Assembly: GCF_005885635.1 (NCBI RefSeq)
Contig: NZ_VATY01000002.1
Coordinates: forward strand, 1 to 64,000
Source of the DNA: Maribacter algarum (ex Zhang et al. 2020)
GTDB taxonomy: Bacteria; Bacteroidota; Bacteroidia; Flavobacteriales; Flavobacteriaceae
Direction of reading: 5' to 3'
DNA: 64,000 bases
Part shown: one piece after another, positions 1 through 64,000 of the stretch
Layout of the letters: every line of letters begins with the position of its first letter
Position numbering within the stretch: position 1 is the stretch's first letter
Program-made: the position numbers and the translations under genes
Notes under the pieces: generated by a model
What the model was told of the DNA's origin: nothing
Databases searched by the model: none
What the model saw: the letters and a program-made list of their open reading frames with translations, nothing else

Positions 1-253
1 ATTCCATTTGTATGGGTTTATAAGTTATGACGGTGCAAAGATGAAAACGATTTTTAAATTACACAAGAAAAAATCAATTTAATTTATTGATAATCAGATA
101 GTTACATTGAAATATGAACAATAGAATCCCTGTCCGTCATATTGCGGATTTTGAACATTTATTACAACTGTCTGTCTACCAATTGTTTTCTGTTTCAACT
201 ATGCTATTTTATTCGTTTACTTCTTTTCACATTTAACTTTAAAAAATTCCACA

Positions 254-290
254 AAAAAAGCGTCCAATTGTAATTGGACGCTTTCATTTT
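254..290. terminator. Perfect hairpin terminator, probably bidirectional
   Basis: A 13-bp perfect stem (257-269 with 272-284, arms AAAGCGTCCAATT and AATTGGACGCTTT) has only a 2-base loop. An A-run lies on the left and a T-rich stretch on the right, so it can stop transcription from both sides. It probably ends a gene left of the window and insulates rtcB. Confidence 0.75.
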
Positions 291-348
291 ATCGCTTAAT
301 CGAGTTATTTCATAGAATCAACTGTTGGATAAAGTCACATAGCGTCCG

Positions 349-393
349 TTTCGCTCACTATATTCTGAGCGAAAATCGCAGAGCCAAAGCTCT
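349..393. repeat. Two adjacent inverted repeats downstream of rtcB
   Basis: The first repeat pairs TTTCGCTCA (349-357) with TGAGCGAAA (366-374), a perfect 9-bp stem. The second pairs AGAGC (380-384) with GCTCT (389-393). Neither is followed by a clear T-run, so a simple intrinsic terminator is not certain. They may form the processed 3' end of the rtcB transcript or be a REP-like element. Confidence 0.4.
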
Positions 394-471
394 ATTTGTT
401 GCATGATATGTAACTTTCTCGGTGTCATTTGTTTTACAAAGATGTGATTTTATATGTATAACTTCCAAATA

Positions 472-1716
<1,245 letters not shown>

Positions 1717-1759
1717 TTATACCTTTGACAAAGTTGAGTACAGATGATTTCTTAAAACA

Positions 1760-1771
1760 TGATATTTATCA
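1760..1771. promoter_or_regulatory. FNR-like palindrome between rtcB and the Crp/Fnr gene
   Basis: The sequence TGAT-ATTT-ATCA matches the core of the FNR consensus (TTGAT N4 ATCAA), with both outermost bases differing. It lies 58 bp upstream of the Crp/Fnr start and 56 bp upstream of rtcB, so it could serve autoregulation or control rtcB. A short palindrome in AT-rich DNA can arise by chance. Confidence 0.4.
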
Positions 1772-1828
1772 GGTTTTAATTAATTGTGCCAGACTACCTT
1801 TACAACATCAGGTATAAAAAGCAAAATC

Positions 1829-2518
1829 ATGGAAAGCAGATGTGAAAATTGTATCGTTCGACAGTTCAACTCATTACGGGCCATGAACAAGGAGGAATTG
1901 AAAAAGGTTTCCGATTCAAAAGTGTATAAGACAATCAAAAAGGGGGAAGCTCTTTTTCAAGAAGGGGAGAAGCTCGATGGAATTTTTTGCGTACGAGATG
2001 GCGTTTCAAAATTATCAAAACTTAGTGCAAATGGTAAGGACCAAATTGTAAAACTAGCAAGTAAAGGTGAGGTAATCGGACAACGTTCGGTAATAGCTGA
2101 AGAATCTACAAATCTTAGTGCGGTTGCCGTTAATGATATGGAAGTGTGTTTTATTCCAAAGGAAATCATTTCAAATACCTTGAATACAAATCCGAATTTT
2201 GCGGTTGAGGTACTTCGGCATATGGCGCATGACCTCAAAGAGGCTGATGACGTCATCGTGAATATGTCCCAAAAAACGGTAAAGCAACGTATGGCAGAGG
2301 CTTTCCTGTATTTAAAAAACAACTATGGGGAAACCGAAGACGGGTTTCTAACACTTACCCTGTCCCGTGAAGATTATGCAAATGTTGTGGGTACAGCCAC
2401 GGAATCTTGTATCCGAATAATTTCTGAATTCAAGAAAAAGGGCTTTATCAAAACCTCTGGCAAACAAATAGGAGTTGCTAACGAGAAACAACTCCAAGAT
2501 TTGATAGACGGATTTTGA
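1829..2518 (+). CDS. Crp/Fnr family transcriptional regulator
   Basis: Cytoplasmic DNA-binding regulator of 230 residues. The N-terminal cyclic-nucleotide-binding-type barrel includes the FQEGEKLDGIFCVRDG region. The dimer helix is followed by a C-terminal HTH_Crp domain (LSREDYANVVGTATESCIRI). An N-terminal CENC motif (Cys5, Cys8) hints at an Fe-S or redox-sensitive variant, but the four-cysteine set of E. coli FNR is not complete in the usual places. The ATG at 1829 is preferred over an in-frame TTG at 1784 because MESRC gives the family-typical N-terminus. A universal stress protein follows, a common partner of Fnr-type regulators in oxygen or nitrosative stress regulons. Confidence 0.88.
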   Translation: MESRCENCIVRQFNSLRAMNKEELKKVSDSKVYKTIKKGEALFQEGEKLDGIFCVRDGVSKLSKLSANGKDQIVKLASKGEVIGQRSVIAEESTNLSAVAVNDMEVCFIPKEIISNTLNTNPNFAVEVLRHMAHDLKEADDVIVNMSQKTVKQRMAEAFLYLKNNYGETEDGFLTLTLSREDYANVVGTATESCIRIISEFKKKGFIKTSGKQIGVANEKQLQDLIDGF

Positions 2519-2608
2519 ATTTTCGTTACTTCATAAAAGCTAACAAATGTCATAGTCCGCGGCAAACTATCAATTTACTTTTACTTCAAAGATTACAATA
2601 AAATGTAG

Positions 2609-3508
2609 ATGAAGAATATACTCATACCGACGGATTTTTCAGAGAACGCATGGAATGCTACGAAATATGCACTTGAACTCTTCAAAAACGAAGAATGCGT
2701 TTTTCACCTGTTAAATACATACACACCGGCGATTGCAAGTAGTCGCTTTATGGCGGCAACCCTTGATGGTGGTTCCATTGAAAATGGAGCTCACCTTCAA
2801 TCAAAAAGAGGTCTTCAAAATTGGGTAGAACGTATTGGTAAAACATCTAAAAACTCAAAACATAATTTTAAGACCATCTCTTCTTTTAGCTTTCTTGTGG
2901 ATGAAATCAAGGAAACAATTGAAGAAATAGGTATTGACTTAATTGTAACTGGAACCAAAGGTGCTTCTGGCATGGAAGAAGTTTTTATGGGAAGTAACAC
3001 CGTTCGTATTATCAAAAGTGTAAAAGACTGCCCAGTTTCGGCCATTCCTCAGGATTTTGAATTCACTACACCAAAAGAAATAGCTTTTGCGACCGATTTT
3101 AATCGATTCTATACGACATCGGAATTGCAGCCACTTATCGAAATGGCAAAAACATTTGATGCGGTAATACGCATTGTTCATGTGCAATACAAAATTGAGG
3201 CATTGACTGAATTACAGCAGTTCAATCTAAACATGTTGCTTAAGTATCTTAAAGAAGTCGAGCATTATGTGCATACGGTTTCAGAACTGAATTCCGTTTC
3301 AAAAACCTTGGAGGTTTTTAGCGAGGAACTCGACATTCATTTGCTGGCGATGTTGAATTATCAGCACAGTTATATGGAACGTATGACACGTGAACCTGTT
3401 ATAAAAAGAGTTGCGTTTCATACGCAAGTGCCTTTATTGGTGATTCCTGAATTAGGGATGTCAAAGATTACTAAAAAGGATGATGAGGTATCTGCCACTT
3501 CCATTTAG
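2609..3508 (+). CDS. Tandem universal stress protein (UspA family)
   Basis: 299-residue cytoplasmic protein with two Usp domains. The first (residues 1-150) starts ILIPTDFSENAWNATKYAL and contains a textbook ATP-binding motif, G-2X-G-9X-G-S, in GTKGASGMEEVFMGS. The second domain (from about 155, AFATDFNRFY) lacks an equivalent glycine motif and is probably non-nucleotide-binding. Tandem Usps of this kind are common in Bacteroidota and respond to starvation or respiratory arrest. It lies 90 bp downstream of the Crp/Fnr gene in the same orientation, so it may be a target or co-transcribed. Confidence 0.9.
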   Translation: MKNILIPTDFSENAWNATKYALELFKNEECVFHLLNTYTPAIASSRFMAATLDGGSIENGAHLQSKRGLQNWVERIGKTSKNSKHNFKTISSFSFLVDEIKETIEEIGIDLIVTGTKGASGMEEVFMGSNTVRIIKSVKDCPVSAIPQDFEFTTPKEIAFATDFNRFYTTSELQPLIEMAKTFDAVIRIVHVQYKIEALTELQQFNLNMLLKYLKEVEHYVHTVSELNSVSKTLEVFSEELDIHLLAMLNYQHSYMERMTREPVIKRVAFHTQVPLLVIPELGMSKITKKDDEVSATSI

Positions 3509-3550
3509 CAAGAGATTACAGGGAGGAGGATTATCTTCTTAATTATAATT

Positions 3551-3819
3551 TTATCTCAGATAGATTGATTTCAACTGTTTTACCATAAATCCTTTTCCAA
3601 ATACGGTAATCTCACAAGTTTTCTCGGTAATCTTTTCAAGGTATTCAATTTCCTTCATTTTGAATAACATTTCGTTGTCTCCTTTGTTTTTACTTTACTT
3701 CCTCTTCTGGCTAACTTATATCGATACACCTCCAAATATTTAATTCCATTCTCTCTATCCGCAACGAATTCTAGTTTATGCTCGACGAATTCTAAAACGG
3801 GTCTAATAGGCCTTCCTTT
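3551..3819 (-). pseudogene. Possible decayed small gene (two overlapping frames)
   Basis: On the minus strand two overlapping frames each read like protein. One frame is open from 3819 to 3655 and includes VADRENGIKYLEVYRYKLAR. The next is open to 3551 and contains a 39-residue ATG frame starting at 3670 (MLFKMKEIEYLEKITEKTCE and onward), preceded by AAGGAG. Joined by a frameshift they would make one short protein of about 85 residues. No family is recognised. The right part overlaps the direct-repeat activator site of the next gene, so the apparent coding potential may be fortuitous. Confidence 0.22.
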
Positions 3820-3834
3820 TCACGGTTACATTTG
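3764..3834 (+). promoter_or_regulatory. Direct-repeat activator site and promoter of the VIT-VWA gene
   Basis: ACGAATTCTAG at 3764 is repeated as ACGAATTCTA at 3785, exactly 21 bp apart. A perfect flavobacterial -7 element (TACATTTG, 3827-3834) starts 42 bp after the second repeat. There is no TTG at -33, as expected of an activator-dependent promoter. The same layout with the same distances occurs before the 6259 gene. Two half-sites about two helical turns apart is the typical binding mode of LytTR regulators, and one is encoded nearby (11920-12669). Confidence 0.75.
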
Positions 3835-3865
3835 GTAAAAATAACAGTAATCTAAATGTATTATT

Positions 3866-6019
3866 ATGAAACTACTTTGTACAATTTTACTTTTCTGTAG
3901 CACTTACATTGGTTTAGCACAACAGACTGACAGTCCATATTTATTGATATCCACTAAAGATGCATCGATTCCGTTAAAGGCTTCCAAAACTGATGTCCAG
4001 ATTTCTGGAGCTATCGCTCATGTCCGTGTTACTCAGGTGTATCAAAACAAGGGAACCCAAGCCATCGAGGCCAAATATGTATTTCCACTTTCAACGCAAG
4101 CAGCGGTGCATAAAATGCAAATGACGATTGGTGAACGCATCGTGAACGCCAAAATATTAGAGCGGGAAGAAGCTCAAAAAGTGTATAAGACAGCTTTGAG
4201 CGAAGGGAAACGTGCAGCAAAACTAGACCAAGACAGACCTAATGTATTTCAAATGAATGTCGGTAATATTATGCCGAAGGATGAGATTACAATAGATATT
4301 TATTATACCGAAATGTTGCTGCCTGTTAATGAGGAATACCAATTTGTGGCTCCGGCGGTTGTAGGACCCCGATTTACGGACGAAAGTTTAAAAAACACAG
4401 AAAGCTTCAACATGCCGTATACCACAAGGGGAATTTCCGACACTTTTGATTTTGATATGACCGTTGCCATCAATGCGGGAATGATTATTCAAAACATCAA
4501 TTGCAGTAGCCATAAAGTAAATGTGAGGTATCCGGATGTCAAAACTGCGGAAATCTATTTATCCAAGAGCAATGAAAATCCATCGAATAGAGATTTTATC
4601 TTGAACTATAACCTCCGTGGAAATAAAATACAATCAGGACTACTCTTATACGAGCACGAAGATGAAAATTTCTTCACCTATCAAATGGAACCTACAAAGC
4701 GTTTTGTCTTAGAAGACATCCCCGCTCGGGAATACCTTTTTATTGTAGATGTTTCCGGTTCTATGAATGGTTATCCTTTAGATGTTTCCAAAGAACTGAT
4801 GCGGAATCTACTTTGCAATCTCCGATTGACAGACACTTTTAATGTGCAATTGTTTGCTTCAAGTTCTACGGTTTTTAGTCCGACACCAGTTGAAACGAAT
4901 GAGCAGAATATTGAAGCTGCAATCCGCTTTCTTTCCGAAGGTCAAGGAGGCGGAGGTACCCAATTGTTAAGTGCCTTGCATGAGGCTTATAAACTTCCGC
5001 GGAAAGACTTGAGTAGTGCTAGGTCTATGGTAGTAATTACCGATGGTTATGTGAGCATTGAAAAGGAAGCTTTCGAACTTATTAGGAGAAATCTTGACCA
5101 AGCGAACGTATTCACTTTTGGAATAGGGTCTAGCGTAAATCGGTATCTGATTGAGGGCATGGCCAAAGTTTCGAACAGCGAATCTTTTATCTCGACCTCG
5201 ATGACAGAGGCACAAGAGGTAGCAAAAAAGTTTCAGGAATATATCGCGACACCTTTATTGACACAAGTGAAAATTGAATCGCAAGGTTTTGATATGTACG
5301 ACATTGCTCCAAGCAGTATTCCAGATGTTTTTGCGGCAAGACCTGTGGTCGTTCATGGCAAATATCATGGTAAAGCATCGGGTAAAATTATTGTTACAGG
5401 ATATCAAGGCAAGAAAAAGTTCAGGCAAGAATATAAGGTTTCCGATGGGCACTTAAGCAATGCCAACAAAGCGCTACGCTATTTATGGGCAAGAAAGAAA
5501 ATAGCAGAACTAGACGACTATAAAAAGCTCTTCTATGAAGACATAAAAGATAGTGTTGTCGCATTGGGACTGAAGTACAGCTTGGCCACGAACTATACCT
5601 CATTTGTTGCGGTAGATGAATCTGTGGTGAACAAAGATGGCGGATTGAAAACTGTAAAACAACCTTTGCCTATGCCTAAAAACGTGAACAATTCAGCGGT
5701 AGGTGCAGAGGCGGAAGTGAACGAAAGAACAAAGTTTAAACCGTCATATACGATTGTCTTTGATGAAAACATAATCAAAACGGAAAAAAGAAAAGTTACC
5801 ATGGAATTCAAATTGAAATACTCAAAACTGGTCATGAAATATTTAGAAAAATATGAAGGACTTCGGGTACGATTTAATGCAAAAGGAAAGCTGATTAGCA
5901 TTGAGAAAAAGGAAAACGGAAAATGGATTTCAGACGAAACCATACTAAAAGAATTTACAACGGTTTCCGTCAAGAAAATGACGCTAAATAAGGAAATGAC
6001 TTTGACCTTGAAAAAATAG
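3866..6019 (+). CDS. Secreted VIT and von Willebrand A domain protein
   Basis: 717-residue exported protein with a signal peptide ending near residue 18 (GLAQQ). The N-terminal VIT domain (about 40-165) contains AIEAKYVFPLSTQAAV and ERIVNAKILEREEA. A VWA domain (about 285-465) has an intact metal-adhesion MIDAS motif DVSGS at 295-299, plus GGTQL and ITDGY. The C-terminal 250 residues have no recognised domain and no sortase, exosortase or type IX sorting signal. The architecture resembles inter-alpha-trypsin-inhibitor heavy chains. In bacteria it is usually assigned to envelope adhesion or stress, without a defined substrate. Its promoter carries the LytTR-type repeat. Confidence 0.88.
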   Translation: MKLLCTILLFCSTYIGLAQQTDSPYLLISTKDASIPLKASKTDVQISGAIAHVRVTQVYQNKGTQAIEAKYVFPLSTQAAVHKMQMTIGERIVNAKILEREEAQKVYKTALSEGKRAAKLDQDRPNVFQMNVGNIMPKDEITIDIYYTEMLLPVNEEYQFVAPAVVGPRFTDESLKNTESFNMPYTTRGISDTFDFDMTVAINAGMIIQNINCSSHKVNVRYPDVKTAEIYLSKSNENPSNRDFILNYNLRGNKIQSGLLLYEHEDENFFTYQMEPTKRFVLEDIPAREYLFIVDVSGSMNGYPLDVSKELMRNLLCNLRLTDTFNVQLFASSSTVFSPTPVETNEQNIEAAIRFLSEGQGGGGTQLLSALHEAYKLPRKDLSSARSMVVITDGYVSIEKEAFELIRRNLDQANVFTFGIGSSVNRYLIEGMAKVSNSESFISTSMTEAQEVAKKFQEYIATPLLTQVKIESQGFDMYDIAPSSIPDVFAARPVVVHGKYHGKASGKIIVTGYQGKKKFRQEYKVSDGHLSNANKALRYLWARKKIAELDDYKKLFYEDIKDSVVALGLKYSLATNYTSFVAVDESVVNKDGGLKTVKQPLPMPKNVNNSAVGAEAEVNERTKFKPSYTIVFDENIIKTEKRKVTMEFKLKYSKLVMKYLEKYEGLRVRFNAKGKLISIEKKENGKWISDETILKEFTTVSVKKMTLNKEMTLTLKK

Positions 6020-6069
6020 TTTAGTCAGTGTTTGGTTGGTTTGTTGATTCCCTGTCTGGGGAAATAAGG

Positions 6070-6107
6070 CCTGTAAGTATCGAAAGAACTTGCAGGTTTT
6101 TCTTTTT
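6070..6107 (+). terminator. Rho-independent terminator after the VIT-VWA gene
   Basis: The stem CCTGTAAGT (6070-6078) pairs with ACTTGCAGG (6088-6096) through one wobble pair, followed by TTTTTCTTTTT. It separates the VIT-VWA gene from the next operon. Confidence 0.8.
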
Positions 6108-6155
6108 GTAGCCATTTAAATTAGCCAAGTTTAATCCAGCGTCTTGATATTCTCA

Positions 6156-6226
6156 ACGAATTCTAGTTTAGGTGCTACGAATACTAGAACACCCCCGATA
6201 ACCCCTTAAGTCTGCTGTAGTTTAGA
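6156..6226 (+). promoter_or_regulatory. Second copy of the direct-repeat activator site and promoter
   Basis: ACGAATTCTAG at 6156 and ACGAATACTAG at 6177 are 21 bp apart. A -7-like element TAGTTTAG (6219-6226) begins 42 bp after the second repeat. The bases between the repeats are also partly shared with the site at 3764 (TTTA after the first repeat). Conservation of sequence, spacing and distance argues that one activator drives both transcripts. Confidence 0.72.
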
Positions 6227-6258
6227 GGTATAGAAATCAAATAATTAAAACAAATATC

Positions 6259-6834
6259 ATGAAAAACAGTATTCTTTTATCCCTTACATTTTTAACCTGC
6301 ACATTTGGTCTTTCGGTTACAAATGCACAACAATTCCGGACTACGGAAAAGTACACCTTAATCAATGAACGCGGTATTGGTCAAGAAGAGGAAGGCGCTG
6401 CGCAAATTGATTTTGTAGCATTAGAGGATAACGGCGAGACAATTGCCATATTGGACATTGGCTCATTAGAGTTATTAGAAGATGTGCACGTCACTTTACT
6501 CTCAGAACCTAATCTAGAGGATATTAGTGAAATCTTAAAAGTAGAATTGGAATATTCTGCCTGCTGCACAAGTACAGATACCTATTACTTTTTGGTGACC
6601 GATGAAAATGATTTCATCGCCTTACCCAAACTAGAAAACGAGTATTGCGGTGAGACGCAATTAGACATGCATTACATTTTTCCAAGTCAGGAATGCGGAC
6701 AGGAAGGTGCGATTCTCAAGGCAGAATTACAGTACACTGAAACATATACAATCAAAGACATCGATGTGCTTCAAAGCATTGTTTGGAATGATGATGACTT
6801 TGATTATGAAGACGCTATTACAGCAAATTATTAA
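6259..6834 (+). CDS. Secreted protein of unknown function
   Basis: 191 residues with a clear signal peptide (MKNSILLSLTFLTCTFGLS, cleavage near NAQQ). The mature part is acidic, with one Cys-Cys pair (YSACCTSTD) and two further cysteines (EYCGET, SQECGQ), so periplasmic disulfides are possible. It is not a family I recognise. It is the first gene of a three-gene unit driven by the direct-repeat promoter at 6156-6226. The next start follows after 30 bp. Confidence 0.75.
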   Translation: MKNSILLSLTFLTCTFGLSVTNAQQFRTTEKYTLINERGIGQEEEGAAQIDFVALEDNGETIAILDIGSLELLEDVHVTLLSEPNLEDISEILKVELEYSACCTSTDTYYFLVTDENDFIALPKLENEYCGETQLDMHYIFPSQECGQEGAILKAELQYTETYTIKDIDVLQSIVWNDDDFDYEDAITANY

Positions 6835-6864
6835 TTGATTATTAACCCTTTAAAATTTAGTATT

Positions 6865-7758
6865 ATGAAAAATTTGAAAAAAAGTATCCTAATTTTAAGT
6901 CTGTTTGCGGCCGCAAATATTTTTGCTCAAACAGCTCCCGATGTACAATTTGAAACCAATTCCGATTCGACTGCAATAGAAGATGTATCCTACGAGTATC
7001 TTTTGGCTCACCGAGTCCATTTGCGCGAAAAACCTTCTTTGAAATCTAAAAGATTGGCAGTTTTAAATATTGGCTCAAAGTTATCCTTATGGGAAAAGAG
7101 CGCCAATTATGAAGAACTAAATGGTATTAGAAGCAACTGGTATCGTGCACGAGTAGGGGATGCTGAAGGATGGATTTGGGGGGGGATGATTGCCCAAAAA
7201 ACCTTTGGAAGCGAAGCCAATTACGACGTTAAATTCGCATACGGACTTGAAAGCGTACGGGTAAACGAAGAAGGAGTTTTGGAGAAAAACCATCAGTTAA
7301 GAGCTTTTAAAAATGGACGGCAAATCGACAAGATTGTTTTTGACGGACATGAGGCTATTCCCATGGAAATCAAGAATATTGGAAACAAAGGTTTATTCAA
7401 TGTTGAAGATATTTTGACGCTTCAAATCCCTAGTCTTGAACACGGAAGTTCCATAGGTGAAATGTATATTTTCTGGAATAACGGCAAGTTCACAAATGTT
7501 GCGAGCTTAATTGATTATGCTGATACGACCTATGCCAAAAGCGAGTCTTTCGTATTTCCTTCGGATATGGAAGGTTTGAAAAGCACCATAGTTTTAGAAA
7601 CTACGATTACCGATTTTAATAAGGTAAAAGATGAGGAAATAGTTAAAGGCAGCAAAAAGCTAGTGGTTAGTTTCTACACTTGGGATGGGTATAAATTAGT
7701 TCAAAAAGAAACCTTACCCACTATTTCTAAAGACCTCGCTTTTAATACGAATGAATAA
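6865..7758 (+). CDS. Secreted bacterial SH3 (SH3b) domain protein
   Basis: 297 residues with a signal peptide (KKSILILSLFAAANIFAQ). A bacterial SH3 domain follows (about residues 45-115), with the typical VHLREKPSLKSKRLAVLNIG start and NWYRARVGDAEGWIWGGMI end. This fold usually binds peptidoglycan or mediates envelope protein contacts. The C-terminal 180 residues are unassigned beta-rich sequence. The ATG at 6865 is chosen over an in-frame TTG at 6835 because it gives a proper signal peptide. It sits between two other exported proteins in the same operon. Confidence 0.82.
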   Translation: MKNLKKSILILSLFAAANIFAQTAPDVQFETNSDSTAIEDVSYEYLLAHRVHLREKPSLKSKRLAVLNIGSKLSLWEKSANYEELNGIRSNWYRARVGDAEGWIWGGMIAQKTFGSEANYDVKFAYGLESVRVNEEGVLEKNHQLRAFKNGRQIDKIVFDGHEAIPMEIKNIGNKGLFNVEDILTLQIPSLEHGSSIGEMYIFWNNGKFTNVASLIDYADTTYAKSESFVFPSDMEGLKSTIVLETTITDFNKVKDEEIVKGSKKLVVSFYTWDGYKLVQKETLPTISKDLAFNTNE

Positions 7759-7769
7759 TTAAAAGAAGA

Positions 7770-8810
7770 ATGAAACAAATCATTGTTTTACTATCATTTA
7801 TACTAGTAAATATAGGCTGCAAGAAGCCGTTTTCGCAAAGTCCGGAAACGGCACTTGCTTTGCCTCTAGAAAAAAAGCCTACTAACGGATCCGTTGTTTT
7901 TATTGCGGGTTTTGATGAAGGAACGAATGCTTACTACACTAAAGCCAAACAGTATTTTGAAGGCCAGGGAATACAAGTAATCGATAGTTTGTTTTCTTTG
8001 AATGAGATACTTACCTATATAAATCACCAAGCAGAAAACCGGATACATTTTGATGAAATACATATTGTTAGTCATAGCAACGCTTGGCTTGGAATGTCTC
8101 TAAAAACCATAAGAAACGGGGAACGTATTACCCTAAAAACCTTACAAAAAACTAGAGCAGAAAATCAGATTAAAGACGTGCAGAATGGTATCACAAATGA
8201 CACAAAAATCATTTTTCATTCCTGCGGTCTGGGCGAAAACCAAGCCCTGTTACAAGAATTAAAAGACACATTTACAACAACTAAAGCCCCAAAGGTATAT
8301 GCATCAACTTTCTTCAATGTCTTTGGCGGGAAATTTGCCGGACACTATTTAGCGAAACCCTATTATACATTTTACCCTACAGCTGAATCTAAAGGACCTG
8401 CGCATCTAGCGAAAGAATTTAAATCGACTTATCCCCAAACGCAAATTGATTGGTTTACAGCCATAAAAACAAGACGTGAAACTTCTCTTGGGGAGGCCTA
8501 TAGTTTTAAGTTCAATATCCCCGTAAATTGGGAGTTTAAATTTGACAATTTTTCTGATATTCCAGTTTTAAAGGATAAAGATGCCATAATGGATTGGGTA
8601 TCTGAATCTCAAGAAATGGCAGAAGTGCTTTTTGAACTGAATATTCCCATTGAAAAATATCGTTGGAAGACTGAAGTTCGAGGTAGAAAATTAATGATTA
8701 AAGGAAAAACCACAGTACTCTGCGTATTGGCACCTATTTTGCAAGATAGAGGTAAAGGAGAATATCAAAAACCAAGGGTTGAAGACCCAAACTTGTATCA
8801 AATATTATAG
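7770..8810 (+). CDS. Putative lipoprotein with caspase-like (clan CD) active-site pattern
   Basis: 346 residues. The N-terminus looks like a lipoprotein signal (FILVNIGCKK, Cys17), although the lipobox is relaxed. Residues 40-200 show the order expected of clan CD cysteine peptidases and DUF4347-like proteins. First comes a strand VVFIAGFDEG, then EIHIVSHSNAW with a candidate catalytic His102 after a hydrophobic strand, then KIIFHSCGLGEN with candidate Cys152 after the next strand. This is a motif-level call from spacing and context and not a proven homology. The C-terminal third is unassigned. The operon context suggests an envelope role, and the sensor kinase follows within 70 bp. Confidence 0.6.
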   Translation: MKQIIVLLSFILVNIGCKKPFSQSPETALALPLEKKPTNGSVVFIAGFDEGTNAYYTKAKQYFEGQGIQVIDSLFSLNEILTYINHQAENRIHFDEIHIVSHSNAWLGMSLKTIRNGERITLKTLQKTRAENQIKDVQNGITNDTKIIFHSCGLGENQALLQELKDTFTTTKAPKVYASTFFNVFGGKFAGHYLAKPYYTFYPTAESKGPAHLAKEFKSTYPQTQIDWFTAIKTRRETSLGEAYSFKFNIPVNWEFKFDNFSDIPVLKDKDAIMDWVSESQEMAEVLFELNIPIEKYRWKTEVRGRKLMIKGKTTVLCVLAPILQDRGKGEYQKPRVEDPNLYQIL

Positions 8811-8854
8811 TGCTAAATTCGTTAGTCAAGTGAAGTTTAAATCACTTCAGCACT
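8809..8854 (+). repeat. Two-level hairpin in the leader of the sensor gene
   Basis: The outer arms AGTGCT (8809-8814) and AGCACT (8849-8854) enclose an inner stem TGAAGT (8831-8836) and ACTTCA (8844-8849). There is no following T-run. It may be an intercistronic processing or attenuation structure between the lipoprotein gene and the sensor gene. Confidence 0.4.
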
Positions 8855-8879
8855 TAAAAATATAAGCTAAAACGTCTAT

Positions 8880-11800
8880 TTGAGTCCGTATTTAAAATAC
8901 CTATTTCTATGTCTGTGCTTTGCAATGGCGCACCAAACTGTAGCACAAAATAGTCAGCTACGGGCGTATACGATAGAAGATGGTTTGCCGCACTCTCAAG
9001 TCTACGATATTGTACAAGATGATATGGGCTATCTATGGTTGGGAACACAAGGTGGCGGACTCGCCAATTTCGACGGAGATAAATTCGAAGTCTGGAATGA
9101 AAGTGATGGCCTACTTTCAAACTACATCCATGCTTTATATGCGTCAAATGATTCCCTTTTTATTGGAAGTAAAAAAGGACTTTCTGTAAAGGTAAAGAAC
9201 AGCTTTGTAAATTTTGAAGCTCCGCAAATACTGCAATTTCATCCCTCTAAAAAAAGCATCTTTATAGCAACGAAAAAGGGAGTGTATTCTTTTTCCAAGG
9301 AAGAAAACCTAAAAAATATTTCCATTAATCCAGAAATAGATGCAAGTGAAATCAATGCCATGCTTTTTGATGGAAACTACTATTGGCTAGCCACCAACAA
9401 CGGATTGTGGAGACTTAGCGAATTAAATAGTTCCGCGCTTGAGATGACTAAGTTGGAAATTTACAATTTCTCGGCTGTTCTTTTACAAAAGGGCAAGATT
9501 ATCGCTGCAACCTTTGATGATGGTATTTTTGTTTTGGATAGTAAAAACCCTGCTGATTCATTCTTATTACCCGAACCACCACGTATCAATTCGATGTCGA
9601 TTCACAACAAAAATGAACTCTGGATAGCCACGGATAACGATGGTATTACCGTCTTAGAAACGGAAAAGTACGCAGAGATAAAACGTTTGAACATCTCAAA
9701 TGGATTATCGACAAATCATGTGAGAAGAATTCGAAGTGATGACCGAGACAACCTTTGGATTGCGACATCTGGCGGAGGATTTTATAAGTATTTCCAGAAT
9801 AATTTTAAGCATTTTGATAAAACTACAGGCTTAAAAGGAAACCGAATTTTTGCAGTTCACAACGCAAAGGATGGGGTATGGTTGTCGAGTTCAGAATCGG
9901 GTCTGACAAGGATAGATTCCCTTGGAATTCATCCGATTCCGAATGAAAATCCCTTTTTCGATGTAAAAGTCAAGACGATTACAAGTGATGCAAAAGGCAA
10001 TGTTTGGGCAGGTTCTGATGATAGAGGCATCCTATTTCGGGAAACTAAAATGGTGGATAGTTTGGTATATACTGTAAGCAGTTCTCTCCAGATAAAAATT
10101 GATACGATTTCAAAAGAAGTAACGAAGAATCATATCATAGATGAAAGCAAAGGATTTCTATCGGATTGGGTTCGTAAGATTGTTGTTGATGACAATGCCA
10201 TCTGGGCAGCTACCTATGCCAGTGGTATTGTAAAATTTAACTACGATTCAGATACCGACAGTCTTATGATTCAAAAAACTTTTGGAAGACAAGATGGTAT
10301 CACCGACCTACTGATAAATGATTTAGCGAAAGATGCAAAAGGTAGATTTTGGTTCTCCTCTAAAAACGGACACTTAGCTTTTATCGCCGATGATAAAGTT
10401 AACTACGTTGAAACTGAGCTAAAGGAACAAACTGCTATTGGAACCCTACTTTTTCATGATGATACTATGTTCTTGGGTACTTCCGGAAAAGGAATTTGGT
10501 ATGCTAATAGTAGTGACCCTAGCAATTTTCAACAATTGAAAGGTGCAAAAAAGCTATCCTCGAATAACATTTACCAACTAATTTTTGACGACCAAGGCTA
10601 CTTATGGGCAGGCACCGAACGTGGCATAGATAAGATTGAATTAAATACTGCCAACGAAATCATTGATGTCTATCATTTTGGAAGAAACGATGGATTTTTA
10701 GGTATAGAAACCTGTTTGAACGCGGTGGATAAAGATGATAAAGGCAACCTTTGGTTTGGCGCGATTTATGGGTTGACACAACATGTACCCAATGAAAATG
10801 TAAAAATAGCCGTACAACCAAAAGTATATTTCACAGGAGTAGAGGAGCGTTATAAAAATATCGATTCCCTCAATCTAAAAGATTGGACGAATAGCGATAA
10901 AATATTGCAATTGACTCCAGAGCAAACTCAATTGGGCTTTTCCTTCAGAACTTTGGATTTGGACCATCCGAAGGAAATTGAATATCGGACGAAATTAGAT
11001 GATACGAAATGGAGCCCTTGGGTGAAGGAAAACAAACAAAACTTTGCCGGTCTAGCCTTTGGTTCACATACCTTTTCGGTACAGTCTAGAAATTATCGTT
11101 GGGTGGAAAGTAGTCCCATTCAGTTTCGGTTTTTTATCGATAGTCCTCTGTACAAGAAAGACTGGTTTCAATGGGCAGTTCTGACCTTCATTTTTTTGGC
11201 TTTATTGGGAATAAGTCTGTTCTATATCAAAAAGATAAAGGCAAAAAACAAAGCAGCGCAAGAGCGTTTAGAAACTCAAAATTACTTATTGAGTTTAGAG
11301 CAAAAAGCACTGCGTTTGCAGATGAATCCGCATTTTGTCTTCAATGTTTTAAACGGTATAAAAGCCATGGCAAAAAGTAAACCCGAAAAGATGAATACAA
11401 CCATCAATAGTTTTGCTGTTTTACTTCGGGAAACACTTCAAAATTCACGAAAGGAAACCATCAGTTTGGACCAAGAAATCAAAGCCTTACGACAATATAT
11501 AGAAGTGGAAAAGTTAATGGCGACGAAAGCTTTTACATATGATATTGAAGTGCAAACAGAACCGAGTGCTGAAGAAATTTTGATTCCCCCAATGTTGATA
11601 CAACCCTTTGTGGAGAATGCTATCAGGCATGGTATTTTAAAGGGAGATAAAGAAGGGGTACTCCAGGTTAGTTTCCATACCTCGGAAACTCGTTTGCATT
11701 GTACCATTTCAGACAATGGGATGGGTATTTTCAAATCGCAAAGTGAAAAGACCAAAACTGACCATCAATCGATGGCACTAGTGGTGACCAAGGAAAGGTT

Positions 11801-11912
11801 GGAGTCTATTTCTGGGAAAAATTCATTGCAAATTGAAGAAATCAAAAAAGAAGATGGTACTATTGAAGGAACTGAGATAGCTTTTGAAATACCTTTGTTA
11901 ACTGATTATTAG
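8880..11912 (+). CDS. Propeller-type LytS-family sensor histidine kinase
   Basis: 1010 residues. A signal peptide or N-terminal anchor (to about residue 23) is followed by two periplasmic Reg_prop beta-propellers (about 25-650; repeats such as GYLWLGTQGGG, NLWIATSGGG and YLWAGTERG). A Y_Y_Y domain (about 690-755), one TM segment (about 765-785) and a cytoplasmic coiled coil come next. The His_kinase domain carries phospho-acceptor His818 in MNPHFVFN, with an ATPase domain (PFVENAIRHG, DNGMGI). The start is TTG at 8880: a stop lies four codons upstream, and the first ATG (8925) would cut the signal peptide. The response regulator follows after 7 bp, so this is a cognate pair sensing an unknown envelope or saccharide signal. 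Confidence 0.9.
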   Translation: MSPYLKYLFLCLCFAMAHQTVAQNSQLRAYTIEDGLPHSQVYDIVQDDMGYLWLGTQGGGLANFDGDKFEVWNESDGLLSNYIHALYASNDSLFIGSKKGLSVKVKNSFVNFEAPQILQFHPSKKSIFIATKKGVYSFSKEENLKNISINPEIDASEINAMLFDGNYYWLATNNGLWRLSELNSSALEMTKLEIYNFSAVLLQKGKIIAATFDDGIFVLDSKNPADSFLLPEPPRINSMSIHNKNELWIATDNDGITVLETEKYAEIKRLNISNGLSTNHVRRIRSDDRDNLWIATSGGGFYKYFQNNFKHFDKTTGLKGNRIFAVHNAKDGVWLSSSESGLTRIDSLGIHPIPNENPFFDVKVKTITSDAKGNVWAGSDDRGILFRETKMVDSLVYTVSSSLQIKIDTISKEVTKNHIIDESKGFLSDWVRKIVVDDNAIWAATYASGIVKFNYDSDTDSLMIQKTFGRQDGITDLLINDLAKDAKGRFWFSSKNGHLAFIADDKVNYVETELKEQTAIGTLLFHDDTMFLGTSGKGIWYANSSDPSNFQQLKGAKKLSSNNIYQLIFDDQGYLWAGTERGIDKIELNTANEIIDVYHFGRNDGFLGIETCLNAVDKDDKGNLWFGAIYGLTQHVPNENVKIAVQPKVYFTGVEERYKNIDSLNLKDWTNSDKILQLTPEQTQLGFSFRTLDLDHPKEIEYRTKLDDTKWSPWVKENKQNFAGLAFGSHTFSVQSRNYRWVESSPIQFRFFIDSPLYKKDWFQWAVLTFIFLALLGISLFYIKKIKAKNKAAQERLETQNYLLSLEQKALRLQMNPHFVFNVLNGIKAMAKSKPEKMNTTINSFAVLLRETLQNSRKETISLDQEIKALRQYIEVEKLMATKAFTYDIEVQTEPSAEEILIPPMLIQPFVENAIRHGILKGDKEGVLQVSFHTSETRLHCTISDNGMGIFKSQSEKTKTDHQSMALVVTKERLESISGKNSLQIEEIKKEDGTIEGTEIAFEIPLLTDY

Positions 11913-11919
11913 AGAAAGT

Positions 11920-12669
11920 ATGCTTACAGCAATTATTGTAGAAGACATGCCAGACGCGCTAGCTTTGTTGCGGAAGGATATTGAAACCCAACATCCAGAA
12001 ATCGAGATTATTGCTACTGCCCGAAGTGTTGTAGAAGCTGCAAAGGTTTTGCGAAAAAATCAAGCTGATATTCTTTTTCTAGACATCATGTTAGGTGATG
12101 GGACTGGATTTGATATTTTAGAGATTTTCCCAGATTTAAAATCAAAAATCATTTTTGTAACGGCGAGTGACGAGTTTGCGATACGCGCCTTCAAATTTGC
12201 GGCCATAGACTATGTGTTGAAACCCTATTCCCAAGAGGATTTAGGTTTAGCAATCAATCGTGCGAAAGAACAAATACAGCCTAATAAAGAGCGTTTGCGG
12301 ATTTTGAAAGACACCATTTCAGCACCCGAGCAAAAACCGGATAAGATTTCGCTACACACTTTAGACCAAATCATCATCGTAAGCCTAGATGATATCGTGC
12401 GATGCGAATCAGACAGCAACAATACTATTTTTCACCTTCAAGACAAGCGTAAAATATTCGTTACCAAGACCTTAAAGTATTTTGCTGATATGCTTCAGAG
12501 TTATGACTTTTTACGAATCCATCAAAGTCATTTAGTCAATTTACAATGCATCAGTGCCTACATCAAAACAGATGGGGGCTATCTCATGCTCAAAAACGGC
12601 GAAAATGTACCCGTATCCGTCCGTAAAAAAACCGAGGTTATGGAGATTTTAGATAAAATGCACAGATAA
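11920..12669 (+). CDS. LytTR family response regulator
   Basis: 249 residues. The N-terminal receiver has acidic pocket residues in IIVEDMPD, phospho-acceptor Asp55 (ILFLDIMLGDGTG), the VTAS Thr and the LKPYS Lys. The C-terminal LytTR DNA-binding domain (about 145-245) includes FLRIHQSHLVNL and the VPVSVRKK end. It is the partner of the upstream kinase. LytTR proteins bind paired direct half-sites about two helical turns apart, which matches the 21-bp-spaced repeats at 3764 and 6156, and possibly those at 12690. Autoregulation and regulation of the envelope module are inferred. Confidence 0.93.
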   Translation: MLTAIIVEDMPDALALLRKDIETQHPEIEIIATARSVVEAAKVLRKNQADILFLDIMLGDGTGFDILEIFPDLKSKIIFVTASDEFAIRAFKFAAIDYVLKPYSQEDLGLAINRAKEQIQPNKERLRILKDTISAPEQKPDKISLHTLDQIIIVSLDDIVRCESDSNNTIFHLQDKRKIFVTKTLKYFADMLQSYDFLRIHQSHLVNLQCISAYIKTDGGYLMLKNGENVPVSVRKKTEVMEILDKMHR

Positions 12670-12689
12670 TACTTTACCTAAGTTAAAGA

Positions 12690-12762
12690 ACGACTTCACG
12701 TATTGAAAAGGACACTTCCCTAAATATCGATTGATTCATAAATGGTTCCGATGCTATTTTCG
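12690..12762 (+). promoter_or_regulatory. Weak candidate LytTR site before the ARPP-1 gene
   Basis: ACTTC occurs at 12693 and again at 12714, 21 bp apart, in a context loosely like the ACGAATTC repeats. TATTTTCG (12755-12762) could be the -7 box, at 44 bp from the second repeat instead of 42. The match is much weaker than at 3764 and 6156. Confidence 0.3.
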
Positions 12763-12776
12763 AGTAAAACAATAGT

Positions 12777-13898
12777 ATGAGAACACTAATGAAAACTACT
12801 GTACTTTTAAGCTTTTTCCTTGTTTTAATGGGGTGTAAGGAAGAAGTAAAACCAGAAATAGCTCAAAATATTCCTCAAGAAGTATTTGCTGTAGATGGTA
12901 TCACCATCAATGACCCAAAAACCGTAGAAAACCTGAGTCTTTTTATCCTAACAGGAAAAGAAAAGGTAATCGGTAAGAACTACAATACCTTATCTGAGGC
13001 AATGGAGCGAAAGCAAGTGACGGTTAAGGAAACGGGTTCCGTAAACGAACTTGCGATTGATAACAATAGTTCTGATTATGTATTCATACATTCCGGAGAC
13101 ATTGTAAAAGGAGGGAAGCAAGACCGAACCATTAGTTATGATGTAATCATTCCGCCGAATACAAAGGATATTCCACTAGAAAGTTTTTGTGTTGAACAGG
13201 GCAGATGGCAACAACGCGCCGATGAGCAAGTAGTAGCTTTTAGCACCAATACAAAAATGCTTTCTTCTAGGGATTTGAAACTAGCCGCTAAACATGAAAA
13301 TAATCAAGGTAAGGTCTGGAGTAAAGTTTCAGAACAAAAAGAATATTTGAATGAAAAATTATCACTACGAAAGGGATATGACGTTGATGTTGCAGCTAAT
13401 GAATCGAACAGTAGTTTGCAGTTGGCTTTGGAGAGCGATGAACTCAAAAAAAGCAGGGATTCTATTTATGAAAAATTAAAGGACTTGATTGATACACCGG
13501 ATGCTATCGGCTATGCCTATGCCATTAACGGAGAGATTTATGGTGTCGAAGTCTATAACAACAAACAGCTTTTTGCCGATTTATGGGATAAAATATTAGA
13601 ATCCGTGATTGTGGAAGCTATTAGTAAAGAAGGCGAGGAGGCAGAAGCTGAGAAAAGCAAAAAGGAAGTCCTAGTGTATATGGAAGCAGTAAAAGCCAAT
13701 GACAAGAAGACGAGCAAGATATTAAACAAAGCCACCAAATTTAGAACCATTAAGAATGAAAAGGGAAATATCGTCTTTTCAACTGAAGACTTAGAAAAAC
13801 AAAAATGGATTCATAAAAGTTATATGAAAGTTGATACTTCGGCGACTGCACAGCATGAAAATGGGTTGCTGAACACGCGATTGCGCATTGAAAATTGA
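12777..13898 (+). CDS. ARPP-1 domain lipoprotein
   Basis: 373 residues (the start may instead be the ATG at 12789). A lipoprotein signal (FFLVLMGCKEE) is followed by an ARPP-1 domain recognised from IHSGDIVKGGKQDRT, DVIIPPN and ESFCVEQGRWQQRA. ARPP-1 is a conserved domain associated with ARG, rhodanese and phosphatase proteins and has no established biochemical role. A Glu/Lys-rich helical segment (about 285-310) follows. It lies 107 bp after the LytTR regulator, with a weak candidate LytTR site in front, and is tentatively a member of the same envelope regulon. Confidence 0.82.
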   Translation: MRTLMKTTVLLSFFLVLMGCKEEVKPEIAQNIPQEVFAVDGITINDPKTVENLSLFILTGKEKVIGKNYNTLSEAMERKQVTVKETGSVNELAIDNNSSDYVFIHSGDIVKGGKQDRTISYDVIIPPNTKDIPLESFCVEQGRWQQRADEQVVAFSTNTKMLSSRDLKLAAKHENNQGKVWSKVSEQKEYLNEKLSLRKGYDVDVAANESNSSLQLALESDELKKSRDSIYEKLKDLIDTPDAIGYAYAINGEIYGVEVYNNKQLFADLWDKILESVIVEAISKEGEEAEAEKSKKEVLVYMEAVKANDKKTSKILNKATKFRTIKNEKGNIVFSTEDLEKQKWIHKSYMKVDTSATAQHENGLLNTRLRIEN

Positions 13899-14060
13899 TA
13901 AAATTAGGTTTCTATAAATCACTAGTTAAATCATTGTTTAAATCAAAGCTTATGACTTTGTTCAGAGTTATCGCTCAAATTGGCAATTTGTGTAAATCTT
14001 ACGGATTTTCAGCACGAGCTTTTTTTGTACCTTGTATTTTCACATCACAAGGACTTGAAA

Positions 14061-15401
14061 ATGAATTTCAGAATCATAACCCTTATTTTCATTGGCTTAA
14101 GTAGTTTTTATGGATTAAGTCAGTCCCTTTCATTTTCAGAAATTAAAGCTTACGAGCGTGCTAATTACAATCGAGAAGTTACATTATGCGATAAACTAGC
14201 GGGTCATCCGAGTGATCCAGAGGGAGTCTCTGACGGTGTGACTCAAGAAGCAATGGATAAACCTGCGGCAATCTCGGCTTGTTTGAAAGCATTAAAAAAA
14301 GATTCTGAAAACCCAAGACTCAACTACCAATTGGCTAGAGCTTATGGATATTCAGGACGTCACGTCGAGAGTGACCCCTACCGCTTAAAGGCTTTACGAG
14401 CTGGTTATCCACAATCCCTGTTCGTGATCGGATACATCCGCATTGAGGGATGGGATGGTCGAGAGGCCGATCCCTGTTATGGCGGTGAATTGGTGCGGAG
14501 GTCTGCCGAAGCCGGGCGATTTGCTGGGTTGGTCGGATTTCCGCATTACGTGATGACGGGAACTTTTAAAGATTGCACAAGTTATCCAAAAATAGATAAT
14601 AATGAGATAAGTTATTTTTTAGACGAAGCGGAGAAAAAAGCGGAAGACTATTATCAACAGATTTTGGTCAAAACTCTCAAGACCTATTTTGACAAGAAAT
14701 CAGATAATACCGGCTATACTTCAGATGTTTTCAAACAAATTTTTGATGGTAAATCGTTAGAAGGTTGGCATGGCGACACGAATTATTGGCGTGTTGAAAA
14801 TGGTACATTGGTTGGCGAAGTGACTCCAACAACACCCTTGAAAAGCAACACTTTCCTTATTTGGCAGGGTGGTGAGCCCGCTGATTTTGAATTGAAATTG
14901 GAATTCCGAATTTCCGAGGCTGGTAATAGTGGAATCAATTATCGCAGTGAAACTTTGGATAGTATTCCATATGCTTTGCGCGGGTATCAAGCTGATATCG
15001 ATGGCAAAATAAGATATACCGGACAGAATTATGAGGAAAGAAAACGAACCACTTTGGCCTATAGGGGTGAAAAAGTGATTATTTCGTCTCAAGGCGATCC
15101 CGATGAGGTCGGCTCTTTAAGGGCCAATGTGAAAAACAATTGTTGGCAGAGTAGGGAAGTGGTTTCGCAATTGGGAGAATCGGATTCCCTAAAAACAAAA
15201 ATCAAATTTGAAGATTGGAACGAATTGTATTTAATAGTTGAAGGCAATCGCATGCGTCATTTTGTAAATGGTATTTTAATGAGCGATGTTCAAGATGATG
15301 ATTCTGTCAACCGAAAAATGTCTGGCAAACTGGGAATGCAGGTTCATGTTGGGCCGCCTATGAAAGTAGAATATCGGAATATTCGACTGAAAAACCTGTA
15401 G
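14061..15401 (+). CDS. Secreted DUF1080 (3-keto-disaccharide hydrolase) protein
   Basis: 446 residues. The ATG at 14061 is chosen because it yields a clean signal peptide (MNFRIITLIFIGLSSFYGLS). Residues 20-215 have helical Sel1/TPR-like character (NPRLNYQLARAYGYSGRHVE). The C-terminal domain (about 230-446) is a DUF1080/LamG-fold 3-keto-disaccharide hydrolase: FKQIFDGKSLEGWHG, WRVENGTLVGE, AGNSGINYRSE, WNELYLIVEGNRMRHFVNG. Members cleave or act on 3-keto-glycosides. The GMC dehydrogenase and Gfo/Idh enzymes elsewhere in this window could supply or use such intermediates. The gene is convergent with the esterase, with no gap. Confidence 0.85.
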   Translation: MNFRIITLIFIGLSSFYGLSQSLSFSEIKAYERANYNREVTLCDKLAGHPSDPEGVSDGVTQEAMDKPAAISACLKALKKDSENPRLNYQLARAYGYSGRHVESDPYRLKALRAGYPQSLFVIGYIRIEGWDGREADPCYGGELVRRSAEAGRFAGLVGFPHYVMTGTFKDCTSYPKIDNNEISYFLDEAEKKAEDYYQQILVKTLKTYFDKKSDNTGYTSDVFKQIFDGKSLEGWHGDTNYWRVENGTLVGEVTPTTPLKSNTFLIWQGGEPADFELKLEFRISEAGNSGINYRSETLDSIPYALRGYQADIDGKIRYTGQNYEERKRTTLAYRGEKVIISSQGDPDEVGSLRANVKNNCWQSREVVSQLGESDSLKTKIKFEDWNELYLIVEGNRMRHFVNGILMSDVQDDDSVNRKMSGKLGMQVHVGPPMKVEYRNIRLKNL

Positions 15402-16247
15402 TTATTCAATCGCTACTTCCGAATTTTCACTCAAATAGCCCAAAGATTGTAGAAATTTATCCGTTTCGATAACTGTCTTTTTATAATTCTCTAATTTATC
15501 GTAATTGAAAAAACCGTGTGGCTCATTTTCATAAAGGTGTAATTCACATCTACTACCCACTTTTTCCATTACGGTTTTGTAATATTCCATCGTTTTTACA
15601 GGAATCAGTTTGTCTTTTGTTCCCAAGAATATAATGGTTGGAGGAGCATCTTTTTTGATGTTGTGTAAAGGTGAAAAATCTTTATAACTATCACCAACGC
15701 GTTCATACCCATACCCGCCGGGGCCATTATCAATAACAGGATTGTAAAGTACTAAAGCATTTGGAATACTACTTTGGCTTAAATCGTCTGTGGCTTCATT
15801 GTAATCATCAATCAAAGCCGTAGCCGCCGCCAGGTGCCCTCCAGCGGAACCTCCTGAAGCAATTAATTTGTCCGGGTCTATTTGAAATTTCTCTGCATTC
15901 GCTCTAACAAAACGAATTGCCGACTTGGCATCCTTTAATGATTCGAAGGGAGTAGTTCCTTGTCTACTTTCGACCCTATAATCTACCAAAAAACAGACGA
16001 TTCCTCTTTTTGAAAAATATTGGGCATGATGTTCAAAATGTTTGATGGTACCACCCTTCCAGCCACCTCCAAAAAAGAAAACCATTGCTGGATAATTTAT
16101 TGTAGAATCCATATTGGGCGGACGGTGGACTTCCATCACCAAATCAGTTGTATCAACTTGTTTATAAAGTATTTTTTCCTGTGCGAAAGAGCTTGCAATA
16201 ACAAACATGGAAAATATCAGGAAGTATGTATATTGTTTTATACGCAT
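15402..16247 (-). CDS. Secreted alpha/beta hydrolase (acetyl-esterase-like)
   Basis: 281 residues with a signal peptide (MRIKQYTYFLIFSMFVIASS). The ATG at 16247 is preferred over an in-frame ATG at 16283 that would add 12 residues before it. Hormone-sensitive-lipase/BD-FAE-type features are present: the oxyanion region FFFGGGWKGG, nucleophile GGSAGG, acid near IFLGTKDKLIP, and catalytic His in ENEPHGFF. The likely role is deacylation of carbohydrates or other esters in the periplasm. It is divergent from a sulfatase, which fits polysaccharide modification removal. Confidence 0.87.
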   Translation of the reverse strand: MRIKQYTYFLIFSMFVIASSFAQEKILYKQVDTTDLVMEVHRPPNMDSTINYPAMVFFFGGGWKGGTIKHFEHHAQYFSKRGIVCFLVDYRVESRQGTTPFESLKDAKSAIRFVRANAEKFQIDPDKLIASGGSAGGHLAAATALIDDYNEATDDLSQSSIPNALVLYNPVIDNGPGGYGYERVGDSYKDFSPLHNIKKDAPPTIIFLGTKDKLIPVKTMEYYKTVMEKVGSRCELHLYENEPHGFFNYDKLENYKKTVIETDKFLQSLGYLSENSEVAIE

Positions 16248-16300
16248 CGATTTTAATGTTACATTTAAGGTAAAAGGTACCATTTTGAATTTTCAAATCA

Positions 16301-17704
16301 ATGTATAAAATAATATTCTTTTGCTTGGGAATTACGCTATTACTAATGTTGAGTTGTAAGTCCAAAGAAGAACAGCCATCCGAAGCTAATACCCAGAAAA
16401 GGCCTAATATCATTTTTATTCTAACGGACGACCAAAGATTTGATGCATTAGGATACGCCGGAAATCCTTTGATTCATACGCCTCAAATGGATGAGCTTGC
16501 CAAAAATGGAACTTACTTTAAAAATGCCATGGTCACTACTCCGATATGCGCAGCGAGCCGTGCGAGTATCTTAACCGGACTTTATGAGCGAACCCATGGA
16601 TATGATTTCACTTCAGGGAAAATAGGTTCCTCGTATATGCAAACTTCGTATCCAATTATTTTAAAAGAGAATGGATATCAAACGGCTTTCTATGGCAAGT
16701 ATGGAGTAAAATACGACAGTCTTGAAAAGCAATTTGACACTTATGAATCCTACGACCGTAATGGTAAATTACCAGATAGAAGGGGATACTATTACAAAAC
16801 CCTTGGGAAAGATTCGGTTCACTTAACAAGATATACAGGGCAAAAAGCACTTGACTATATCGATACTGTGGATAAAGGGAAACCGTTCTGCCTTTCCCTT
16901 AGTTTTAGCGCGCCACATGCCCATGACAATGCCGAGGAGCAATATTTTTGGCAAAAGAAATCTGATTTGTTACTTCAAGAAGTTGATATGCCCGAACCAG
17001 ATTTAGCCGAGGATGAATTTTTTAATCAACAACCAAAATTTGTACGTGAAGGTTTTAATCGCTCACGTTGGTACTGGCGCTATGATACTCCTGAAAAATA
17101 CCAGCATAGTTTAAAAGGCTATTATCGAATGATTTCTGGAATAGACAATGAAATTGGAAAAATACGTACTGAGCTCAAAAAAAACGGACTTGATAAAAAC
17201 ACGGTCATCATTTTAATGGGAGATAACGGATACTTCTTAGGAGAACGGCAACTTGCTGGCAAATGGTTACTTTACGACAACTCTGTTCGTGTACCTCTAA
17301 TTGTATACGACCCGCGAGAAAAGAAACATTATGATAGTGATGAAATGGCTTTGAATATTGATGTTCCTGCAACTATTTTGGATTTAGCAGATGTAAAGAA
17401 ACCTACTAATTGGCATGGAAAAAGCTTGATGCCTATTGTAAAGAACGGCGGTATTTCTTCGGAACGCGATACCGTATTAATAGAACACCTTTGGGATTTT
17501 GAACACATTCCCCCAAGTGAAGGAATCAGAACAAAAGATTGGAAATATTTCCGGTACGTAAATAACAAATCCTTTGAGGAACTATACTATCTAAAAGATG
17601 ACCCAAAGGAAATTAACAACTTAGCATCCGACCCAAACTACAAAGATAAATTAGATGCTTTTCGAAAATCATGTGATGCTTTAATTGTAATCCATACAGA
17701 ATAA
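16301..17704 (+). CDS. Type I (formylglycine) sulfatase lipoprotein
   Basis: 467 residues. A lipoprotein signal (LLMLSCKSK, Cys19) is followed by a sulfatase domain. Metal ligands are in [10 protein letters not shown] (Asp43, Asp44). The sulfatase signature [11 protein letters not shown] has Cys83 as the residue converted to formylglycine. A C-terminal [10 protein letters not shown] supplies further ligands. It hydrolyses sulfate esters, probably of a marine polysaccharide, in the periplasm or at the surface. It is divergent from the esterase by about 50 bp. It is the first gene of a same-strand run with the malonate genes, 70 bp away, although a functional link to malonate is unclear. Confidence 0.92.
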
Positions 17705-17774
17705 TTATCATAAGGATTTCCTCCCAATAAAAAAAACCATACTTAATACTATATTTGAATAGCAACCAAAATCC

Positions 17775-19256
17775 ATGATTAACTTAATACGAAACGCTGA
17801 AAGCCATCTTCAACGAATTGCTATAAAGAGCGAAGGGAACTCCTACTCTTATCAGGAATTATTAGATGCCTCTGAAAATATCGCCTTAGAATTATTAAAT
17901 ACTAACGATGATTTGAGGGAGCAGCGAATTGCCTTTCTAGTCCAACCAGGCTTCATCTATACTACTATCCAATGGGGAATTTGGCGTGCTGGCGGTATTG
18001 CCGTTCCCTTATGTGTAAAACATCCGTATTCCTCCATAAAATATGTTATTGAGGATACTTCAGCATCTACAATTATTTGTTCTTCGGATTTCGAGGAACT
18101 ACTATCTCCATTAAAGAGTAAATCCGAAATTCGATTTTTATCATCAGAGTCATTTTCTGAAAGCGAGGGAAGTCTTCCAGATATAGCCATGAATCGTCGA
18201 GCGATGATTTTATACACCAGTGGTACTACAGGAAATCCTAAAGGGGTGGTTACCACCCATGATAATATCGAAACACAAATCACCGCACTTACCACCTCAT
18301 GGGAATGGCAGAAAGATGACCATATTCTAAATGTCTTGCCCCTACATCATGTACATGGCATCATCAATGTAATGTCTTGCGCTCTTTGGTCAGGGGCTTG
18401 TTGTGAGTTCTTACCCAAATTTAGTGCAGATAAAATATTTGAGATTTTTTGCAGAAAAGAAGTCAATGTTTTTATGGCTGTACCTACCATATATTACAAA
18501 TTAATAGCCTTTTACAACGAACTTTCTAGTGCTAGAAAGAATGAAATATCCGAAGCTTTAAACCCCTTTCGATTAATGGTTTCAGGTTCTGCTGCACTAC
18601 CAATATCGGTACTAGAAGAATGGCAAAAGATAAGTGGACATATTTTATTGGAACGATACGGGATGACCGAAATGGGCATGGCAATTAGTAATTCATATCG
18701 TGATAAACGGATGCCCGGGTATATTGGTCTGCCACTTCATAAAGTTACGGTTAGAATAGCCGACGAGCAGAATAATAGGGTTGAGGTAGGGAGTCAAGGT
18801 GAAATTCAGGTAAAAGGTCCTAACGTTTTTAAGGAATATTGGGGGAAACCAGAAGCTACGGCCGAAACCTTTACACAGGATGGTTGGTTCAAGACCGGAG
18901 ATATTGCGGTCTTCGAAAATGGCAATTATCGAATTTTAGGGCGGAATTCTGTGGATATTATTAAGTCCGGAGGATATAAAATATCGGCCTTAGAGATTGA
19001 AGAAGTGCTTCGCAAACACCCACAAATAAAAGAATGTGGCGTTGTTGGAATTCCTGATGAGGAATGGGGCGAGATTATCGGTGCTAGTCTAATCCTGTCT
19101 TCGGATGAAATTGATTTGGATGAACTTAAAGATTGGCTGAAGGACAAACTCCCAGGTTATAAAACGCCCAGAAAATATATTTTCCAAGAGGATTTGCCTA
19201 GAAATGTAATGGGTAAAGTGACCAAAAAAGAGCTTCAAAAACTATTTGCCAACTAA
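17775..19256 (+). CDS. matB: Malonyl-CoA synthetase-like acyl-CoA ligase
   Basis: 493-residue adenylate-forming enzyme. ATP-binding P-loop ILYTSGTTGNPKG, then LPLHHVHGI and FMAVPTIYYKLI (both typical of the malonyl-CoA synthetase/ACSF3 branch), ERYGMTEMGMA, WFKTGDIA and the catalytic Lys in GKVTKKE. It would activate malonate to malonyl-CoA with ATP and CoA in the cytosol. MadL and MadM malonate transporter subunits follow within 11 and 3 bp, which supports malonate over other short acids. No malonyl-CoA decarboxylase gene is seen nearby. Confidence 0.87.
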   Translation: MINLIRNAESHLQRIAIKSEGNSYSYQELLDASENIALELLNTNDDLREQRIAFLVQPGFIYTTIQWGIWRAGGIAVPLCVKHPYSSIKYVIEDTSASTIICSSDFEELLSPLKSKSEIRFLSSESFSESEGSLPDIAMNRRAMILYTSGTTGNPKGVVTTHDNIETQITALTTSWEWQKDDHILNVLPLHHVHGIINVMSCALWSGACCEFLPKFSADKIFEIFCRKEVNVFMAVPTIYYKLIAFYNELSSARKNEISEALNPFRLMVSGSAALPISVLEEWQKISGHILLERYGMTEMGMAISNSYRDKRMPGYIGLPLHKVTVRIADEQNNRVEVGSQGEIQVKGPNVFKEYWGKPEATAETFTQDGWFKTGDIAVFENGNYRILGRNSVDIIKSGGYKISALEIEEVLRKHPQIKECGVVGIPDEEWGEIIGASLILSSDEIDLDELKDWLKDKLPGYKTPRKYIFQEDLPRNVMGKVTKKELQKLFAN

Positions 19257-19267
19257 TTTAAACCAAT

Positions 19268-19636
19268 ATGAAAATTTACGGAGTAGCCCTTCTGGCTTTT
19301 TGCTTTCTTACCGGAAAGTTTATCGGTAATCTATTAGGGGCTGCTATAGGTATAAGTGGTGATGTGGGTGGAGTTGGTTTTGGAATGTTGTTGCTTATTT
19401 TGGGAAATATGTATCTCAAAAGAAAAGGTTTGCTGGAACCGCCTACGGAAAAAGGAATTCTTTTCTGGAGCTCAATGTACATTCCGGTAGTCGTTGCTAT
19501 GTCAGCCACGCAGAACGTAAAAGCGGCAATTTCTGAGGGTCCTATAGCGATTATAGTCGGGGTAATTGTAACCATAACTGGTTTCTTCTTAGTTCCATTG
19601 ATTTCCAAAATTGGAAGAAAAAAACAAAACGACTAG
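19268..19636 (+). CDS. madL: Malonate transporter subunit MadL
   Basis: 122-residue inner-membrane protein with about four hydrophobic segments. It starts with the family-typical IYGVALLAFC and has the glycine-rich GDVGGVGFGMLLLI segment. MadL and MadM together form a sodium-dependent malonate/H+ symporter. The gene lies 11 bp after the malonyl-CoA synthetase gene and 3 bp before madM, so the three are certainly one operon. Confidence 0.9.
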   Translation: MKIYGVALLAFCFLTGKFIGNLLGAAIGISGDVGGVGFGMLLLILGNMYLKRKGLLEPPTEKGILFWSSMYIPVVVAMSATQNVKAAISEGPIAIIVGVIVTITGFFLVPLISKIGRKKQND

Positions 19637-19639
19637 GCC

Positions 19640-20386
19640 ATGGAAATCATCGAAAAACTAGTTGATAAAAACGGGTTGATTTTTGCCTTTTTAGTGGTTG
19701 GGCTAATCATGTGGGCTTCCTATTGGGTTTCGAAAAACATACTTCGAAAGAAGATTCCTGGAGTTGCTATTGCCATTATAGTAGGATTGATGCTAGCGTT
19801 TTTTGGAGATAAAAAAGGCATCGCCGACATATCTTTATTCTCTGGGATGGCTTTGTTAGGTGGGTCGATGCTACGAGATTTTACAGTGGTCTCAACGGCA
19901 ATGGGCGCCGACCTTAATAAAATCAAACAAGCTGGTTTAGCAGGAACTGTTGGATTGTTCGTAGGAGTGATTTTTTCTTTTTTTCTAGGTGTAATACTAG
20001 CGTCAATTTTAGGTTATACCGATGTAGTTAGTTTAACCACTATTGGAGCTGGGGCTTGTACATATATTGTTGGTCCAGTTACTGGGTCGGCTTTGGGTGC
20101 TAGTTCTGATATAATTGCCATAAGTATTGCTACAGGAGTGGTTAAAGTAATTGTCACAACGATTGGCACCCCGATTATTGCCAAGAAAATAGGTTTGGAT
20201 AATCCACATTCGGCAGTGGTTTTTGGTGGATTAATGGGAACCACAAGTGGTGTTGCAGCCGGTCTGGCGGCTACTGACCCAAAACTTGTGCCTTATGGTG
20301 CTTTAACGGCAACCTTTTCCACAGGTTTGGGATGTTTGCTTTGTCCTTCTATTTTCTACTTCCTCTTAAATGCTGTATTCGGTTAA
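19640..20386 (+). CDS. madM: Malonate transporter subunit MadM
   Basis: 248-residue polytopic inner-membrane protein with about eight hydrophobic segments. Features include FSGMALLGGSMLRDFTVVST, TYIVGPVTGSALGASSD and FGGLMGTTSGVAAGLAATDP. This is the larger Mad transporter subunit and completes the uptake half of the malonate operon. The 3' end is convergent with the DUF3857 gene across 32 bp. Confidence 0.92.
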   Translation: MEIIEKLVDKNGLIFAFLVVGLIMWASYWVSKNILRKKIPGVAIAIIVGLMLAFFGDKKGIADISLFSGMALLGGSMLRDFTVVSTAMGADLNKIKQAGLAGTVGLFVGVIFSFFLGVILASILGYTDVVSLTTIGAGACTYIVGPVTGSALGASSDIIAISIATGVVKVIVTTIGTPIIAKKIGLDNPHSAVVFGGLMGTTSGVAAGLAATDPKLVPYGALTATFSTGLGCLLCPSIFYFLLNAVFG

Positions 20387-20418
20387 ATCGATGAACATGC
20401 CTATTCAAAATTTAAGTT

Positions 20419-22353
20419 TTAACGGGAAGTATCTAATTTTTCAAAGAGAATACCTTTTTTACTAAAATCAAATGCAGAGTTTACCACTTTTTTATACGCT
20501 TCATAGTGCTCAATATCCATTTTAAGTAGGTTATAGGTTTCACTTGCCTTGATAATTATTTTGTCATCTTGTACCTCGTAATTAGAAATAAATGAACAAG
20601 CTTCTTCACCCTCTATCATTACTTTTTCATCAATCTTAAAGGCTTCCAAACCACTTGGCTGAAACCCTTCAGGAATGTCAATTTCAAAATGATAGTCATA
20701 CAAATTCGGAAATTGTATCTCTACCGGGTTTACTCTTTCTACTTCTTGGTAGAATTCCATCTGTGTGCCGATTACCTTTCCAATATTGAACATCAAATCA
20801 TCACCTAATTCATCAACAAGACTTTCGGCAGTATACGTCCAATCGTTTACGAAAGGAACATTCTCTGTGATTAAATCGAGTCTTTCGTTTTCGACATCAA
20901 ATTGGCTTATCTCAGCATCTTCAATTCCCGATGTGGCAAAAATTTCCTTGAACTTATTATAATCCTCCTTTAAAAAATATTTATGTGCTCCGCGAACTAC
21001 ATCGGCTTTATAACCGGTAAGTTCTTGTTTGCATTCTACTAATCCCACCATATCCTCATTAATGGAAAGATTATAGGTTCGAACGGTTTTAGTATGCTCT
21101 GCGTCGGGTGTGCCAATGGTTTTAAATTGATAATCATTATTAGTAATAAAGACACCCACATTAGATATGTATTTGTCAGGCGCGTAGTCCAACCTGGAAT
21201 TTACACTACTCGGATTTATGTACTTATCACTCGCTGGAAAATAGAGTAGCAATTCCTGTAAATTAAAATTTGTATAGAAGGTTTCATCAAACTTATGACG
21301 GAATCTATTTGAAGTCAAAACCACTTCATAGTCAATATCATAATGGTTTAGTAAAGCAGTGAAAACCTTAGCGATTCCCTGTTCTGTTGCTTGTTTTTTA
21401 CTAATTATTGTATTGATGTCATCGTACTCGGGAGCCCGACTTCTAATGATGTTATAGGTATTATGCACGTAGTTGGCAATGTCGTTTATTGGTTCGGAAT
21501 TTTCCGTTTTGTTTTTATCATTGTATGCTGAAAAATCTGCAAGCAGGTTTTTCATCCTCCTAGGCTCTATATCAATGTAGGTCCGTTTAATGCCATTTTT
21601 GAGGTTTTGCCACATTCCACTTCCAAAGCTACCGCGAACAACATATGAAACCTTCATTCTATTGGCTTCGGGTGTAGCTGAGCCCTCATCTATCATTGCG
21701 GGAATATTTTTAGCGGTTGCTGTATAGGCATACTTATTCCCTTGAAAAACATTTCTTGCAAATTCTGGAAAGTCGTTATAAGATTTAATTTTAGAAGTAA
21801 GGGAAGCGGGCTTTCTTAGAATTACTTCAGCTTCCTTGACTTTATAATCTTTTTGAACGATGATACTACCCGTGGCAGTAATTTCCTTTTCCAAGGTATA
21901 GATGAATTCCAGTTGTGAATTCTTGGTGACTCCTTCAATAGCAAATATTTTGAAGCTACCGAGATCTTTTACATTCTTAACTTCTTTGATATTCTTTTTA
22001 TTCAATACTTTGATTTTGCCGTCTTGTGTAAGTACGCGGGCCTTTATGTCAATTACTTTTCGAACACTTCTTATTGGAATGTAAACCCGATTATGTCGAT
22101 TGACTCCCTTTTCTGAGTTCACTCGTATGATACTATGCTTGGTTTCAAAAAGACGATATGAATTACCCATTACCGGTTGGTAATATTGTATCATATACTT
22201 TTCCTTTATGGCAACGGACGCAAGGGCCTCTTCTTCTGCGTCGATTTCATAAAAAGTTGGCGTTTTTTCCCAATCATTGTTTTTATAAAATTGAGCGAAA
22301 GTTGCACTTGAAAGAAAAAGAAAAAGGATAAAGAATTTAAATTTAACTGACAT
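20419..22353 (-). CDS. DUF3857 protein with degenerate transglutaminase domain
   Basis: 644 residues with a signal peptide (FFILFLFLSSATFAQ). The N-terminal DUF3857 beta domain (about 60-270) is followed by a transglutaminase-like core. Where active members have Gly-Asp-Cys-Lys, this protein has SKKQATEQGIAKVFTALL, with no Cys. The His and Asp expected in the following strands are also not evident. It is therefore probably a non-catalytic, peptide- or glycan-binding relative. It sits 4 bp after its active-looking paralogue (22358-24277) in one operon. Function is unknown, presumably periplasmic. Confidence 0.85.
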   Translation of the reverse strand: MSVKFKFFILFLFLSSATFAQFYKNNDWEKTPTFYEIDAEEEALASVAIKEKYMIQYYQPVMGNSYRLFETKHSIIRVNSEKGVNRHNRVYIPIRSVRKVIDIKARVLTQDGKIKVLNKKNIKEVKNVKDLGSFKIFAIEGVTKNSQLEFIYTLEKEITATGSIIVQKDYKVKEAEVILRKPASLTSKIKSYNDFPEFARNVFQGNKYAYTATAKNIPAMIDEGSATPEANRMKVSYVVRGSFGSGMWQNLKNGIKRTYIDIEPRRMKNLLADFSAYNDKNKTENSEPINDIANYVHNTYNIIRSRAPEYDDINTIISKKQATEQGIAKVFTALLNHYDIDYEVVLTSNRFRHKFDETFYTNFNLQELLLYFPASDKYINPSSVNSRLDYAPDKYISNVGVFITNNDYQFKTIGTPDAEHTKTVRTYNLSINEDMVGLVECKQELTGYKADVVRGAHKYFLKEDYNKFKEIFATSGIEDAEISQFDVENERLDLITENVPFVNDWTYTAESLVDELGDDLMFNIGKVIGTQMEFYQEVERVNPVEIQFPNLYDYHFEIDIPEGFQPSGLEAFKIDEKVMIEGEEACSFISNYEVQDDKIIIKASETYNLLKMDIEHYEAYKKVVNSAFDFSKKGILFEKLDTSR

Positions 22354-22357
22354 AGAA

Positions 22358-24277
22358 TTAGGCTTTTTGTTGAAGAACTATGGTCTTTTTATTTGCTTTT
22401 AGTAAAGATTTGATAAAGGTGTTCCATTGATTCATGGCTTCAACATCAATCTTTAAAGTATTAATAGTTATTTGTTTTTGAATGATAATTTCATCGCCCA
22501 GTTTTTCATAGGTAATCGAATAATTGAATTGTTCATTTTCAAAAACCTCGTTTTTAGGAATAAAATCAACATCATATCCCGCTGGAATCTGTAAAACCGT
22601 ATGAAAGGTTTTGTTGGATTTATGATCTATTTTTTTTGCAAAGGCTTTGCTTTCATCTTTAACTAAGTCATTTAGCATATGGTGATCTATGTTGGGTTTG
22701 ACATAAAGCTTCCCGTTAATGTTCTTGATAAATCCTTTGGTCTCAGAATTAAAGCTAATGGTAAGAGTGTCCTTGGCCCTTTCCATATCTTGATAATCAA
22801 TATTGAAAAAAGAAGTTTGCTTTGTCCCTAATTTTAGATTCCAGTAGAGAAAATCAAGATCTTCCCTGCTTTTATTTTCAATGCGGTGCATGATGCCCAG
22901 TTTTTCATAGCCGTTCAATTTTGTGGTATGGGTTCCAACGAGTTTTTCATTTTCAATGTTAAGTTTGTTTAGGACAATAATTTTATTTTTTTCTGCGGCT
23001 ACCTCAGGCACATTGGCTATTTTGTGTTCAGTGGTTGATAGCCCAATAAGTGCCTCTTTACCTTGTATGAAGGGAGAAGGATAACCAAACGGCAAATACT
23101 TCGCAGTGGCATCTAGGTAAAGTGTGTCTTTATTTTCGCTTATAACCGCTGTTATCATATGATTGTCAGTTACGGGCGTAGGAACATCTTTGTACGAGTA
23201 TGGTTTTGTTCGTGTTCCTATCCAAGTGAGATGCGAATCGATTCCGGCATAGTGTAACATTTCATTTAGAATATTTGCCATATCCTTACAATCGCCATAT
23301 TTATTTACAAATACTTTAGCGGCATCTCTGGGAATAAATCCATTAAGACCGTCTTCGAATGCAATGTAATTGATTCTGTCTTGAATGAAATAGTAGATGT
23401 TTTTTATTTTTTCCTCCTCGGATGATGCATTCTTTGTGAGTTCTTTGGTGATGTTTTGGAGTTCCGCCTGATTGGTTTTATTGATTTTTTCCGTTAGGGA
23501 AGTGTACCATTGATACAAATCCTTAGAACTATTTAAAACCGGAATTTTTTGACCACGATGCTCATAAGAGTCAATAAATACGATTATTTGGGGAATATAG
23601 AATAAAGGAGAAAAATCGTAATGTCTGTTTAATTTAGGTATTTCGGTTAGCGTCCAACTATAGATTGTTTTTCCGTTAAGCTCTTTCTTTTCAAACTTGG
23701 AATTTACCGTATCCAGATTAAACTCTTTAAAAGAGACCTTTACGTTATTTGGAAATTCTACGGATACTTTTGCATTCACAACTGGAATGCCGCTTCCAAA
23801 AATAAAAGGAGGAATAAAATGTGGGTCATTTATACTGAGCTTATATTCTAAATCTGTGATTGAATTCTCTTCAACATTTGAATAAATAATTTTCTTTTCT
23901 TTTTGATCATTAAAGAAAACATTGTTCATCAAAACATCTTTGTCGATAAAATCAGTTACCGGATATCTTTTTGGTTTACCATTTGACTGATTCAACGTAT
24001 GTGCCTTTAGTTCGGCTACACGATTGAAGGTGTTATAGCTGATTCTATCCTCGGTGTGGCGAAGCGTATTAGTGGTTAAGAATAAATTCTGTTTATGAAC
24101 ATTTTGGCTAATGCTTAATTTACCTCGTACTTCTTTTATTTCAATATGTTTTTCTAAAGAGATAGTAATTACATCCTCATCAGGATATTGAGACCTGAAA
24201 TCGTTAGGAGCTTGTGCATAAAGGCCATAGGCTATTAAAAAGCATACTAGCAGAGGGGAGAATTTCTTTGATTGCAT
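22358..24277 (-). CDS. DUF3857 and transglutaminase-like protein, triad present
   Basis: 639 residues with a signal peptide (LLVCFLIAYGLYAQ). A DUF3857 domain is followed by a transglutaminase-like cysteine-protease fold with candidate Cys330 in VNKYGDCKDMANIL, His in TDNHMITAV and Asp in LYLDATAKYLPFG, the classical order. A C-terminal beta domain completes the family layout. In Bacteroidota such proteins are exported. Their substrates are not established. It is the first gene of the pair, so an active and an inactive copy are co-expressed. Confidence 0.88.
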   Translation of the reverse strand: MQSKKFSPLLVCFLIAYGLYAQAPNDFRSQYPDEDVITISLEKHIEIKEVRGKLSISQNVHKQNLFLTTNTLRHTEDRISYNTFNRVAELKAHTLNQSNGKPKRYPVTDFIDKDVLMNNVFFNDQKEKKIIYSNVEENSITDLEYKLSINDPHFIPPFIFGSGIPVVNAKVSVEFPNNVKVSFKEFNLDTVNSKFEKKELNGKTIYSWTLTEIPKLNRHYDFSPLFYIPQIIVFIDSYEHRGQKIPVLNSSKDLYQWYTSLTEKINKTNQAELQNITKELTKNASSEEEKIKNIYYFIQDRINYIAFEDGLNGFIPRDAAKVFVNKYGDCKDMANILNEMLHYAGIDSHLTWIGTRTKPYSYKDVPTPVTDNHMITAVISENKDTLYLDATAKYLPFGYPSPFIQGKEALIGLSTTEHKIANVPEVAAEKNKIIVLNKLNIENEKLVGTHTTKLNGYEKLGIMHRIENKSREDLDFLYWNLKLGTKQTSFFNIDYQDMERAKDTLTISFNSETKGFIKNINGKLYVKPNIDHHMLNDLVKDESKAFAKKIDHKSNKTFHTVLQIPAGYDVDFIPKNEVFENEQFNYSITYEKLGDEIIIQKQITINTLKIDVEAMNQWNTFIKSLLKANKKTIVLQQKA

Positions 24278-24488
24278 AGGTTTTACAACGATAAAACCGA
24301 ATAATTATTTGAATTTATAGACCAGTCGCATGTAATCTCGAAATATAGCAAAGAAACTCCGTTTTTGAAATTTTTTATTGAAATTCTTCAAACCGAATAA
24401 GTGCAATATCTTTGTAATATGGAACAAAATCAGCTTGCAAATAACCTAAATATGCTCCAAAAAGATGATTTTATGTAGAATCTTAAAA

Positions 24489-25118
24489 TCACAAATAGAC
24501 AAAAAACCCCAATGTGACCGAATATTGGAAGGAACCTTCAAAATGATGGGTATATAACAAATCAAATTCACCTAATATACTATTAGCCGCTTTAAACGTT
24601 AGCCATGATAACCCTGCTCTAATATAGTTTCCCGCATCCAAATCCAAATCAACTTCATTACAATTCGAACAATTGGGAATTGAACGTTCGGCGGAAAAAT
24701 TGCGTTGGCCGTAGTTCGCGTTGAACTGCAACTGTTTAGTAATCGGTATTCTTCCGCCAATTGAATAATAAATCCCGCTAGAGGATATTTTCGACTTTCC
24801 ATTTGATGGCAAGCCGGACAATTGTCCTGAAGTAAAAACCAATGCTTCGTTGAAGGGAAGCTCGTCTTTGAAATTGGATCCGCTCCATCCAATATCGAGA
24901 TTGATATATTTAATGAAATTCAGTCTTCCTCGAAAATCTATCCAAGTCCCCCCAATAGCTGAAATGCCCACATCTTCTGCAATCGTTTTATCCATTGACT
25001 CCATACCAATACTCATTCCAAAACCAAAAGTTACTATTTTAGGTTTGTCACGTTTGGACGTCTGAGCAACCAAAGAGGAGTTTATCAAAAAAATAACTAA
25101 TAGGATGTGATTTTTCAT
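24489..25118 (-). CDS. Putative outer-membrane beta-barrel protein
   Basis: 209 residues with a signal peptide (ILLVIFLINSSLVAQ). The mature protein is a run of alternating amphipathic strands (IVTFGFGMSIG, FIKYINLDIGWSG, GIYYSIGGRIP, LQFNANYGQR). It ends in aromatic-rich QYSVTLGFFVYL, as in small 8-stranded barrels. There is one CSNC pair at about 150-153. No specific family is recognised. It is the last gene of a cluster of four exported proteins on this strand. Confidence 0.7.
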   Translation of the reverse strand: MKNHILLVIFLINSSLVAQTSKRDKPKIVTFGFGMSIGMESMDKTIAEDVGISAIGGTWIDFRGRLNFIKYINLDIGWSGSNFKDELPFNEALVFTSGQLSGLPSNGKSKISSSGIYYSIGGRIPITKQLQFNANYGQRNFSAERSIPNCSNCNEVDLDLDAGNYIRAGLSWLTFKAANSILGEFDLLYTHHFEGSFQYSVTLGFFVYL

Positions 25119-25122
25119 ATGA

Positions 25123-25383
25123 TTATTTTATTCTAATGCAGTCATCAACATTGCCAGTTGAGGGACAGTATCCAATAGTACAATCACCATTTTCAGGTTC
25201 GGCGGCCATTTGGCGACAACCTTCTTCCGTGCTTCTTACCGATTTAACCGTAAAAGAAGTGCCAAATCGAAATCCACCACATTCGAGGGTACATGTACCC
25301 CCTCCTGGACCATCTTTACTGCAAGAAATTGGTAGCACAATAAATATGAGGATAAGAAATATGGCGTGAAGCGTTTTTTTCAT
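25123..25383 (-). CDS. Small cysteine-rich lipoprotein
   Basis: 86 residues. The lipoprotein signal IFIVLPISCSKD is followed by a glycine patch and a short mature domain with six cysteines (CTLECG, GCRQM, DCTIGYC, DDCIRI), which suggests a disulfide-stabilised periplasmic or surface mini-domain. No family is recognised. Spacing to its neighbours is 4 and 7 bp, so it is co-transcribed with them. Confidence 0.7.
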   Translation of the reverse strand: MKKTLHAIFLILIFIVLPISCSKDGPGGGTCTLECGGFRFGTSFTVKSVRSTEEGCRQMAAEPENGDCTIGYCPSTGNVDDCIRIK

Positions 25384-25390
25384 GGTTTAT

Positions 25391-25969
25391 TTATTTAAGA
25401 ATACAACTCGCAATTTCAATCAAATTAGATTGATAGTTTTCTTTTAGCACTTCAAAATCTATGAACATTCCAAGGTCATCGACGGTGCGATCATAGTCGG
25501 AGGTCTCTTTCTGTAAAGTGTAGTATATTTTTATGTGTTTAATAGAATTGGAAGCCAGTAGGTTTATCTGATTTTCGTCAACTTTATAATAGGCCTTATT
25601 GTACTCCGTCATTACTGGTAATGTAAATTTTCCTGGTATTGACTTATCTGGATAGAGGGTAAGAATACTATCATTTACGAACTGTAACTGTATAGGGTTG
25701 TCATCATTAAGATCGATTCTAACTCCCAATTCTCTTACAAGTACAAAACCGAGGTAATACCCTTTGTCTGATTGAACGAAAAAACCCGTTCCGGCCTTAC
25801 TGAACTTTTTGAAAATCGGTTTGAATTTGGTTGCCCTAGTTATCTCTGCTTCCTTAAAATGTTTTTGAGCTATTTTACGCATTTTGTTAGGATATTTGCA
25901 TTTTTGAGCGTTGCAGATACCTGATGAAAGGAAAAGTAATAGGGTAAGTATAAATAGTATTTGTTTCAT
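25391..25969 (-). CDS. Secreted protein of unknown function
   Basis: 192 residues with a strong signal peptide (ILFILTLLLFLSSGICNAQ). The mature protein starts KCKYPNKMRKIAQKHFKEAE and is mixed alpha/beta, without motifs I can assign. It is linked to the small lipoprotein gene (7 bp) and the 165-residue gene (15 bp). Co-expression with a beta-barrel suggests an envelope assembly, but no function can be given. Confidence 0.65.
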   Translation of the reverse strand: MKQILFILTLLLFLSSGICNAQKCKYPNKMRKIAQKHFKEAEITRATKFKPIFKKFSKAGTGFFVQSDKGYYLGFVLVRELGVRIDLNDDNPIQLQFVNDSILTLYPDKSIPGKFTLPVMTEYNKAYYKVDENQINLLASNSIKHIKIYYTLQKETSDYDRTVDDLGMFIDFEVLKENYQSNLIEIASCILK

Positions 25970-25984
25970 AATGGTATGGTTATT

Positions 25985-26482
25985 TTAACGGACCTTATCT
26001 TTTTGAGTTTTAAAATTTAAATTCATGGGTAAGTTTAGACCTAGAAATTCTCCTCTATAGTAAATTTGCTTCCTTTTTGGAAAGGATGATCCAATAATGG
26101 CGCCAAAAGCCCCGGCTGCTGAGGTGATGCCAATATATTCTTCAATAGTTACCACGTTAGGCCTTCCAAAAGTATCCTCATCAATATCAACAAGCAGCCC
26201 TGTTAAAGCCCCTATTAATGCAGCATAGACTGCGCCTTCCCAAATATGACTTGTTTTTTGTACCCTACTCAGATTAATGTTGTCAAGGGGCATCGTTTCT
26301 GATTTGTCGGTGGCCTTATTGTAAAAAGAAGCTTTCATATCGCCGATTTTCAGTTTCCTGACATTAACTATACTATAATCATTTAAATACAATTTTGCCT
26401 TGTTGTAGGTGGACTGAGGGAATAGATCAAAACAGAAAATATTTACTAAGAGATAGAGTAGGGTGAACTTTGAATTACTCAT
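25985..26482 (-). CDS. Secreted or membrane protein of unknown function
   Basis: 165 residues. The N-terminal signal (FTLLYLLVNIFCFDLF) is followed by a short beta domain and then a glycine-rich hydrophobic hairpin (AVYAALIGALTGLLVDID ... ITSAAGAFGAIIGSSF). Such a hairpin resembles glycine-zipper segments that insert in membranes. It is the first gene of the four-gene exported cluster ending at 24489. Confidence 0.65.
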   Translation of the reverse strand: MSNSKFTLLYLLVNIFCFDLFPQSTYNKAKLYLNDYSIVNVRKLKIGDMKASFYNKATDKSETMPLDNINLSRVQKTSHIWEGAVYAALIGALTGLLVDIDEDTFGRPNVVTIEEYIGITSAAGAFGAIIGSSFPKRKQIYYRGEFLGLNLPMNLNFKTQKDKVR

Positions 26483-26607
26483 TGGATGGTTTATGGTTAG
26501 GCTTACTAAATGTCACCACCAAATTATAAATTGGAGTCTATGCTCACGAACACATATGTTGCAGTTTCTTACATAAATGTGTCAAAATATTGAAGGCTAG
26601 GAGTGTA

Positions 26608-29466
26608 CTAGGGATTATACTGGGAAGGGGGAACACCAAATGTCTCACTGAAACATTTTGAAAAGTAACCGACATTTTCAAAACCAACCTTATAAGCAAT
26701 TTCGGTAACAGTTCCTGTATTTCCCTTAAGAAGTTGCGCCGCTCTTTTGAGTCGAATCAAACGGATAAATTCGGTAGTTGAATTACCGGTCGCTGATTTT
26801 AGTTTACGATGAAGTTTTGACCTACTCATAAACATTTCGTCTTTAAATTTTTCCACGTCGAAGGAAGAATCGCCAATATTTTCTTCCACAATTTGAATGG
26901 CTCGATCTAGAAATTTCTGATCCATTGATACTACCTCTTCATCTTTTTCCTGCAAGGATATGGCTAAGGTGCTTTTTGGAGTTACAGTCGATCCGTTTTC
27001 ATTTTCCCAGTTGGTTATTTTCAATTCGAATTCCCTTCTCCTTTGTTCAAACCTTCGACGATTTCTGAAAAAGAAGGTACCAACTAAAACAACGGCCAAC
27101 AAATAAGCTGCATATGCCCAATTTGTTCGCCATAAAGGAGGGCTAACAGCTATTTTAATTGATGCACCTTGGGTAGAATCGTTGTGAGCCCTTACCCAGA
27201 GTGTAGAACTTCCCGGATTTAAACCACTTAAGGTGATATTTTGCTTTCTGCCCAAATTATGCCATTGTTCATCATTACCAAGAAGCTGGTACTCATAATT
27301 ATGGTCAAGATTATTTGAGTAGTTGAGTTCGGCAAACTTTATCGTAATGGTATTTCGGTTATATGGAAGGGAGATTCTTTCGGCTCTTGATATGTTTTTG
27401 TCTAAAAAGGTGTTGAGGTCTAAATTGTTTCTATCGTCGGGCAGTTCGAAAGAGGTAAATACGATTTTTTCTGTTTTCGTTTCCTTTTTAATTGAAAGGG
27501 GGTAAAAGGCATTATATCCATTGATGCCTCCAAAAAAGAACTCACCTGAATCACTTTGATAATATGCACCCGCATTAAATTCTTCACTTTGAATTCCGTA
27601 TTCCGTTCCAAAATAATTAAATACTTCATTTTTAGAATCAAACCTGCATAAACCTGCATTGCTGGTAAACCAAACAAAACCTTGCAAATCAATTAAAATA
27701 CCATAGATTACATCATTTACCAGACCATTTCGAGTATCATAATGTTTAAATGACTCGTTAGATGGGTCAAAAATATTCAGTCCGCCCCCATAAGTACCTG
27801 ACCAGAGATAACCCTGTTTATCAAGTGCCAGACTAACCACGCTATTGTTGGCAAGAGATTTTGGTTCCGCAGGGTCATGAAGAAATTGTGTGAAAGCTCC
27901 CGATGAAGTATCCAAGCGAAGGAGACCATTTTCGTTGGTCCCAATCCAAAGAATGGATTTTTTATCGAAGCACAAGCTTCTTATGTAATATTGATGGTTA
28001 CCTTTTTTATGAGTTAGATAGCGTTTGGATTGTTTTGTTCTGGGGTCGTATTTCCACAAACCGTTTGCACCAACCCACAAATTACCATGAATATCAGTTG
28101 TCAGCGCGGGAACATGATTGATGGAATCTTTCTGCCCTGGTAGCGTGTAATATCGTTTGAAAATCCCTGATTTTTTATCAAAACTGTTCAAACCATGGTC
28201 CCAAGTTCCTATCCAAATTGTTCCATCAGAATCTTCAGCAAGGGAGCGAACCACATTTGAGGAGATTGTGGAAGGTTTACCAAGAGTGCTTGTGTAAACA
28301 ATATTGTTTCCAGAACTGGCATCGATTCGATTTAGCCCCTTGTGGGTTCCCACCCATAAGTCGCCATCGCGATCACGAAGCAATGCACGCACAGAGTTAT
28401 CACTAAGGCTATTTTCATTACCAGGTTCTTTTTTGAAATGTTCGAATTTAGTTTGATTTGGGTCATATTTGTTAATCCCTCCAGAAATCGTTCCTACCCA
28501 CAGTATTCCGGTTTCATCTTGAAATACAGAACCTACGGCATTTGAGCTTAGGCTTCGACGATTGTTTAAATCGTGTACATAGTTTTGAAAGCTTCCTGTT
28601 TTTTTATCAAACAAGATTAGTCCATTTCCAATTGACCCCAGCCATAACTTTTCATTTGTAGCTTTTCTAACACAAAAGATTTTGGTTGATCCTTTAATCG
28701 AATTTTGAAGGCCAAAGAAGTTAAATTTTTTAGATGCTTTGGTTTTTGTATTGAACTTCGTAATACCTTTATCAGTCGCAACCCACAAGTATTGTTCGTC
28801 AAATAGCAAATCTCCATCAAATGACTTTTCGAAAGACATTTGGATAATGGGTTCCGAAAATCTTCCATTTTTATAGTTTAATTTTTCAAGTGTCTCGGTA
28901 GTATGTACCCAAAGGTTTCCCTCTTTGTCTTTGGCCGTTGAAACGACATGATAGGGTTCATTACTGTTCGATGGAAGAATGGGAATGAAGCCTAAGGTCG
29001 CGTCATACTTATAGAGTCCATTTCCTGTTCCTACTAATAGGTTTCCATCGGCATCCTTTTCAAGAGAGGTTATACTTTGACTACCTGAGTTTTTTGAGTT
29101 TTTGGAATTTTGGAGAAATCGTTGAAATTTTTCGGTGTTAGGATTAAAGTAGTTCAGACCATTTTTTGTACCAACCCATAAAAATCCATCTTTCTCCTCC
29201 ATAATAGAAAGAATATAACTGTTACTAAGACTTTCTTTATCGTTCGGTTGATGCCTATAAACTTTAAAATTACTACCGTCGTACCTATTGAGCCCATCTT
29301 CAGTGCCAAACCACATAAAGCCTTCGCTATCTTTTATAATTGGAGCTACGGAAGATTGGGACAAACCATCTTCAAGGCTAAGGTGTTTAAAATTGTTCTG
29401 TATTCCTTGTCCATTTCCGTAAAAGGAAAGAAGTAAATAAATATAACCAACGAGATTGAATCTCAT
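26608..29466 (-). CDS. Membrane propeller-AraC one-component regulator
   Basis: 952 residues. Signal peptide, then two Reg_prop beta-propellers (about 25-670; many FMWFGTEDGLNRYDG-type blades), Y_Y_Y domain (about 700-765), one TM segment (about 775-795), a short linker, and a C-terminal AraC HTH (about 850-950: MSRSKLHRKLKSATG, VTEIAYKVGFENVGYFSKCF). There is no histidine kinase, ATPase or receiver domain between TM and HTH. The family's usual hybrid two-component phospho-chain is therefore absent, and ligand binding must act directly on a membrane-tethered DNA-binding domain. It lies between the exported cluster and the oxidoreductase on the same strand, which are likely targets. Confidence 0.9.
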   Translation of the reverse strand: MRFNLVGYIYLLLSFYGNGQGIQNNFKHLSLEDGLSQSSVAPIIKDSEGFMWFGTEDGLNRYDGSNFKVYRHQPNDKESLSNSYILSIMEEKDGFLWVGTKNGLNYFNPNTEKFQRFLQNSKNSKNSGSQSITSLEKDADGNLLVGTGNGLYKYDATLGFIPILPSNSNEPYHVVSTAKDKEGNLWVHTTETLEKLNYKNGRFSEPIIQMSFEKSFDGDLLFDEQYLWVATDKGITKFNTKTKASKKFNFFGLQNSIKGSTKIFCVRKATNEKLWLGSIGNGLILFDKKTGSFQNYVHDLNNRRSLSSNAVGSVFQDETGILWVGTISGGINKYDPNQTKFEHFKKEPGNENSLSDNSVRALLRDRDGDLWVGTHKGLNRIDASSGNNIVYTSTLGKPSTISSNVVRSLAEDSDGTIWIGTWDHGLNSFDKKSGIFKRYYTLPGQKDSINHVPALTTDIHGNLWVGANGLWKYDPRTKQSKRYLTHKKGNHQYYIRSLCFDKKSILWIGTNENGLLRLDTSSGAFTQFLHDPAEPKSLANNSVVSLALDKQGYLWSGTYGGGLNIFDPSNESFKHYDTRNGLVNDVIYGILIDLQGFVWFTSNAGLCRFDSKNEVFNYFGTEYGIQSEEFNAGAYYQSDSGEFFFGGINGYNAFYPLSIKKETKTEKIVFTSFELPDDRNNLDLNTFLDKNISRAERISLPYNRNTITIKFAELNYSNNLDHNYEYQLLGNDEQWHNLGRKQNITLSGLNPGSSTLWVRAHNDSTQGASIKIAVSPPLWRTNWAYAAYLLAVVLVGTFFFRNRRRFEQRRREFELKITNWENENGSTVTPKSTLAISLQEKDEEVVSMDQKFLDRAIQIVEENIGDSSFDVEKFKDEMFMSRSKLHRKLKSATGNSTTEFIRLIRLKRAAQLLKGNTGTVTEIAYKVGFENVGYFSKCFSETFGVPPSQYNP

Positions 29467-29531
29467 AACTTTCTTTATAAAATCAATGGGACGGATAGAA
29501 TTTGCTTAAAGACCATAATTTGAAGTAAGGT

Positions 29532-30908
29532 TTAGACCTTGTCTGGATATGGATGTTCATAACCATCCCGATAGGTTCTTTGCAATAATTTTGTGGCCTC
29601 AGGGTCATCAACCACAGTTCTAGTGATTGGATTATAAACTAATGCACGACCTAAATCCATCGACAAATTTGCTAAGATGCAACTTGCTGTGGAAATATGA
29701 CCCTCCTCAATATCCGCAATAGGTCTTGAATTATTGTTGATGGCATCTATGAAGTCTAGCATATGTCTACGAGTAGCGGGAGCAGCATTCAACTCATTAT
29801 CCTTTTCAATTAAATCTTCAGGATATTTTTCCTTTTCATAAAGGACTTCAAAATGAATAGGTTCCAAATCTTTGTCATATGGAACAAAATCAGCTTTCAT
29901 TGTACTTCCTGAGAGAGCTCCTTTTTCACCATATAATTTAAAAGACCAAGGGTATTCTGGATCTGCGGGAGTTCCCCAAGTGCGATGTTGCCAAACACAG
30001 TTAAGCTCGTCATGTTCGAAAATTGCAGTTTGTGTATCCGCTATATTCGATTTGCCTTCGGTTTGAACGTATATCCCTCCAGTTGCCGTTATTTTTTTTG
30101 GCCAACCTAGTTGTAACATCCAACGAACCGTATCATACATATGTACGCACATATCTCCGGTTATGCCATTTCCATATTCCATAAAAGTTCGCCACCATCT
30201 GCGATGGGGAAGTCCGTCGTAAGGTCGTAAAGGAGCTGGGCCTGTCCACATTTCATAGTCCAAGAAATCTGGAACTTCCTGTAATGGCGGATTATCATTG
30301 GCTCGCATATGGTAGTAACAACACATTTCAACATGCTTGATTTTTCCTAAAAGTCCGGCATCTACAATCGTCTTTTTTGCATCAATAAGGTGTGGAGTGC
30401 TTTTACGTTGCGTACCTACTTGCACAACTCTGTTGTACTTCCGAGCGGCAGCTACCATTGCCTCTCCCTCTAATACATCAACACTTATCGGTTTTTGAAC
30501 ATAAACATGACATCCGGCTTTTAGCGCATCTATGCATTGCAGGGCATGCCAATGATCAGGGGAACCGATAAGAACGATATCCAATTTGCTTTCCGCGAGG
30601 AGTTTTTTATAATCTCCGTACATTTTTGGTTTCTTCTTGGATTTTTGCCGCTCTGCTACCTGTGACGCAGTACTTTCTAAAAAGTTCTTGTCTACATCGC
30701 AAACAGCAATCACATTAACATCGGCTACTTGTATTATTTTGAACAAGTCACTTGTACCATACCACCCACAGCCGATGAGGCCAACCCTCCATGGCTTATC
30801 GCGATAAGAAGATTCAAAGCCGTAAGCACCTATTGAGCTTAGGGCTAAAGCCGCGGAGGTACCTTTAATAAAGCTCCTACGGTTGATATAAAATGTTCTT
30901 GTTTCCAT
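29532..30908 (-). CDS. Tat-exported Gfo/Idh/MocA family oxidoreductase
   Basis: 458 residues. The N-terminus carries a Tat signal (NRRSFIKGTSAALALSSIG). The NAD(P)-binding Rossmann motif is VGLIGCGWYG, then AVCDVD and SPDHWHALQCIDALKAG. The family's catalytic Lys is in VYVQKPIS, with the C-terminal beta-sheet domain after it. Tat export with a pre-bound nucleotide is typical for the glycosidase-like and 3-keto-sugar members of this family. The substrate is unknown, but a periplasmic sugar or glycoside is likely. It lies 66 bp upstream (by transcription) of the propeller-AraC gene and may be co-regulated with it. Confidence 0.92.
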   Translation of the reverse strand: METRTFYINRRSFIKGTSAALALSSIGAYGFESSYRDKPWRVGLIGCGWYGTSDLFKIIQVADVNVIAVCDVDKNFLESTASQVAERQKSKKKPKMYGDYKKLLAESKLDIVLIGSPDHWHALQCIDALKAGCHVYVQKPISVDVLEGEAMVAAARKYNRVVQVGTQRKSTPHLIDAKKTIVDAGLLGKIKHVEMCCYYHMRANDNPPLQEVPDFLDYEMWTGPAPLRPYDGLPHRRWWRTFMEYGNGITGDMCVHMYDTVRWMLQLGWPKKITATGGIYVQTEGKSNIADTQTAIFEHDELNCVWQHRTWGTPADPEYPWSFKLYGEKGALSGSTMKADFVPYDKDLEPIHFEVLYEKEKYPEDLIEKDNELNAAPATRRHMLDFIDAINNNSRPIADIEEGHISTASCILANLSMDLGRALVYNPITRTVVDDPEATKLLQRTYRDGYEHPYPDKV

Positions 30909-31264
30909 AATTGATAGTTAAGGATGTTCGTAATGTGCGTACTAATAAGGATGGTATAAGTTACTAAATCCATTTAAGTACTTGTGTTATTTAGATGTTA
31001 TTAGGTGTGAATTTAATCGTTGTAGACAGACTTCAACAGAGTTATTTTGCTAGAAGAAAAGCCTAAAATAGGAAGATTAAAAAATTAAAAAGTACTGATT
31101 GAGCTGTTCTTAAACAAAGCAATTTCTATTTTACTTACATCAAAAATCAGAATATCCTACAACATTTTTAAGGGTTTTTACAACAAATTGTTTGATTAAC
31201 AGTTGTTAATGTATATATTTATTAAAGTTAATTATTGGTTAGTAAGTATATATAAATTATCGAT
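30909..31264. other. Divergent intergenic region, no gene
   Basis: AT-rich promoter region between the oxidoreductase (minus) and the receiver-LRR operon (plus). No open frame of note. It contains a well-formed flavobacterial promoter for the plus-strand operon (31192-31221), listed separately. No clear operator repeat was recognised. Confidence 0.6.
31192..31221 (+). promoter_or_regulatory. Promoter of the receiver-kinase-LRR operon
   Basis: TTG (31192-31194), a 19-bp spacer, then TATATTTA (31214-31221) match the Bacteroidota housekeeping -33/-7 consensus except for the last base of the -7 box. Transcription would begin about 35 bp before the 31265 start. Confidence 0.65.
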
Positions 31265-31684
31265 ATGCCTGACTTAAAAAATTGTAAGAAATATTCCCAA
31301 ATTTTTCTAGTAGACGACTTCGACATGTCGAATCTGTTCCATTCGGCAATATTTAAAAAACTTCAAATTGGGGAGAATATTAACATATTTATCAATCCTG
31401 AAAATGCCCTGAAAGACATTCGTTTGAAGCTCGATAAAGCTACAAAAATTTTAATCTTGCTTGATGTTAATATGCCTGAAATGAATGGGTTTGAATTTTT
31501 GGATATTATGGTAAGAGAGCATTTTCCTTGTAAGATTGATGTTATCATCGCAACGTCTTCCATTTCTGAGGTGGATAGAGCAAAAGCGCTGGAATACCCT
31601 GAATTTGTTAAGGGTTTTGTGACAAAGCCAGTGAAAATTGATGACTTGAAAGTTATTTTAGAACCTTTAAACAAAGCGATTTAA
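31265..31684 (+). CDS. Single-domain response regulator
   Basis: 139-residue CheY-like receiver with no output domain. The acidic pocket is in FLVDDFD, the phospho-acceptor is Asp67 (ILLDVNMPEMNGFEF), the switch Ser/Thr is in ATSSIS, and the Lys is in VTKPVK. It is the first gene of an operon with another free receiver (33 bp away), a membrane PAS kinase and two secreted LRR proteins. It probably shuttles phosphoryl groups from the kinase or acts by protein contact. Confidence 0.9.
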   Translation: MPDLKNCKKYSQIFLVDDFDMSNLFHSAIFKKLQIGENINIFINPENALKDIRLKLDKATKILILLDVNMPEMNGFEFLDIMVREHFPCKIDVIIATSSISEVDRAKALEYPEFVKGFVTKPVKIDDLKVILEPLNKAI

Positions 31685-31717
31685 GAGCGATACATTCATA
31701 TTTAAAAATTATGTCCT

Positions 31718-32131
31718 ATGCAAAAATTCACTTATGATACCGTCTATATTGTTGATGACAATAATACAGCAAATCTTGTTCATGAACACTTGTTAAAAAG
31801 AATTTGTGTTGCACCTCAAATCAAAAGTTTTACCAATCCTTTAAGGGCATTGAAAAAATTGAATCTAGAGCTTTTGGCAGATGAGAAACAGATATTGGTT
31901 TTACTTGATATCCATATGCCTGAAATGAATGGTTTTGAATTTTTAAATGCCTTTTCACTGTTTTCTGTGAACAATGAGTTAGTTGATGTGGTTATGGTAA
32001 GTTCATCAATTGATGAAAAGGAAATACAGCAGGGATTGGAGTATCCTATTGTAAGAAAAATAATAACCAAACCATTGAAAGAAACTCAACTATTGGATTT
32101 CATTAAACAGAAGGGAATAATTTCTGCTTAG
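31718..32131 (+). CDS. Single-domain response regulator
   Basis: 137-residue receiver. The acidic pair is in YIVDDNNT, the phospho-acceptor is Asp64 (VLLDIHMPEMNGFEF), the switch residues are in VSSSID and the Lys is in ITKPLK. It resembles the preceding receiver, which suggests duplication followed by divergence. It lies 66 bp before the kinase gene. No output domain. Confidence 0.9.
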   Translation: MQKFTYDTVYIVDDNNTANLVHEHLLKRICVAPQIKSFTNPLRALKKLNLELLADEKQILVLLDIHMPEMNGFEFLNAFSLFSVNNELVDVVMVSSSIDEKEIQQGLEYPIVRKIITKPLKETQLLDFIKQKGIISA

Positions 32132-32197
32132 AACATTTTTTTGTCAAGAAAATCAGGTAGATAGTTGAATTATTACATCACCTTAAGATTGTAAGTA

Positions 32198-33934
32198 ATG
32201 ATTAAAAACACACTTAATCAGCAAAATGTGTCTTTCGCTCACATCAGAAAAACCATAATATTTGGCTTTTTTCTGGCTGGATTTCTTGTGATTTTTTTGA
32301 CCATAGGTATGGTAGTATTTCTAAACGAAGCGCAAAATGATAGTATTACTAAAGATTTAACAAGTCGTCAAAGTTTTGAAAATTTGAAGCACTTTTTAAC
32401 GCTTGCGATGATATCATTTACATTAACCTTAGTCGGTTTATATAAATTTTTGGCTAAACCAATAATGGAAACATTACGTGTAAATTTCGAGGAACTTAAC
32501 CGCCAAGCCGAACAAAGTACTTCGATACTAGAGAATACATCTGACTTGATTTGGGCCATTGACTCTGATTTCAAATTATTAGCCTTTAACTCTTCTTTTG
32601 CTAAACTAATGAAATATCAGGGCGGTAACTCTCCTAAGATAGGTGATAGTATTCTTTCAAAGAATTACTCAATGTTAAGTTTTTCAATTAAAAAAAAGCT
32701 ATACGAGAAAGCATTAGCAGGTGAAAGTTTTGAAACGGACTTTAAATTAAATGGAGATGATCGAACTCAATATTTCGAGCTCTCTTTTCATCCAATTTAT
32801 GATAAAAACAAAGCTGTTTCTGGATGTAGTGTTTTTAGAAAAAACATCACACTGCGTGTTGAAATGTATCGAGAACTCGAGAAAAAAGAAGGATTCTTAA
32901 AAGAAGCCCAGGAAATAGCAAATATCGGGCATTGGAACTGGAATATGGTTACTGATGAAATTCAATGGTCTGATCAACTTTACAAGGTTTTTGGTCTTGA
33001 TTACCAAACTTTTGAAGCAAACTATGAAGGTTTAATGAACGTTATTCATCCTGAAGACCAAGAAGCTTTCGGGGTAAGTGTTGAAAATTGCCTCACGAAA
33101 AAAGATTTGCTCGATATAGTACATCGTATAGTAATGCCCGACGGTAGTATTCGATATGTTCATCAAAAGGGAAAAGCTTACTTTTTAGAAGACGAAACAC
33201 CTTCAAGAATGGCTGGTACCATTCAAGATGTTACTCAGCTTGAAGAAGCACGTCAACAGAACATCAGGCAATATAATGAACTCCAAAATTTCGTCTATAT
33301 TATTTCTCATAATGTTAGAGCGCCCATAGCTACTTTACAAAGTTTAGTTGATATCATAGAACCGGGCAATGAATCTTTAAATGCTGAGATTTTACCAAGC
33401 ATAGAAACAACTGTTGAAACTTTGGATCGAACCATCAAAGACTTGAATTATTCACTTGCATTAAAAAACATTCAAGAAAAGAATTTCGAAGAAGTAGATC
33501 TTCGAAAAGTATTCAGAGATATAGAGCATCTACTTGCAATTCATATTGACGCTTCTAAAGCCACTATAGAGTATAACCTTTCGAAAGCCCCAAAAGTAAA
33601 GGGCATAAAAAGTTATTTTACTAATATTTTATTCAATTTGGTTATGAATTCCATTGATTACAAAGCAGAAGACAGACCTCTCCATATAAAGATAACTTCT
33701 CAATCCAATTCACAGGAGGGAATGGAAATTATCGTTGCTGATAACGGCAAGGGCATGGATCTCAACTCGGAAAAAAGAAAACGCATTTTTGATATGTATG
33801 GAAGACTTAGTGGAACATCAAATGGCAGGGGTATGGGGCTCTATTTAGCAAAAACACAAGTGGAGGTTATGAACGGAGCTATTTGTGTTGAAAGCGAACC
33901 CAATAGAGGAACAACGTTTAAAGTAGTATTCTAA
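32198..33934 (+). CDS. Membrane PAS-domain sensor histidine kinase
   Basis: 578 residues. Two TM segments (about 18-42 and 66-86) flank a very short extracytoplasmic loop. Two cytoplasmic PAS domains follow (about 105-225, and 235-350 with GHWNWNMVTDEIQWSDQLYKV). The dimerisation/phospho-acceptor helix has the His in YIISHNVRAPI. The ATPase has an N box (NILFNLVMNSIDYK), G1 (DNGKGMD) and G2 (GRGMGLYLAK). There is no attached receiver, so the three free receivers of the operon (31265, 31718, 35819) are the obvious phosphoryl acceptors. The small loop suggests the signal is sensed in the membrane or cytoplasm. Confidence 0.9.
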   Translation: MIKNTLNQQNVSFAHIRKTIIFGFFLAGFLVIFLTIGMVVFLNEAQNDSITKDLTSRQSFENLKHFLTLAMISFTLTLVGLYKFLAKPIMETLRVNFEELNRQAEQSTSILENTSDLIWAIDSDFKLLAFNSSFAKLMKYQGGNSPKIGDSILSKNYSMLSFSIKKKLYEKALAGESFETDFKLNGDDRTQYFELSFHPIYDKNKAVSGCSVFRKNITLRVEMYRELEKKEGFLKEAQEIANIGHWNWNMVTDEIQWSDQLYKVFGLDYQTFEANYEGLMNVIHPEDQEAFGVSVENCLTKKDLLDIVHRIVMPDGSIRYVHQKGKAYFLEDETPSRMAGTIQDVTQLEEARQQNIRQYNELQNFVYIISHNVRAPIATLQSLVDIIEPGNESLNAEILPSIETTVETLDRTIKDLNYSLALKNIQEKNFEEVDLRKVFRDIEHLLAIHIDASKATIEYNLSKAPKVKGIKSYFTNILFNLVMNSIDYKAEDRPLHIKITSQSNSQEGMEIIVADNGKGMDLNSEKRKRIFDMYGRLSGTSNGRGMGLYLAKTQVEVMNGAICVESEPNRGTTFKVVF

Positions 33935-33985
33935 AATAATTAAAACTTGACTTTTCTAGTATTCATCAAAAAGCTCATTAAAATC

Positions 33986-34885
33986 ATGAATGTCTCAATC
34001 AGATTGACTTACCTTTTACCTTTTTTCTTAGTTCTTTTTCAAACTATTCATGGAAATGTTTCTGATAATGAAAGGAAGATTTTATTGGATTTATACAAAT
34101 TTACTTCGGGAGATAAATGGATAAAACCATGGCCGCTATCAGAACCCGTTTCAACCTGGCATGGTGTTGGTTTAGAGAAGGGGAAAGTGGTATCTATTTC
34201 GCTTTTTGATAACAATCTCACAGGGAAAATTCCAGCTTCTCTTGGAAAGCTTAAATATTTGAAGGAATTAAACCTAGCCTTTAATTCACTACAGGGGAAT
34301 ATTCCAGAAAACATAGTACTTCTAAAAAACTTAGAAATATTACGGCTAGGAAGAAACAAATTGACCGGTTCAATACCTAATAATATTGGATGTCTTGAAA
34401 AGCTCTCAATATTGGAGTTATTTGACAATAGCTTGAGCGGAAGCATTCCCAATTCCATAGGTGAACTAGATCATCTTAAATGGATGTTTCTTTCAAATAA
34501 TTTTTTGTCAGGCCACCTTCCAGAAGCCTTGAGCAATCTATTGGATTTAGAGCGGTTGGAATTATCCAATAATCGTTTCGAGGGCAAGATACCTAGTAGT
34601 TTTGGCCAACTCTTGAATCTTGAAACTCTTACGCTAGCGGAGAATAAATTAACGGTACAGTACACAGATTATATATTGAAGCTTCCGAATTTGAAATTAC
34701 TTCAATTACAAGGTAACAAAATTGATTTGAGACAGAACGGTATTTCAAATATCGATAACAAGAACTTCTCCCTTTTTCAATTCGAGGGGAAGCTTATTTA
34801 TCCAAATCGGGAAAAAGTTGAAATTCATGATAAGATAATTAAGACTGGTTTGGCCGAATCGCACTTTGAAGACTTCAATGATTAA
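33986..34885 (+). CDS. Secreted plant-type leucine-rich repeat protein
   Basis: 299 residues. The ATG at 33986 gives a signal peptide (LTYLLPFFLVLFQTIHG). The upstream in-frame TTG at 33947 is less likely. A cap region resembling plant receptor-kinase N-termini (NERKILLDLYKFTSGDKW) is followed by about seven LRRs of the plant-specific consensus (for example NKLTGSIPNNIG, NSLSGSIPNSIG). It lacks a TM segment or sorting domain and so should be periplasmic or surface-released. It lies 51 bp after the kinase and is paralogous to the next gene. It is a plausible ligand-binding partner of the pathway. Confidence 0.88.
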   Translation: MNVSIRLTYLLPFFLVLFQTIHGNVSDNERKILLDLYKFTSGDKWIKPWPLSEPVSTWHGVGLEKGKVVSISLFDNNLTGKIPASLGKLKYLKELNLAFNSLQGNIPENIVLLKNLEILRLGRNKLTGSIPNNIGCLEKLSILELFDNSLSGSIPNSIGELDHLKWMFLSNNFLSGHLPEALSNLLDLERLELSNNRFEGKIPSSFGQLLNLETLTLAENKLTVQYTDYILKLPNLKLLQLQGNKIDLRQNGISNIDNKNFSLFQFEGKLIYPNREKVEIHDKIIKTGLAESHFEDFND

Positions 34886-34896
34886 AACTCAACGAA

Positions 34897-35805
34897 ATGA
34901 AAAAAAATAGCTTACTAAAGGAATTTTATAAAAGGACTCTACTTACCCTATTACTTAGTAGTTGCTATTATTTTGTTGTTGGACAAATTACAAATAATGA
35001 ACATATAGCACTTCTTGAACTTTATGATAATACAAATGGGAAAGAATGGACTAATAAATGGGACTTAGAGAAACCTGTTTCCGAGTGGTATGGTATTACG
35101 GTGAACGAGGGCAATGTGGTATCAATCAATCTTTTTAATAACAATCTTGTTGGGAATATATCCGAAAGCATTAAAGAATTTACTCAGCTCAAAACCTTGA
35201 ATCTTGCCTTTAACAAATTGAGCGGTGAGATACCCCAAAACCTAATGATGTTGTCGAATTTAGAAGTGTTAAAGCTTGAGATGAATCGCCTTAGAGGGAG
35301 GCTGCCAGAAGTTATGGGTAACCTTGAAAGCTTAACTGAATTTACGGTATTTAATAATTTTTTATCAGGTGAAATTCCACCAAGTATCGGAAAAATTAAA
35401 AAGCTTAAAGTATTGAACCTTTCCAGCAATAATTTTAGGGGTGCAATTCCAGATACAATTGGTAAGCTTGAAAATCTTGAGGTTTTGGGACTTTTCGAAA
35501 ACTCTTTGGATGGTTTTATTCCTTCGGAAATTGGAAACTTATTTAAGCTTAAAGAACTTGTGCTCGCGAATAACCAGCTCAATGGGGAAATTCCGGAAGA
35601 GCTTGGTCAATTAGCAAGTTTGCGAATTTTTCAAATACAAAACAATCGTTTCGATTCAATTAAGAATTTGGATAAAATGAATTCAGAAACTTTTCTTGTC
35701 TTTGATTATGACAAAAAAGATACTGACTTGAAGTTCAAGAAAATTAACGCCACTAAGACTAGAATGGTTGATACAAAATTCGAGGATGATGACAATGACA
35801 ACTAA
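34897..35805 (+). CDS. Secreted plant-type leucine-rich repeat protein (paralogue)
   Basis: 302 residues. N-terminal hydrophobic segment (LLTLLLSSCYYFVVG), the same cap (NNEHIALLELYDNTNGKEW) as the upstream gene, then about seven plant-type LRRs (NKLSGEIPQNL, NFLSGEIPPSIG, NQLNGEIPEELG). The two LRR genes are 11 bp apart and clearly derive from a tandem duplication. The C-terminus is acidic (EDDDNDN). The Cys in LSSCYY could be read as a lipobox, but this is uncertain. It is followed by a receiver gene starting within 14 bp. Confidence 0.88.
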   Translation: MKKNSLLKEFYKRTLLTLLLSSCYYFVVGQITNNEHIALLELYDNTNGKEWTNKWDLEKPVSEWYGITVNEGNVVSINLFNNNLVGNISESIKEFTQLKTLNLAFNKLSGEIPQNLMMLSNLEVLKLEMNRLRGRLPEVMGNLESLTEFTVFNNFLSGEIPPSIGKIKKLKVLNLSSNNFRGAIPDTIGKLENLEVLGLFENSLDGFIPSEIGNLFKLKELVLANNQLNGEIPEELGQLASLRIFQIQNNRFDSIKNLDKMNSETFLVFDYDKKDTDLKFKKINATKTRMVDTKFEDDDNDN

Positions 35806-35818
35806 TAAAAGGAAAAAT

Positions 35819-36244
35819 ATGATGAAGAAGAAACTAAAAACAGTACTTCTATTAGACGATAATGGGGCAACCAATACTATTCACACAAAATTTATTACAA
35901 AAGTGAATTTTGCTGATGAAATCTTGAAATTTCAATGTGCCGTTAAAGCACTGGCATATTTGAAATCTGTAACTCCATTAACCCCCGATTTAATTTTTGT
36001 CGATATCAATATGCCGAATATAAACGGTTGGGAATTCTTAAGAAAGTTTGAAAAGATGAGTGATGTAGAAAAAAAGAATTCGATAGTTGTTTTGCTTTCA
36101 ACATCACTAAGTACAGAAGATAGGGAAAAAGCAGGAAAAATGAAGATTATAGATAAAGTAAGATTAAAGCCATTAACTGTTAAAGCGGTACAAGAGATAG
36201 TCACCGACTTTTTTCTTTATAATGAGCCATTAAAAATTGCCTAG
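35819..36244 (+). CDS. Single-domain response regulator
   Basis: About 141 residues if translated from the ATG at 35819. Other in-frame starts (35795, 35786) overlap the LRR gene, so the start is uncertain. The receiver is complete: acidic pair in LLLDDNGA, phospho-acceptor Asp in IFVDINMPNINGWEF (about residue 62), switch residues in LLSTSLS, Lys in RLKPLT. It is the third free receiver of the operon, placed after the LRR genes. Confidence 0.87.
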   Translation: MMKKKLKTVLLLDDNGATNTIHTKFITKVNFADEILKFQCAVKALAYLKSVTPLTPDLIFVDINMPNINGWEFLRKFEKMSDVEKKNSIVVLLSTSLSTEDREKAGKMKIIDKVRLKPLTVKAVQEIVTDFFLYNEPLKIA

Positions 36245-36325
36245 TTAACAAATGAAATAAGAAGTATAAAGTTTGATTTTTAAGAAGTAATGAACAACTA
36301 AGAAAAGAATTAAAAACCAAAAGAA

Positions 36326-36613
36326 ATGAATGTCTCCGAAACCAAATTCCGTTTAAGTAAAGAAAAAGTTGTGAAAATAATAAAGAAAAACCCAAATTTT
36401 TATAGCAGTAAGAGTAATGCTATAAACACTTATATTTTGGTTTCTGAGAACTCTAATCTAATTACTTTTGATTCAAACTCAGAAAAAGCTGACTTCGCCC
36501 TATGCCTTGAAGAATTAAAAAAGGTAATTATCATAGAGAATAAAGAGTTATTTACCCAAAAATTTGCTGAAGTTACCTTTAAAATTGCAACACGCTTGAA
36601 AAAGTCAATATAG
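36326..36613 (+). CDS. Small hypothetical protein
   Basis: 95 residues, Lys-rich, no signal peptide or TM segment. Sequence such as KEKVVKIIKKNPNFYSS and NTYILVSENSNLITFDS suggests a small alpha/beta cytoplasmic protein. No family is recognised. It lies 81 bp after the last receiver and before a strong terminator at 36835, so it is probably the last gene of the receiver-kinase-LRR operon. Confidence 0.6.
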   Translation: MNVSETKFRLSKEKVVKIIKKNPNFYSSKSNAINTYILVSENSNLITFDSNSEKADFALCLEELKKVIIIENKELFTQKFAEVTFKIATRLKKSI

Positions 36614-36834
36614 CCTTCACATTACAATTTGGTTACGTAATTTGGTTGAGTGGTTATCATAATCCGGTAAATGTCAATAATAGTTTAAAGAATTTTGTAA
36701 GTATATTTTATAGAGAATTAACAGCATAAAAAATTATAGGAATTAAAACTTTAGAACAGTATAAAATAATCTAAGCAAAGAATTAGATTTAGAGTTTTAG
36801 AATGGTAGTGTTAGTGCTTTTCGGTTGATGGTTA

Positions 36835-36871
36835 GGGCATCTCATTTTTAATTTGAGATGCCCTTTTTTTT
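36835..36871 (+). terminator. Strong Rho-independent terminator
   Basis: A perfect 10-bp stem GGGCATCTCA (36835-36844) with TGAGATGCCC (36854-36863) is followed by a run of eight T. It ends the receiver-kinase-LRR operon. Confidence 0.92.
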
Positions 36872-37017
36872 AGCACAACTTGAAACCAAAAGAAATACAT
36901 TAGCAAAAGATTTTATTTGACTTATAGGCGCTTAATTTTTCTATCACTAGAATATTATATTATTCTATGCTATTTCATTTAAATTAAAAATAATTCACAA
37001 ATGTTAAACTCATAATA

Positions 37018-37025
37018 TATATTTG
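37018..37025 (+). promoter_or_regulatory. -7 element of the TetR gene
   Basis: TATATTTG is a perfect match to TAnnTTTG, about 60 bp before the ATG at 37086. No TTG lies at the expected -33 position. Confidence 0.55.
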
Positions 37026-37085
37026 TGTATCTGGGATGCAATTTTTCCTGTTCTGGAAAAGTTGATATTTGGGTTCTTAATTGCA

Positions 37086-37664
37086 ATGAAGAAAAAAACT
37101 AAAAAGGAAATCTTTTTTGAAGAATCACTGAAGTTAATTCATAAGAAGGGGTTTAAAGGTACCACCCTTCGTGACATTGCGCAAAAGTTAAATTTTGAAG
37201 TTGCCAATGTTTACAATTATATCGACTCCAAAGATTCCTTACTTGACACCTATATTTCAGATATTACCAAAGAGTTTCATGATGGTATTGATAATGTTGT
37301 TAATTCCTCTTATTCTCCTGAAGTAAAGCTGAGATTAGTAGTTTCGAAACATGTACAATTGGCCGTCAATAGGCCTTACGAGTTGGCGCTTTTGGAAAAC
37401 GACTGGAGACACCTTAAGGAACCAGCACTTTCAAAATTTATTGAAGAGAGAACGGCATATATGAATAAACTCGTTCATATTATAAAAGATGGTGTTGAGA
37501 TTGGGCAGTTTAGAGCTATTGATATTGAAATAATTGCTTTTACAATCCTTTCTTCCATAAGATGGCTGTACCGAAAAATAGTCGATGATGAATCAAAAAT
37601 TAACCCAGTAGAATTAGAAAAAGAAGTGGTTGATTTTATTTTCATGGGCATTAGAAAAGTATAA
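37086..37664 (+). CDS. TetR/AcrR family transcriptional regulator
   Basis: 192 residues. The N-terminal HTH (about 5-50) includes KGFKGTTLRDIAQKLNFEVANVYNYIDSKDSLL, the TetR signature. An all-helical ligand-binding region follows, as in the FadR-like group. The ATG at 37086 starts the usual Lys-rich MKKKTKKE N-terminus. An upstream in-frame start at 37023 would add an implausible hydrophobic extension. Neither neighbour is an obvious efflux or lipid gene, so the target is unknown. Confidence 0.9.
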   Translation: MKKKTKKEIFFEESLKLIHKKGFKGTTLRDIAQKLNFEVANVYNYIDSKDSLLDTYISDITKEFHDGIDNVVNSSYSPEVKLRLVVSKHVQLAVNRPYELALLENDWRHLKEPALSKFIEERTAYMNKLVHIIKDGVEIGQFRAIDIEIIAFTILSSIRWLYRKIVDDESKINPVELEKEVVDFIFMGIRKV

Positions 37665-38232
37665 CTTACATTATTTTTTAAATAAAAAAACTGTTTTAAA
37701 AAACGTTCATTTTATCTGTGAATTAGTAGAGATCATTGAAATTAGGATAGAAAGCTATTTCCAGCAAGTTTACAGATACGTCGAAGTCTTTATTCTGCAA
37801 TTGACAAGTGATATTACCTGATTAATAAAAAAACTTAACATATTTTAACTTTTCTAAACTAACTGAAATGGCCATGTAATCCATTGACAGTGAATCAGTA
37901 GCGTTTTGTTTAAGTTTTTATGGATAAATAAAAGTAAAATAAATCGTACAATACTTGATATTATTCTTAATTTTATCTGGATTTAGCGTTGTTTTCAATC
38001 TTCTTATTCTACAGATTATGTAGGCAAAACACTACGATTTAGTAATCTAAGAAGGTAACGAAAAATTCTAGACCAAATAAAAATTGTTCAATTATCGTAA
38101 ATAGCTAAACTAAGATATAATAATAAATAAAAATTTCTTTAGGTTAAACAAAACATAGAAAGTCCCTTTTGCTTGATTTGTTTGAGAGCTTAAATTAGGT
38201 CCCCAATTTTTAAAAGAAAACCATTTAACCAA
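37665..38232. other. Long AT-rich intergenic region, nothing assigned
   Basis: 568 bp without a supported gene. Short open frames exist but have no protein-like composition. I see no clear terminator, repeat or operator. An unannotated small RNA cannot be excluded by reading alone. Confidence 0.5.
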
Positions 38233-38496
38233 ATGCTTGACGGTATTATTTTCGACTCTGACTCCGGTTTGCCAGTAGAGAATGCTAAAGTGACCATATT
38301 TTGTCTAAAAAATAAAAAAGTTTTTGAGACTTGTTCAGACGAGAACGGAGCTTTTGATTTGGATGTCAATTGTGAGGAAAATATATATAAAATAATTGTT
38401 TTCAAAGAAGGTTATCATTTCTCTTATACCTTAATTGAAAGTAAAGATAAGCCCGTTCGCTCTTCGCTTGAAATAGCATTAAGAAAGCGTAAATAG
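38233..38496 (+). CDS. Small carboxypeptidase-regulatory-like (transthyretin-fold) protein
   Basis: 87 residues without a signal peptide. LDGIIFDSDSGLPVENAKVTI, SDENGAFDLDV and YKIIVFKEGYH match the CarboxypepD_reg/beta-sandwich consensus usually found at the N-terminus of TonB receptors. As a free cytoplasmic domain its role is unclear. It stands alone between long AT-rich gaps and upstream of the H-NOX operon. Confidence 0.65.
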   Translation: MLDGIIFDSDSGLPVENAKVTIFCLKNKKVFETCSDENGAFDLDVNCEENIYKIIVFKEGYHFSYTLIESKDKPVRSSLEIALRKRK

Positions 38497-38581
38497 AAAT
38501 ATCGTTTTTCATGTTCTTTTGTAGTACAATTTCGGACGATTCTTATTGCATGAAAAATATCGTACCTTATAATTTACTCAC

Positions 38582-38646
38582 CGACACTTTTCTTTCGTTC
38601 ATCGACACTTAATTTACACTGAACAGCATTCTTCTTGTTATAAGTA
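38582..38646 (+). promoter_or_regulatory. Perfect 21-bp-spaced direct repeat before the H-NOX operon
   Basis: CGACACTT at 38582 is repeated exactly at 38603 (21 bp), the spacing of LytTR half-sites. The -7 box is not clear. TATAAGTA (38639-38646) sits 36 bp after the second CGAC, comparable to the 36-37 bp seen at related sites near 42753, 50147 and 57572, but matches the consensus poorly. It could be an autoregulatory site of the LytTR regulator encoded at 41995-42705. Confidence 0.62.
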
Positions 38647-38691
38647 GAGAATTGCCGAGTTTTGTCTAACACAAATTAAATTATCAGCCTG

Positions 38692-39093
38692 ATGAATATA
38701 TTGCTTATTGAAGACGATAATATAGAAATAATGAAACTTCAACGTACAGTTGCTAAATTAGCGTTGAATCATAAGATTACTGAGGCAAAGAATGGAGAAC
38801 AAGCCTTAGAAATACTGCGGTCTGTTGCGCAAATTCCTGATATAATTTTGTTGGATTTAAATATGCCCAGAATGAGTGGTATTGAGTTTTTAAAAATTTT
38901 AAAAGAGGATGATGTATTGAAATACTTGCCTACAGTTATTCTCACAACATCTGAAAATAGGGTAGATTTACTTGAATGCTACAAAGTTGGAATCGCGGGC
39001 TATATTATAAAACCCTTGAAGTATGAGGATTACCAAGATAAGCTTTCAAAGGTCCTTGCTTATTGGGAAGTCAACGAACTGGTGAAAGGCTAA
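38692..39093 (+). CDS. Single-domain response regulator (Rcp1-like)
   Basis: 133-residue receiver: acidic residues in LLIEDDNIE, phospho-acceptor Asp55 (ILLDLNMPRMSG), switch Thr in LTTSEN, Lys in IIKPLK. It is the first gene of the H-NOX cluster, 75 bp before the sensor. The kinase of the cluster lacks a receiver, and a free Hpt and a LytTR regulator follow. This protein therefore fits the intermediate receiver of a kinase, receiver, Hpt, regulator phosphorelay (inference from gene content). Confidence 0.9.
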   Translation: MNILLIEDDNIEIMKLQRTVAKLALNHKITEAKNGEQALEILRSVAQIPDIILLDLNMPRMSGIEFLKILKEDDVLKYLPTVILTTSENRVDLLECYKVGIAGYIIKPLKYEDYQDKLSKVLAYWEVNELVKG

Positions 39094-39168
39094 CAAAAAA
39101 TCGCATTTCACAACATTTTTTCTTTTTAGAGTATTGATTTTCCTACTTTTAATGTAAATCAAATACCA

Positions 39169-39711
39169 ATGAAAGGAATAGTTTTTACAGAGTTTTTAGA
39201 GATGGTGGAATCCAAGTTTGGATTGGAAACAGTTGATAACATCATTGAGAGTTCCAATTTAGCTTCGGAAGGCATTTATACTTCGGTCGGCACCTACGAT
39301 TTCAATGAGATGGTAAGTCTAATTACCGGCCTTAGTGAAGAAGTGAAAGTACCTGCAGGAGACTTAATCTATACATTTGGGTTGTACCTTTTTACCAGTT
39401 TGGGAAAAGCTCATCCCGAAGTAATACAGAGTTATCAGTCTCCAATATCACTATTATACTCCATCGAAGATCATATACATGTACATGTAAAAAAATTGTA
39501 CCCTGATGCTGAGTTACCCACCTTTAAAATTTTGGAAAAAACGGAGACCTCTATCTCTATGATATATTCTTCATCTAGAGGTCTTTACAGGCTGGCCCAT
39601 GGTTTAATGGAGAAGTCTTTTGAACATTTCAACGGTAAAGCAGATATCACCTATGAATTACTCAAGGAAGATGGTACGGAAGTAAAATTTGATGTTGTCC
39701 AAAATGGATAG
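39169..39711 (+). CDS. H-NOX heme nitric-oxide sensor
   Basis: 180-residue cytosolic heme protein. The family hallmarks are present: MKGIVFTEFLEMVESKFG start, the proximal heme His in HIHVHVKKLYPDAELP (most likely His104), and the propionate-binding Y-x-S-x-R motif at 133-137 (YSSSR). H-NOX proteins bind NO at low nM level and act by changing the activity of a partner kinase or cyclase. No distal-pocket Tyr typical of O2-binding members was identified by eye, so NO selectivity is assumed. The downstream kinase gene overlaps its stop codon, so they are translationally coupled. Confidence 0.95.
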   Translation: MKGIVFTEFLEMVESKFGLETVDNIIESSNLASEGIYTSVGTYDFNEMVSLITGLSEEVKVPAGDLIYTFGLYLFTSLGKAHPEVIQSYQSPISLLYSIEDHIHVHVKKLYPDAELPTFKILEKTETSISMIYSSSRGLYRLAHGLMEKSFEHFNGKADITYELLKEDGTEVKFDVVQNG

Positions 39712-41671
39712 TAAAGAGGTATTACTTCTAAAGAAAGCGCTTGAAAGGCAAAAAAAAGCCCGCCAACAGGCGGAGCATATTTTAGAGGAGAAGTCGAAAG
39801 AACTTTATGATGTGACTCATCATTTACAGGAAACCAACAGTAAATTGGAAAACCTGTTAAGTGAGAAGACATCTGAGCTTGATGGTGTATTCATCAACAT
39901 TATTGACCCATATGTGGTGATGGACCTGAAGTTTAATGTCATCAATATGAATACCTCGGCAAAGGAATTTCTGGGATATGATCATTCACGTGAAAGCCTA
40001 AATTTAGCCAAAATTGTGCACCCGGATTTCATAGCCTACACAGCCCAATCATTTAAATCACTTATCGAAGTAGGTACTCTCAAGAATTACCGCGCCAAAA
40101 TATTTACCAAAGACAATAGTGTCAAATGGATTTTGATAAATAGTAGTCTTATTTACAACACTGAAAGAAAACCTATAGCGGCCCAAGGTATTGTGCGCGA
40201 TATTACCCATGAAATGGAAATAAAACAATTGCTTTCTGAACAGAAAAAGCAATTGGATATTATTGTTGAAAATTCCCCATTAGGTATCGTACTTACTGAT
40301 GAGGGAAAAATTGTTAAAACCAATGCCACTTTTGCTCATCTATTAGGTTACACCGAAGCGGAATTGAAACAATTGCATGTAAAAGATATCTCTGCTCCTG
40401 AAGATACAGATGATTCCCAAAATTTAATTCGTAAGATGAATAATGGGGAAGTGGATAAGTTTTCGATTATTAAAAGATATTATAAGAAAGCAGGAGGTTT
40501 TCTACTTGCTAAAACCCTTGTAAGTTCAGTTAAGGACGAAAAAGGTAAGGTTGAGTATCAAGTTGCTTTAATCGAGGATATAACCAAAGAACGGGAAGCA
40601 GAAGAAAGACTAAAAACGGAGAGGGAAAAATATAGCAGTATAATCGCTAATATGAACTTAGGTCTTATAGAGGTTGATAACCATGACATAATTCAACTGG
40701 TGAATCATAGTTTTTGTAAAATGAGTGGTTTTGAAGAGGAAGAATTGGTTGGAAAAAAAGCCTCTGATATTTTAAAGCTTAAAGACAAAACTATCATAGA
40801 CGCAAAAAGAGATTTGCGAATGTCGGGTGAGTCTGATTCTTATGAAGTCGAGGTACTAAATAAAAAAGGGGAGGTTTTGCACTGGTTGATAAGTGGAGCT
40901 CCGAGATATGACCATACAAAAAGTGTAGTTGGGTCTATAGGAATCCATTTGGATATTACAAATCAAAAACTTTTGGAAATTCAGAAAGAGAAACTTCTTA
41001 AAGACCTTGAAAAAAGCAATGACGGTTTAAAGGAATATGCCCATATTGTCTCTCATGACCTTAAATCACCTTTAAGAAGCATTAGTGCTTTATCTAGTTG
41101 GCTTCTAGAGGACTATCATGATAAATTGGATGAAAATGGAAAATTTAACTTGCAGCAAATTCAAGAAAAAATAGAAGGCATGGACCGCTTAATTGATGGC
41201 ATCCTCAAGTATTCAAGTATTACCGACGCCACTTTAGACAATTCATTGGTAGATTTAAACGAAGTAATCAATGAAATACGGGAAATAATTTATGTTCCGG
41301 ATCACGTGAACATTGTCATGATGAATCAGTTACCAAAAATTAAAGTAGATAAGACTAAGATTCAACAACTTTTTCAGAACCTGTTAAGTAATGCTGTTGT
41401 AAATATTGAACGTCAAGAAGGGCTTGTAGAAATAAGTTCTATCGAAAATAATTCGCATTGGGAGTTTAGTATCAAAGATAATGGTGTTGGAATACCCAAA
41501 GAATATCATGAGAAGATTTTCAAAATATTTCAATCTATCGGCCATGATGAACGCTCTACTGGAATTGGGCTTTCCATTGTGAAGAAAATAATCGACTTAT
41601 ATCAAGGACAAATTTGGTTAGAAAGTGAGGTAGGTCAAGGAACAACTTTTCATTTCACTATAAAAAAATAA
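39704..41671 (+). CDS. H-NOX-associated PAS histidine kinase
   Basis: 655 residues, soluble. The N-terminal coiled coil (KKALERQKKARQQAEHILEE) seen in H-NOX-linked kinases is followed by three PAS domains (about 60-180, 190-305, 315-430). The HisKA helix carries the His in HIVSHDLKSPLR. The ATPase has NLLSNAVVNI, DNGVGIP and GIGLSIVKKI. ATG at 39704 overlaps the H-NOX stop by 8 bp (39692 is an alternative start). By analogy with characterised H-NOX/kinase pairs, NO-bound H-NOX probably inhibits autophosphorylation. It has no receiver of its own, so phosphate goes to the free receiver at 38692 or directly to LytTR. Confidence 0.92.
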   Translation: MDSKEVLLLKKALERQKKARQQAEHILEEKSKELYDVTHHLQETNSKLENLLSEKTSELDGVFINIIDPYVVMDLKFNVINMNTSAKEFLGYDHSRESLNLAKIVHPDFIAYTAQSFKSLIEVGTLKNYRAKIFTKDNSVKWILINSSLIYNTERKPIAAQGIVRDITHEMEIKQLLSEQKKQLDIIVENSPLGIVLTDEGKIVKTNATFAHLLGYTEAELKQLHVKDISAPEDTDDSQNLIRKMNNGEVDKFSIIKRYYKKAGGFLLAKTLVSSVKDEKGKVEYQVALIEDITKEREAEERLKTEREKYSSIIANMNLGLIEVDNHDIIQLVNHSFCKMSGFEEEELVGKKASDILKLKDKTIIDAKRDLRMSGESDSYEVEVLNKKGEVLHWLISGAPRYDHTKSVVGSIGIHLDITNQKLLEIQKEKLLKDLEKSNDGLKEYAHIVSHDLKSPLRSISALSSWLLEDYHDKLDENGKFNLQQIQEKIEGMDRLIDGILKYSSITDATLDNSLVDLNEVINEIREIIYVPDHVNIVMMNQLPKIKVDKTKIQQLFQNLLSNAVVNIERQEGLVEISSIENNSHWEFSIKDNGVGIPKEYHEKIFKIFQSIGHDERSTGIGLSIVKKIIDLYQGQIWLESEVGQGTTFHFTIKK

Positions 41672-41672
41672 T

Positions 41673-41993
41673 ATGCAAGAATATCCAAATCTAAAATATA
41701 TTAAAGAACTTTCTGGTGATGATGCAGCGTTTGAACAAAAGTTTATTACTATTCTTAAGGAGGAATTTCCCTTGGAAAGAGAGGCTTATCATGACCATAT
41801 TGAGAAAAACGATTTTCAGATGGCAGCCGAAATTGTGCATAAACTCAAGCATAAATTTAATATCTTAAGTTTGTCAAATGCCTATAAGCTTGCAGTGGTA
41901 TACGAAGAAGAGCTTAGAGCTGGCAATACAGATAGAGACGATAATTTACGAACAATTTTAAATCAAATAAAAGATTATCTAAACACCTTATAA
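41673..41993 (+). CDS. Hpt phosphotransfer protein
   Basis: 106-residue helical protein with the Hpt signature AAEIVHKLKHKFNIL. His56 is the expected phosphoryl carrier, with Lys-Leu-Lys following. It starts 1 bp after the kinase stop and ends 1 bp before the LytTR gene. A free-standing Hpt in this position implies a four-step phosphorelay instead of a simple two-component pair. Confidence 0.88.
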   Translation: MQEYPNLKYIKELSGDDAAFEQKFITILKEEFPLEREAYHDHIEKNDFQMAAEIVHKLKHKFNILSLSNAYKLAVVYEEELRAGNTDRDDNLRTILNQIKDYLNTL

Positions 41994-41994
41994 A

Positions 41995-42705
41995 ATGAAT
42001 TGTATCATTATTGACGATGAAGCCACTGCCAGGGCAATTGTAAGTCAACTCTGTTCTAATGTACCAGATTTGGATGTTATCGAAGAATTTGACAATGCCA
42101 TTGACGCCATTAAATTTTTAAACCAGCAAGAAATCGATGTTGTTTTCCTAGATATTCATATGCCTGGCTTCAGTGGTGTAGATTTTGTGCAAACACTAAA
42201 GAATCCACCAAAAATTGTCATGACTACTTCTGATACCGAATTCGCAATAGCGGCTTACGAATACGAGGCAATTGTAGATTATTTGGTAAAGCCCATAACA
42301 TCTGAACGTTTTGAAAAATGTCTACAAAAAATTAAAAACTCATTAACCCAACGGCCTAGAACTAAGACGGGTGAGGTTTCTTCGTCAGGGGCAAATGAAG
42401 ATTTGTACATCAACATTGATAGACGACTTATTAAATTAAAGCTGAATGAAATAATGGTCGTTGAGGCTAAAGGTGATTATATAGTCATAAAAACTGAGAA
42501 GGAAGACTATCGCGTACATACTACCTTAAAGAAGATTAAGGAGAAACTTCCTGAAAAGTTGTTTTTACAGATTCATCGTTCTTATATCATCAATTTTACT
42601 AAAATTATCGATATAGAGGATAATAGCGTGCTTATTGAAAAGAACGTTATTCCCATCAGTCGTTCCAATCGACCCGAGTTAATGCGTAGATTGAATCTTT
42701 TGTAA
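41995..42705 (+). CDS. LytTR response regulator of the H-NOX pathway
   Basis: 236 residues. The receiver has IIDDEA, phospho-acceptor Asp53 (VVFLDIHMPGFSG), MTTSD and VKPITS. A Ser/Gly linker leads to the LytTR DNA-binding domain (about 135-235: VEAKGDYIVIKTEKEDY, LFLQIHRSYIINF, ISRSNRPE). It is the terminal output of the NO-sensing operon. Candidate binding sites with 20-21 bp half-site spacing lie upstream of its own operon (38582) and of several exopolysaccharide-locus genes (42728, 48339, 50121, 57545). These targets are inferred from the sequence. Confidence 0.93.
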   Translation: MNCIIIDDEATARAIVSQLCSNVPDLDVIEEFDNAIDAIKFLNQQEIDVVFLDIHMPGFSGVDFVQTLKNPPKIVMTTSDTEFAIAAYEYEAIVDYLVKPITSERFEKCLQKIKNSLTQRPRTKTGEVSSSGANEDLYINIDRRLIKLKLNEIMVVEAKGDYIVIKTEKEDYRVHTTLKKIKEKLPEKLFLQIHRSYIINFTKIIDIEDNSVLIEKNVIPISRSNRPELMRRLNLL

Positions 42706-42727
42706 AACCTTCTTCCCTAGTTTAATG

Positions 42728-42797
42728 CCACTCGTCTACAGAAAATGTTTACCGACCTTTTCTCAATCAAATAGGATTGCAAACCATATTATATTTG
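42728..42797 (+). promoter_or_regulatory. Shared -54 element and promoter of the 36-residue membrane protein gene
   Basis: CTACAGAAAATG begins at 42736, continuing to CCGACC at 42752-42757. The perfect -7 box TATATTTG (42790-42797) starts exactly 54 bp after the first C of CTACAG. Over 22 gap-free positions it agrees with the site at 50130 at 17 places. CGTC (42733) and CGAC (42753) form half-sites 20 bp apart. Confidence 0.68.
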
Positions 42798-42834
42798 AGG
42801 TATAAATAGATGTTTAACCTTAAATCTAAATATT

Positions 42835-42945
42835 ATGAAAACGTTTATTCTTGTTTCAACTTTGAAGATTTTAGTAACCGGACTTAAAACTGTCATCAGT
42901 ACTACCGTCGTTGGAGTGGCTTTCGCCATAGCCGGTTTACTATAA
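42835..42945 (+). CDS. 36-residue hydrophobic membrane miniprotein
   Basis: The frame starts with ATG and reads MKTFILVSTLKILVTG, then a hydrophobic segment (TTVVGVAFAIAGLL) up to the TAA stop. It would form a single inner-membrane helix or a hydrophobic hairpin. A perfect -7 box lies about 38 bp upstream, and a strong hairpin follows the stop. A good promoter, tight leader and terminator flank it, so it is probably real. It sits immediately after the NO-phosphorelay operon, with the promoter element shared with exopolysaccharide genes. No family is recognised. It may modulate a membrane complex. Confidence 0.62.
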   Translation: MKTFILVSTLKILVTGLKTVISTTVVGVAFAIAGLL

Positions 42946-42963
42946 TAGTCTTTCTTATATGAT

Positions 42964-42989
42964 AACAAGCGCCAAATAAGGCGCTTGTT
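42964..42989 (+). terminator. Hairpin terminator after the miniprotein gene
   Basis: A perfect 10-bp stem AACAAGCGCC (42964-42973) with GGCGCTTGTT (42980-42989) lies 18 bp after the stop. The following T content is modest (TGTCTTTG), so termination efficiency is uncertain. Confidence 0.65.
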
Positions 42990-43069
42990 GTGTCTTTGTA
43001 CTTTAGACCAAAGGTTTTTAAAACAATGGTTGTACAAGTACACATTTGACTTGAGCTGATTTCTAATTA

Positions 43070-43168
43070 TATATGGGCTCATACCCCATGCACTTCCTTT
43101 TAAATTTGGGACGGGGGAGTGCCTACAGCAAAGAACAATCTTACATATTTGTTAGGTTGTTCTTTTTT
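43070..43168 (+). ncRNA. Candidate structured small RNA ending in a terminator
   Basis: Three successive hairpins: ATGGG/CCCAT (43073-43089), GCACTTCC/GGGAGTGC (43090-43122, one wobble) and AGAACAA/TTGTTCT (43132-43163), the last followed by a T-run (to 43168). The dense local GC in an AT-rich gap and the terminal T-run suggest an RNA gene or 3'-derived RNA. No known RNA family is recognised, and no clear own promoter was found. Confidence 0.3.
43132..43168 (+). terminator. Rho-independent terminator
   Basis: AGAACAA (43132-43138) pairs with TTGTTCT (43157-43163), followed by TTTTT. It is the 3' end of the candidate RNA, or of a longer transcript from the miniprotein gene. Confidence 0.55.
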
Positions 43169-43342
43169 ATTTACGGCAAACGATTATTTTACCTTAGCTT
43201 CTGTTCATGATTGAAATATAAAGAATGGGTAAAGTTTAAAAAATCTATCTCGTTTTAGTTACAGTGTAATTGTGATGGACTAAAATAATTATCAACCCAA
43301 AAGAATAATAGCAAGAAATACAGGCATAATTATGGAGCTAAA

Positions 43343-43366
43343 GGTATGACGATTCGAAATCATACC
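43343..43366. repeat. Inverted repeat, possible operator
   Basis: GGTATGA (43343-43349) and TCATACC (43360-43366) flank a 10-base centre that itself contains TTCGAA. No T-run follows. It lies just beyond the 3' end of the TPR/barrel gene and could be a transcript-end hairpin or an operator. Confidence 0.4.
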
Positions 43367-43476
43367 AGGAGTTACCGAGGCAGGAATTAATTGTGAGAAC
43401 TAAATGTCATTGTATAATTGAAGAGTTCCTAAATAGAAACCAATCAATACTAACCTATTAAACCGTTACCTTATTT

Positions 43477-45528
43477 TCATTGCACTGAAAACAAAGGTCT
43501 TTTCATGAACAACCATTTCAACTTTAAGCCTATCTCTGTGAACTCAAAACCTGCTGCCGTGGCAGAGGCAATGTTACTGTATTTACCATACAAGTTTGTA
43601 CTCAATCGTTTAGAGAACTGATGTTGTAAGGCCCCCTCCGCTCGAAATATAGGCGTATTGGGGTCGCTTTCTACTCGTTGGTATCCGGTTGCCGCACTCG
43701 CGATATAACTGGTTTTTTCCGAAAACTTACCGCGTATATCGGCGAATAGTTCTACAGCTTGGTATTCGGCTGGACTAAAGTATATGGTAGGTACTTGGTC
43801 TTGAAAGGAGATGTACTGATAATTAACTCCCATTTTTAAAGCCGGCTTTTGACTTAGGGTATAGTACAAAGAGGTAAACAAAAGGTTTCTCGTATTGGCA
43901 TCACTTTGCTGAGTGTACATTAATTGCGTGTACCACCCTAAATTGAAGTTGGTACCTAAATTATAATTGAGTCCGTAATGGTTTTGTACAATTTCACGTT
44001 CAATAAGATCTGCATTAAAATTCTGTACCTCACGTTGATAACCCAAAGCCAAATTTTGCAGTTTTAAGGGTTGTAGATTCAGCTTGACGTCCAATACAGG
44101 TTGTGTATAAGCTTCAGTCATAAACCGGGAATTGTTCAAACCCACCACCGTTTTTAAAGTAGTTTTAGGTAGTAACTTGAATTGTAACCCTGCCAATACC
44201 ACATGGGAACTGGCTTGATTTCCTGTAACAGTGTTTTCCGTATTTCTATAGAAATACGAAACTGTAGTTCGAAACTTGGTAGACAAAGCAATATCTGCAG
44301 TAGTGTTTGTGTAGAATGCTATATTATCCCCATTGTCAAAAGTATAGGCTGCATGTTCCTCTATACTGGGGGTATACATTACATCTAATTTTTCGATAAA
44401 ACCCTTGGCATCTTTTTGGTTCTTATAAATGGACAAAGTTTTAAAAGCTGCCCTATAGGCGGGTATAATTCTGTCGGAAGCAAAAAGTGCGTTGGCCTTT
44501 CCTAGATTGCCGTCAAAGGATGTACTATCTTTTGTCAGGATAGCCTCATATTCTTTTACGCTGACTTTGGTGTCTCCAGTGTAAAGTCCCAAGGTGGCTC
44601 TGAGAGCATGAATCCAGTTGCGTTTGGGATAGACAGTTTCTAAACTATCGATTTGTGTTTTGGCCTTTCTGAACTTTCGATTCCAAATCAAGGCTTGCAC
44701 GAATCTATCATAGGTGCGTTCTGTCAGTTCGTAATCCTCAAAACGATGTACTTTGCTAATGGCGGCTGAGGCTATGTTCAAAGCTTGTTTATCATTTTCC
44801 GCAATATGCTCCGCCAAACTGATACCGTTCAAAGCAGTAATAGAATCAATCGGTGTAGTAGCGTATCTGGCATATACGGTTTTGGCGCTATCGGTTTGTT
44901 TGGTAATCAAATGTATATTGGCCAAGTTCAATAAAGCATCTTTATCCTTGGGAAAGTCATTAAAGATTTTTTTGAGTAAAGCCTTCCCTGTACTATAATC
45001 TTGATTATTTACATATTGATTTGCATATCCCAATCGCATAAACTTTCTGGAAACGAGTGCACTTGGATTTTCAGGTTGAAGTTGAAGCGCTTTTTCCAAC
45101 CATCTTAGGGCTTCCTGATACTCTTTTAAATTACTAAGAGTGTTGGCATAACCTAAAATTGCTCCAAACTTGTTCGGGTAATCGATGACCATCTTGGCAT
45201 ACAAGGGTTTTGCGACTTCATATTGCTTATTCCAGAGAAAGGACTCATTATAGTTTATGGCGATTTCAAAATCATTGGGGTAGGTCTGAAGTAGTCCTGC
45301 GAATATGGCTGTTGCTTTTTGAGGTTCACCGCTTAAGCCGACTGCCCTTCCATAGCAGATTTGTGCGGTTTTATTCAAAGGCTCTTCTTTTAAAGTGTTT
45401 TTAAAGAAGGTTTTGGCAGCTGCAAATTCACCTTTTTCCAAAAAATCAAACCCCTTTTGCATATCACTTTGCCCAAAAACATATGAGGTGCTAAATATGA
45501 TGACAAGTAGATTAAATAGTTTTTTCAT
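43477..45528 (-). CDS. TPR and outer-membrane beta-barrel protein (polysaccharide export type)
   Basis: 683 residues. Signal peptide (LLVIIFSTSYVFG), then about 10 tetratricopeptide repeats (residues 25-385; for example GYANTLSNLKEYQEALRWLEKALQLQPENPSALV). A C-terminal YaiO-like beta-barrel (about 400-683) has many amphipathic strands (FRTTVSYFYRN, FNLGWYTQLMYTQQ). A periplasmic TPR scaffold fused to an outer-membrane pore is the layout of PgaA, BcsC and PelB export proteins. It is divergent from the first receiver-glycosyltransferase gene, so it is the probable outer-membrane exporter of the polysaccharide made by this locus. Confidence 0.82.
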   Translation of the reverse strand: MKKLFNLLVIIFSTSYVFGQSDMQKGFDFLEKGEFAAAKTFFKNTLKEEPLNKTAQICYGRAVGLSGEPQKATAIFAGLLQTYPNDFEIAINYNESFLWNKQYEVAKPLYAKMVIDYPNKFGAILGYANTLSNLKEYQEALRWLEKALQLQPENPSALVSRKFMRLGYANQYVNNQDYSTGKALLKKIFNDFPKDKDALLNLANIHLITKQTDSAKTVYARYATTPIDSITALNGISLAEHIAENDKQALNIASAAISKVHRFEDYELTERTYDRFVQALIWNRKFRKAKTQIDSLETVYPKRNWIHALRATLGLYTGDTKVSVKEYEAILTKDSTSFDGNLGKANALFASDRIIPAYRAAFKTLSIYKNQKDAKGFIEKLDVMYTPSIEEHAAYTFDNGDNIAFYTNTTADIALSTKFRTTVSYFYRNTENTVTGNQASSHVVLAGLQFKLLPKTTLKTVVGLNNSRFMTEAYTQPVLDVKLNLQPLKLQNLALGYQREVQNFNADLIEREIVQNHYGLNYNLGTNFNLGWYTQLMYTQQSDANTRNLLFTSLYYTLSQKPALKMGVNYQYISFQDQVPTIYFSPAEYQAVELFADIRGKFSEKTSYIASAATGYQRVESDPNTPIFRAEGALQHQFSKRLSTNLYGKYSNIASATAAGFEFTEIGLKLKWLFMKRPLFSVQ

Positions 45529-45616
45529 TATTTGAAAGTAAAATAAGACAAGTATAGAACGCCTTTATGTAAGATTTATTGGTGTTTTATTCGGATATAA
45601 AGTTAAGGGTGGCTTT

Positions 45617-45677
45617 CAAATATTCAATCGTATGAATATCAGGGGTCTACCTACAGAAATTGGTTATTGGTCGATAG
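45617..45677 (-). promoter_or_regulatory. Candidate shared element and promoter for the TPR/barrel gene
   Basis: Read on the minus strand, CTATCGACC begins at 45677 and AATATTTG (-7 with one mismatch) begins at 45624, 53 bp on, against 54 bp at the four better sites. Read on the plus strand the same DNA starts CTACAGAAAT (45651), an even closer match to the element, but no -7 box is found 54 bp further. Orientation is therefore unresolved. Confidence 0.38.
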
Positions 45678-45823
45678 TGCATTAAAAAAAAAGTCAATAT
45701 TGAAAAAGAAATGTCCTTAAAATAAAGCCTTTAACAAGAATGTTAAAATATTGGTGATTTGGTCGAAGACCTTAGCAGTTGAACAATATGTAAGTTTAAA
45801 AAATGTTAGGTATAGGAAAAAAC

Positions 45824-45850
45824 ACACAATTTTTAATTTGGAAATTGTGT
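45824..45850. repeat. Inverted repeat in the leader of the receiver-glycosyltransferase gene
   Basis: ACACAATTT (45824-45832) and AAATTGTGT (45842-45850) are perfect 9-base arms around a 9-base loop. It lies 42 bp before the ATG at 45892. It could be an operator or an RNA hairpin affecting expression. Confidence 0.45.
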
Positions 45851-45891
45851 AAGTCCTATTGAAAACCAATTTTTTAACCAAAAAATATTTT

Positions 45892-47028
45892 ATGAAAATT
45901 CTTACGATTGATGATCAGACGTTAATTCTACTATCTGTGGAGAAAAAGCTACAAGAGATGGGATATGAAGTACGAACGGCAAGCACGGGTGAAGAAGGAA
46001 TAGCGTTATTCAAAACCTTTCAACCAGATTTGGTTTTAGTAGATATCAATATGCCCAATATGAATGGCATAGATGTGGTTAAAAAAATCAAAAGTATAGA
46101 GAAGCGACAAACTCCCATTTTGGTAATGTCAGGAAATACCAATGAGGATGTCATCATGGAGGGTTTTGAACTAGGAGTTGATGATTACATGAAGAAACCT
46201 GTGAGTTTAAATGAGATGGTAGCCAGAATTAAAAGACTGATTGGTAGTCCTGAAACAAACACTATCCAAAATAACCCTGAGGCAAGAATGCTCCAAAAGC
46301 ACTGTGTTGGGGTGGTCATTCCCTGTTACAATGAAGCGGAAAGGCTATCTAGTACTGAATTCAAGGACTTTGCACACCGGAATTTGGGATATCATCTATG
46401 TTTTGTAAATGATGGAAGCACCGATAATACCTTGGAGGTTTTAGAAGAACTAAAATCTGGAAATGAAGAAAATATAAGTATTTATGATTGCGTGCAAAAT
46501 GGCGGTAAGGCTGAGGCGGTAAGACAGGGCATTCTACACTTGGAGAAAGACTCACAGTTAGATTACATTGGTTTTTTAGATGCAGATTTATCGACGGATT
46601 TCAGGGATTTTGATGATTTGGTCCAAACCTTGGAGAATTCTGAATACAAAATTGTCAGTGGTTCAAGAATGAGTAGAATGGGAGCAGATATAACCAAAGA
46701 ATCCGCCAGGAAAATAATAAGTATGACGATTAATCTAATTATCAGGACAATACTTAAAATGCCTTTTAACGATACACAATGTGGTGCTAAGATTATGAAA
46801 AGGGATATAGTTAAAATGTTATTTACAAAACCATTTATTACCAAATGGCTCTTTGATGTTGAGCTGTTTATGAGAATGCGCAAACACTACGGCAAACAAG
46901 AGGTTAAGAAATTTATTTGTGAACAACCCTTGAAAAGATGGATTCATGCAGATGGTTCTAAGCTATCAATGAAAGACTCCATAAAAATTGTTGGTCAACT
47001 GGCCAAAATCGCCATCGCCTACAAATAA
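45892..47028 (+). CDS. Receiver domain fused to a GT2 (polyprenyl-phosphate sugar synthase-like) glycosyltransferase
   Basis: 378 residues. Residues 1-120 form a complete receiver: LTIDDQ, phospho-acceptor Asp51 (VLVDINMPNMNG), VMSGNT switch, Lys in MKKPVSL. Residues 135-378 are a GT2 domain of the dolichol-phosphate-mannose-synthase type: GVVIPCYNEAERL, FVNDGSTDNT, DXD in FLDADLSTD, SGSR, and TQCGAKIM. There is no C-terminal TM segment, so it is a soluble enzyme. Phosphorylation would directly control sugar transfer, probably to a polyprenyl-phosphate carrier. The ATG at 45892 gives the receiver's usual start. The upstream TTG at 45859 is rejected. A close paralogue (57681) bounds the other side of the locus. 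Confidence 0.93.
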   Translation: MKILTIDDQTLILLSVEKKLQEMGYEVRTASTGEEGIALFKTFQPDLVLVDINMPNMNGIDVVKKIKSIEKRQTPILVMSGNTNEDVIMEGFELGVDDYMKKPVSLNEMVARIKRLIGSPETNTIQNNPEARMLQKHCVGVVIPCYNEAERLSSTEFKDFAHRNLGYHLCFVNDGSTDNTLEVLEELKSGNEENISIYDCVQNGGKAEAVRQGILHLEKDSQLDYIGFLDADLSTDFRDFDDLVQTLENSEYKIVSGSRMSRMGADITKESARKIISMTINLIIRTILKMPFNDTQCGAKIMKRDIVKMLFTKPFITKWLFDVELFMRMRKHYGKQEVKKFICEQPLKRWIHADGSKLSMKDSIKIVGQLAKIAIAYK

Positions 47029-47068
47029 TACATTTTTACAAACGATTTAAACTTAAAATAAGGTTAAT

Positions 47069-48325
47069 ATGAAATTAGCTATTGTAACGGCGTACCCGCC
47101 CAGTAAGGTAACCTTGACCGAATATGGATATTATTTGGTAAAACACTTTAGACTTCACAAAGAAATAACTGAATTATATATACTCTCGGATTATACCAAC
47201 AAACCCAAAGATCTCGATTTTGAGGAGAATGGTTGCAGAATTATTGTAAAAGAATGTTGGTCATTCAACAGCTATACCAGTTTTTTCAAAGTAGCAAAAA
47301 CAATTTCATCGATAAAACCAGATGCTGTACTTTTTAACCTCCAATTCTTAAAATTCGGGGACAAGAAAATTCCGGCTGCCTTAGGACTCATCCTGCCGGC
47401 CTATTGCCGATTTAGAAGGATTCCCACGATTTCATTGTTGCATAATATTTTGGAACAAGTAGATTTAGAAAATGCAGGTTTTACCAAAAATAAACTGCTT
47501 CAAACGGCCTATAACTTCATAGGTACAAGCTTAACTCGTTTTGTTTTAAGTTCTGATGTCTTGGCCGTTACCATAAGTAAGTACGTTGATATTTTAGAGG
47601 AAAAGTACAATGCTCGAAATATTGCACTCATTCCACATGGTTCTTTCGAAACACCACCTGAACCGACTTATGAGCTACCTGAGGGACCCAAACAAGTTAT
47701 GGCTTTTGGTAAATTTGGCACCTACAAAAAAGTAGAGATTTTAATAGAGGCTGTTGAAATCATACGAAATCGTACCCAAGAAAATATTGAAATTGTAATC
47801 GCTGGTACTGATAGTCCAAATACGCCAGGATATCTAGAAGCTGTCAAAGAAAAGTACAAACATGTTCCTCAAATTCGATTTACAGGTTATGTTGCCGAAG
47901 AGGATGTGCCCCAAATATTTTCCGAAAGTGCTGTTAGTGTTTTTCCATATACATCTACCACTGGTAGTTCTGGAGTTCTGCACCAAGCCGGTAGTTATGG
48001 GAATGCCGTCGCTTTACCAGATTTAGGTGATTTGAGTATACTGGTAAAAGAAGAAGGATACATCGGAGAATTTTTTGAAGCCTCTAATGTTGAATCTTTA
48101 GCAAATGCAATACAAAAGATATTGACTGATGATCAATATCGCATATCGTTAGGAAAGGCTAATTACAAAGCCGCATGTTCTTTGCCAATGTCAGAAATCA
48201 CCAAAAAATATATCGATTACTTCAGTGCTATTCAAATTTCTAAGTCTAATGGTTTTCGATTTGAAATCGAAAAAAAGAAAATGGAGGATGAGGTAATAAT
48301 TGAAGAGGTATTGAATAATGAATAA
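47069..48325 (+). CDS. GT4 family glycosyltransferase
   Basis: 418-residue GT-B enzyme. The N-terminal Rossmann half starts LAIVTAYPPSKVTLTEYGYYL. The C-terminal half has VMAFGKFGTYKKVEILIEAV, VIAGTDSPNTPGY and RFTGYVAEEDVPQIF. In the usual E-x7-E donor site the sequence is TTGSSGVLHQAGSYG, so neither canonical Glu is in place, as in some other SSG-type GT4 enzymes. It would transfer a nucleotide-sugar residue to the growing repeat on the cytoplasmic face. It lies 40 bp after the receiver-GT2 gene. By eye it is about two-thirds or more identical to the GT4 at 50232. Confidence 0.9.
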   Translation: MKLAIVTAYPPSKVTLTEYGYYLVKHFRLHKEITELYILSDYTNKPKDLDFEENGCRIIVKECWSFNSYTSFFKVAKTISSIKPDAVLFNLQFLKFGDKKIPAALGLILPAYCRFRRIPTISLLHNILEQVDLENAGFTKNKLLQTAYNFIGTSLTRFVLSSDVLAVTISKYVDILEEKYNARNIALIPHGSFETPPEPTYELPEGPKQVMAFGKFGTYKKVEILIEAVEIIRNRTQENIEIVIAGTDSPNTPGYLEAVKEKYKHVPQIRFTGYVAEEDVPQIFSESAVSVFPYTSTTGSSGVLHQAGSYGNAVALPDLGDLSILVKEEGYIGEFFEASNVESLANAIQKILTDDQYRISLGKANYKAACSLPMSEITKKYIDYFSAIQISKSNGFRFEIEKKKMEDEVIIEEVLNNE

Positions 48326-48338
48326 AGAAAGAAAACCC

Positions 48339-48408
48339 CCATTGAACTACGGTAAGTCGTAATCCAACCCAAATTCAACTATTTTGAAAGGTAATCACTA
48401 GATATTTA
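48339..48408 (+). promoter_or_regulatory. Shared -54 element and promoter of the STAS-flippase pair
   Basis: CTACGGTAAGTC begins at 48347. GATATTTA (48401-48408, two mismatches to TAnnTTTG) starts exactly 54 bp later. Over 22 gap-free positions it matches the site at 50130 at 17, and the preceding CCCATT is identical in both. It gives the STAS and flippase genes their own regulated promoter within the operon. Confidence 0.6.
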
Positions 48409-48451
48409 CCTTGTAAATGAAACAAAAACTTAACCTATAAAATCAATAGTT

Positions 48452-48754
48452 ATGGCTTTACAAATAACAGAAACCAGAGGAATGTTTTCCGTTTTTGGAG
48501 AACTGAATAGTGCTAATGTCAACATCTTAGCTCGGCATATGCAAACGTATCTGAGCAACACAAACCCAGTAATATTGAATTTAGAAAGAGTAAAAAAATT
48601 AGATGTTACTGCGGCTCATATGCTCCGAGAAATGTATCACAGCGCCATGCGCGATAATAGTATTTTATCGATAGTCGGATTAAGTAATTCCAATATTTTA
48701 GGGGTACTTAATAAAACAAAGACCTCATTTATTTTTAGTGATGACCGCATTTAG
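48452..48754 (+). CDS. STAS domain protein (anti-anti-sigma-like)
   Basis: 100-residue single STAS domain: beta strand ITETRGMFSVFGEL, LNLERVKKLDVTAAHMLREMY, ILSIVGLSN. In SpoIIAA-type proteins a Ser within Asp-Ser-Ser-Gly is phosphorylated. Here the position reads LDVTAA, so a Thr may take that place or regulation may be phosphorylation-free. No cognate Ser/Thr kinase or sigma factor is nearby. Its stop overlaps the flippase start by 14 bp. This tight coupling suggests it modulates the export machinery, as STAS domains do in some transporters. Confidence 0.8.
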   Translation: MALQITETRGMFSVFGELNSANVNILARHMQTYLSNTNPVILNLERVKKLDVTAAHMLREMYHSAMRDNSILSIVGLSNSNILGVLNKTKTSFIFSDDRI

Positions 48755-49979
48755 GATTTTTCTAACAAAGATTTCCCCTGAGAAGTTGTTCATGGGTAGT
48801 GTACTTCTGGTAAACGGAGGTAACTACCTATACAACTTGTTATTAGGGAGGTTATTGGGGCCAGAAGTATTTGCGGAAGCAGCACTTTTAGTAACATTAC
48901 TATTGGTATTGTCCTTTTTGGGAATGACCTTTCAATTGGCAACAGCAAAATTCGCTGTTCTCTTTTCAGGTACCGATTGGGATGCCTTTCAACAACTGAT
49001 GTATAAGTATGCTTTGGGATTTGGAATGTTGGTCGGAATTTTACTTTTTTCCTTCGCTGGAACTCTAAAAGATGTGTTTCAGACAGAATCAGCCTTGTTA
49101 TTTAAAACCTTTGCTGCTGCCGTTCCACTGTACTTTTTCATGTCGGTCAACCGTGGTAAATATCAAGGTCATCAAGACTTTACGAAACTATCAACTACGT
49201 ATCAAACAGAAATGTGGAGCCGGTTGTTATTAACATTAGTGCTACTATGGTTTGTTCCTGTTTCGCCCTCTTTTTTAGTTGCCCTGGGTATTGCGTTGTC
49301 TTTTGTTTTTGGTTTGATTCCGTCTAAGTTCGATGGAAAAAAAATATTCAGGAAAATATCCCTTGAAGCTTCAAAGAAAAAACAGGTCGTACGATTTATG
49401 GTATTAACGGCTTGTTACGAATTTACTCAGATCATAATCAACAATAGTGATGTGTTGTTAGTGAAACATTATTTTGATGCCATGGACGCAGGATTATATG
49501 CCTCTTTAGCCCTAATTGGTAGAGTGGTCTATTTTGTAGCATGGATGTTCGTAATGTTGTTGCTGCCAACTGTAGTTGAAAAAAAGAAAAATGGAGAGGC
49601 AACTGCCCCTGTACTTTTTAAATATGTGAGTTATATTGCTGTATTGTCATTTACGATTGTTGTGGCTTGTGCAATATTTCCAGAACTAATTATAGAAATA
49701 ATGTTTGGAAAAGCTTATTTAACGATGGCAACGCTATTATGGCAGTATGCACTTGCTACTTCCCTGTTTGCTGTGTCCAACATCTTTGCCTATTATTTTT
49801 TATCGTTGGATGAGTATACTCCGGTAATTGTATCTGGTCTTTTGGGTATATCGCAAATCGTATTAATAATGTTTTTCCATGCTAATTTGGCTATTGTAGT
49901 TCAAGTTCAAATCATTGCCATGGTAACTTTATTGATTGCTCAACTAATCTATTTCGCTCAGAAGAATATGAAAGCCTAA
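48741..49979 (+). CDS. Polysaccharide flippase-like (PST/MATE) membrane protein
   Basis: 412 residues with about 12 TM segments. Typical oligosaccharide-flippase features are LVNGGNYLYNLLLGRLLGPEVFAEAALL near the N-terminus and paired helices to the end. It probably moves lipid-linked intermediates, or a nascent chain, across the inner membrane. The ATG at 48741 is used. It overlaps the STAS gene and is followed by a strong terminator (50007). GT4 plus a PST-family protein plus a TPR/barrel protein recalls the Pel system in composition, but no PelD, PelE or PelA homologue is seen. Confidence 0.85.
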   Translation: MTAFRIFLTKISPEKLFMGSVLLVNGGNYLYNLLLGRLLGPEVFAEAALLVTLLLVLSFLGMTFQLATAKFAVLFSGTDWDAFQQLMYKYALGFGMLVGILLFSFAGTLKDVFQTESALLFKTFAAAVPLYFFMSVNRGKYQGHQDFTKLSTTYQTEMWSRLLLTLVLLWFVPVSPSFLVALGIALSFVFGLIPSKFDGKKIFRKISLEASKKKQVVRFMVLTACYEFTQIIINNSDVLLVKHYFDAMDAGLYASLALIGRVVYFVAWMFVMLLLPTVVEKKKNGEATAPVLFKYVSYIAVLSFTIVVACAIFPELIIEIMFGKAYLTMATLLWQYALATSLFAVSNIFAYYFLSLDEYTPVIVSGLLGISQIVLIMFFHANLAIVVQVQIIAMVTLLIAQLIYFAQKNMKA

Positions 49980-50006
49980 CCCTATTTATGATATTTAGGA
50001 GTAGTA

Positions 50007-50048
50007 AAAACCCGGAAACTTTTTTGGTTCCCGGGTTTTCTGTTTTTT
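50007..50048 (+). terminator. Rho-independent terminator of the 45892-49979 transcript
   Basis: The stem AAAACCCGGAAAC (50007-50019) pairs with GTTCCCGGGTTTT (50027-50039) with one mismatch, followed by CTGTTTTTT. Confidence 0.88.
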
Positions 50049-50120
50049 AAGGATGGCGATGTCGCAGATTCAATAAATATCTCAAAAAAAGGTATTTGAT
50101 TAGTTGGTCTTAAGCTATCT

Positions 50121-50191
50121 CCCATTCGACTACAGTAATTCTTTATCCACCGTAAAATATCAATAAAATAGGGCTTTTTGGGGGATATTTG
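50121..50191 (+). promoter_or_regulatory. Shared -54 element and promoter of the second GT4 gene
   Basis: CTACAGTAATTC begins at 50130. GATATTTG (50184-50191, one mismatch to TAnnTTTG) starts exactly 54 bp later. CGAC (50127) and CCAC (50147) are 20 bp apart. Upstream CCCATTCGA resembles the bases at the same place before 48347 and 42736. Confidence 0.68.
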
Positions 50192-50231
50192 TATCAAATA
50201 GTCAACCTGACTTGAAATTAAAATTTAACCT

Positions 50232-51461
50232 ATGAGACTAGCAATTGTAACCGCATTTCCACCAAGTAAAGTTACCCTCACCGAATACGGATACCATTTG
50301 GTAAAACACTTTAGGCTTCAAAAAGAAGTAACAGAAATCATTTTGATTACAGATAAAACGGAAGGCGAAAAAGATTTATCTTTTGAAGAAGATGGTTGTA
50401 AAATTACAGTTCAAGAATGTTGGAATTTCAATAATTACGCAAACATTTTTAAAATCAACAGGGTCATTTCCAAAACCAAACCAGATGCAATACTCTTCAA
50501 TCTTCAATTTTTAAAATTTGGGGACAAAAAGATTCCTGCTGCATTGGGCTTAACGCTGCCTTTGATTTGCAAAATGAAAGGTATCCCCACTATTTCGCTT
50601 TTGCATAACATTATGGAACAAGTTGATTTGGATAATGCCGGAATAACCTCAAACAAATGGTTACAGCGTGCTTATAATTTAATAGGTAGCACATTGACAA
50701 AATTTGTGTTGACTTCTGATGTACTAGCAGTTACAATTAGTAAGTATAAAACCATTCTAGAAAAGAAATATAGGTCAAGAAACGTAGCGCTCATTCCTCA
50801 TGGTGCTTTTGAAACCCCACCAGAACCGGATTATCGCTTGGGGGATGGGCCGAAACAAGTTATGGCTTTTGGAAAATTTGGAACCTATAAAAAAGTCGAA
50901 ATATTGATAGAGGCAGTGGAATTGATTCGTGCAAGAACAAATGAGAATATCAAAATTGTCATAGCGGGAACAGATAGCCCGAATACTCCAGGGTATCTAG
51001 AATCCGTAAAAGAAAAATATCGCCATGTAGAGCAGTTGCAATTTACGGGTTATGTAGCAGAGGAAGATGTTCCCATAATTTTTGGCAAAAGTGCTGTTGT
51101 AGTTTTTCCATATACCTCTACGACAGGAAGTTCAGGAGTATTGCACCAAGCTGGAAGTTATGGAAAGGCAGTCGCTTTGCCCGATTTGGGGGACCTAAGT
51201 ATTTTAGTAAAGGAAGAGGGGTATAAAGGTGAATTTTTCAACCCCGAATGTTCTGCTTCTCTAGCTGTTGCATTGCAAAATATTTTACAGCATGATTCGT
51301 ATCGAATTCATTTAGGAATGACAAATTATAAAGCAGCATGTTCATTGCCGATGTCAGATATAACCAAAATGTACGTGGATTATTTCAAGGCCATTCATTT
51401 CTCTAAATCTACAGGTATGGAGTTGGATTTGACTGTCGAAGAATTAAAAGAAATAGTGTAG
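50232..51461 (+). CDS. GT4 family glycosyltransferase (paralogue)
   Basis: 409 residues, very similar along its length to the GT4 at 47069 (shared LFNLQFLKFGDKKIPAALGL and VMAFGKFGTYKKVEILIEAV). It has the same non-canonical TTGSSGVLHQAGSYG donor-site segment. The pair probably adds successive residues of the same type or links different positions in one repeat. It is monocistronic: it has its own promoter with the shared -54 element and a terminator at 51483. Confidence 0.9.
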   Translation: MRLAIVTAFPPSKVTLTEYGYHLVKHFRLQKEVTEIILITDKTEGEKDLSFEEDGCKITVQECWNFNNYANIFKINRVISKTKPDAILFNLQFLKFGDKKIPAALGLTLPLICKMKGIPTISLLHNIMEQVDLDNAGITSNKWLQRAYNLIGSTLTKFVLTSDVLAVTISKYKTILEKKYRSRNVALIPHGAFETPPEPDYRLGDGPKQVMAFGKFGTYKKVEILIEAVELIRARTNENIKIVIAGTDSPNTPGYLESVKEKYRHVEQLQFTGYVAEEDVPIIFGKSAVVVFPYTSTTGSSGVLHQAGSYGKAVALPDLGDLSILVKEEGYKGEFFNPECSASLAVALQNILQHDSYRIHLGMTNYKAACSLPMSDITKMYVDYFKAIHFSKSTGMELDLTVEELKEIV

Positions 51462-51482
51462 TAGTTTTTTTAGGTTAGGTTG

Positions 51483-51520
51483 AAGGGAGGCAGTTTGGTT
51501 AATTGTCTCCCTTTATTTAT
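51483..51520 (+). terminator. Hairpin terminator after the second GT4 gene
   Basis: AAGGGAGGCA (51483-51492 region) pairs with TGTCTCCCTT (51504-51513) with one wobble, followed by a TTTATTT tract. It may also serve the convergent hydrolase operon in part. Confidence 0.72.
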
Positions 51521-51616
51521 TGAACTAATGATTGATGAAATTTCTAGGGTATGTTCTTAATATTGAGCAGTTCAAAGTGTTTTTTTCGTCCTTTACTTTA
51601 TTGTAGTACGGCCAAT

Positions 51617-53155
51617 TTATGGACTTTGATTAAGCACATCAAATACTTTCTTTTTACTTCCTTTATAATCAAAACAACCAAAGTAATGTTGTTTTCTAGT
51701 ACGCCAAGGTAGACTTCCAGCAACGGCATTTGGTACCTCTTCAAAATCATAAAGAGTCCAAAATAGAAAAGGCACATTATTTTCTGCCAACTGTTTCTGC
51801 ATAGTTTTATAGTAGTCAACTTGCTCTTCTTCGCTACCTAGATATAAATTCCAAAAACCATCATATGAGGAGTAACCGTATTCCTGCAAAACTATTTGTT
51901 TGTTCTTAACCACTGATTTTAAGGTGTTGTGGGCCTCCAAAAAGTGCTCTGGTTCGCGATAATAGTGATACGAAACGAAGTCTACCTCTTCAGCTAAATG
52001 AATTGCCGCTTCAGGACTTGACCAACCTATGGTAACATGATGATTTGGGTCCCATTGCTTCATTTTGGTTGTCATTTCCTTGAGCCATGAAAGTACCCGG
52101 TTTTTCCCTCTACTATCAAAATCTAAATCTGGTTCATTTTTCACATCCCATCCCAATAAGGCAGGATGGTCTTTTAGACTGTTGACAATCGTTTCCGCAT
52201 GTCTTTGGGTAAGAGTCCAATTGGTAATATCGTAATCACCGTAAAAATCAAAAAGAGTAACCATTGCCTTTAAATCATTATTCTCTGCTAAATCTAGTAG
52301 GCTTTTAAGACGCTTTAGTTTTTCTGACGGGACATCTGCCTTGCCAAAGTCATCGTACTGAACAAATACCCGAATTGTATTTAACCCCATTCCTTTTATG
52401 ATTTCAAAATCTTTATTGATAATGGATTCATTGAATTTTTTCCCGAAAGTGTCCCATGGTGTATTCTTTGGATAATAATTAAGGCCTTTTACCTTTGTAA
52501 TACTAGCTAAAACCGAATCAAGATTTCTCTCTTTATTTTGTATACCATTTTGTTCTATCTCAAGTTCCTGAAGATGTCGAATTCTCCAAAAGCCATCTTC
52601 GAGCAACATCATTATTTGATAATTGGTGGTGTCTTTTTTATGAAGTAATAGTGAATCTTTGTTATAAGTTTCTTGATATCGTTCAACATTTTTATCAGTG
52701 AAAACAACCAGTGTACCATCTTCGCTATAGAAGTCCAATTCAGGGTAATGACTCAAGGTAGTTTCCTTAAAAAAGATTTTGTTTTTGATATTTAGGTCTA
52801 TATGTTCGAATATTCGAATTCGCGCACTATCCGTATAAAAATCAGATATTCCATATACATCGTTATCCTTTAAAGCAATATTACGAACGTGCCAGGCATT
52901 GAGATAATCTCTTTCAATTTCCTGCAAAGTTTGTTTTTCCATGGGTCTTCCAGGATTATCCAGATTCCCCCAAACAACTTTGGGAGCATACACTTTTTCC
53001 ATGGGTTCTTCGAGATGCAAAATCGAAGCTTTGTCCGCACCAGTATTCAAATAAGATAGAACTGCACTTATTCCGGCAATTATTAAACCATTGATGGCAA
53101 GAAAAGAAGCCACCAAGAGTACACGATAGATATTTTTAGTTAATTTATTCTTCAT
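51617..53155 (-). CDS. Membrane-anchored clan GH-A glycoside hydrolase
   Basis: 512 residues. N-terminal TM anchor (about 12-34), then an NTF2-like region (about 75-195: YLNAWHVRNIALKDNDVYGI ... LLEDGFWRIRHL). The TIM-barrel hydrolase (about 215-510) has the acid/base Glu in GWDVKNEPDLD and the nucleophile Glu in IVLQEYGYSS. The barrel faces the periplasm. GH-A enzymes tethered in exopolysaccharide loci (for example PslG) trim or release polymer during export, and that role fits here. It is the last gene of a three-gene operon with the lipoprotein (11-bp overlap) and the GT-C protein. Confidence 0.88.
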   Translation of the reverse strand: MKNKLTKNIYRVLLVASFLAINGLIIAGISAVLSYLNTGADKASILHLEEPMEKVYAPKVVWGNLDNPGRPMEKQTLQEIERDYLNAWHVRNIALKDNDVYGISDFYTDSARIRIFEHIDLNIKNKIFFKETTLSHYPELDFYSEDGTLVVFTDKNVERYQETYNKDSLLLHKKDTTNYQIMMLLEDGFWRIRHLQELEIEQNGIQNKERNLDSVLASITKVKGLNYYPKNTPWDTFGKKFNESIINKDFEIIKGMGLNTIRVFVQYDDFGKADVPSEKLKRLKSLLDLAENNDLKAMVTLFDFYGDYDITNWTLTQRHAETIVNSLKDHPALLGWDVKNEPDLDFDSRGKNRVLSWLKEMTTKMKQWDPNHHVTIGWSSPEAAIHLAEEVDFVSYHYYREPEHFLEAHNTLKSVVKNKQIVLQEYGYSSYDGFWNLYLGSEEEQVDYYKTMQKQLAENNVPFLFWTLYDFEEVPNAVAGSLPWRTRKQHYFGCFDYKGSKKKVFDVLNQSP

Positions 53156-54374
53156 CGAACGTCACTTCAAACTCTTTGATAATACCTGCTGCCTTACAAA
53201 TAAAACGATATGAACCATCTGGATAAAATTCCTTCGGAAGCTCTATTTTTCCCAAACCTTTGATTGAACTTACTTTTTTGGTTTCTAAGTACTGACCAGT
53301 TTCAGAAAAAATTTCCAACTGAATCAAAATACCGTCAGGCACTAATTGATCCATAAAGCTCACCAAAGGCCCAACAGTAATTAGTCTATTGTTTTCTGAG
53401 AATTCATAAGGATAGTCGGTAATCGCTGTATCAAAATTAATGCTTAGCGAATTGCTTTTTGCAGCGCCGGTTATATAGGCATCTATCTGCCATTCCTCTT
53501 TTTCGGAAGGATGTAATATTGATGCTTTCGCGATTCCATTAATTGTAGGTGCCATAGACTTTAAAATGGCTCCTTTTGAATTTTTGATTATGAAATTTAC
53601 CATTGTACCATCACCGACTATATTATTATACTTGTCTTGAATGATACCACTACGCAATACCATAATTTGATTGCCGTCGGCAAATGCGTGATTGCGATCC
53701 GTCTCAATTTCGAAGGCTTCCCCCAAAGTAGGAAAGACAATTGTTGTCAATTCTTTAGATGTAATGTTCTTGAAAGAAGTATTAACTAAAATCCTACCTG
53801 ACTTCGTGGTAGAATAAATATTTTTCCATGAAATTAAGTCTTTTGAAGGAACTGTATATTCTGAAATTGAATTTAAAAATTGTGATTTGAAAATCACTTC
53901 TGTTCCTTCAGGATAGACATTGTCAAAAGGGTCCGTAGTGACATTTACGAGCATTGAATAGTCCTGAATTCCGGCTGTAATACTTCGTGGCCCAAAATAG
54001 GTTTCCAGTGTCGCCCGAGCACTTGTTTTCGGTTCTATTCTAAACGAATCTTTTAAAAGTTGTTCTCCATTTGCTACTAAAATCCAATGGCAAGGTCCGG
54101 TTTTTCGGCTAAAGTTTTTTGGAATCGCAAAATGTAATTTGTTTTTATCCTTTATCGGTGTCAACACCGAATTGCCAAAGGCGTTCGAGATGAGCAAATA
54201 AATCTCGTTAGTCGATTCAGTTTCAAATGACAAATCAATTTTATCTCCAGCCACATAAGTTTTTTGATGCTGAAGTAATTCTACACTTTGATTTTCAACT
54301 TCGTACGTATGTTTTTCATTGCTTGCGCAAGAAACAAAACAGAGAAAAACACTAAATAAGTATATCAGTCTCAT
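53145..54374 (-). CDS. Lipoprotein with Ig-like beta domains
   Basis: 409 residues. ATG at 54374 gives a lipoprotein signal (MRLIYLFSVFLCFVSCAS, Cys16). A longer start at 54410 would overlap the upstream gene. The remainder is beta-rich, with repeated Ig/invasin-like strands (YVAGDKIDLSFETES, VPDGILIQLEIFSETGQYLETK) and no catalytic motif. It begins 1 bp after the GT-C stop and overlaps the hydrolase gene by 11 bp, so the three products probably act together in the envelope. It may bind the polymer or scaffold the complex. Confidence 0.78.
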   Translation of the reverse strand: MRLIYLFSVFLCFVSCASNEKHTYEVENQSVELLQHQKTYVAGDKIDLSFETESTNEIYLLISNAFGNSVLTPIKDKNKLHFAIPKNFSRKTGPCHWILVANGEQLLKDSFRIEPKTSARATLETYFGPRSITAGIQDYSMLVNVTTDPFDNVYPEGTEVIFKSQFLNSISEYTVPSKDLISWKNIYSTTKSGRILVNTSFKNITSKELTTIVFPTLGEAFEIETDRNHAFADGNQIMVLRSGIIQDKYNNIVGDGTMVNFIIKNSKGAILKSMAPTINGIAKASILHPSEKEEWQIDAYITGAAKSNSLSINFDTAITDYPYEFSENNRLITVGPLVSFMDQLVPDGILIQLEIFSETGQYLETKKVSSIKGLGKIELPKEFYPDGSYRFICKAAGIIKEFEVTFDEE

Positions 54375-54375
54375 A

Positions 54376-57300
54376 TTAATTTGGATTTCCGATATAACTA
54401 TTAATATCAAACTTTAAGAAAGAATATCCTTTGCCTGCATAGGGCTGAAGCTGGGCATGTCCGTGTGAATAATCACGTCTTGGAAATACTTTTTTGGTAA
54501 TGGATTCGTTGGGTAGTCCGTTTACAAAACAGTTCTCAAGACTACTCTCGATAATACATAATTCGACTACAACAAGGGGTTGATAGTTGAAAAATTGTTT
54601 TCGTTGTACCCTTACACCTTCATCTAGGAATTGATGGTCGACCCATAGCAATTCATGTTTGTCATCATAATAGGATACCAACAGCTGTGGTATAGTAACT
54701 TCCTGTATTCCTCCATTATACAAGCTTCCATTAATTCCGTAATCTGAGAATTCGAGATTCTGAAGTGCAACACTTTTATATAAATCGGTATTTGCAACAT
54801 TACCTGCGGACTGCAAATTAAATTTTACAGGTTGTTCATCTAATGCTATGGGTGTAAAATGGTCAGGGTCAAACGTTGGTGGCATGGTATCTTTAGTAGA
54901 AGACCATGCGATGCCCTCAAAGTTGATTTTAAATGGAGTGGTCTCCTTAGGCATTAGTTTATGCTTCATATGATATTTTGCGTTGTGGACCGCAAGTTCT
55001 TCATCAACATCATTATAAAGAGTGGCCTTTATAACCACATCTGCTGGTACATCATCAACATTTTGTAATTCACCAATTATACTATACTGTCCTTTGTACT
55101 TAACAAGTTTCGCGGCTAATATTTCCAGTACCGGTTGTTTAAGAACATCTTCATGATGAGTTTGTTGCGTAGTGATCTTTCGCCTACCATGATTGTAAAA
55201 AGTGGTCGAATTTGTTATAAATAATTGGTCGGGAGGAATATCGCTATCTTTTTTCTTTGGTTTTATATACCATTTTCCGGAGTCTTTGATTAACTCATGA
55301 AAATAGTCTTTCTTGATTTTTTCCAAAGGAGTTATCCAGGTTGTGCTCACCTTTGCTTTGGCACCCGCTTGGCTTATATCTATAATATCGATTCCAATAG
55401 AGTCTAACTTTGCATAAGAACTTAGGATGCCGTCGGTCACTGAAACTTCCAACATATATTGATCTATGGTAACTTCGGCCTCCGGGTCAAGATACGAGTG
55501 AGCTCGCTTGAATTCTTTGAAGTCCAACGCATCGTAATAAGACTGAACAACGTTTTTGGGCGAAAGTTGAGCTGTGTTTTTTATGTAAAATGCATAGAGA
55601 CCGAAAACAAGACAGGCTAAAATTACAACTGCCCAAACATGACTTATAATAATTAGTCTTTTAGAAAAACTGTTATATGCTACCGATAGTTTCAAAAAGT
55701 TAGGTGCTTCGCCTTTTCGAGCTCTTAATTTTCGTAACCAAAGCATCATAATATTGATAACAAAGGCTAATATTACCGTGAGTATAGGTATTGTACCCCA
55801 CATAATATTCAAGAAAAGGGGCGTTTTTTCCTTAGGGAGTATTTCTGGTAATGGAGGCACATTGAGTTTTTCCCAAACCATAATTCCATTTTCCAATTGC
55901 TGTAATCTTTGCCAGCCACAGAAATATAGAATGGGATCATAGAATTTATCGTTGGAAAAAATATATTTCAAATTATACTTTTCAGGCACAGTTAAAAATT
56001 GTTGTAATGAACCAATACCTTCTACTCCTCTGAATTTTGAATTTTCAATACGCTCGATTGCTCTTGTGGTAAGTTCTGGTAATCTGCGGGCAGAATGATA
56101 ATTTCCATCAACAGTCATTGCATTTGTTTGGGCACTAAGCCAAGCCATTTGATCTCCAAAACCCAAGGGCAAATAGCGCCATGAGTCGTGCGAATCTTGA
56201 CTAAGGAAATTAACGATGGGCAACATTTTGATTTTACTTGGTTGCGACGGCCTGAAATATCCTAGTGTCATTGTGAAACCTACCATTAGAAGCAGACCTC
56301 CGGCAAGTGAACCCCCTAAAATTCGGTGATAAACCCTGCCCAACATACCTTGAATTCTGTCTTTAAGATCACCTTCGGTCATACGAAAGGCAAATTCTCC
56401 AAATATAGGTAAGGCCATGATAGTTGCCCACAAGGTAAACCTATCTAGGGTTAGTATATTAAAGGCTGTTTCTCCTAATAATTTCAGAGGAATGGGGGTG
56501 GTTCCACCCGTTCCTAGTAAGGTGAGTGCTGAAAATGACAGACCAAAAAACATATAGCGCTTGCTATAAAATCGATACAGTATATAGGGCAGTATAAACA
56601 ATAGAATTCCCCATGGAATGACAAAGAATACCAACCCGGAAGAAGTAACTTCCAAAAAGTTATCTCTTGAGCCATGTGGAATAGGCACTTGGGTTATCGG
56701 ATTTCTTTTTGAATTATACCAGTAAGGTAATATGCAAGTGATAATTAACATCAACGAACAACCGCCAAAGACCACAATTCTCCAGAAGCAACTTTTAAAT
56801 GCTTTGTAAAAAACTTTGAACGATACCCGTTTCATCGTTTCAACCTTTTCACGAGCTTCATCCATTACCGCCATTCCCAAAAGCGGGAAGATGAAAAAAA
56901 CCATCCCGAAAATTGGTGTAACGTGGTGTGAAGTTACCGTAACAGCTATCAAAGAAAGTGATGACACCAAGTATCGGCGCTTACCTGTTTTGGTCCAGAG
57001 GTAAATTTCAGGCATGGCATGGAGCAAAATAGATAATGCACAAACACTAGGTAATTGCCCAAAAATGTGTAATGTTTCTATGAAAGTTGAAGAAAAAACA
57101 GCCAATAATGCGGTATATCCAGCAACTCTTCTATTGCCCGTGAGGAGTAGTGCAAATCGATAAATACCTGTAATAAAAAGAATAATACCTATTATGGCTA
57201 CAGTAAACATGCCGAACTTTAAGCCTCCTATATAAGATAAAAGCCCTATGGTTTGATGAATTAAGGGAGGGTATGATTGCACAGTAAAGCCCGTATACCA

Positions 57301-57471
57301 GCTATAATCCCAGGGTTCGAACCAATCCGCGGCATAATGACTTGCAAAAAAAAGGTGTATTAAGGCGTCATAAGTATATTCTAGTGTAAAGAATATACTA
57401 GACCCATGAAAGGCAAGCCCTATTATTAGGGCCAAAATCAGCAGAGTATTGGTCTTTTTAAGCGCTTCCAT
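54376..57471 (-). CDS. Giant GT-C-type membrane protein
   Basis: 1031 residues. The N-terminal half (1-430) has about 10-12 TM helices. Its first periplasmic loop contains an acidic motif (LEYTYDALIHLFFASHYAADW, followed by FEPWDYSWY), as in GT-C glycosyltransferases that use polyprenyl-phosphate sugars. A soluble periplasmic segment (about 430-550) and two more TM helices (about 555-580 and 605-630) follow. Then comes an NTF2-like domain (about 640-750: SPKNVVQSYYDALDFKEFKRA) and a C-terminal beta domain. It could be the polymerase or a side-branch transferase using the product of the DPM-like GT2 fusions. It is the first gene of the minus-strand operon and divergent from the second fusion gene. 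Confidence 0.75.
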   Translation of the reverse strand: MEALKKTNTLLILALIIGLAFHGSSIFFTLEYTYDALIHLFFASHYAADWFEPWDYSWYTGFTVQSYPPLIHQTIGLLSYIGGLKFGMFTVAIIGIILFITGIYRFALLLTGNRRVAGYTALLAVFSSTFIETLHIFGQLPSVCALSILLHAMPEIYLWTKTGKRRYLVSSLSLIAVTVTSHHVTPIFGMVFFIFPLLGMAVMDEAREKVETMKRVSFKVFYKAFKSCFWRIVVFGGCSLMLIITCILPYWYNSKRNPITQVPIPHGSRDNFLEVTSSGLVFFVIPWGILLFILPYILYRFYSKRYMFFGLSFSALTLLGTGGTTPIPLKLLGETAFNILTLDRFTLWATIMALPIFGEFAFRMTEGDLKDRIQGMLGRVYHRILGGSLAGGLLLMVGFTMTLGYFRPSQPSKIKMLPIVNFLSQDSHDSWRYLPLGFGDQMAWLSAQTNAMTVDGNYHSARRLPELTTRAIERIENSKFRGVEGIGSLQQFLTVPEKYNLKYIFSNDKFYDPILYFCGWQRLQQLENGIMVWEKLNVPPLPEILPKEKTPLFLNIMWGTIPILTVILAFVINIMMLWLRKLRARKGEAPNFLKLSVAYNSFSKRLIIISHVWAVVILACLVFGLYAFYIKNTAQLSPKNVVQSYYDALDFKEFKRAHSYLDPEAEVTIDQYMLEVSVTDGILSSYAKLDSIGIDIIDISQAGAKAKVSTTWITPLEKIKKDYFHELIKDSGKWYIKPKKKDSDIPPDQLFITNSTTFYNHGRRKITTQQTHHEDVLKQPVLEILAAKLVKYKGQYSIIGELQNVDDVPADVVIKATLYNDVDEELAVHNAKYHMKHKLMPKETTPFKINFEGIAWSSTKDTMPPTFDPDHFTPIALDEQPVKFNLQSAGNVANTDLYKSVALQNLEFSDYGINGSLYNGGIQEVTIPQLLVSYYDDKHELLWVDHQFLDEGVRVQRKQFFNYQPLVVVELCIIESSLENCFVNGLPNESITKKVFPRRDYSHGHAQLQPYAGKGYSFLKFDINSYIGNPN

Positions 57472-57544
57472 TGTAGGAAATTATAACAAAATAAAGGTAT
57501 TAATATTGTATGGATAGGCAGTTATCAACTAACGTCACAAAACT

Positions 57545-57615
57545 GCATTTTAACTATCGAAAATTACTACTCGACGCTACGGGACCAAAATGGACATAAA
57601 ATCGATATACATTTG
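57545..57615 (+). promoter_or_regulatory. Shared -54 element and promoter of the second receiver-GT2 gene
   Basis: CTATCGAAAAT begins at 57554. The perfect -7 box TACATTTG (57608-57615) starts exactly 54 bp later. CTA, GAAAAT and TAC agree with the 42736 site in register. Three 10-bp-spaced units TCGAC (57571), GGGAC (57581) and TGGAC (57591) follow, the third overlapping the -33 region, which lacks TTG. Confidence 0.66.
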
Positions 57616-57680
57616 AATTGTAAATTCTTCAGAGAATGGAAGAATTAGCATTAAACCTAATAGAAATTAAAACTTAACCT

Positions 57681-58820
57681 ATGAAAATTTTGACCATTGA
57701 TGATCAACAATTGATTTTACTCTCCGTGGAGAAAAGATTAACCGAATTGGGCTATGAAGTTGAGACTGCGAACAGTGGCAAATCTGGCATTGCAGCCATT
57801 GATGCTTTTGACCCTGATATGGTAATAGTAGATATAAATATGCCTGACTTATCTGGAATCGAAGTAATTCAACATATTCGAATAGTTAGGAAACTGGAAA
57901 TACCTATTCTAGTAATGTCTGGTAATACCAATGAAAAAACCATTTTAGAAAGTTATAATCTCGGAATTGATGATTATATGAAAAAACCGGTTAGTCTTGA
58001 TGAAATGGTCGCTAGGATCAATAGAATTTTAGGTAATAATTTTATTCAACAGTATACCGAAACCAATGTAGATACAAAAATCATTGGTCAATTCGGTGTG
58101 GGTGTGGTCATACCCTGTTATAATGAGGAAAACCGTTTGTCAAGTGCTTTATTTCAAGACTTTATAGATAAAAATGTTGGGTATCATTTATGTTTTGTAA
58201 ACGACGGGAGTACCGATAATACCCTTGAAGTTCTCAAGAAGCTTCGTAAAGGTAATGAAGATACCATATCCATTTTTGATTGTGAAAAAAATGGAGGAAA
58301 GGCCGAGGCAGTGCGTCAGGGCATCCAATATTTAATTGCGAACAAAGAATTCGAATACATTGGATATTTAGATGCTGACTTGTCAACCGACTTTAGAGAT
58401 TTTGATGATTTGGTAAAAACTATCGGAAATTCAAACTTTAAAATCGTTAGCGGCTCGAGAATAGCTCGTATGGGAGCCAATATTGCCAAAGAGTCAGCGC
58501 GTAAAATTATAAGTAAATCCATCAACTTTATCATACAAGCCATCTTAGGGATGCCTTTTAAAGACACACAGTGTGGAGCAAAAGTTATGGATAAAGAGAT
58601 TGCCTCTTTAATGTTTCAAAAAAAGTTCATTACCAAATGGCTTTTTGATGTTGAGATTTTTATGCGCATGCGAAAACACTACGGTAAGAATGATGTCAAA
58701 AAGCTCATTTGCGAACAACCTTTAAAGCGATGGGTTCATGTTGATGATTCAAAATTATCGATGAAAGATTCGGTTAAAATTGTGGGCCAATTGGGGCAGA
58801 TAGCCTTGCATTATAAATAA
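57681..58820 (+). CDS. Receiver domain fused to a GT2 glycosyltransferase (paralogue)
   Basis: 379 residues with the same layout as 45892-47028. The receiver (1-120) has Asp51 in VIVDINMPDLSG, VMSGNT and MKKPVSL. The linker leads to a DPM-like GT2 domain (139-379) with GVVIPCYNEENRL, FVNDGSTDNT, YLDADLSTD, SGSR and TQCGAKVM. All receiver and GT2 key residues are intact in both copies, so neither looks decayed. The gene has its own promoter with the shared element and its own terminator (58838). A dedicated kinase is not adjacent. The nearest kinases are those of the H-NOX and LRR operons. Confidence 0.93.
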   Translation: MKILTIDDQQLILLSVEKRLTELGYEVETANSGKSGIAAIDAFDPDMVIVDINMPDLSGIEVIQHIRIVRKLEIPILVMSGNTNEKTILESYNLGIDDYMKKPVSLDEMVARINRILGNNFIQQYTETNVDTKIIGQFGVGVVIPCYNEENRLSSALFQDFIDKNVGYHLCFVNDGSTDNTLEVLKKLRKGNEDTISIFDCEKNGGKAEAVRQGIQYLIANKEFEYIGYLDADLSTDFRDFDDLVKTIGNSNFKIVSGSRIARMGANIAKESARKIISKSINFIIQAILGMPFKDTQCGAKVMDKEIASLMFQKKFITKWLFDVEIFMRMRKHYGKNDVKKLICEQPLKRWVHVDDSKLSMKDSVKIVGQLGQIALHYK

Positions 58821-58837
58821 TGATTTACGTCAATATA

Positions 58838-58872
58838 AAAATCCAGTTCATTTTTGAACTGGATTTTTTTTT
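58838..58872 (+). terminator. Strong Rho-independent terminator
   Basis: A perfect stem AAAATCCAGTTCA (58838-58850) with TGAACTGGATTTT (58855-58867) and a 4-base loop is followed by a T-run. It ends the exopolysaccharide-type locus. Confidence 0.93.
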
Positions 58873-59016
58873 AATATGCTACTCCTTTTAGTAAAAACTA
58901 ATTTTTATCTGCAGCGCGAATAACCAATCGCCGTTAGTAATTCTGATGTTGTTTGTATAATTTTTCCAGAATAATTTTAAAAAAATCTTAAATTAGGGCA
59001 ACTAAACAAACAAACT

Positions 59017-60738
59017 ATGCAAATAAAGGAATCATCGGAAGTTTATGATGTAATAATTGTAGGTTCAGGTGCTGGAGGTGGAATGGCAACCAAGCAACTT
59101 GCTGATGCCGGATTCAATGTCGCCGTTGTAGAAGCGGGGCCATTTTTTGACCCAGCTGACCCAGTAACCCAAACACAATTGAAATGGCCTTATGAGTCCC
59201 CTAGAAGAGGTGCGGGAACTGACCGAGCTTTTGGAGAATGGGATATGTCTTGGGGAGATTGGGAAGTTGAAGGTGAGCCTTATACGCAAGAAGAAGGATC
59301 AAATTTTATGTGGTGGCGTGCTAGAATGTTAGGCGGGCGAACCAATCACTGGGGTCGTATATCCTTACGTTTCGGACCAAAAGATTTTAAAGGGAAGACT
59401 CGAGATGGACTTGGTGAAGATTGGCCAATCGGGTACGATGATTTGAAACCGTACTATGATAAATTGGATAAATTAATTGGTGTTTTCGGAACTAATGAAG
59501 GACGTGAGAATGACCCTGATGGATTTTTTCTTCCTCCGCCGAAACCTAGACTTCATGAATTATTTTATATCAACGGAGCAAAGAAATCCAATATTCCAGT
59601 AATTCCGGGAAGGCTTTCGATGTTGACAAAAAAAATTAACAAAGATCGTGGTGTTTGCTTTTATTGTGGCCAATGTGGACGTTCATGTTCAGTTTATGCC
59701 GATTTCTCTGCAGGGAGCTGTTTGATATTCCCAGCACAGAAAAGTGGAGGAAAAGTCAAGATTTTTGTAAACTCCATGGTGCGCGAAGTGACGACAAATG
59801 AAGAAGGAAAAGCAACCGGGGTTTCCTATATCAGTAAAGATGATAGAAAGGAATACAAACTTCGTGGTAAGGTTGTCGTTTTAGCAGCATCTGCCTGCAG
59901 TTCAGCACGTATTCTTTTGAATTCGAAAAGTAAACAACACCCTAACGGCTTGGGAAATAGTAGCGATGTTGTTGGTAAATATTTACATGATTCTACCGGC
60001 GCAAGCGCTGCTGCAGTACTTCCTGGATTATTGAATAGAAAGACTTCTTATAATGAAGATGGAGTAGGGGGCATGCATGTATATTCACCTTGGTGGGGTG
60101 ATAATTCCAAACTGAATTTCCCAAGAGGCTATCACATTGAAGTCTGGGGTGGTATGGGTCAGCCGAATTACGGTTTCGGATGGGATCCCAATGGAATGAA
60201 CAAATACTTCGGACTAAAGGTTGGTGGATATGGTGATAGCTTACGTGATGATGTAAAAAAATACTATGGCTCGGTAATCGGATTTGGTGGACGAGGTGAA
60301 GCCATAGCATACAAAGAAAACTATTGTGAAATTGACCCGACAACGGTAGATCAATTTGGTATACCTGTTTTAAAATTCAATTATAATCATTCAGATCATG
60401 AGATTAACCAGGCAAAACATATGCAGGATACTTTTGAAGAATTGATTCATAATATGGGTGGTATTCCATTAAGTGAAAAGCCTGGTAAGGATAAAGACTA
60501 CGGACTTTTAGCTCCTGGTCAGATTATTCATGAAGTGGGTACCACTAGAATGGGTGATGACCCAAAGACTTCTGTAACCAACAAATTTCAGCAGTTACAT
60601 GATGTAGATAATGTTTTTATCGTGGATGCCGGTGTGTTCGTATCACAAGCAGATAAGAATTGCACATGGACAATTATGGCACTTTCTTGGAGAGCTTCAG
60701 ATTATATTATCGAACAACTTAAAGCACAAAATATTTAA
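59017..60738 (+). CDS. GMC family FAD-dependent oxidoreductase
   Basis: 573 residues. N-terminal FAD-binding VIIVGSGAGGGMATKQL, the NHWGRISLRFGP substrate region, a Cys-rich CFYCGQCGRSC segment (common in the gluconate/glucoside dehydrogenase branch), and the C-terminal HEVGTTRMG and NCTWTIMALSWRASDYI with the active-site region. There is no signal peptide. In this branch the large subunit can be exported with subunit 3 via the partner's Tat signal. The subunit 3 gene starts 3 bp later. The substrate is likely a sugar or glycoside (for example C3 oxidation), judged from the neighbouring isomerases. Confidence 0.92.
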   Translation: MQIKESSEVYDVIIVGSGAGGGMATKQLADAGFNVAVVEAGPFFDPADPVTQTQLKWPYESPRRGAGTDRAFGEWDMSWGDWEVEGEPYTQEEGSNFMWWRARMLGGRTNHWGRISLRFGPKDFKGKTRDGLGEDWPIGYDDLKPYYDKLDKLIGVFGTNEGRENDPDGFFLPPPKPRLHELFYINGAKKSNIPVIPGRLSMLTKKINKDRGVCFYCGQCGRSCSVYADFSAGSCLIFPAQKSGGKVKIFVNSMVREVTTNEEGKATGVSYISKDDRKEYKLRGKVVVLAASACSSARILLNSKSKQHPNGLGNSSDVVGKYLHDSTGASAAAVLPGLLNRKTSYNEDGVGGMHVYSPWWGDNSKLNFPRGYHIEVWGGMGQPNYGFGWDPNGMNKYFGLKVGGYGDSLRDDVKKYYGSVIGFGGRGEAIAYKENYCEIDPTTVDQFGIPVLKFNYNHSDHEINQAKHMQDTFEELIHNMGGIPLSEKPGKDKDYGLLAPGQIIHEVGTTRMGDDPKTSVTNKFQQLHDVDNVFIVDAGVFVSQADKNCTWTIMALSWRASDYIIEQLKAQNI

Positions 60739-60741
60739 GCT

Positions 60742-61455
60742 ATGGATAGAAGGAAAAGTTTACAGACTATGATTCTTGGGGGAGCTGCGGCCAGTACTGG
60801 TTTAGTATTCAACTCCTGTAAGACGGAAACTATTGATAAAGCGGTTGCCGAGAGCAGTGAAAAGTATTTTGGAAGAACTCCGAAGGAATTAGAGCGTATC
60901 GAAAAATTGAATGCTGAACAATTGTTCAACGAACATGAAATGGAGACCATCGCCGCACTTAGTGTGGTAATTCTTCCACCAAAAGAGCCCCATGGGGGAC
61001 CTATTGAGGCTGGCGTTCCTGATCTTGTGGAATTTATGGGGAAAGACATTCCGACCATGGCACCCACCTTATTGGGTGGTTTGATGTGGTTAGATCATAA
61101 AAGTAACACGGAATTCGGAACGGAATTTAAATCAGCCACCTTAGAGCAGAAAAAGCAAATCTGTGATGAAATTTGCTGGCATGACACGGAAGTTCCCTTG
61201 GATAAGCAAGCGCTTGAAATCCAATTTTTCTATATGATGCGTGGTCTTACAGTAACGGGATACTATACTTCAAAAGTTGGAATTGCTGATTTAGGATATA
61301 AAGGCAACCAACCCAATGTTTGGGATGGCGTTCCTCAAGATGTCCTTGATCAACATGGTGTCGCCTATGACCCAGAATGGATCGCAAAATGTATAGACCA
61401 AAGTACGCGAGGAACTATTGCTACTTGGGATGAGAATGGAAATCTGTTGACCTAG
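60742..61455 (+). CDS. Gluconate 2-dehydrogenase subunit 3 family protein
   Basis: 237 residues. An N-terminal Tat-type signal (DRRKSLQTMILGGAAASTG, ending near NSCK) is followed by the subunit-3 domain (ETIAALSVVILPPKEPHGG ... MMRGLTVTGYYTSKVGIADLGY). It pairs with the GMC subunit encoded just upstream and likely supplies export and membrane association for the dehydrogenase complex. The cytochrome subunit found in some complexes is absent from this window. Confidence 0.9.
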   Translation: MDRRKSLQTMILGGAAASTGLVFNSCKTETIDKAVAESSEKYFGRTPKELERIEKLNAEQLFNEHEMETIAALSVVILPPKEPHGGPIEAGVPDLVEFMGKDIPTMAPTLLGGLMWLDHKSNTEFGTEFKSATLEQKKQICDEICWHDTEVPLDKQALEIQFFYMMRGLTVTGYYTSKVGIADLGYKGNQPNVWDGVPQDVLDQHGVAYDPEWIAKCIDQSTRGTIATWDENGNLLT

Positions 61456-61476
61456 TAAGAAATAAAATAACACATT

Positions 61477-62298
61477 ATGAAAAGAATAATAGCAATTGCC
61501 TTATTTACTTTAATAACCATACCAGTATCTGCTCAGGAAGTAGGTTTACAATTATATAGTCTTAGAAATCAATTCAAGACTGATGTTACCGGAAGTCTTG
61601 ATATCATTCAATCATGGGGAATAACCAAGTTGGAAGGTGGAGGTACCTATGGAATGTCTATGGAAGAATTTCAAAAGGAGCTTACTTCTAGAGAAATGTC
61701 TGTGGTAAGTGTTGGTGCAGGTTTTGAGGATTTGGAAAATAATCCGCAAAAAGTAATTGATAATGCGAAGGCTTTTGGAGCGAAATATGTAATGTGTGCT
61801 TGGGTACCGCACGATGATAATAAATGGGATTTGGAGGAAACCCAACATGCCACCGAAGTCTTTAACAAGGCAGGTCAACTCTTAAAGGAAAATGGATTGA
61901 CTTTAGCTTATCATGCCCATGGATACGAGTTCCGCCCTTATCAAGACGGCACTTTGTTTGATTATATGGCTGAAAATGCAACAGATTTTACCTTTGAATT
62001 GGATGTGTTTTGGGCACATCACGGCGGTGGAGATCCTTTGGCTTTGATGAAAAAATATCCAAAGAAGATGACCTTGATGCATTTGAAAGATATGAAGCAT
62101 GGGGTCGAAGGAAACAATACAGGACATGAGGATGTTGAGACTAATGTCGTACTGGGTACAGGGCAAGTCGATATGGTCGGAGTAGTTGCGGAAGCTAAAA
62201 AATTAGGCATCGAATATATGTTTATTGAAGATGAATCTTCAAGGGTCGTTGAGCAAGTACCACAAAGTCTAGACTGGTTGAAAAGTCTGGATAAATAA
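61477..62298 (+). CDS. Secreted sugar phosphate isomerase/epimerase-like TIM-barrel protein
   Basis: 273 residues with a signal peptide (IAIALFTLITIPVSAQ). AP-endonuclease-2/xylose-isomerase-like TIM barrel: EVGLQLYSLRNQF start, metal-site segments in LAYHAHGYEF, FELDVFWAHHGG, LMHLKDM and FIEDES. Exported members of this family cluster with GMC and Gfo/Idh enzymes in 3-keto-sugar metabolism. It lies 22 bp after subunit 3 and is followed by a paralogue. Confidence 0.9.
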   Translation: MKRIIAIALFTLITIPVSAQEVGLQLYSLRNQFKTDVTGSLDIIQSWGITKLEGGGTYGMSMEEFQKELTSREMSVVSVGAGFEDLENNPQKVIDNAKAFGAKYVMCAWVPHDDNKWDLEETQHATEVFNKAGQLLKENGLTLAYHAHGYEFRPYQDGTLFDYMAENATDFTFELDVFWAHHGGGDPLALMKKYPKKMTLMHLKDMKHGVEGNNTGHEDVETNVVLGTGQVDMVGVVAEAKKLGIEYMFIEDESSRVVEQVPQSLDWLKSLDK

Positions 62299-62327
62299 AA
62301 AACTACTTTTTCTTCAAAAATTTAGGT

Positions 62328-63170
62328 ATGAATAAATCAATATTGATTTTAATAGCGTATGCAGTAATATCACAATTTGCTGCAAGCGAGGTTAACGCCC
62401 AAGAAATAGGGTTACAGTTGTATAGCTTGAGAAATGAATTCCCAAAAGATGTTCCGGGAACGTTCGCTAAAATCAAAGCATGGGGAATCCATAATTTGGA
62501 GGATGGTAACGATGGTACTTATGGATATACGCAAGAAGAGTACAACGCCATGCTAGCCGAAAACGAATTGAAAATAGTTAGTGTAAGTGCTCCTTTTGAA
62601 GAATTGCGTGATTCCCCGGAAACAGTTTTGACACGAGCAAAAAACTATAACGCCGAATATATCGTTTGTTTCTGGATTCCTCATGATGGAAATAAATTTA
62701 CCCTCACAGACACTCAAAATGCCTTGGCCGTATTTAACAAAGCGGGTGAACTTTATGAGAAAGAGGGCGTCACTTTGGTCTATCATCCACATGGTTATGA
62801 ATTCAGATCCTATGGGGATGAGCTATTAATTGATCATTTAATTAAAAACTCCAAATACTTTGATTTTGAGATGGATGTATATTGGTTCGCCCACCCCGGG
62901 GAAGATCCTGTAGCTTGGTTACGGAAATATCCGAAAGAATTCAAACTTATGCATTTGAAAGATTGTCAAAAGGGCACCAAAGGCAATCAAAATGGTCAAT
63001 CAGATGTTGAAACAAATGTAGTTCTCGGTACTGGTCAAATAGATATCGCTGGTGTAGTAGCCGAAGCAAAAAAGATGGGAATTGAATATCTTTTTATTGA
63101 AGACGAATCCTCAAAAGTTATCGATCAAACGCCTAAGAGTCTTGCCTTTTTAAAAAGCTTAGAAGAATAA
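62328..63170 (+). CDS. Secreted sugar isomerase/epimerase-like TIM-barrel protein (paralogue)
   Basis: 280 residues. The signal peptide (ILILIAYAVISQFAASEVNAQ) is followed by the same fold as the upstream gene: EIGLQLYSLRNEF, VYHPHGYEF, FEMDVYWFAHPG, LMHLKDC, FIEDES. The metal-site segments are conserved in both copies, so both may be active with different substrates or epimer preference. It lies 30 bp after the first copy and 15 bp before the sulfatase. Confidence 0.9.
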   Translation: MNKSILILIAYAVISQFAASEVNAQEIGLQLYSLRNEFPKDVPGTFAKIKAWGIHNLEDGNDGTYGYTQEEYNAMLAENELKIVSVSAPFEELRDSPETVLTRAKNYNAEYIVCFWIPHDGNKFTLTDTQNALAVFNKAGELYEKEGVTLVYHPHGYEFRSYGDELLIDHLIKNSKYFDFEMDVYWFAHPGEDPVAWLRKYPKEFKLMHLKDCQKGTKGNQNGQSDVETNVVLGTGQIDIAGVVAEAKKMGIEYLFIEDESSKVIDQTPKSLAFLKSLEE

Positions 63171-63185
63171 TACCATTTTATAAGA

Positions 63186-64000
63186 ATGAAGAAATTTAGA
63201 TTCCCAGTATTCATCCTTTTAATCCTTTGTGTAATTGGTTGCAATGAGAAAGAGAAATCTGGGGAAACCGCCCAAGAGTCACAACCCAACATTATTTGGT
63301 TAGTTGCCGAAGACCAATCTCCAGATTGGTTTCCTATGTATGGCGATAGTACAATGCGTTTGCCCTATATAGAAATGCTTGCTCGAGATGGTGTTACCTT
63401 TGAAAATGCCTATTCGCCTGCCCCTGTTTGTTCTCCAGCACGGAGTGCGATTATTACGGGAATGTATCCAACGACTTTAGGAACACATAATATGCGTACT
63501 TATAATGCATATCGAAAAGATAACCAGCCCCAAGTAGGTATCCCCAGTTATTCACCGATTGTTCCTGATGGTGTTAAAATGTTTACTCAATATTTACGGG
63601 AAAAGGGCTATTACACTTCAAACGGACCTAAAGAAGATTATAATTTTGAAAAAATGGAAGCCGCTTGGGATGACAGTAGTAAAGAGCATCATTGGAGCAA
63701 ACGAAGGGTAGGTCAACCCTTTTTCTCGGTATTTAATTTTTCCGTTTGTCACGAATCACAAATTTGGGCTAGGGGCAAGGATCAACTTTTTATATCGCCA
63801 TCTAAGGTGACCATTCCACCTTATTTTCCTGATAATGATACTATTCGACATGATTTGGCAGTGAATTACAGCAATTTAAAACGCTTGGACAATCAGATTG
63901 GGCAAATCATCAACGGACTTAAGACAGACGGACTATATGAGAACAGTATCATTTTCTTTTATGGTGATCACGGAGGTCCTTTCCCAAGACATAAAAGAGC
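63186..64000 (+). CDS. Sulfatase lipoprotein, 3' part beyond the window
   Basis: The first 271 residues are visible and the gene continues past the edge. Lipoprotein signal (ILLILCVIGCNEK, Cys19), metal ligands in WLVAEDQSPD, and the formylglycine signature VCSPARSAIITG with Cys82. A second metal segment FYGDHGGPFPRH lies near the visible end. It is a type I sulfatase acting in the periplasm or on the surface. It is grouped with the sugar dehydrogenase and isomerases, which suggests desulfation of a marine glycan feeding into that pathway. Confidence 0.9.
   Translation, partial: MKKFRFPVFILLILCVIGCNEKEKSGETAQESQPNIIWLVAEDQSPDWFPMYGDSTMRLPYIEMLARDGVTFENAYSPAPVCSPARSAIITGMYPTTLGTHNMRTYNAYRKDNQPQVGIPSYSPIVPDGVKMFTQYLREKGYYTSNGPKEDYNFEKMEAAWDDSSKEHHWSKRRVGQPFFSVFNFSVCHESQIWARGKDQLFISPSKVTIPPYFPDNDTIRHDLAVNYSNLKRLDNQIGQIINGLKTDGLYENSIIFFYGDHGGPFPRHKR

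What the first reader, a model, noticed from the sequence alone, without database searches (positions are those of the whole stretch)
42728..57615. Four promoters in the exopolysaccharide locus share an element exactly 54 bp from the -7 box
CTACAG (42736), CTACGG (48347), CTACAG (50130) and CTATCG (57554) each start exactly 54 bp before a -7-like box (42790, 48401, 50184, 57608). Two of the pairs agree at 17 of 22 gap-free positions, and all carry CGAC/CCGAC-like half-sites about 20-21 bp apart. The genes served are a membrane miniprotein, STAS-flippase, a GT4 and a receiver-GT2 fusion. Identical spacing in four otherwise unrelated leaders points to one activator, by gene content most likely the LytTR regulator at 41995-42705.
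Basis: partly seen in the sequence, partly recalled or inferred. Interest (0 to 1): 0.85.

Follow-up and report, generated by a model that had tools for sequence, protein, structure and literature searches.

The report
LytTR-type switch for exopolysaccharide genes
Several promoters of a marine bacterium's slime-making gene cluster carry the same paired DNA tag at one fixed distance from the start site, and relatives tend to have that tag when they have one neighbouring regulator gene, so this regulator most likely switches the cluster, and its own genes, on together.

Summary
The element is part of a tandem repeat, CCATTC[AG]TCTACAG-N7-CCAYYC[AG]YC, period 21 bp, with the -7 box 62 bp after its first base. 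A profile from the same relatives, run over the whole 5.1-Mb genome, has its four best hits and five of its best six in this locus. In relatives 64 of 76 sites have TTTG of the box at +62 or +83 (=62+21). Across 199 genomes the element tracks the ortholog of the LytTR regulator at 41995-42705 (76 both, 7, 6, 110 neither). In two genomes where that gene lies on another contig, the polysaccharide locus has no sites and the LytTR surroundings do. The geometry is that of published LytTR sites. No binding or transcription data exist here. Best reading: a LytTR-activated, self-regulated exopolysaccharide regulon with a probable H-NOX/phosphorelay input. New member of a known kind.

The parts
38574..38624 (+). 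Tandem CCATTCGTC-like half-sites (38574, 38595) upstream of the regulator operon; -7-like box GAGTTTTG at 38657-38664, exactly +62 from 38595
   Evidence: Blind matrix 21.1 and 16.6 bits; whole-genome rank 4, E 0.0054; sequence; sites directly before this operon's first gene in 8 of 8 relatives' stretches, all fetched because they had a hit, and in 3 of the 4 loci that contain that gene
38692..39093 (+). Stand-alone receiver (RR1)
   Evidence: PF00072, 77.9 bits
39169..39711 (+). H-NOX haem protein (probable NO/O2 sensor)
   Evidence: PF07700, 132.2 bits; phmmer E 5.7e-61 to PDB 6bde, the His-rich stretch and Y-x-S-x-R kept in the alignment (residue roles recalled)
39698..41671 (+). PAS-domain histidine kinase without a receiver match
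   Evidence: PAS (three stretches), HisKA and HATPase_c matches
41673..41993 (+). Probable Hpt phosphotransfer protein
   Evidence: PF01627, 19.9 bits, below its cut-off of 24.6; no PDB match up to E 1
41995..42705 (+). LytTR response regulator, proposed activator
   Evidence: PF04397 70.1 bits (cut-off 22.6) and PF00072 67.9 bits; match at E <= 1e-60 in 83 of 199 family genomes, own included
42728..42757 (+). Direct repeat, 21-bp period
   Evidence: 27.3 bits, rank 2 of the blind window scan; whole-genome rank 2, E 1.5e-9
42790..42797 (+). -7-like box TATATTTG at +62
42835..42945 (+). 36-aa hydrophobic miniprotein ORF, followed by a hairpin at 42964-42989
   Evidence: Sequence; no Pfam or NCBIfam match at E <= 0.001; similar-looking small ORFs behind LytTR in 2 of 18 loci, L032 and L035 (likeness judged by eye)
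45643..45672 (+). Degenerate direct repeat upstream of the first receiver-GT2 gene (45892-47028); no box at +62
   Evidence: 12.1 bits; genome rank 16, E 0.32
48339..48368 (+). Direct repeat
   Evidence: 17.6 bits; whole-genome rank 3, E 0.0018
48401..48408 (+). -7-like box GATATTTA at +62
48452..48754 (+). STAS-domain protein
   Evidence: PF01740, 35.2 bits
48738..49979 (+). Polysaccharide flippase-like protein
   Evidence: PF13440, 43.3 bits
50122..50151 (+). Direct repeat (best-scoring site of the genome)
   Evidence: 30.3 bits; whole-genome rank 1, E 1.1e-11
50184..50191 (+). -7-like box GATATTTG at +62
50232..51461 (+). GT4-like glycosyltransferase (GT4b)
   Evidence: PF13692, PF00534
57546..57575 (+). 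Direct repeat, weakest of the four, with a register 21 bp upstream at 57525
   Evidence: 9.1 and 9.0 bits; whole-genome hit 57559-57625, rank 6, E 0.013
57608..57615 (+). -7-like box TACATTTG at +62
57681..58820 (+). Receiver-GT2 fusion (RGT2b)
   Evidence: PF00072 and PF00535

Best explanation
The element is the binding site of the LytTR response regulator at 41995-42705. Two regulator subunits bind two direct repeats 21 bp (two helical turns) apart, centred about 60 bp upstream of the start, and recruit or stimulate RNA polymerase at a sigma-A promoter that has a -7 box but no -33 element. This switches on the STAS/flippase operon, the GT4b gene, the second receiver-GT2 gene, the miniprotein and the regulator's own operon. 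Upstream, an H-NOX haem protein probably controls the neighbouring histidine kinase, and phosphate passes by the stand-alone receiver and Hpt to the LytTR receiver. Shown by computation: sites, repeat period, spacing, conservation, near-confinement to this locus in the own genome, co-occurrence with LytTR and presence beside it where it lies elsewhere. Inferred: binding, activation (not repression), phosphorelay order, gas signal, that the product is an exopolysaccharide.
For: Blind matrix from relatives finds these promoters first in the window. Profile over the own genome: top 4 and 5 of top 6 hits in this locus. Fixed box position: TTTG at +62 or +83 in 64 of 76 relatives' sites and, on scanning the 40 loci whole, in 76 of 104; in 65 further loci 112 sites (0 in one shuffled copy of each locus), 75 with TTTG at +62 against 8 or fewer at any other offset scanned (four of these loci, L106-L109, are close relatives of the window itself). 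0 of 104 sites lie inside tblastn-matched genes, which hold 59% of the bases. LytTR co-occurrence, proximity and strand, other LytTRs as control, G172 and G011. Geometry: several published rows with 9-bp repeats and a 12-bp spacer give 42 bp from the second repeat to the -10 (my sums); here 42 bp if the 9-mer is counted from the base before CC, 41 from CC. AgrA repeats are centred near -60; here about -60 if the start is 12 bp after the box's first base (box -12 to -5). Left half-site 7.2 of 9 identical on average to AlgR's CCGTTCGTC. TTG at offsets +36 to +44 (-33 region) in 0-2 of 64 sites per offset. Own-operon sites in relatives. H-NOX gene within 5 kb upstream of LytTR on its strand in 19 of 20 genomes (places).
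Against: No experiment. Two of 40 loci keep LytTR but have no site over 20 bits (L034, L051). 7 LytTR-positive genomes lack the element and 6 LytTR-negative ones have a hit, best E 2.9e-5. Site 57546 is weak and 45643 has no box. 12 of 76 sites and 28 of 104 lack TTTG at +62/+83. The right half-site is much less like AlgR's (4.5 of 9). The genomes are related, so the Fisher p-values overstate independence. Of 139 hits on a LytTR contig 7 lie far from it, and 11 of the 150 listed hits could not be placed. In G172 and G011 LytTR sits apart from the kinase and Hpt, so that input is not obligate. The Hpt match is below its Pfam cut-off.
Confidence: 0.88

Rival explanations
1. Another LytTR-family protein of the same genome binds these repeats, and the neighbouring gene is only linked to the locus.
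For: LytTR proteins share repeat geometry, and flavobacterial genomes hold many (5-32 matches in each of 20 genomes).
Against: Those 20 genomes have other LytTRs and no element. The element tracks this one ortholog and lies beside it, not at the polysaccharide locus, in two genomes.
Confidence: 0.05
2. The four elements are a chance resemblance among AT-rich leaders.
Against: Blind recovery, 0 sites in shuffled held-out loci against 112 real ones, fixed spacing in relatives.
Confidence: 0.01
3. The repeat is read by another kind of factor (different DNA-binding class, or part of an alternative-sigma promoter) that happens to be inherited with LytTR.
For: No binding data; gene neighbourhoods are inherited together.
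Against: Period, half-site and distance match LytTR. Among the 16 proteins scanned with Pfam between 38692 and 58820 no other DNA-binding domain was listed (three of the 16 had no match at all). Polysaccharide, kinase and Hpt genes without LytTR have no element (L037, L038).
Confidence: 0.04
4. The LytTR protein binds here but represses these promoters.
For: Direction cannot be read from sequence.
Against: Sites sit upstream of the promoter, not over it; no -33 TTG is kept; LytTR regulators bound at such places are described as activators, whereas the repressing AgrA site lies downstream of its promoter.
Confidence: 0.05

Closest known systems
LytTR direct-repeat promoters (AgrA P2/P3; HdrR/BrsR and other LRS promoters)
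   Same: About 9-bp direct repeats with 21-bp period; 42 bp from second repeat to -10 element in several published rows (PMC6193735 passages and tables; sums mine); centre about -60 (PMC4227749 passages); self-regulation.
   Different: Flavobacterial -7 box (TAnnTTTG type) without -33; regulator with a receiver in a phosphorelay-like operon; targets are polysaccharide genes.
AlgR of Pseudomonas aeruginosa
   Same: LytTR regulator of exopolysaccharide genes; site CCGTTCGTC (PMC4064291 passages) against CCATTC[AG]TC here.
   Different: AlgR sites are not necessarily repeats 12 bp apart and can act far from the start; orthology not tested.
Bacteroides LRS-like operons (B. thetaiotaomicron, B. ovatus)
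   Same: LytTR-type repeats upstream of a TATCTTTG box in the same phylum.
   Different: 11-bp repeats, 11-bp spacer, other sequence, LytTR proteins with transmembrane segments, described for their own operon promoters.
H-NOX/histidine kinase biofilm circuits (Shewanella, Vibrio)
   Same: H-NOX protein next to a kinase that feeds a biofilm programme (PMC6769237 passages).
   Different: There the outputs are c-di-GMP or LuxU/LuxO routes; here a LytTR regulator with direct promoter sites (inferred).

Membership tests
LytTR-regulated promoter/regulon | Regulator with LytTR DNA-binding domain | tested here: met
   PF04397 70.1 bits, cut-off 22.6
LytTR-regulated promoter/regulon | Two direct or inverse repeats of 9-11 bp with 11-13 bp between | tested here: met
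   Direct repeat, period 21; definition from passages of PMC4847170
LytTR-regulated promoter/regulon | Fixed placement just upstream of the promoter | tested here: met
   64 of 76 sites with TTTG at +62/+83; 41-42 bp from second repeat to box, against 42 in several published rows
LytTR-regulated promoter/regulon | Protein binds the repeats | not testable with these tools
   Only co-occurrence and co-location
S. mutans-type LytTR regulatory system (LRS) | Soluble LytTR regulator in an operon with an inhibitory membrane protein (absence of a receiver recalled) | tested here: not met
   Regulator has a receiver; the 36-aa ORF has its own site and similar-looking ORFs follow LytTR in only 2 of 18 loci
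AlgR-type regulator | CCGTTCGTC site | tested here: inconclusive
   Left half-site 7.2 of 9, right half-site 4.5 of 9 identical on average; protein orthology not tested
Multistep phosphorelay | Kinase, receiver, Hpt, receiver with phospho-sites | tested here: inconclusive
   All four gene types adjacent; Hpt below cut-off; no transfer test possible
H-NOX sensor | H-NOX domain with haem His and YxSxR | tested here: met
   PF07700 132.2 bits; alignment to 6bde; residue roles recalled

The most novel reading that the evidence does not exclude
A gas-sensing H-NOX protein drives a self-amplifying phosphorelay whose LytTR end-point directly turns on an exopolysaccharide assembly programme in marine Flavobacteriaceae (loci found in Maribacter, Zobellia, Cellulophaga, Arenibacter and others), so that NO or oxygen sets whether cells encase themselves; the miniprotein and other genes behind LytTR are exchangeable accessory outputs of the same switch.
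Probability: 0.4. Interest if true: 0.75.

Novelty: new member of a known kind. Interest (0 to 1): 0.62.

Why it matters
It gives a defined candidate binding site, a named candidate regulator and a short list of targets for a polysaccharide locus shared by many marine flavobacteria; my searches of an open-access library listed no paper that describes this circuit (listings only). It predicts start sites to the base, makes the H-NOX question testable with one reporter, and suggests that LytTR promoter geometry known from other phyla holds with the Bacteroidota -7 box.

Tried and rejected
A strict IUPAC pattern over 199 genomes matched in only 5 and missed the window's own sites; replaced by a profile. 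The off-locus own-genome hit C17:147469 (rank 5, E 0.0065) has no repeat (best matrix score on the matched strand of its 3-kb locus 0.5) and was rejected; ranks 7-15 were checked the same way and none exceeds 10.3 bits; ranks below 16 were not checked. A conserved -33 element was looked for and not found. Chance resemblance, another LytTR, a non-LytTR factor and repression were considered and set aside as stated under rivals. The miniprotein as a conserved core partner was rejected: the site behind LytTR is followed by different genes in different genomes. LRS-type filing rejected (receiver present). Passages on F. psychrophilum start sites, a F. johnsoniae LytTR mutation and H-NOX showed no matching regulon.

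Rows dropped and limits: 8 of the 84 regions selected scored 20 bits or less and were left out of the spacing count; 12 of 76 without TTTG at +62/+83 were left out of the profile. One search covers the 150 hits that one search listed, not all hits; 11 of these 150 were on a contig other than the LytTR contig or in G147, whose LytTR place I had not entered. One search used the tool's stricter filters, which lose weak matches. In one search the stretch kept was too short to see a box at +83, so 75 of 112 counts +62 only; the 65 loci are those of 75 in which one 60-base probe did not match the training loci. My count of 44 receiver-GT2 genomes leaves out two full-length matches at 38-39% identity (G113, G117). 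One search counts as inside a gene only sites within tblastn-matched genes, with 20 bases of margin. The half-site and period averages use 64 sites (left) and the 48 at +62 (right, period).
Full report
WHAT WAS CLAIMED. Four promoters in an exopolysaccharide-type locus share an element 54 bp before a -7-like box, and a nearby LytTR regulator was proposed as activator.

CHECK. The sequence holds exactly what was described: CTACAG/CTACGG/CTACAG/CTATCG at 42736, 48347, 50130 and 57554, boxes 54 bp further on. Pair identities of 17 of 22 hold for two of six pairs; the rest are 11-13. Since the elements were chosen by eye, I tested them with information that does not come from this genome.

BLIND TEST. 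The receiver-GT2 fusion was searched in 199 genomes of the family; my count of full-length or contig-edge matches from that listing is 44, the own genome included and two at 38-39% identity left out. Forty loci from 39 other genomes were fetched and mapped by tblastn. Motif learning on 152 regions of these relatives (upstream of the target genes, or behind LytTR) gave CCATTC[AG]TCTACAG-N7-CCAYYC[AG]YC from 84 selected regions. Applied to both strands of the window, that matrix ranks: 50122 (30.3 bits), 42728 (27.3), 38574 (21.1) with 38595 (16.6), 48339 (17.6), 45643 (12.1) and 57546 (9.1); three more of the top ten are the same sites in a register 21 bp upstream; the next unrelated hit is 7.6. 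A sequence profile of 64 relatives' sites, gap-free over 82 columns, searched over the whole own genome gives as best hits 50122 (E 1.1e-11), 42726 (1.5e-9), 48339 (0.0018), 38595 (0.0054), an off-locus stretch without the repeat (0.0065) and 57559 (0.013). As far as this search sees, the element is confined to this locus; its first-look filter may lose weak sites.

SPACING. Among 76 relatives' sites above 20 bits, TTTG of the box stands at +62 in 48 and at +83 in 16, the latter being cases where the matrix picked a register one repeat (21 bp) further upstream; 12 have neither. In 65 further loci from the genome collection in which a 60-base probe did not match the training loci there are 112 sites, none in one shuffled copy of each, 75 of them with TTTG at +62 and at most 8 at any other offset scanned. 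L106-L109 among them are close relatives of the window (87-99% identical receiver-GT2). Scanning the 40 training loci whole, 104 sites lie outside and 0 inside matched genes, which make up 59% of the bases; 76 of the 104 have TTTG at +62 or +83. The repeat period is 21 bp (48 sites, mean identity 0.546, other shifts at most 0.35). No TTG is kept in the -33 region (0-2 of 64 per offset from +36 to +44).

WHICH REGULATOR. The LytTR gene next door (PF04397 70.1 bits, receiver 67.9 bits) has matches at E <= 1e-60 in 83 of 199 family genomes, own included. The profile hits 82 of the 199 at E <= 0.001. Both: 76; LytTR only: 7; element only: 6, with best E from 2.9e-5 to 9.1e-4; neither: 110 (Fisher p 6e-39, or 4e-24 without the 39 training genomes, ignoring relatedness). 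Of 150 listed hits, 139 are on a LytTR contig, 132 of these within -12 to +45 kb and all 132 on the LytTR strand, 7 far away; 14 start within 400 bp behind the LytTR gene and 10 lie upstream of it; the other 11 could not be placed relative to LytTR. Twenty examined genomes without ortholog and element have 5-32 matches each to the LytTR domain family, so LytTR proteins in general do not explain it. Two genomes are a natural experiment. In G172 and G011 the polysaccharide locus has kinase and Hpt genes but no LytTR, and no stretch there exceeds 14 bits (L037, L038); LytTR sits on another contig, and there sites reach 38.1 and 40.4 bits (L200, L201). In G172 the H-NOX gene stayed near the polysaccharide locus. 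In G100 LytTR and the polysaccharide locus are 2.3 Mb apart and both have sites, so adjacency is not needed. Counter-cases: L034 and L051 have LytTR but no site above 20 bits.

SELF-REGULATION. The site at 38574/38595 lies before the first gene of the gene row RR1, H-NOX, kinase, Hpt, LytTR, with a GAGTTTTG box at +62 from 38595. In relatives three of four loci that contain RR1 have a strong site before it (L040, L047, L069, not L051), as do all eight further RR1 upstream regions, which were fetched because they had a hit.

MECHANISM. Counting the 9-mer from the base before CC, the second repeat starts 42 bp before the box (41 from CC). Several published LytTR promoters with 9-bp repeats and a 12-bp spacer, for example 10 bp to the -35 and 17 bp on to the -10, give the same 42 bp (PMC6193735, passages and tables; sums mine; other rows differ by a few bases). 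Flavobacterial boxes lie at -12 to -5 (PMC9723704, passages), which puts the repeat centre near -60, as reported for AgrA (PMC4227749, passages). The left half-site resembles AlgR's CCGTTCGTC (PMC4064291, passages; 7.2 of 9), the right one less so (4.5 of 9). I infer activation in which LytTR bound at -60 makes up for the missing -33 contact. The H-NOX gene keeps the residues of a working sensor (roles recalled) and lies within 5 kb upstream of LytTR in 19 of 20 genomes (places; the exception is G172), so a gas-to-phosphorelay input is plausible but unproven; the Hpt call is weak.

TARGETS. STAS/flippase, GT4b, receiver-GT2b, the 36-aa ORF and the regulator operon. The 36-aa ORF has similar-looking small ORFs behind LytTR in 2 of 18 loci (L032, L035; by eye); elsewhere the site behind LytTR precedes secreted-looking proteins, a STAS-like protein, a GT4-like protein or a lipoprotein-like protein with a CAP-like segment (names from reading the translations, not from a family search). 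The site before receiver-GT2a (45643) lacks a box at +62 and is probably decayed.

LITERATURE. Searches for LytTR with exopolysaccharide, Flavobacter, H-NOX, Bacteroidetes and TAnnTTTG, for H-NOX with Bacteroidetes, and for Zobellia with exopolysaccharide and response regulator (open-access library, titles and abstract starts of the listed papers only) listed no paper that describes this regulon.

VERDICT. Observation confirmed, interpretation supported, kind of system known, regulon apparently undescribed.

Noticed in passing
38692-42705: Row of receiver, H-NOX, PAS histidine kinase, Hpt-like and LytTR genes, with H-NOX within 5 kb upstream of LytTR in 19 of 20 relatives: a likely gas-sensing phosphorelay.
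   Followed up: partly
45892-48325 and 50232-51461, 57681-58820: Duplicated genes: two receiver-GT2 fusions (68% identical) and two GT4s in one locus; only the second copies have a site with a box.
   Followed up: partly
54376-57471: 1031-aa membrane-like protein without any Pfam or NCBIfam match at E <= 0.001, yet 61-76% identical in the relatives' loci where it was found.
   Followed up: no
L037, L038 against L200, L201: In two genomes LytTR lies away from the polysaccharide locus, with a receiver gene and another flippase-like gene (and a GT4-like gene in L200), sites included.
   Followed up: yes
L181-L192: The site behind LytTR is kept in position but followed by different genes in different genomes, as if the slot were exchangeable.
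   Followed up: partly
42964-42989 and 43130-43166: Hairpins that look like terminators after the 36-aa ORF and in the following intergenic stretch (seen; not tested by folding).
   Followed up: no
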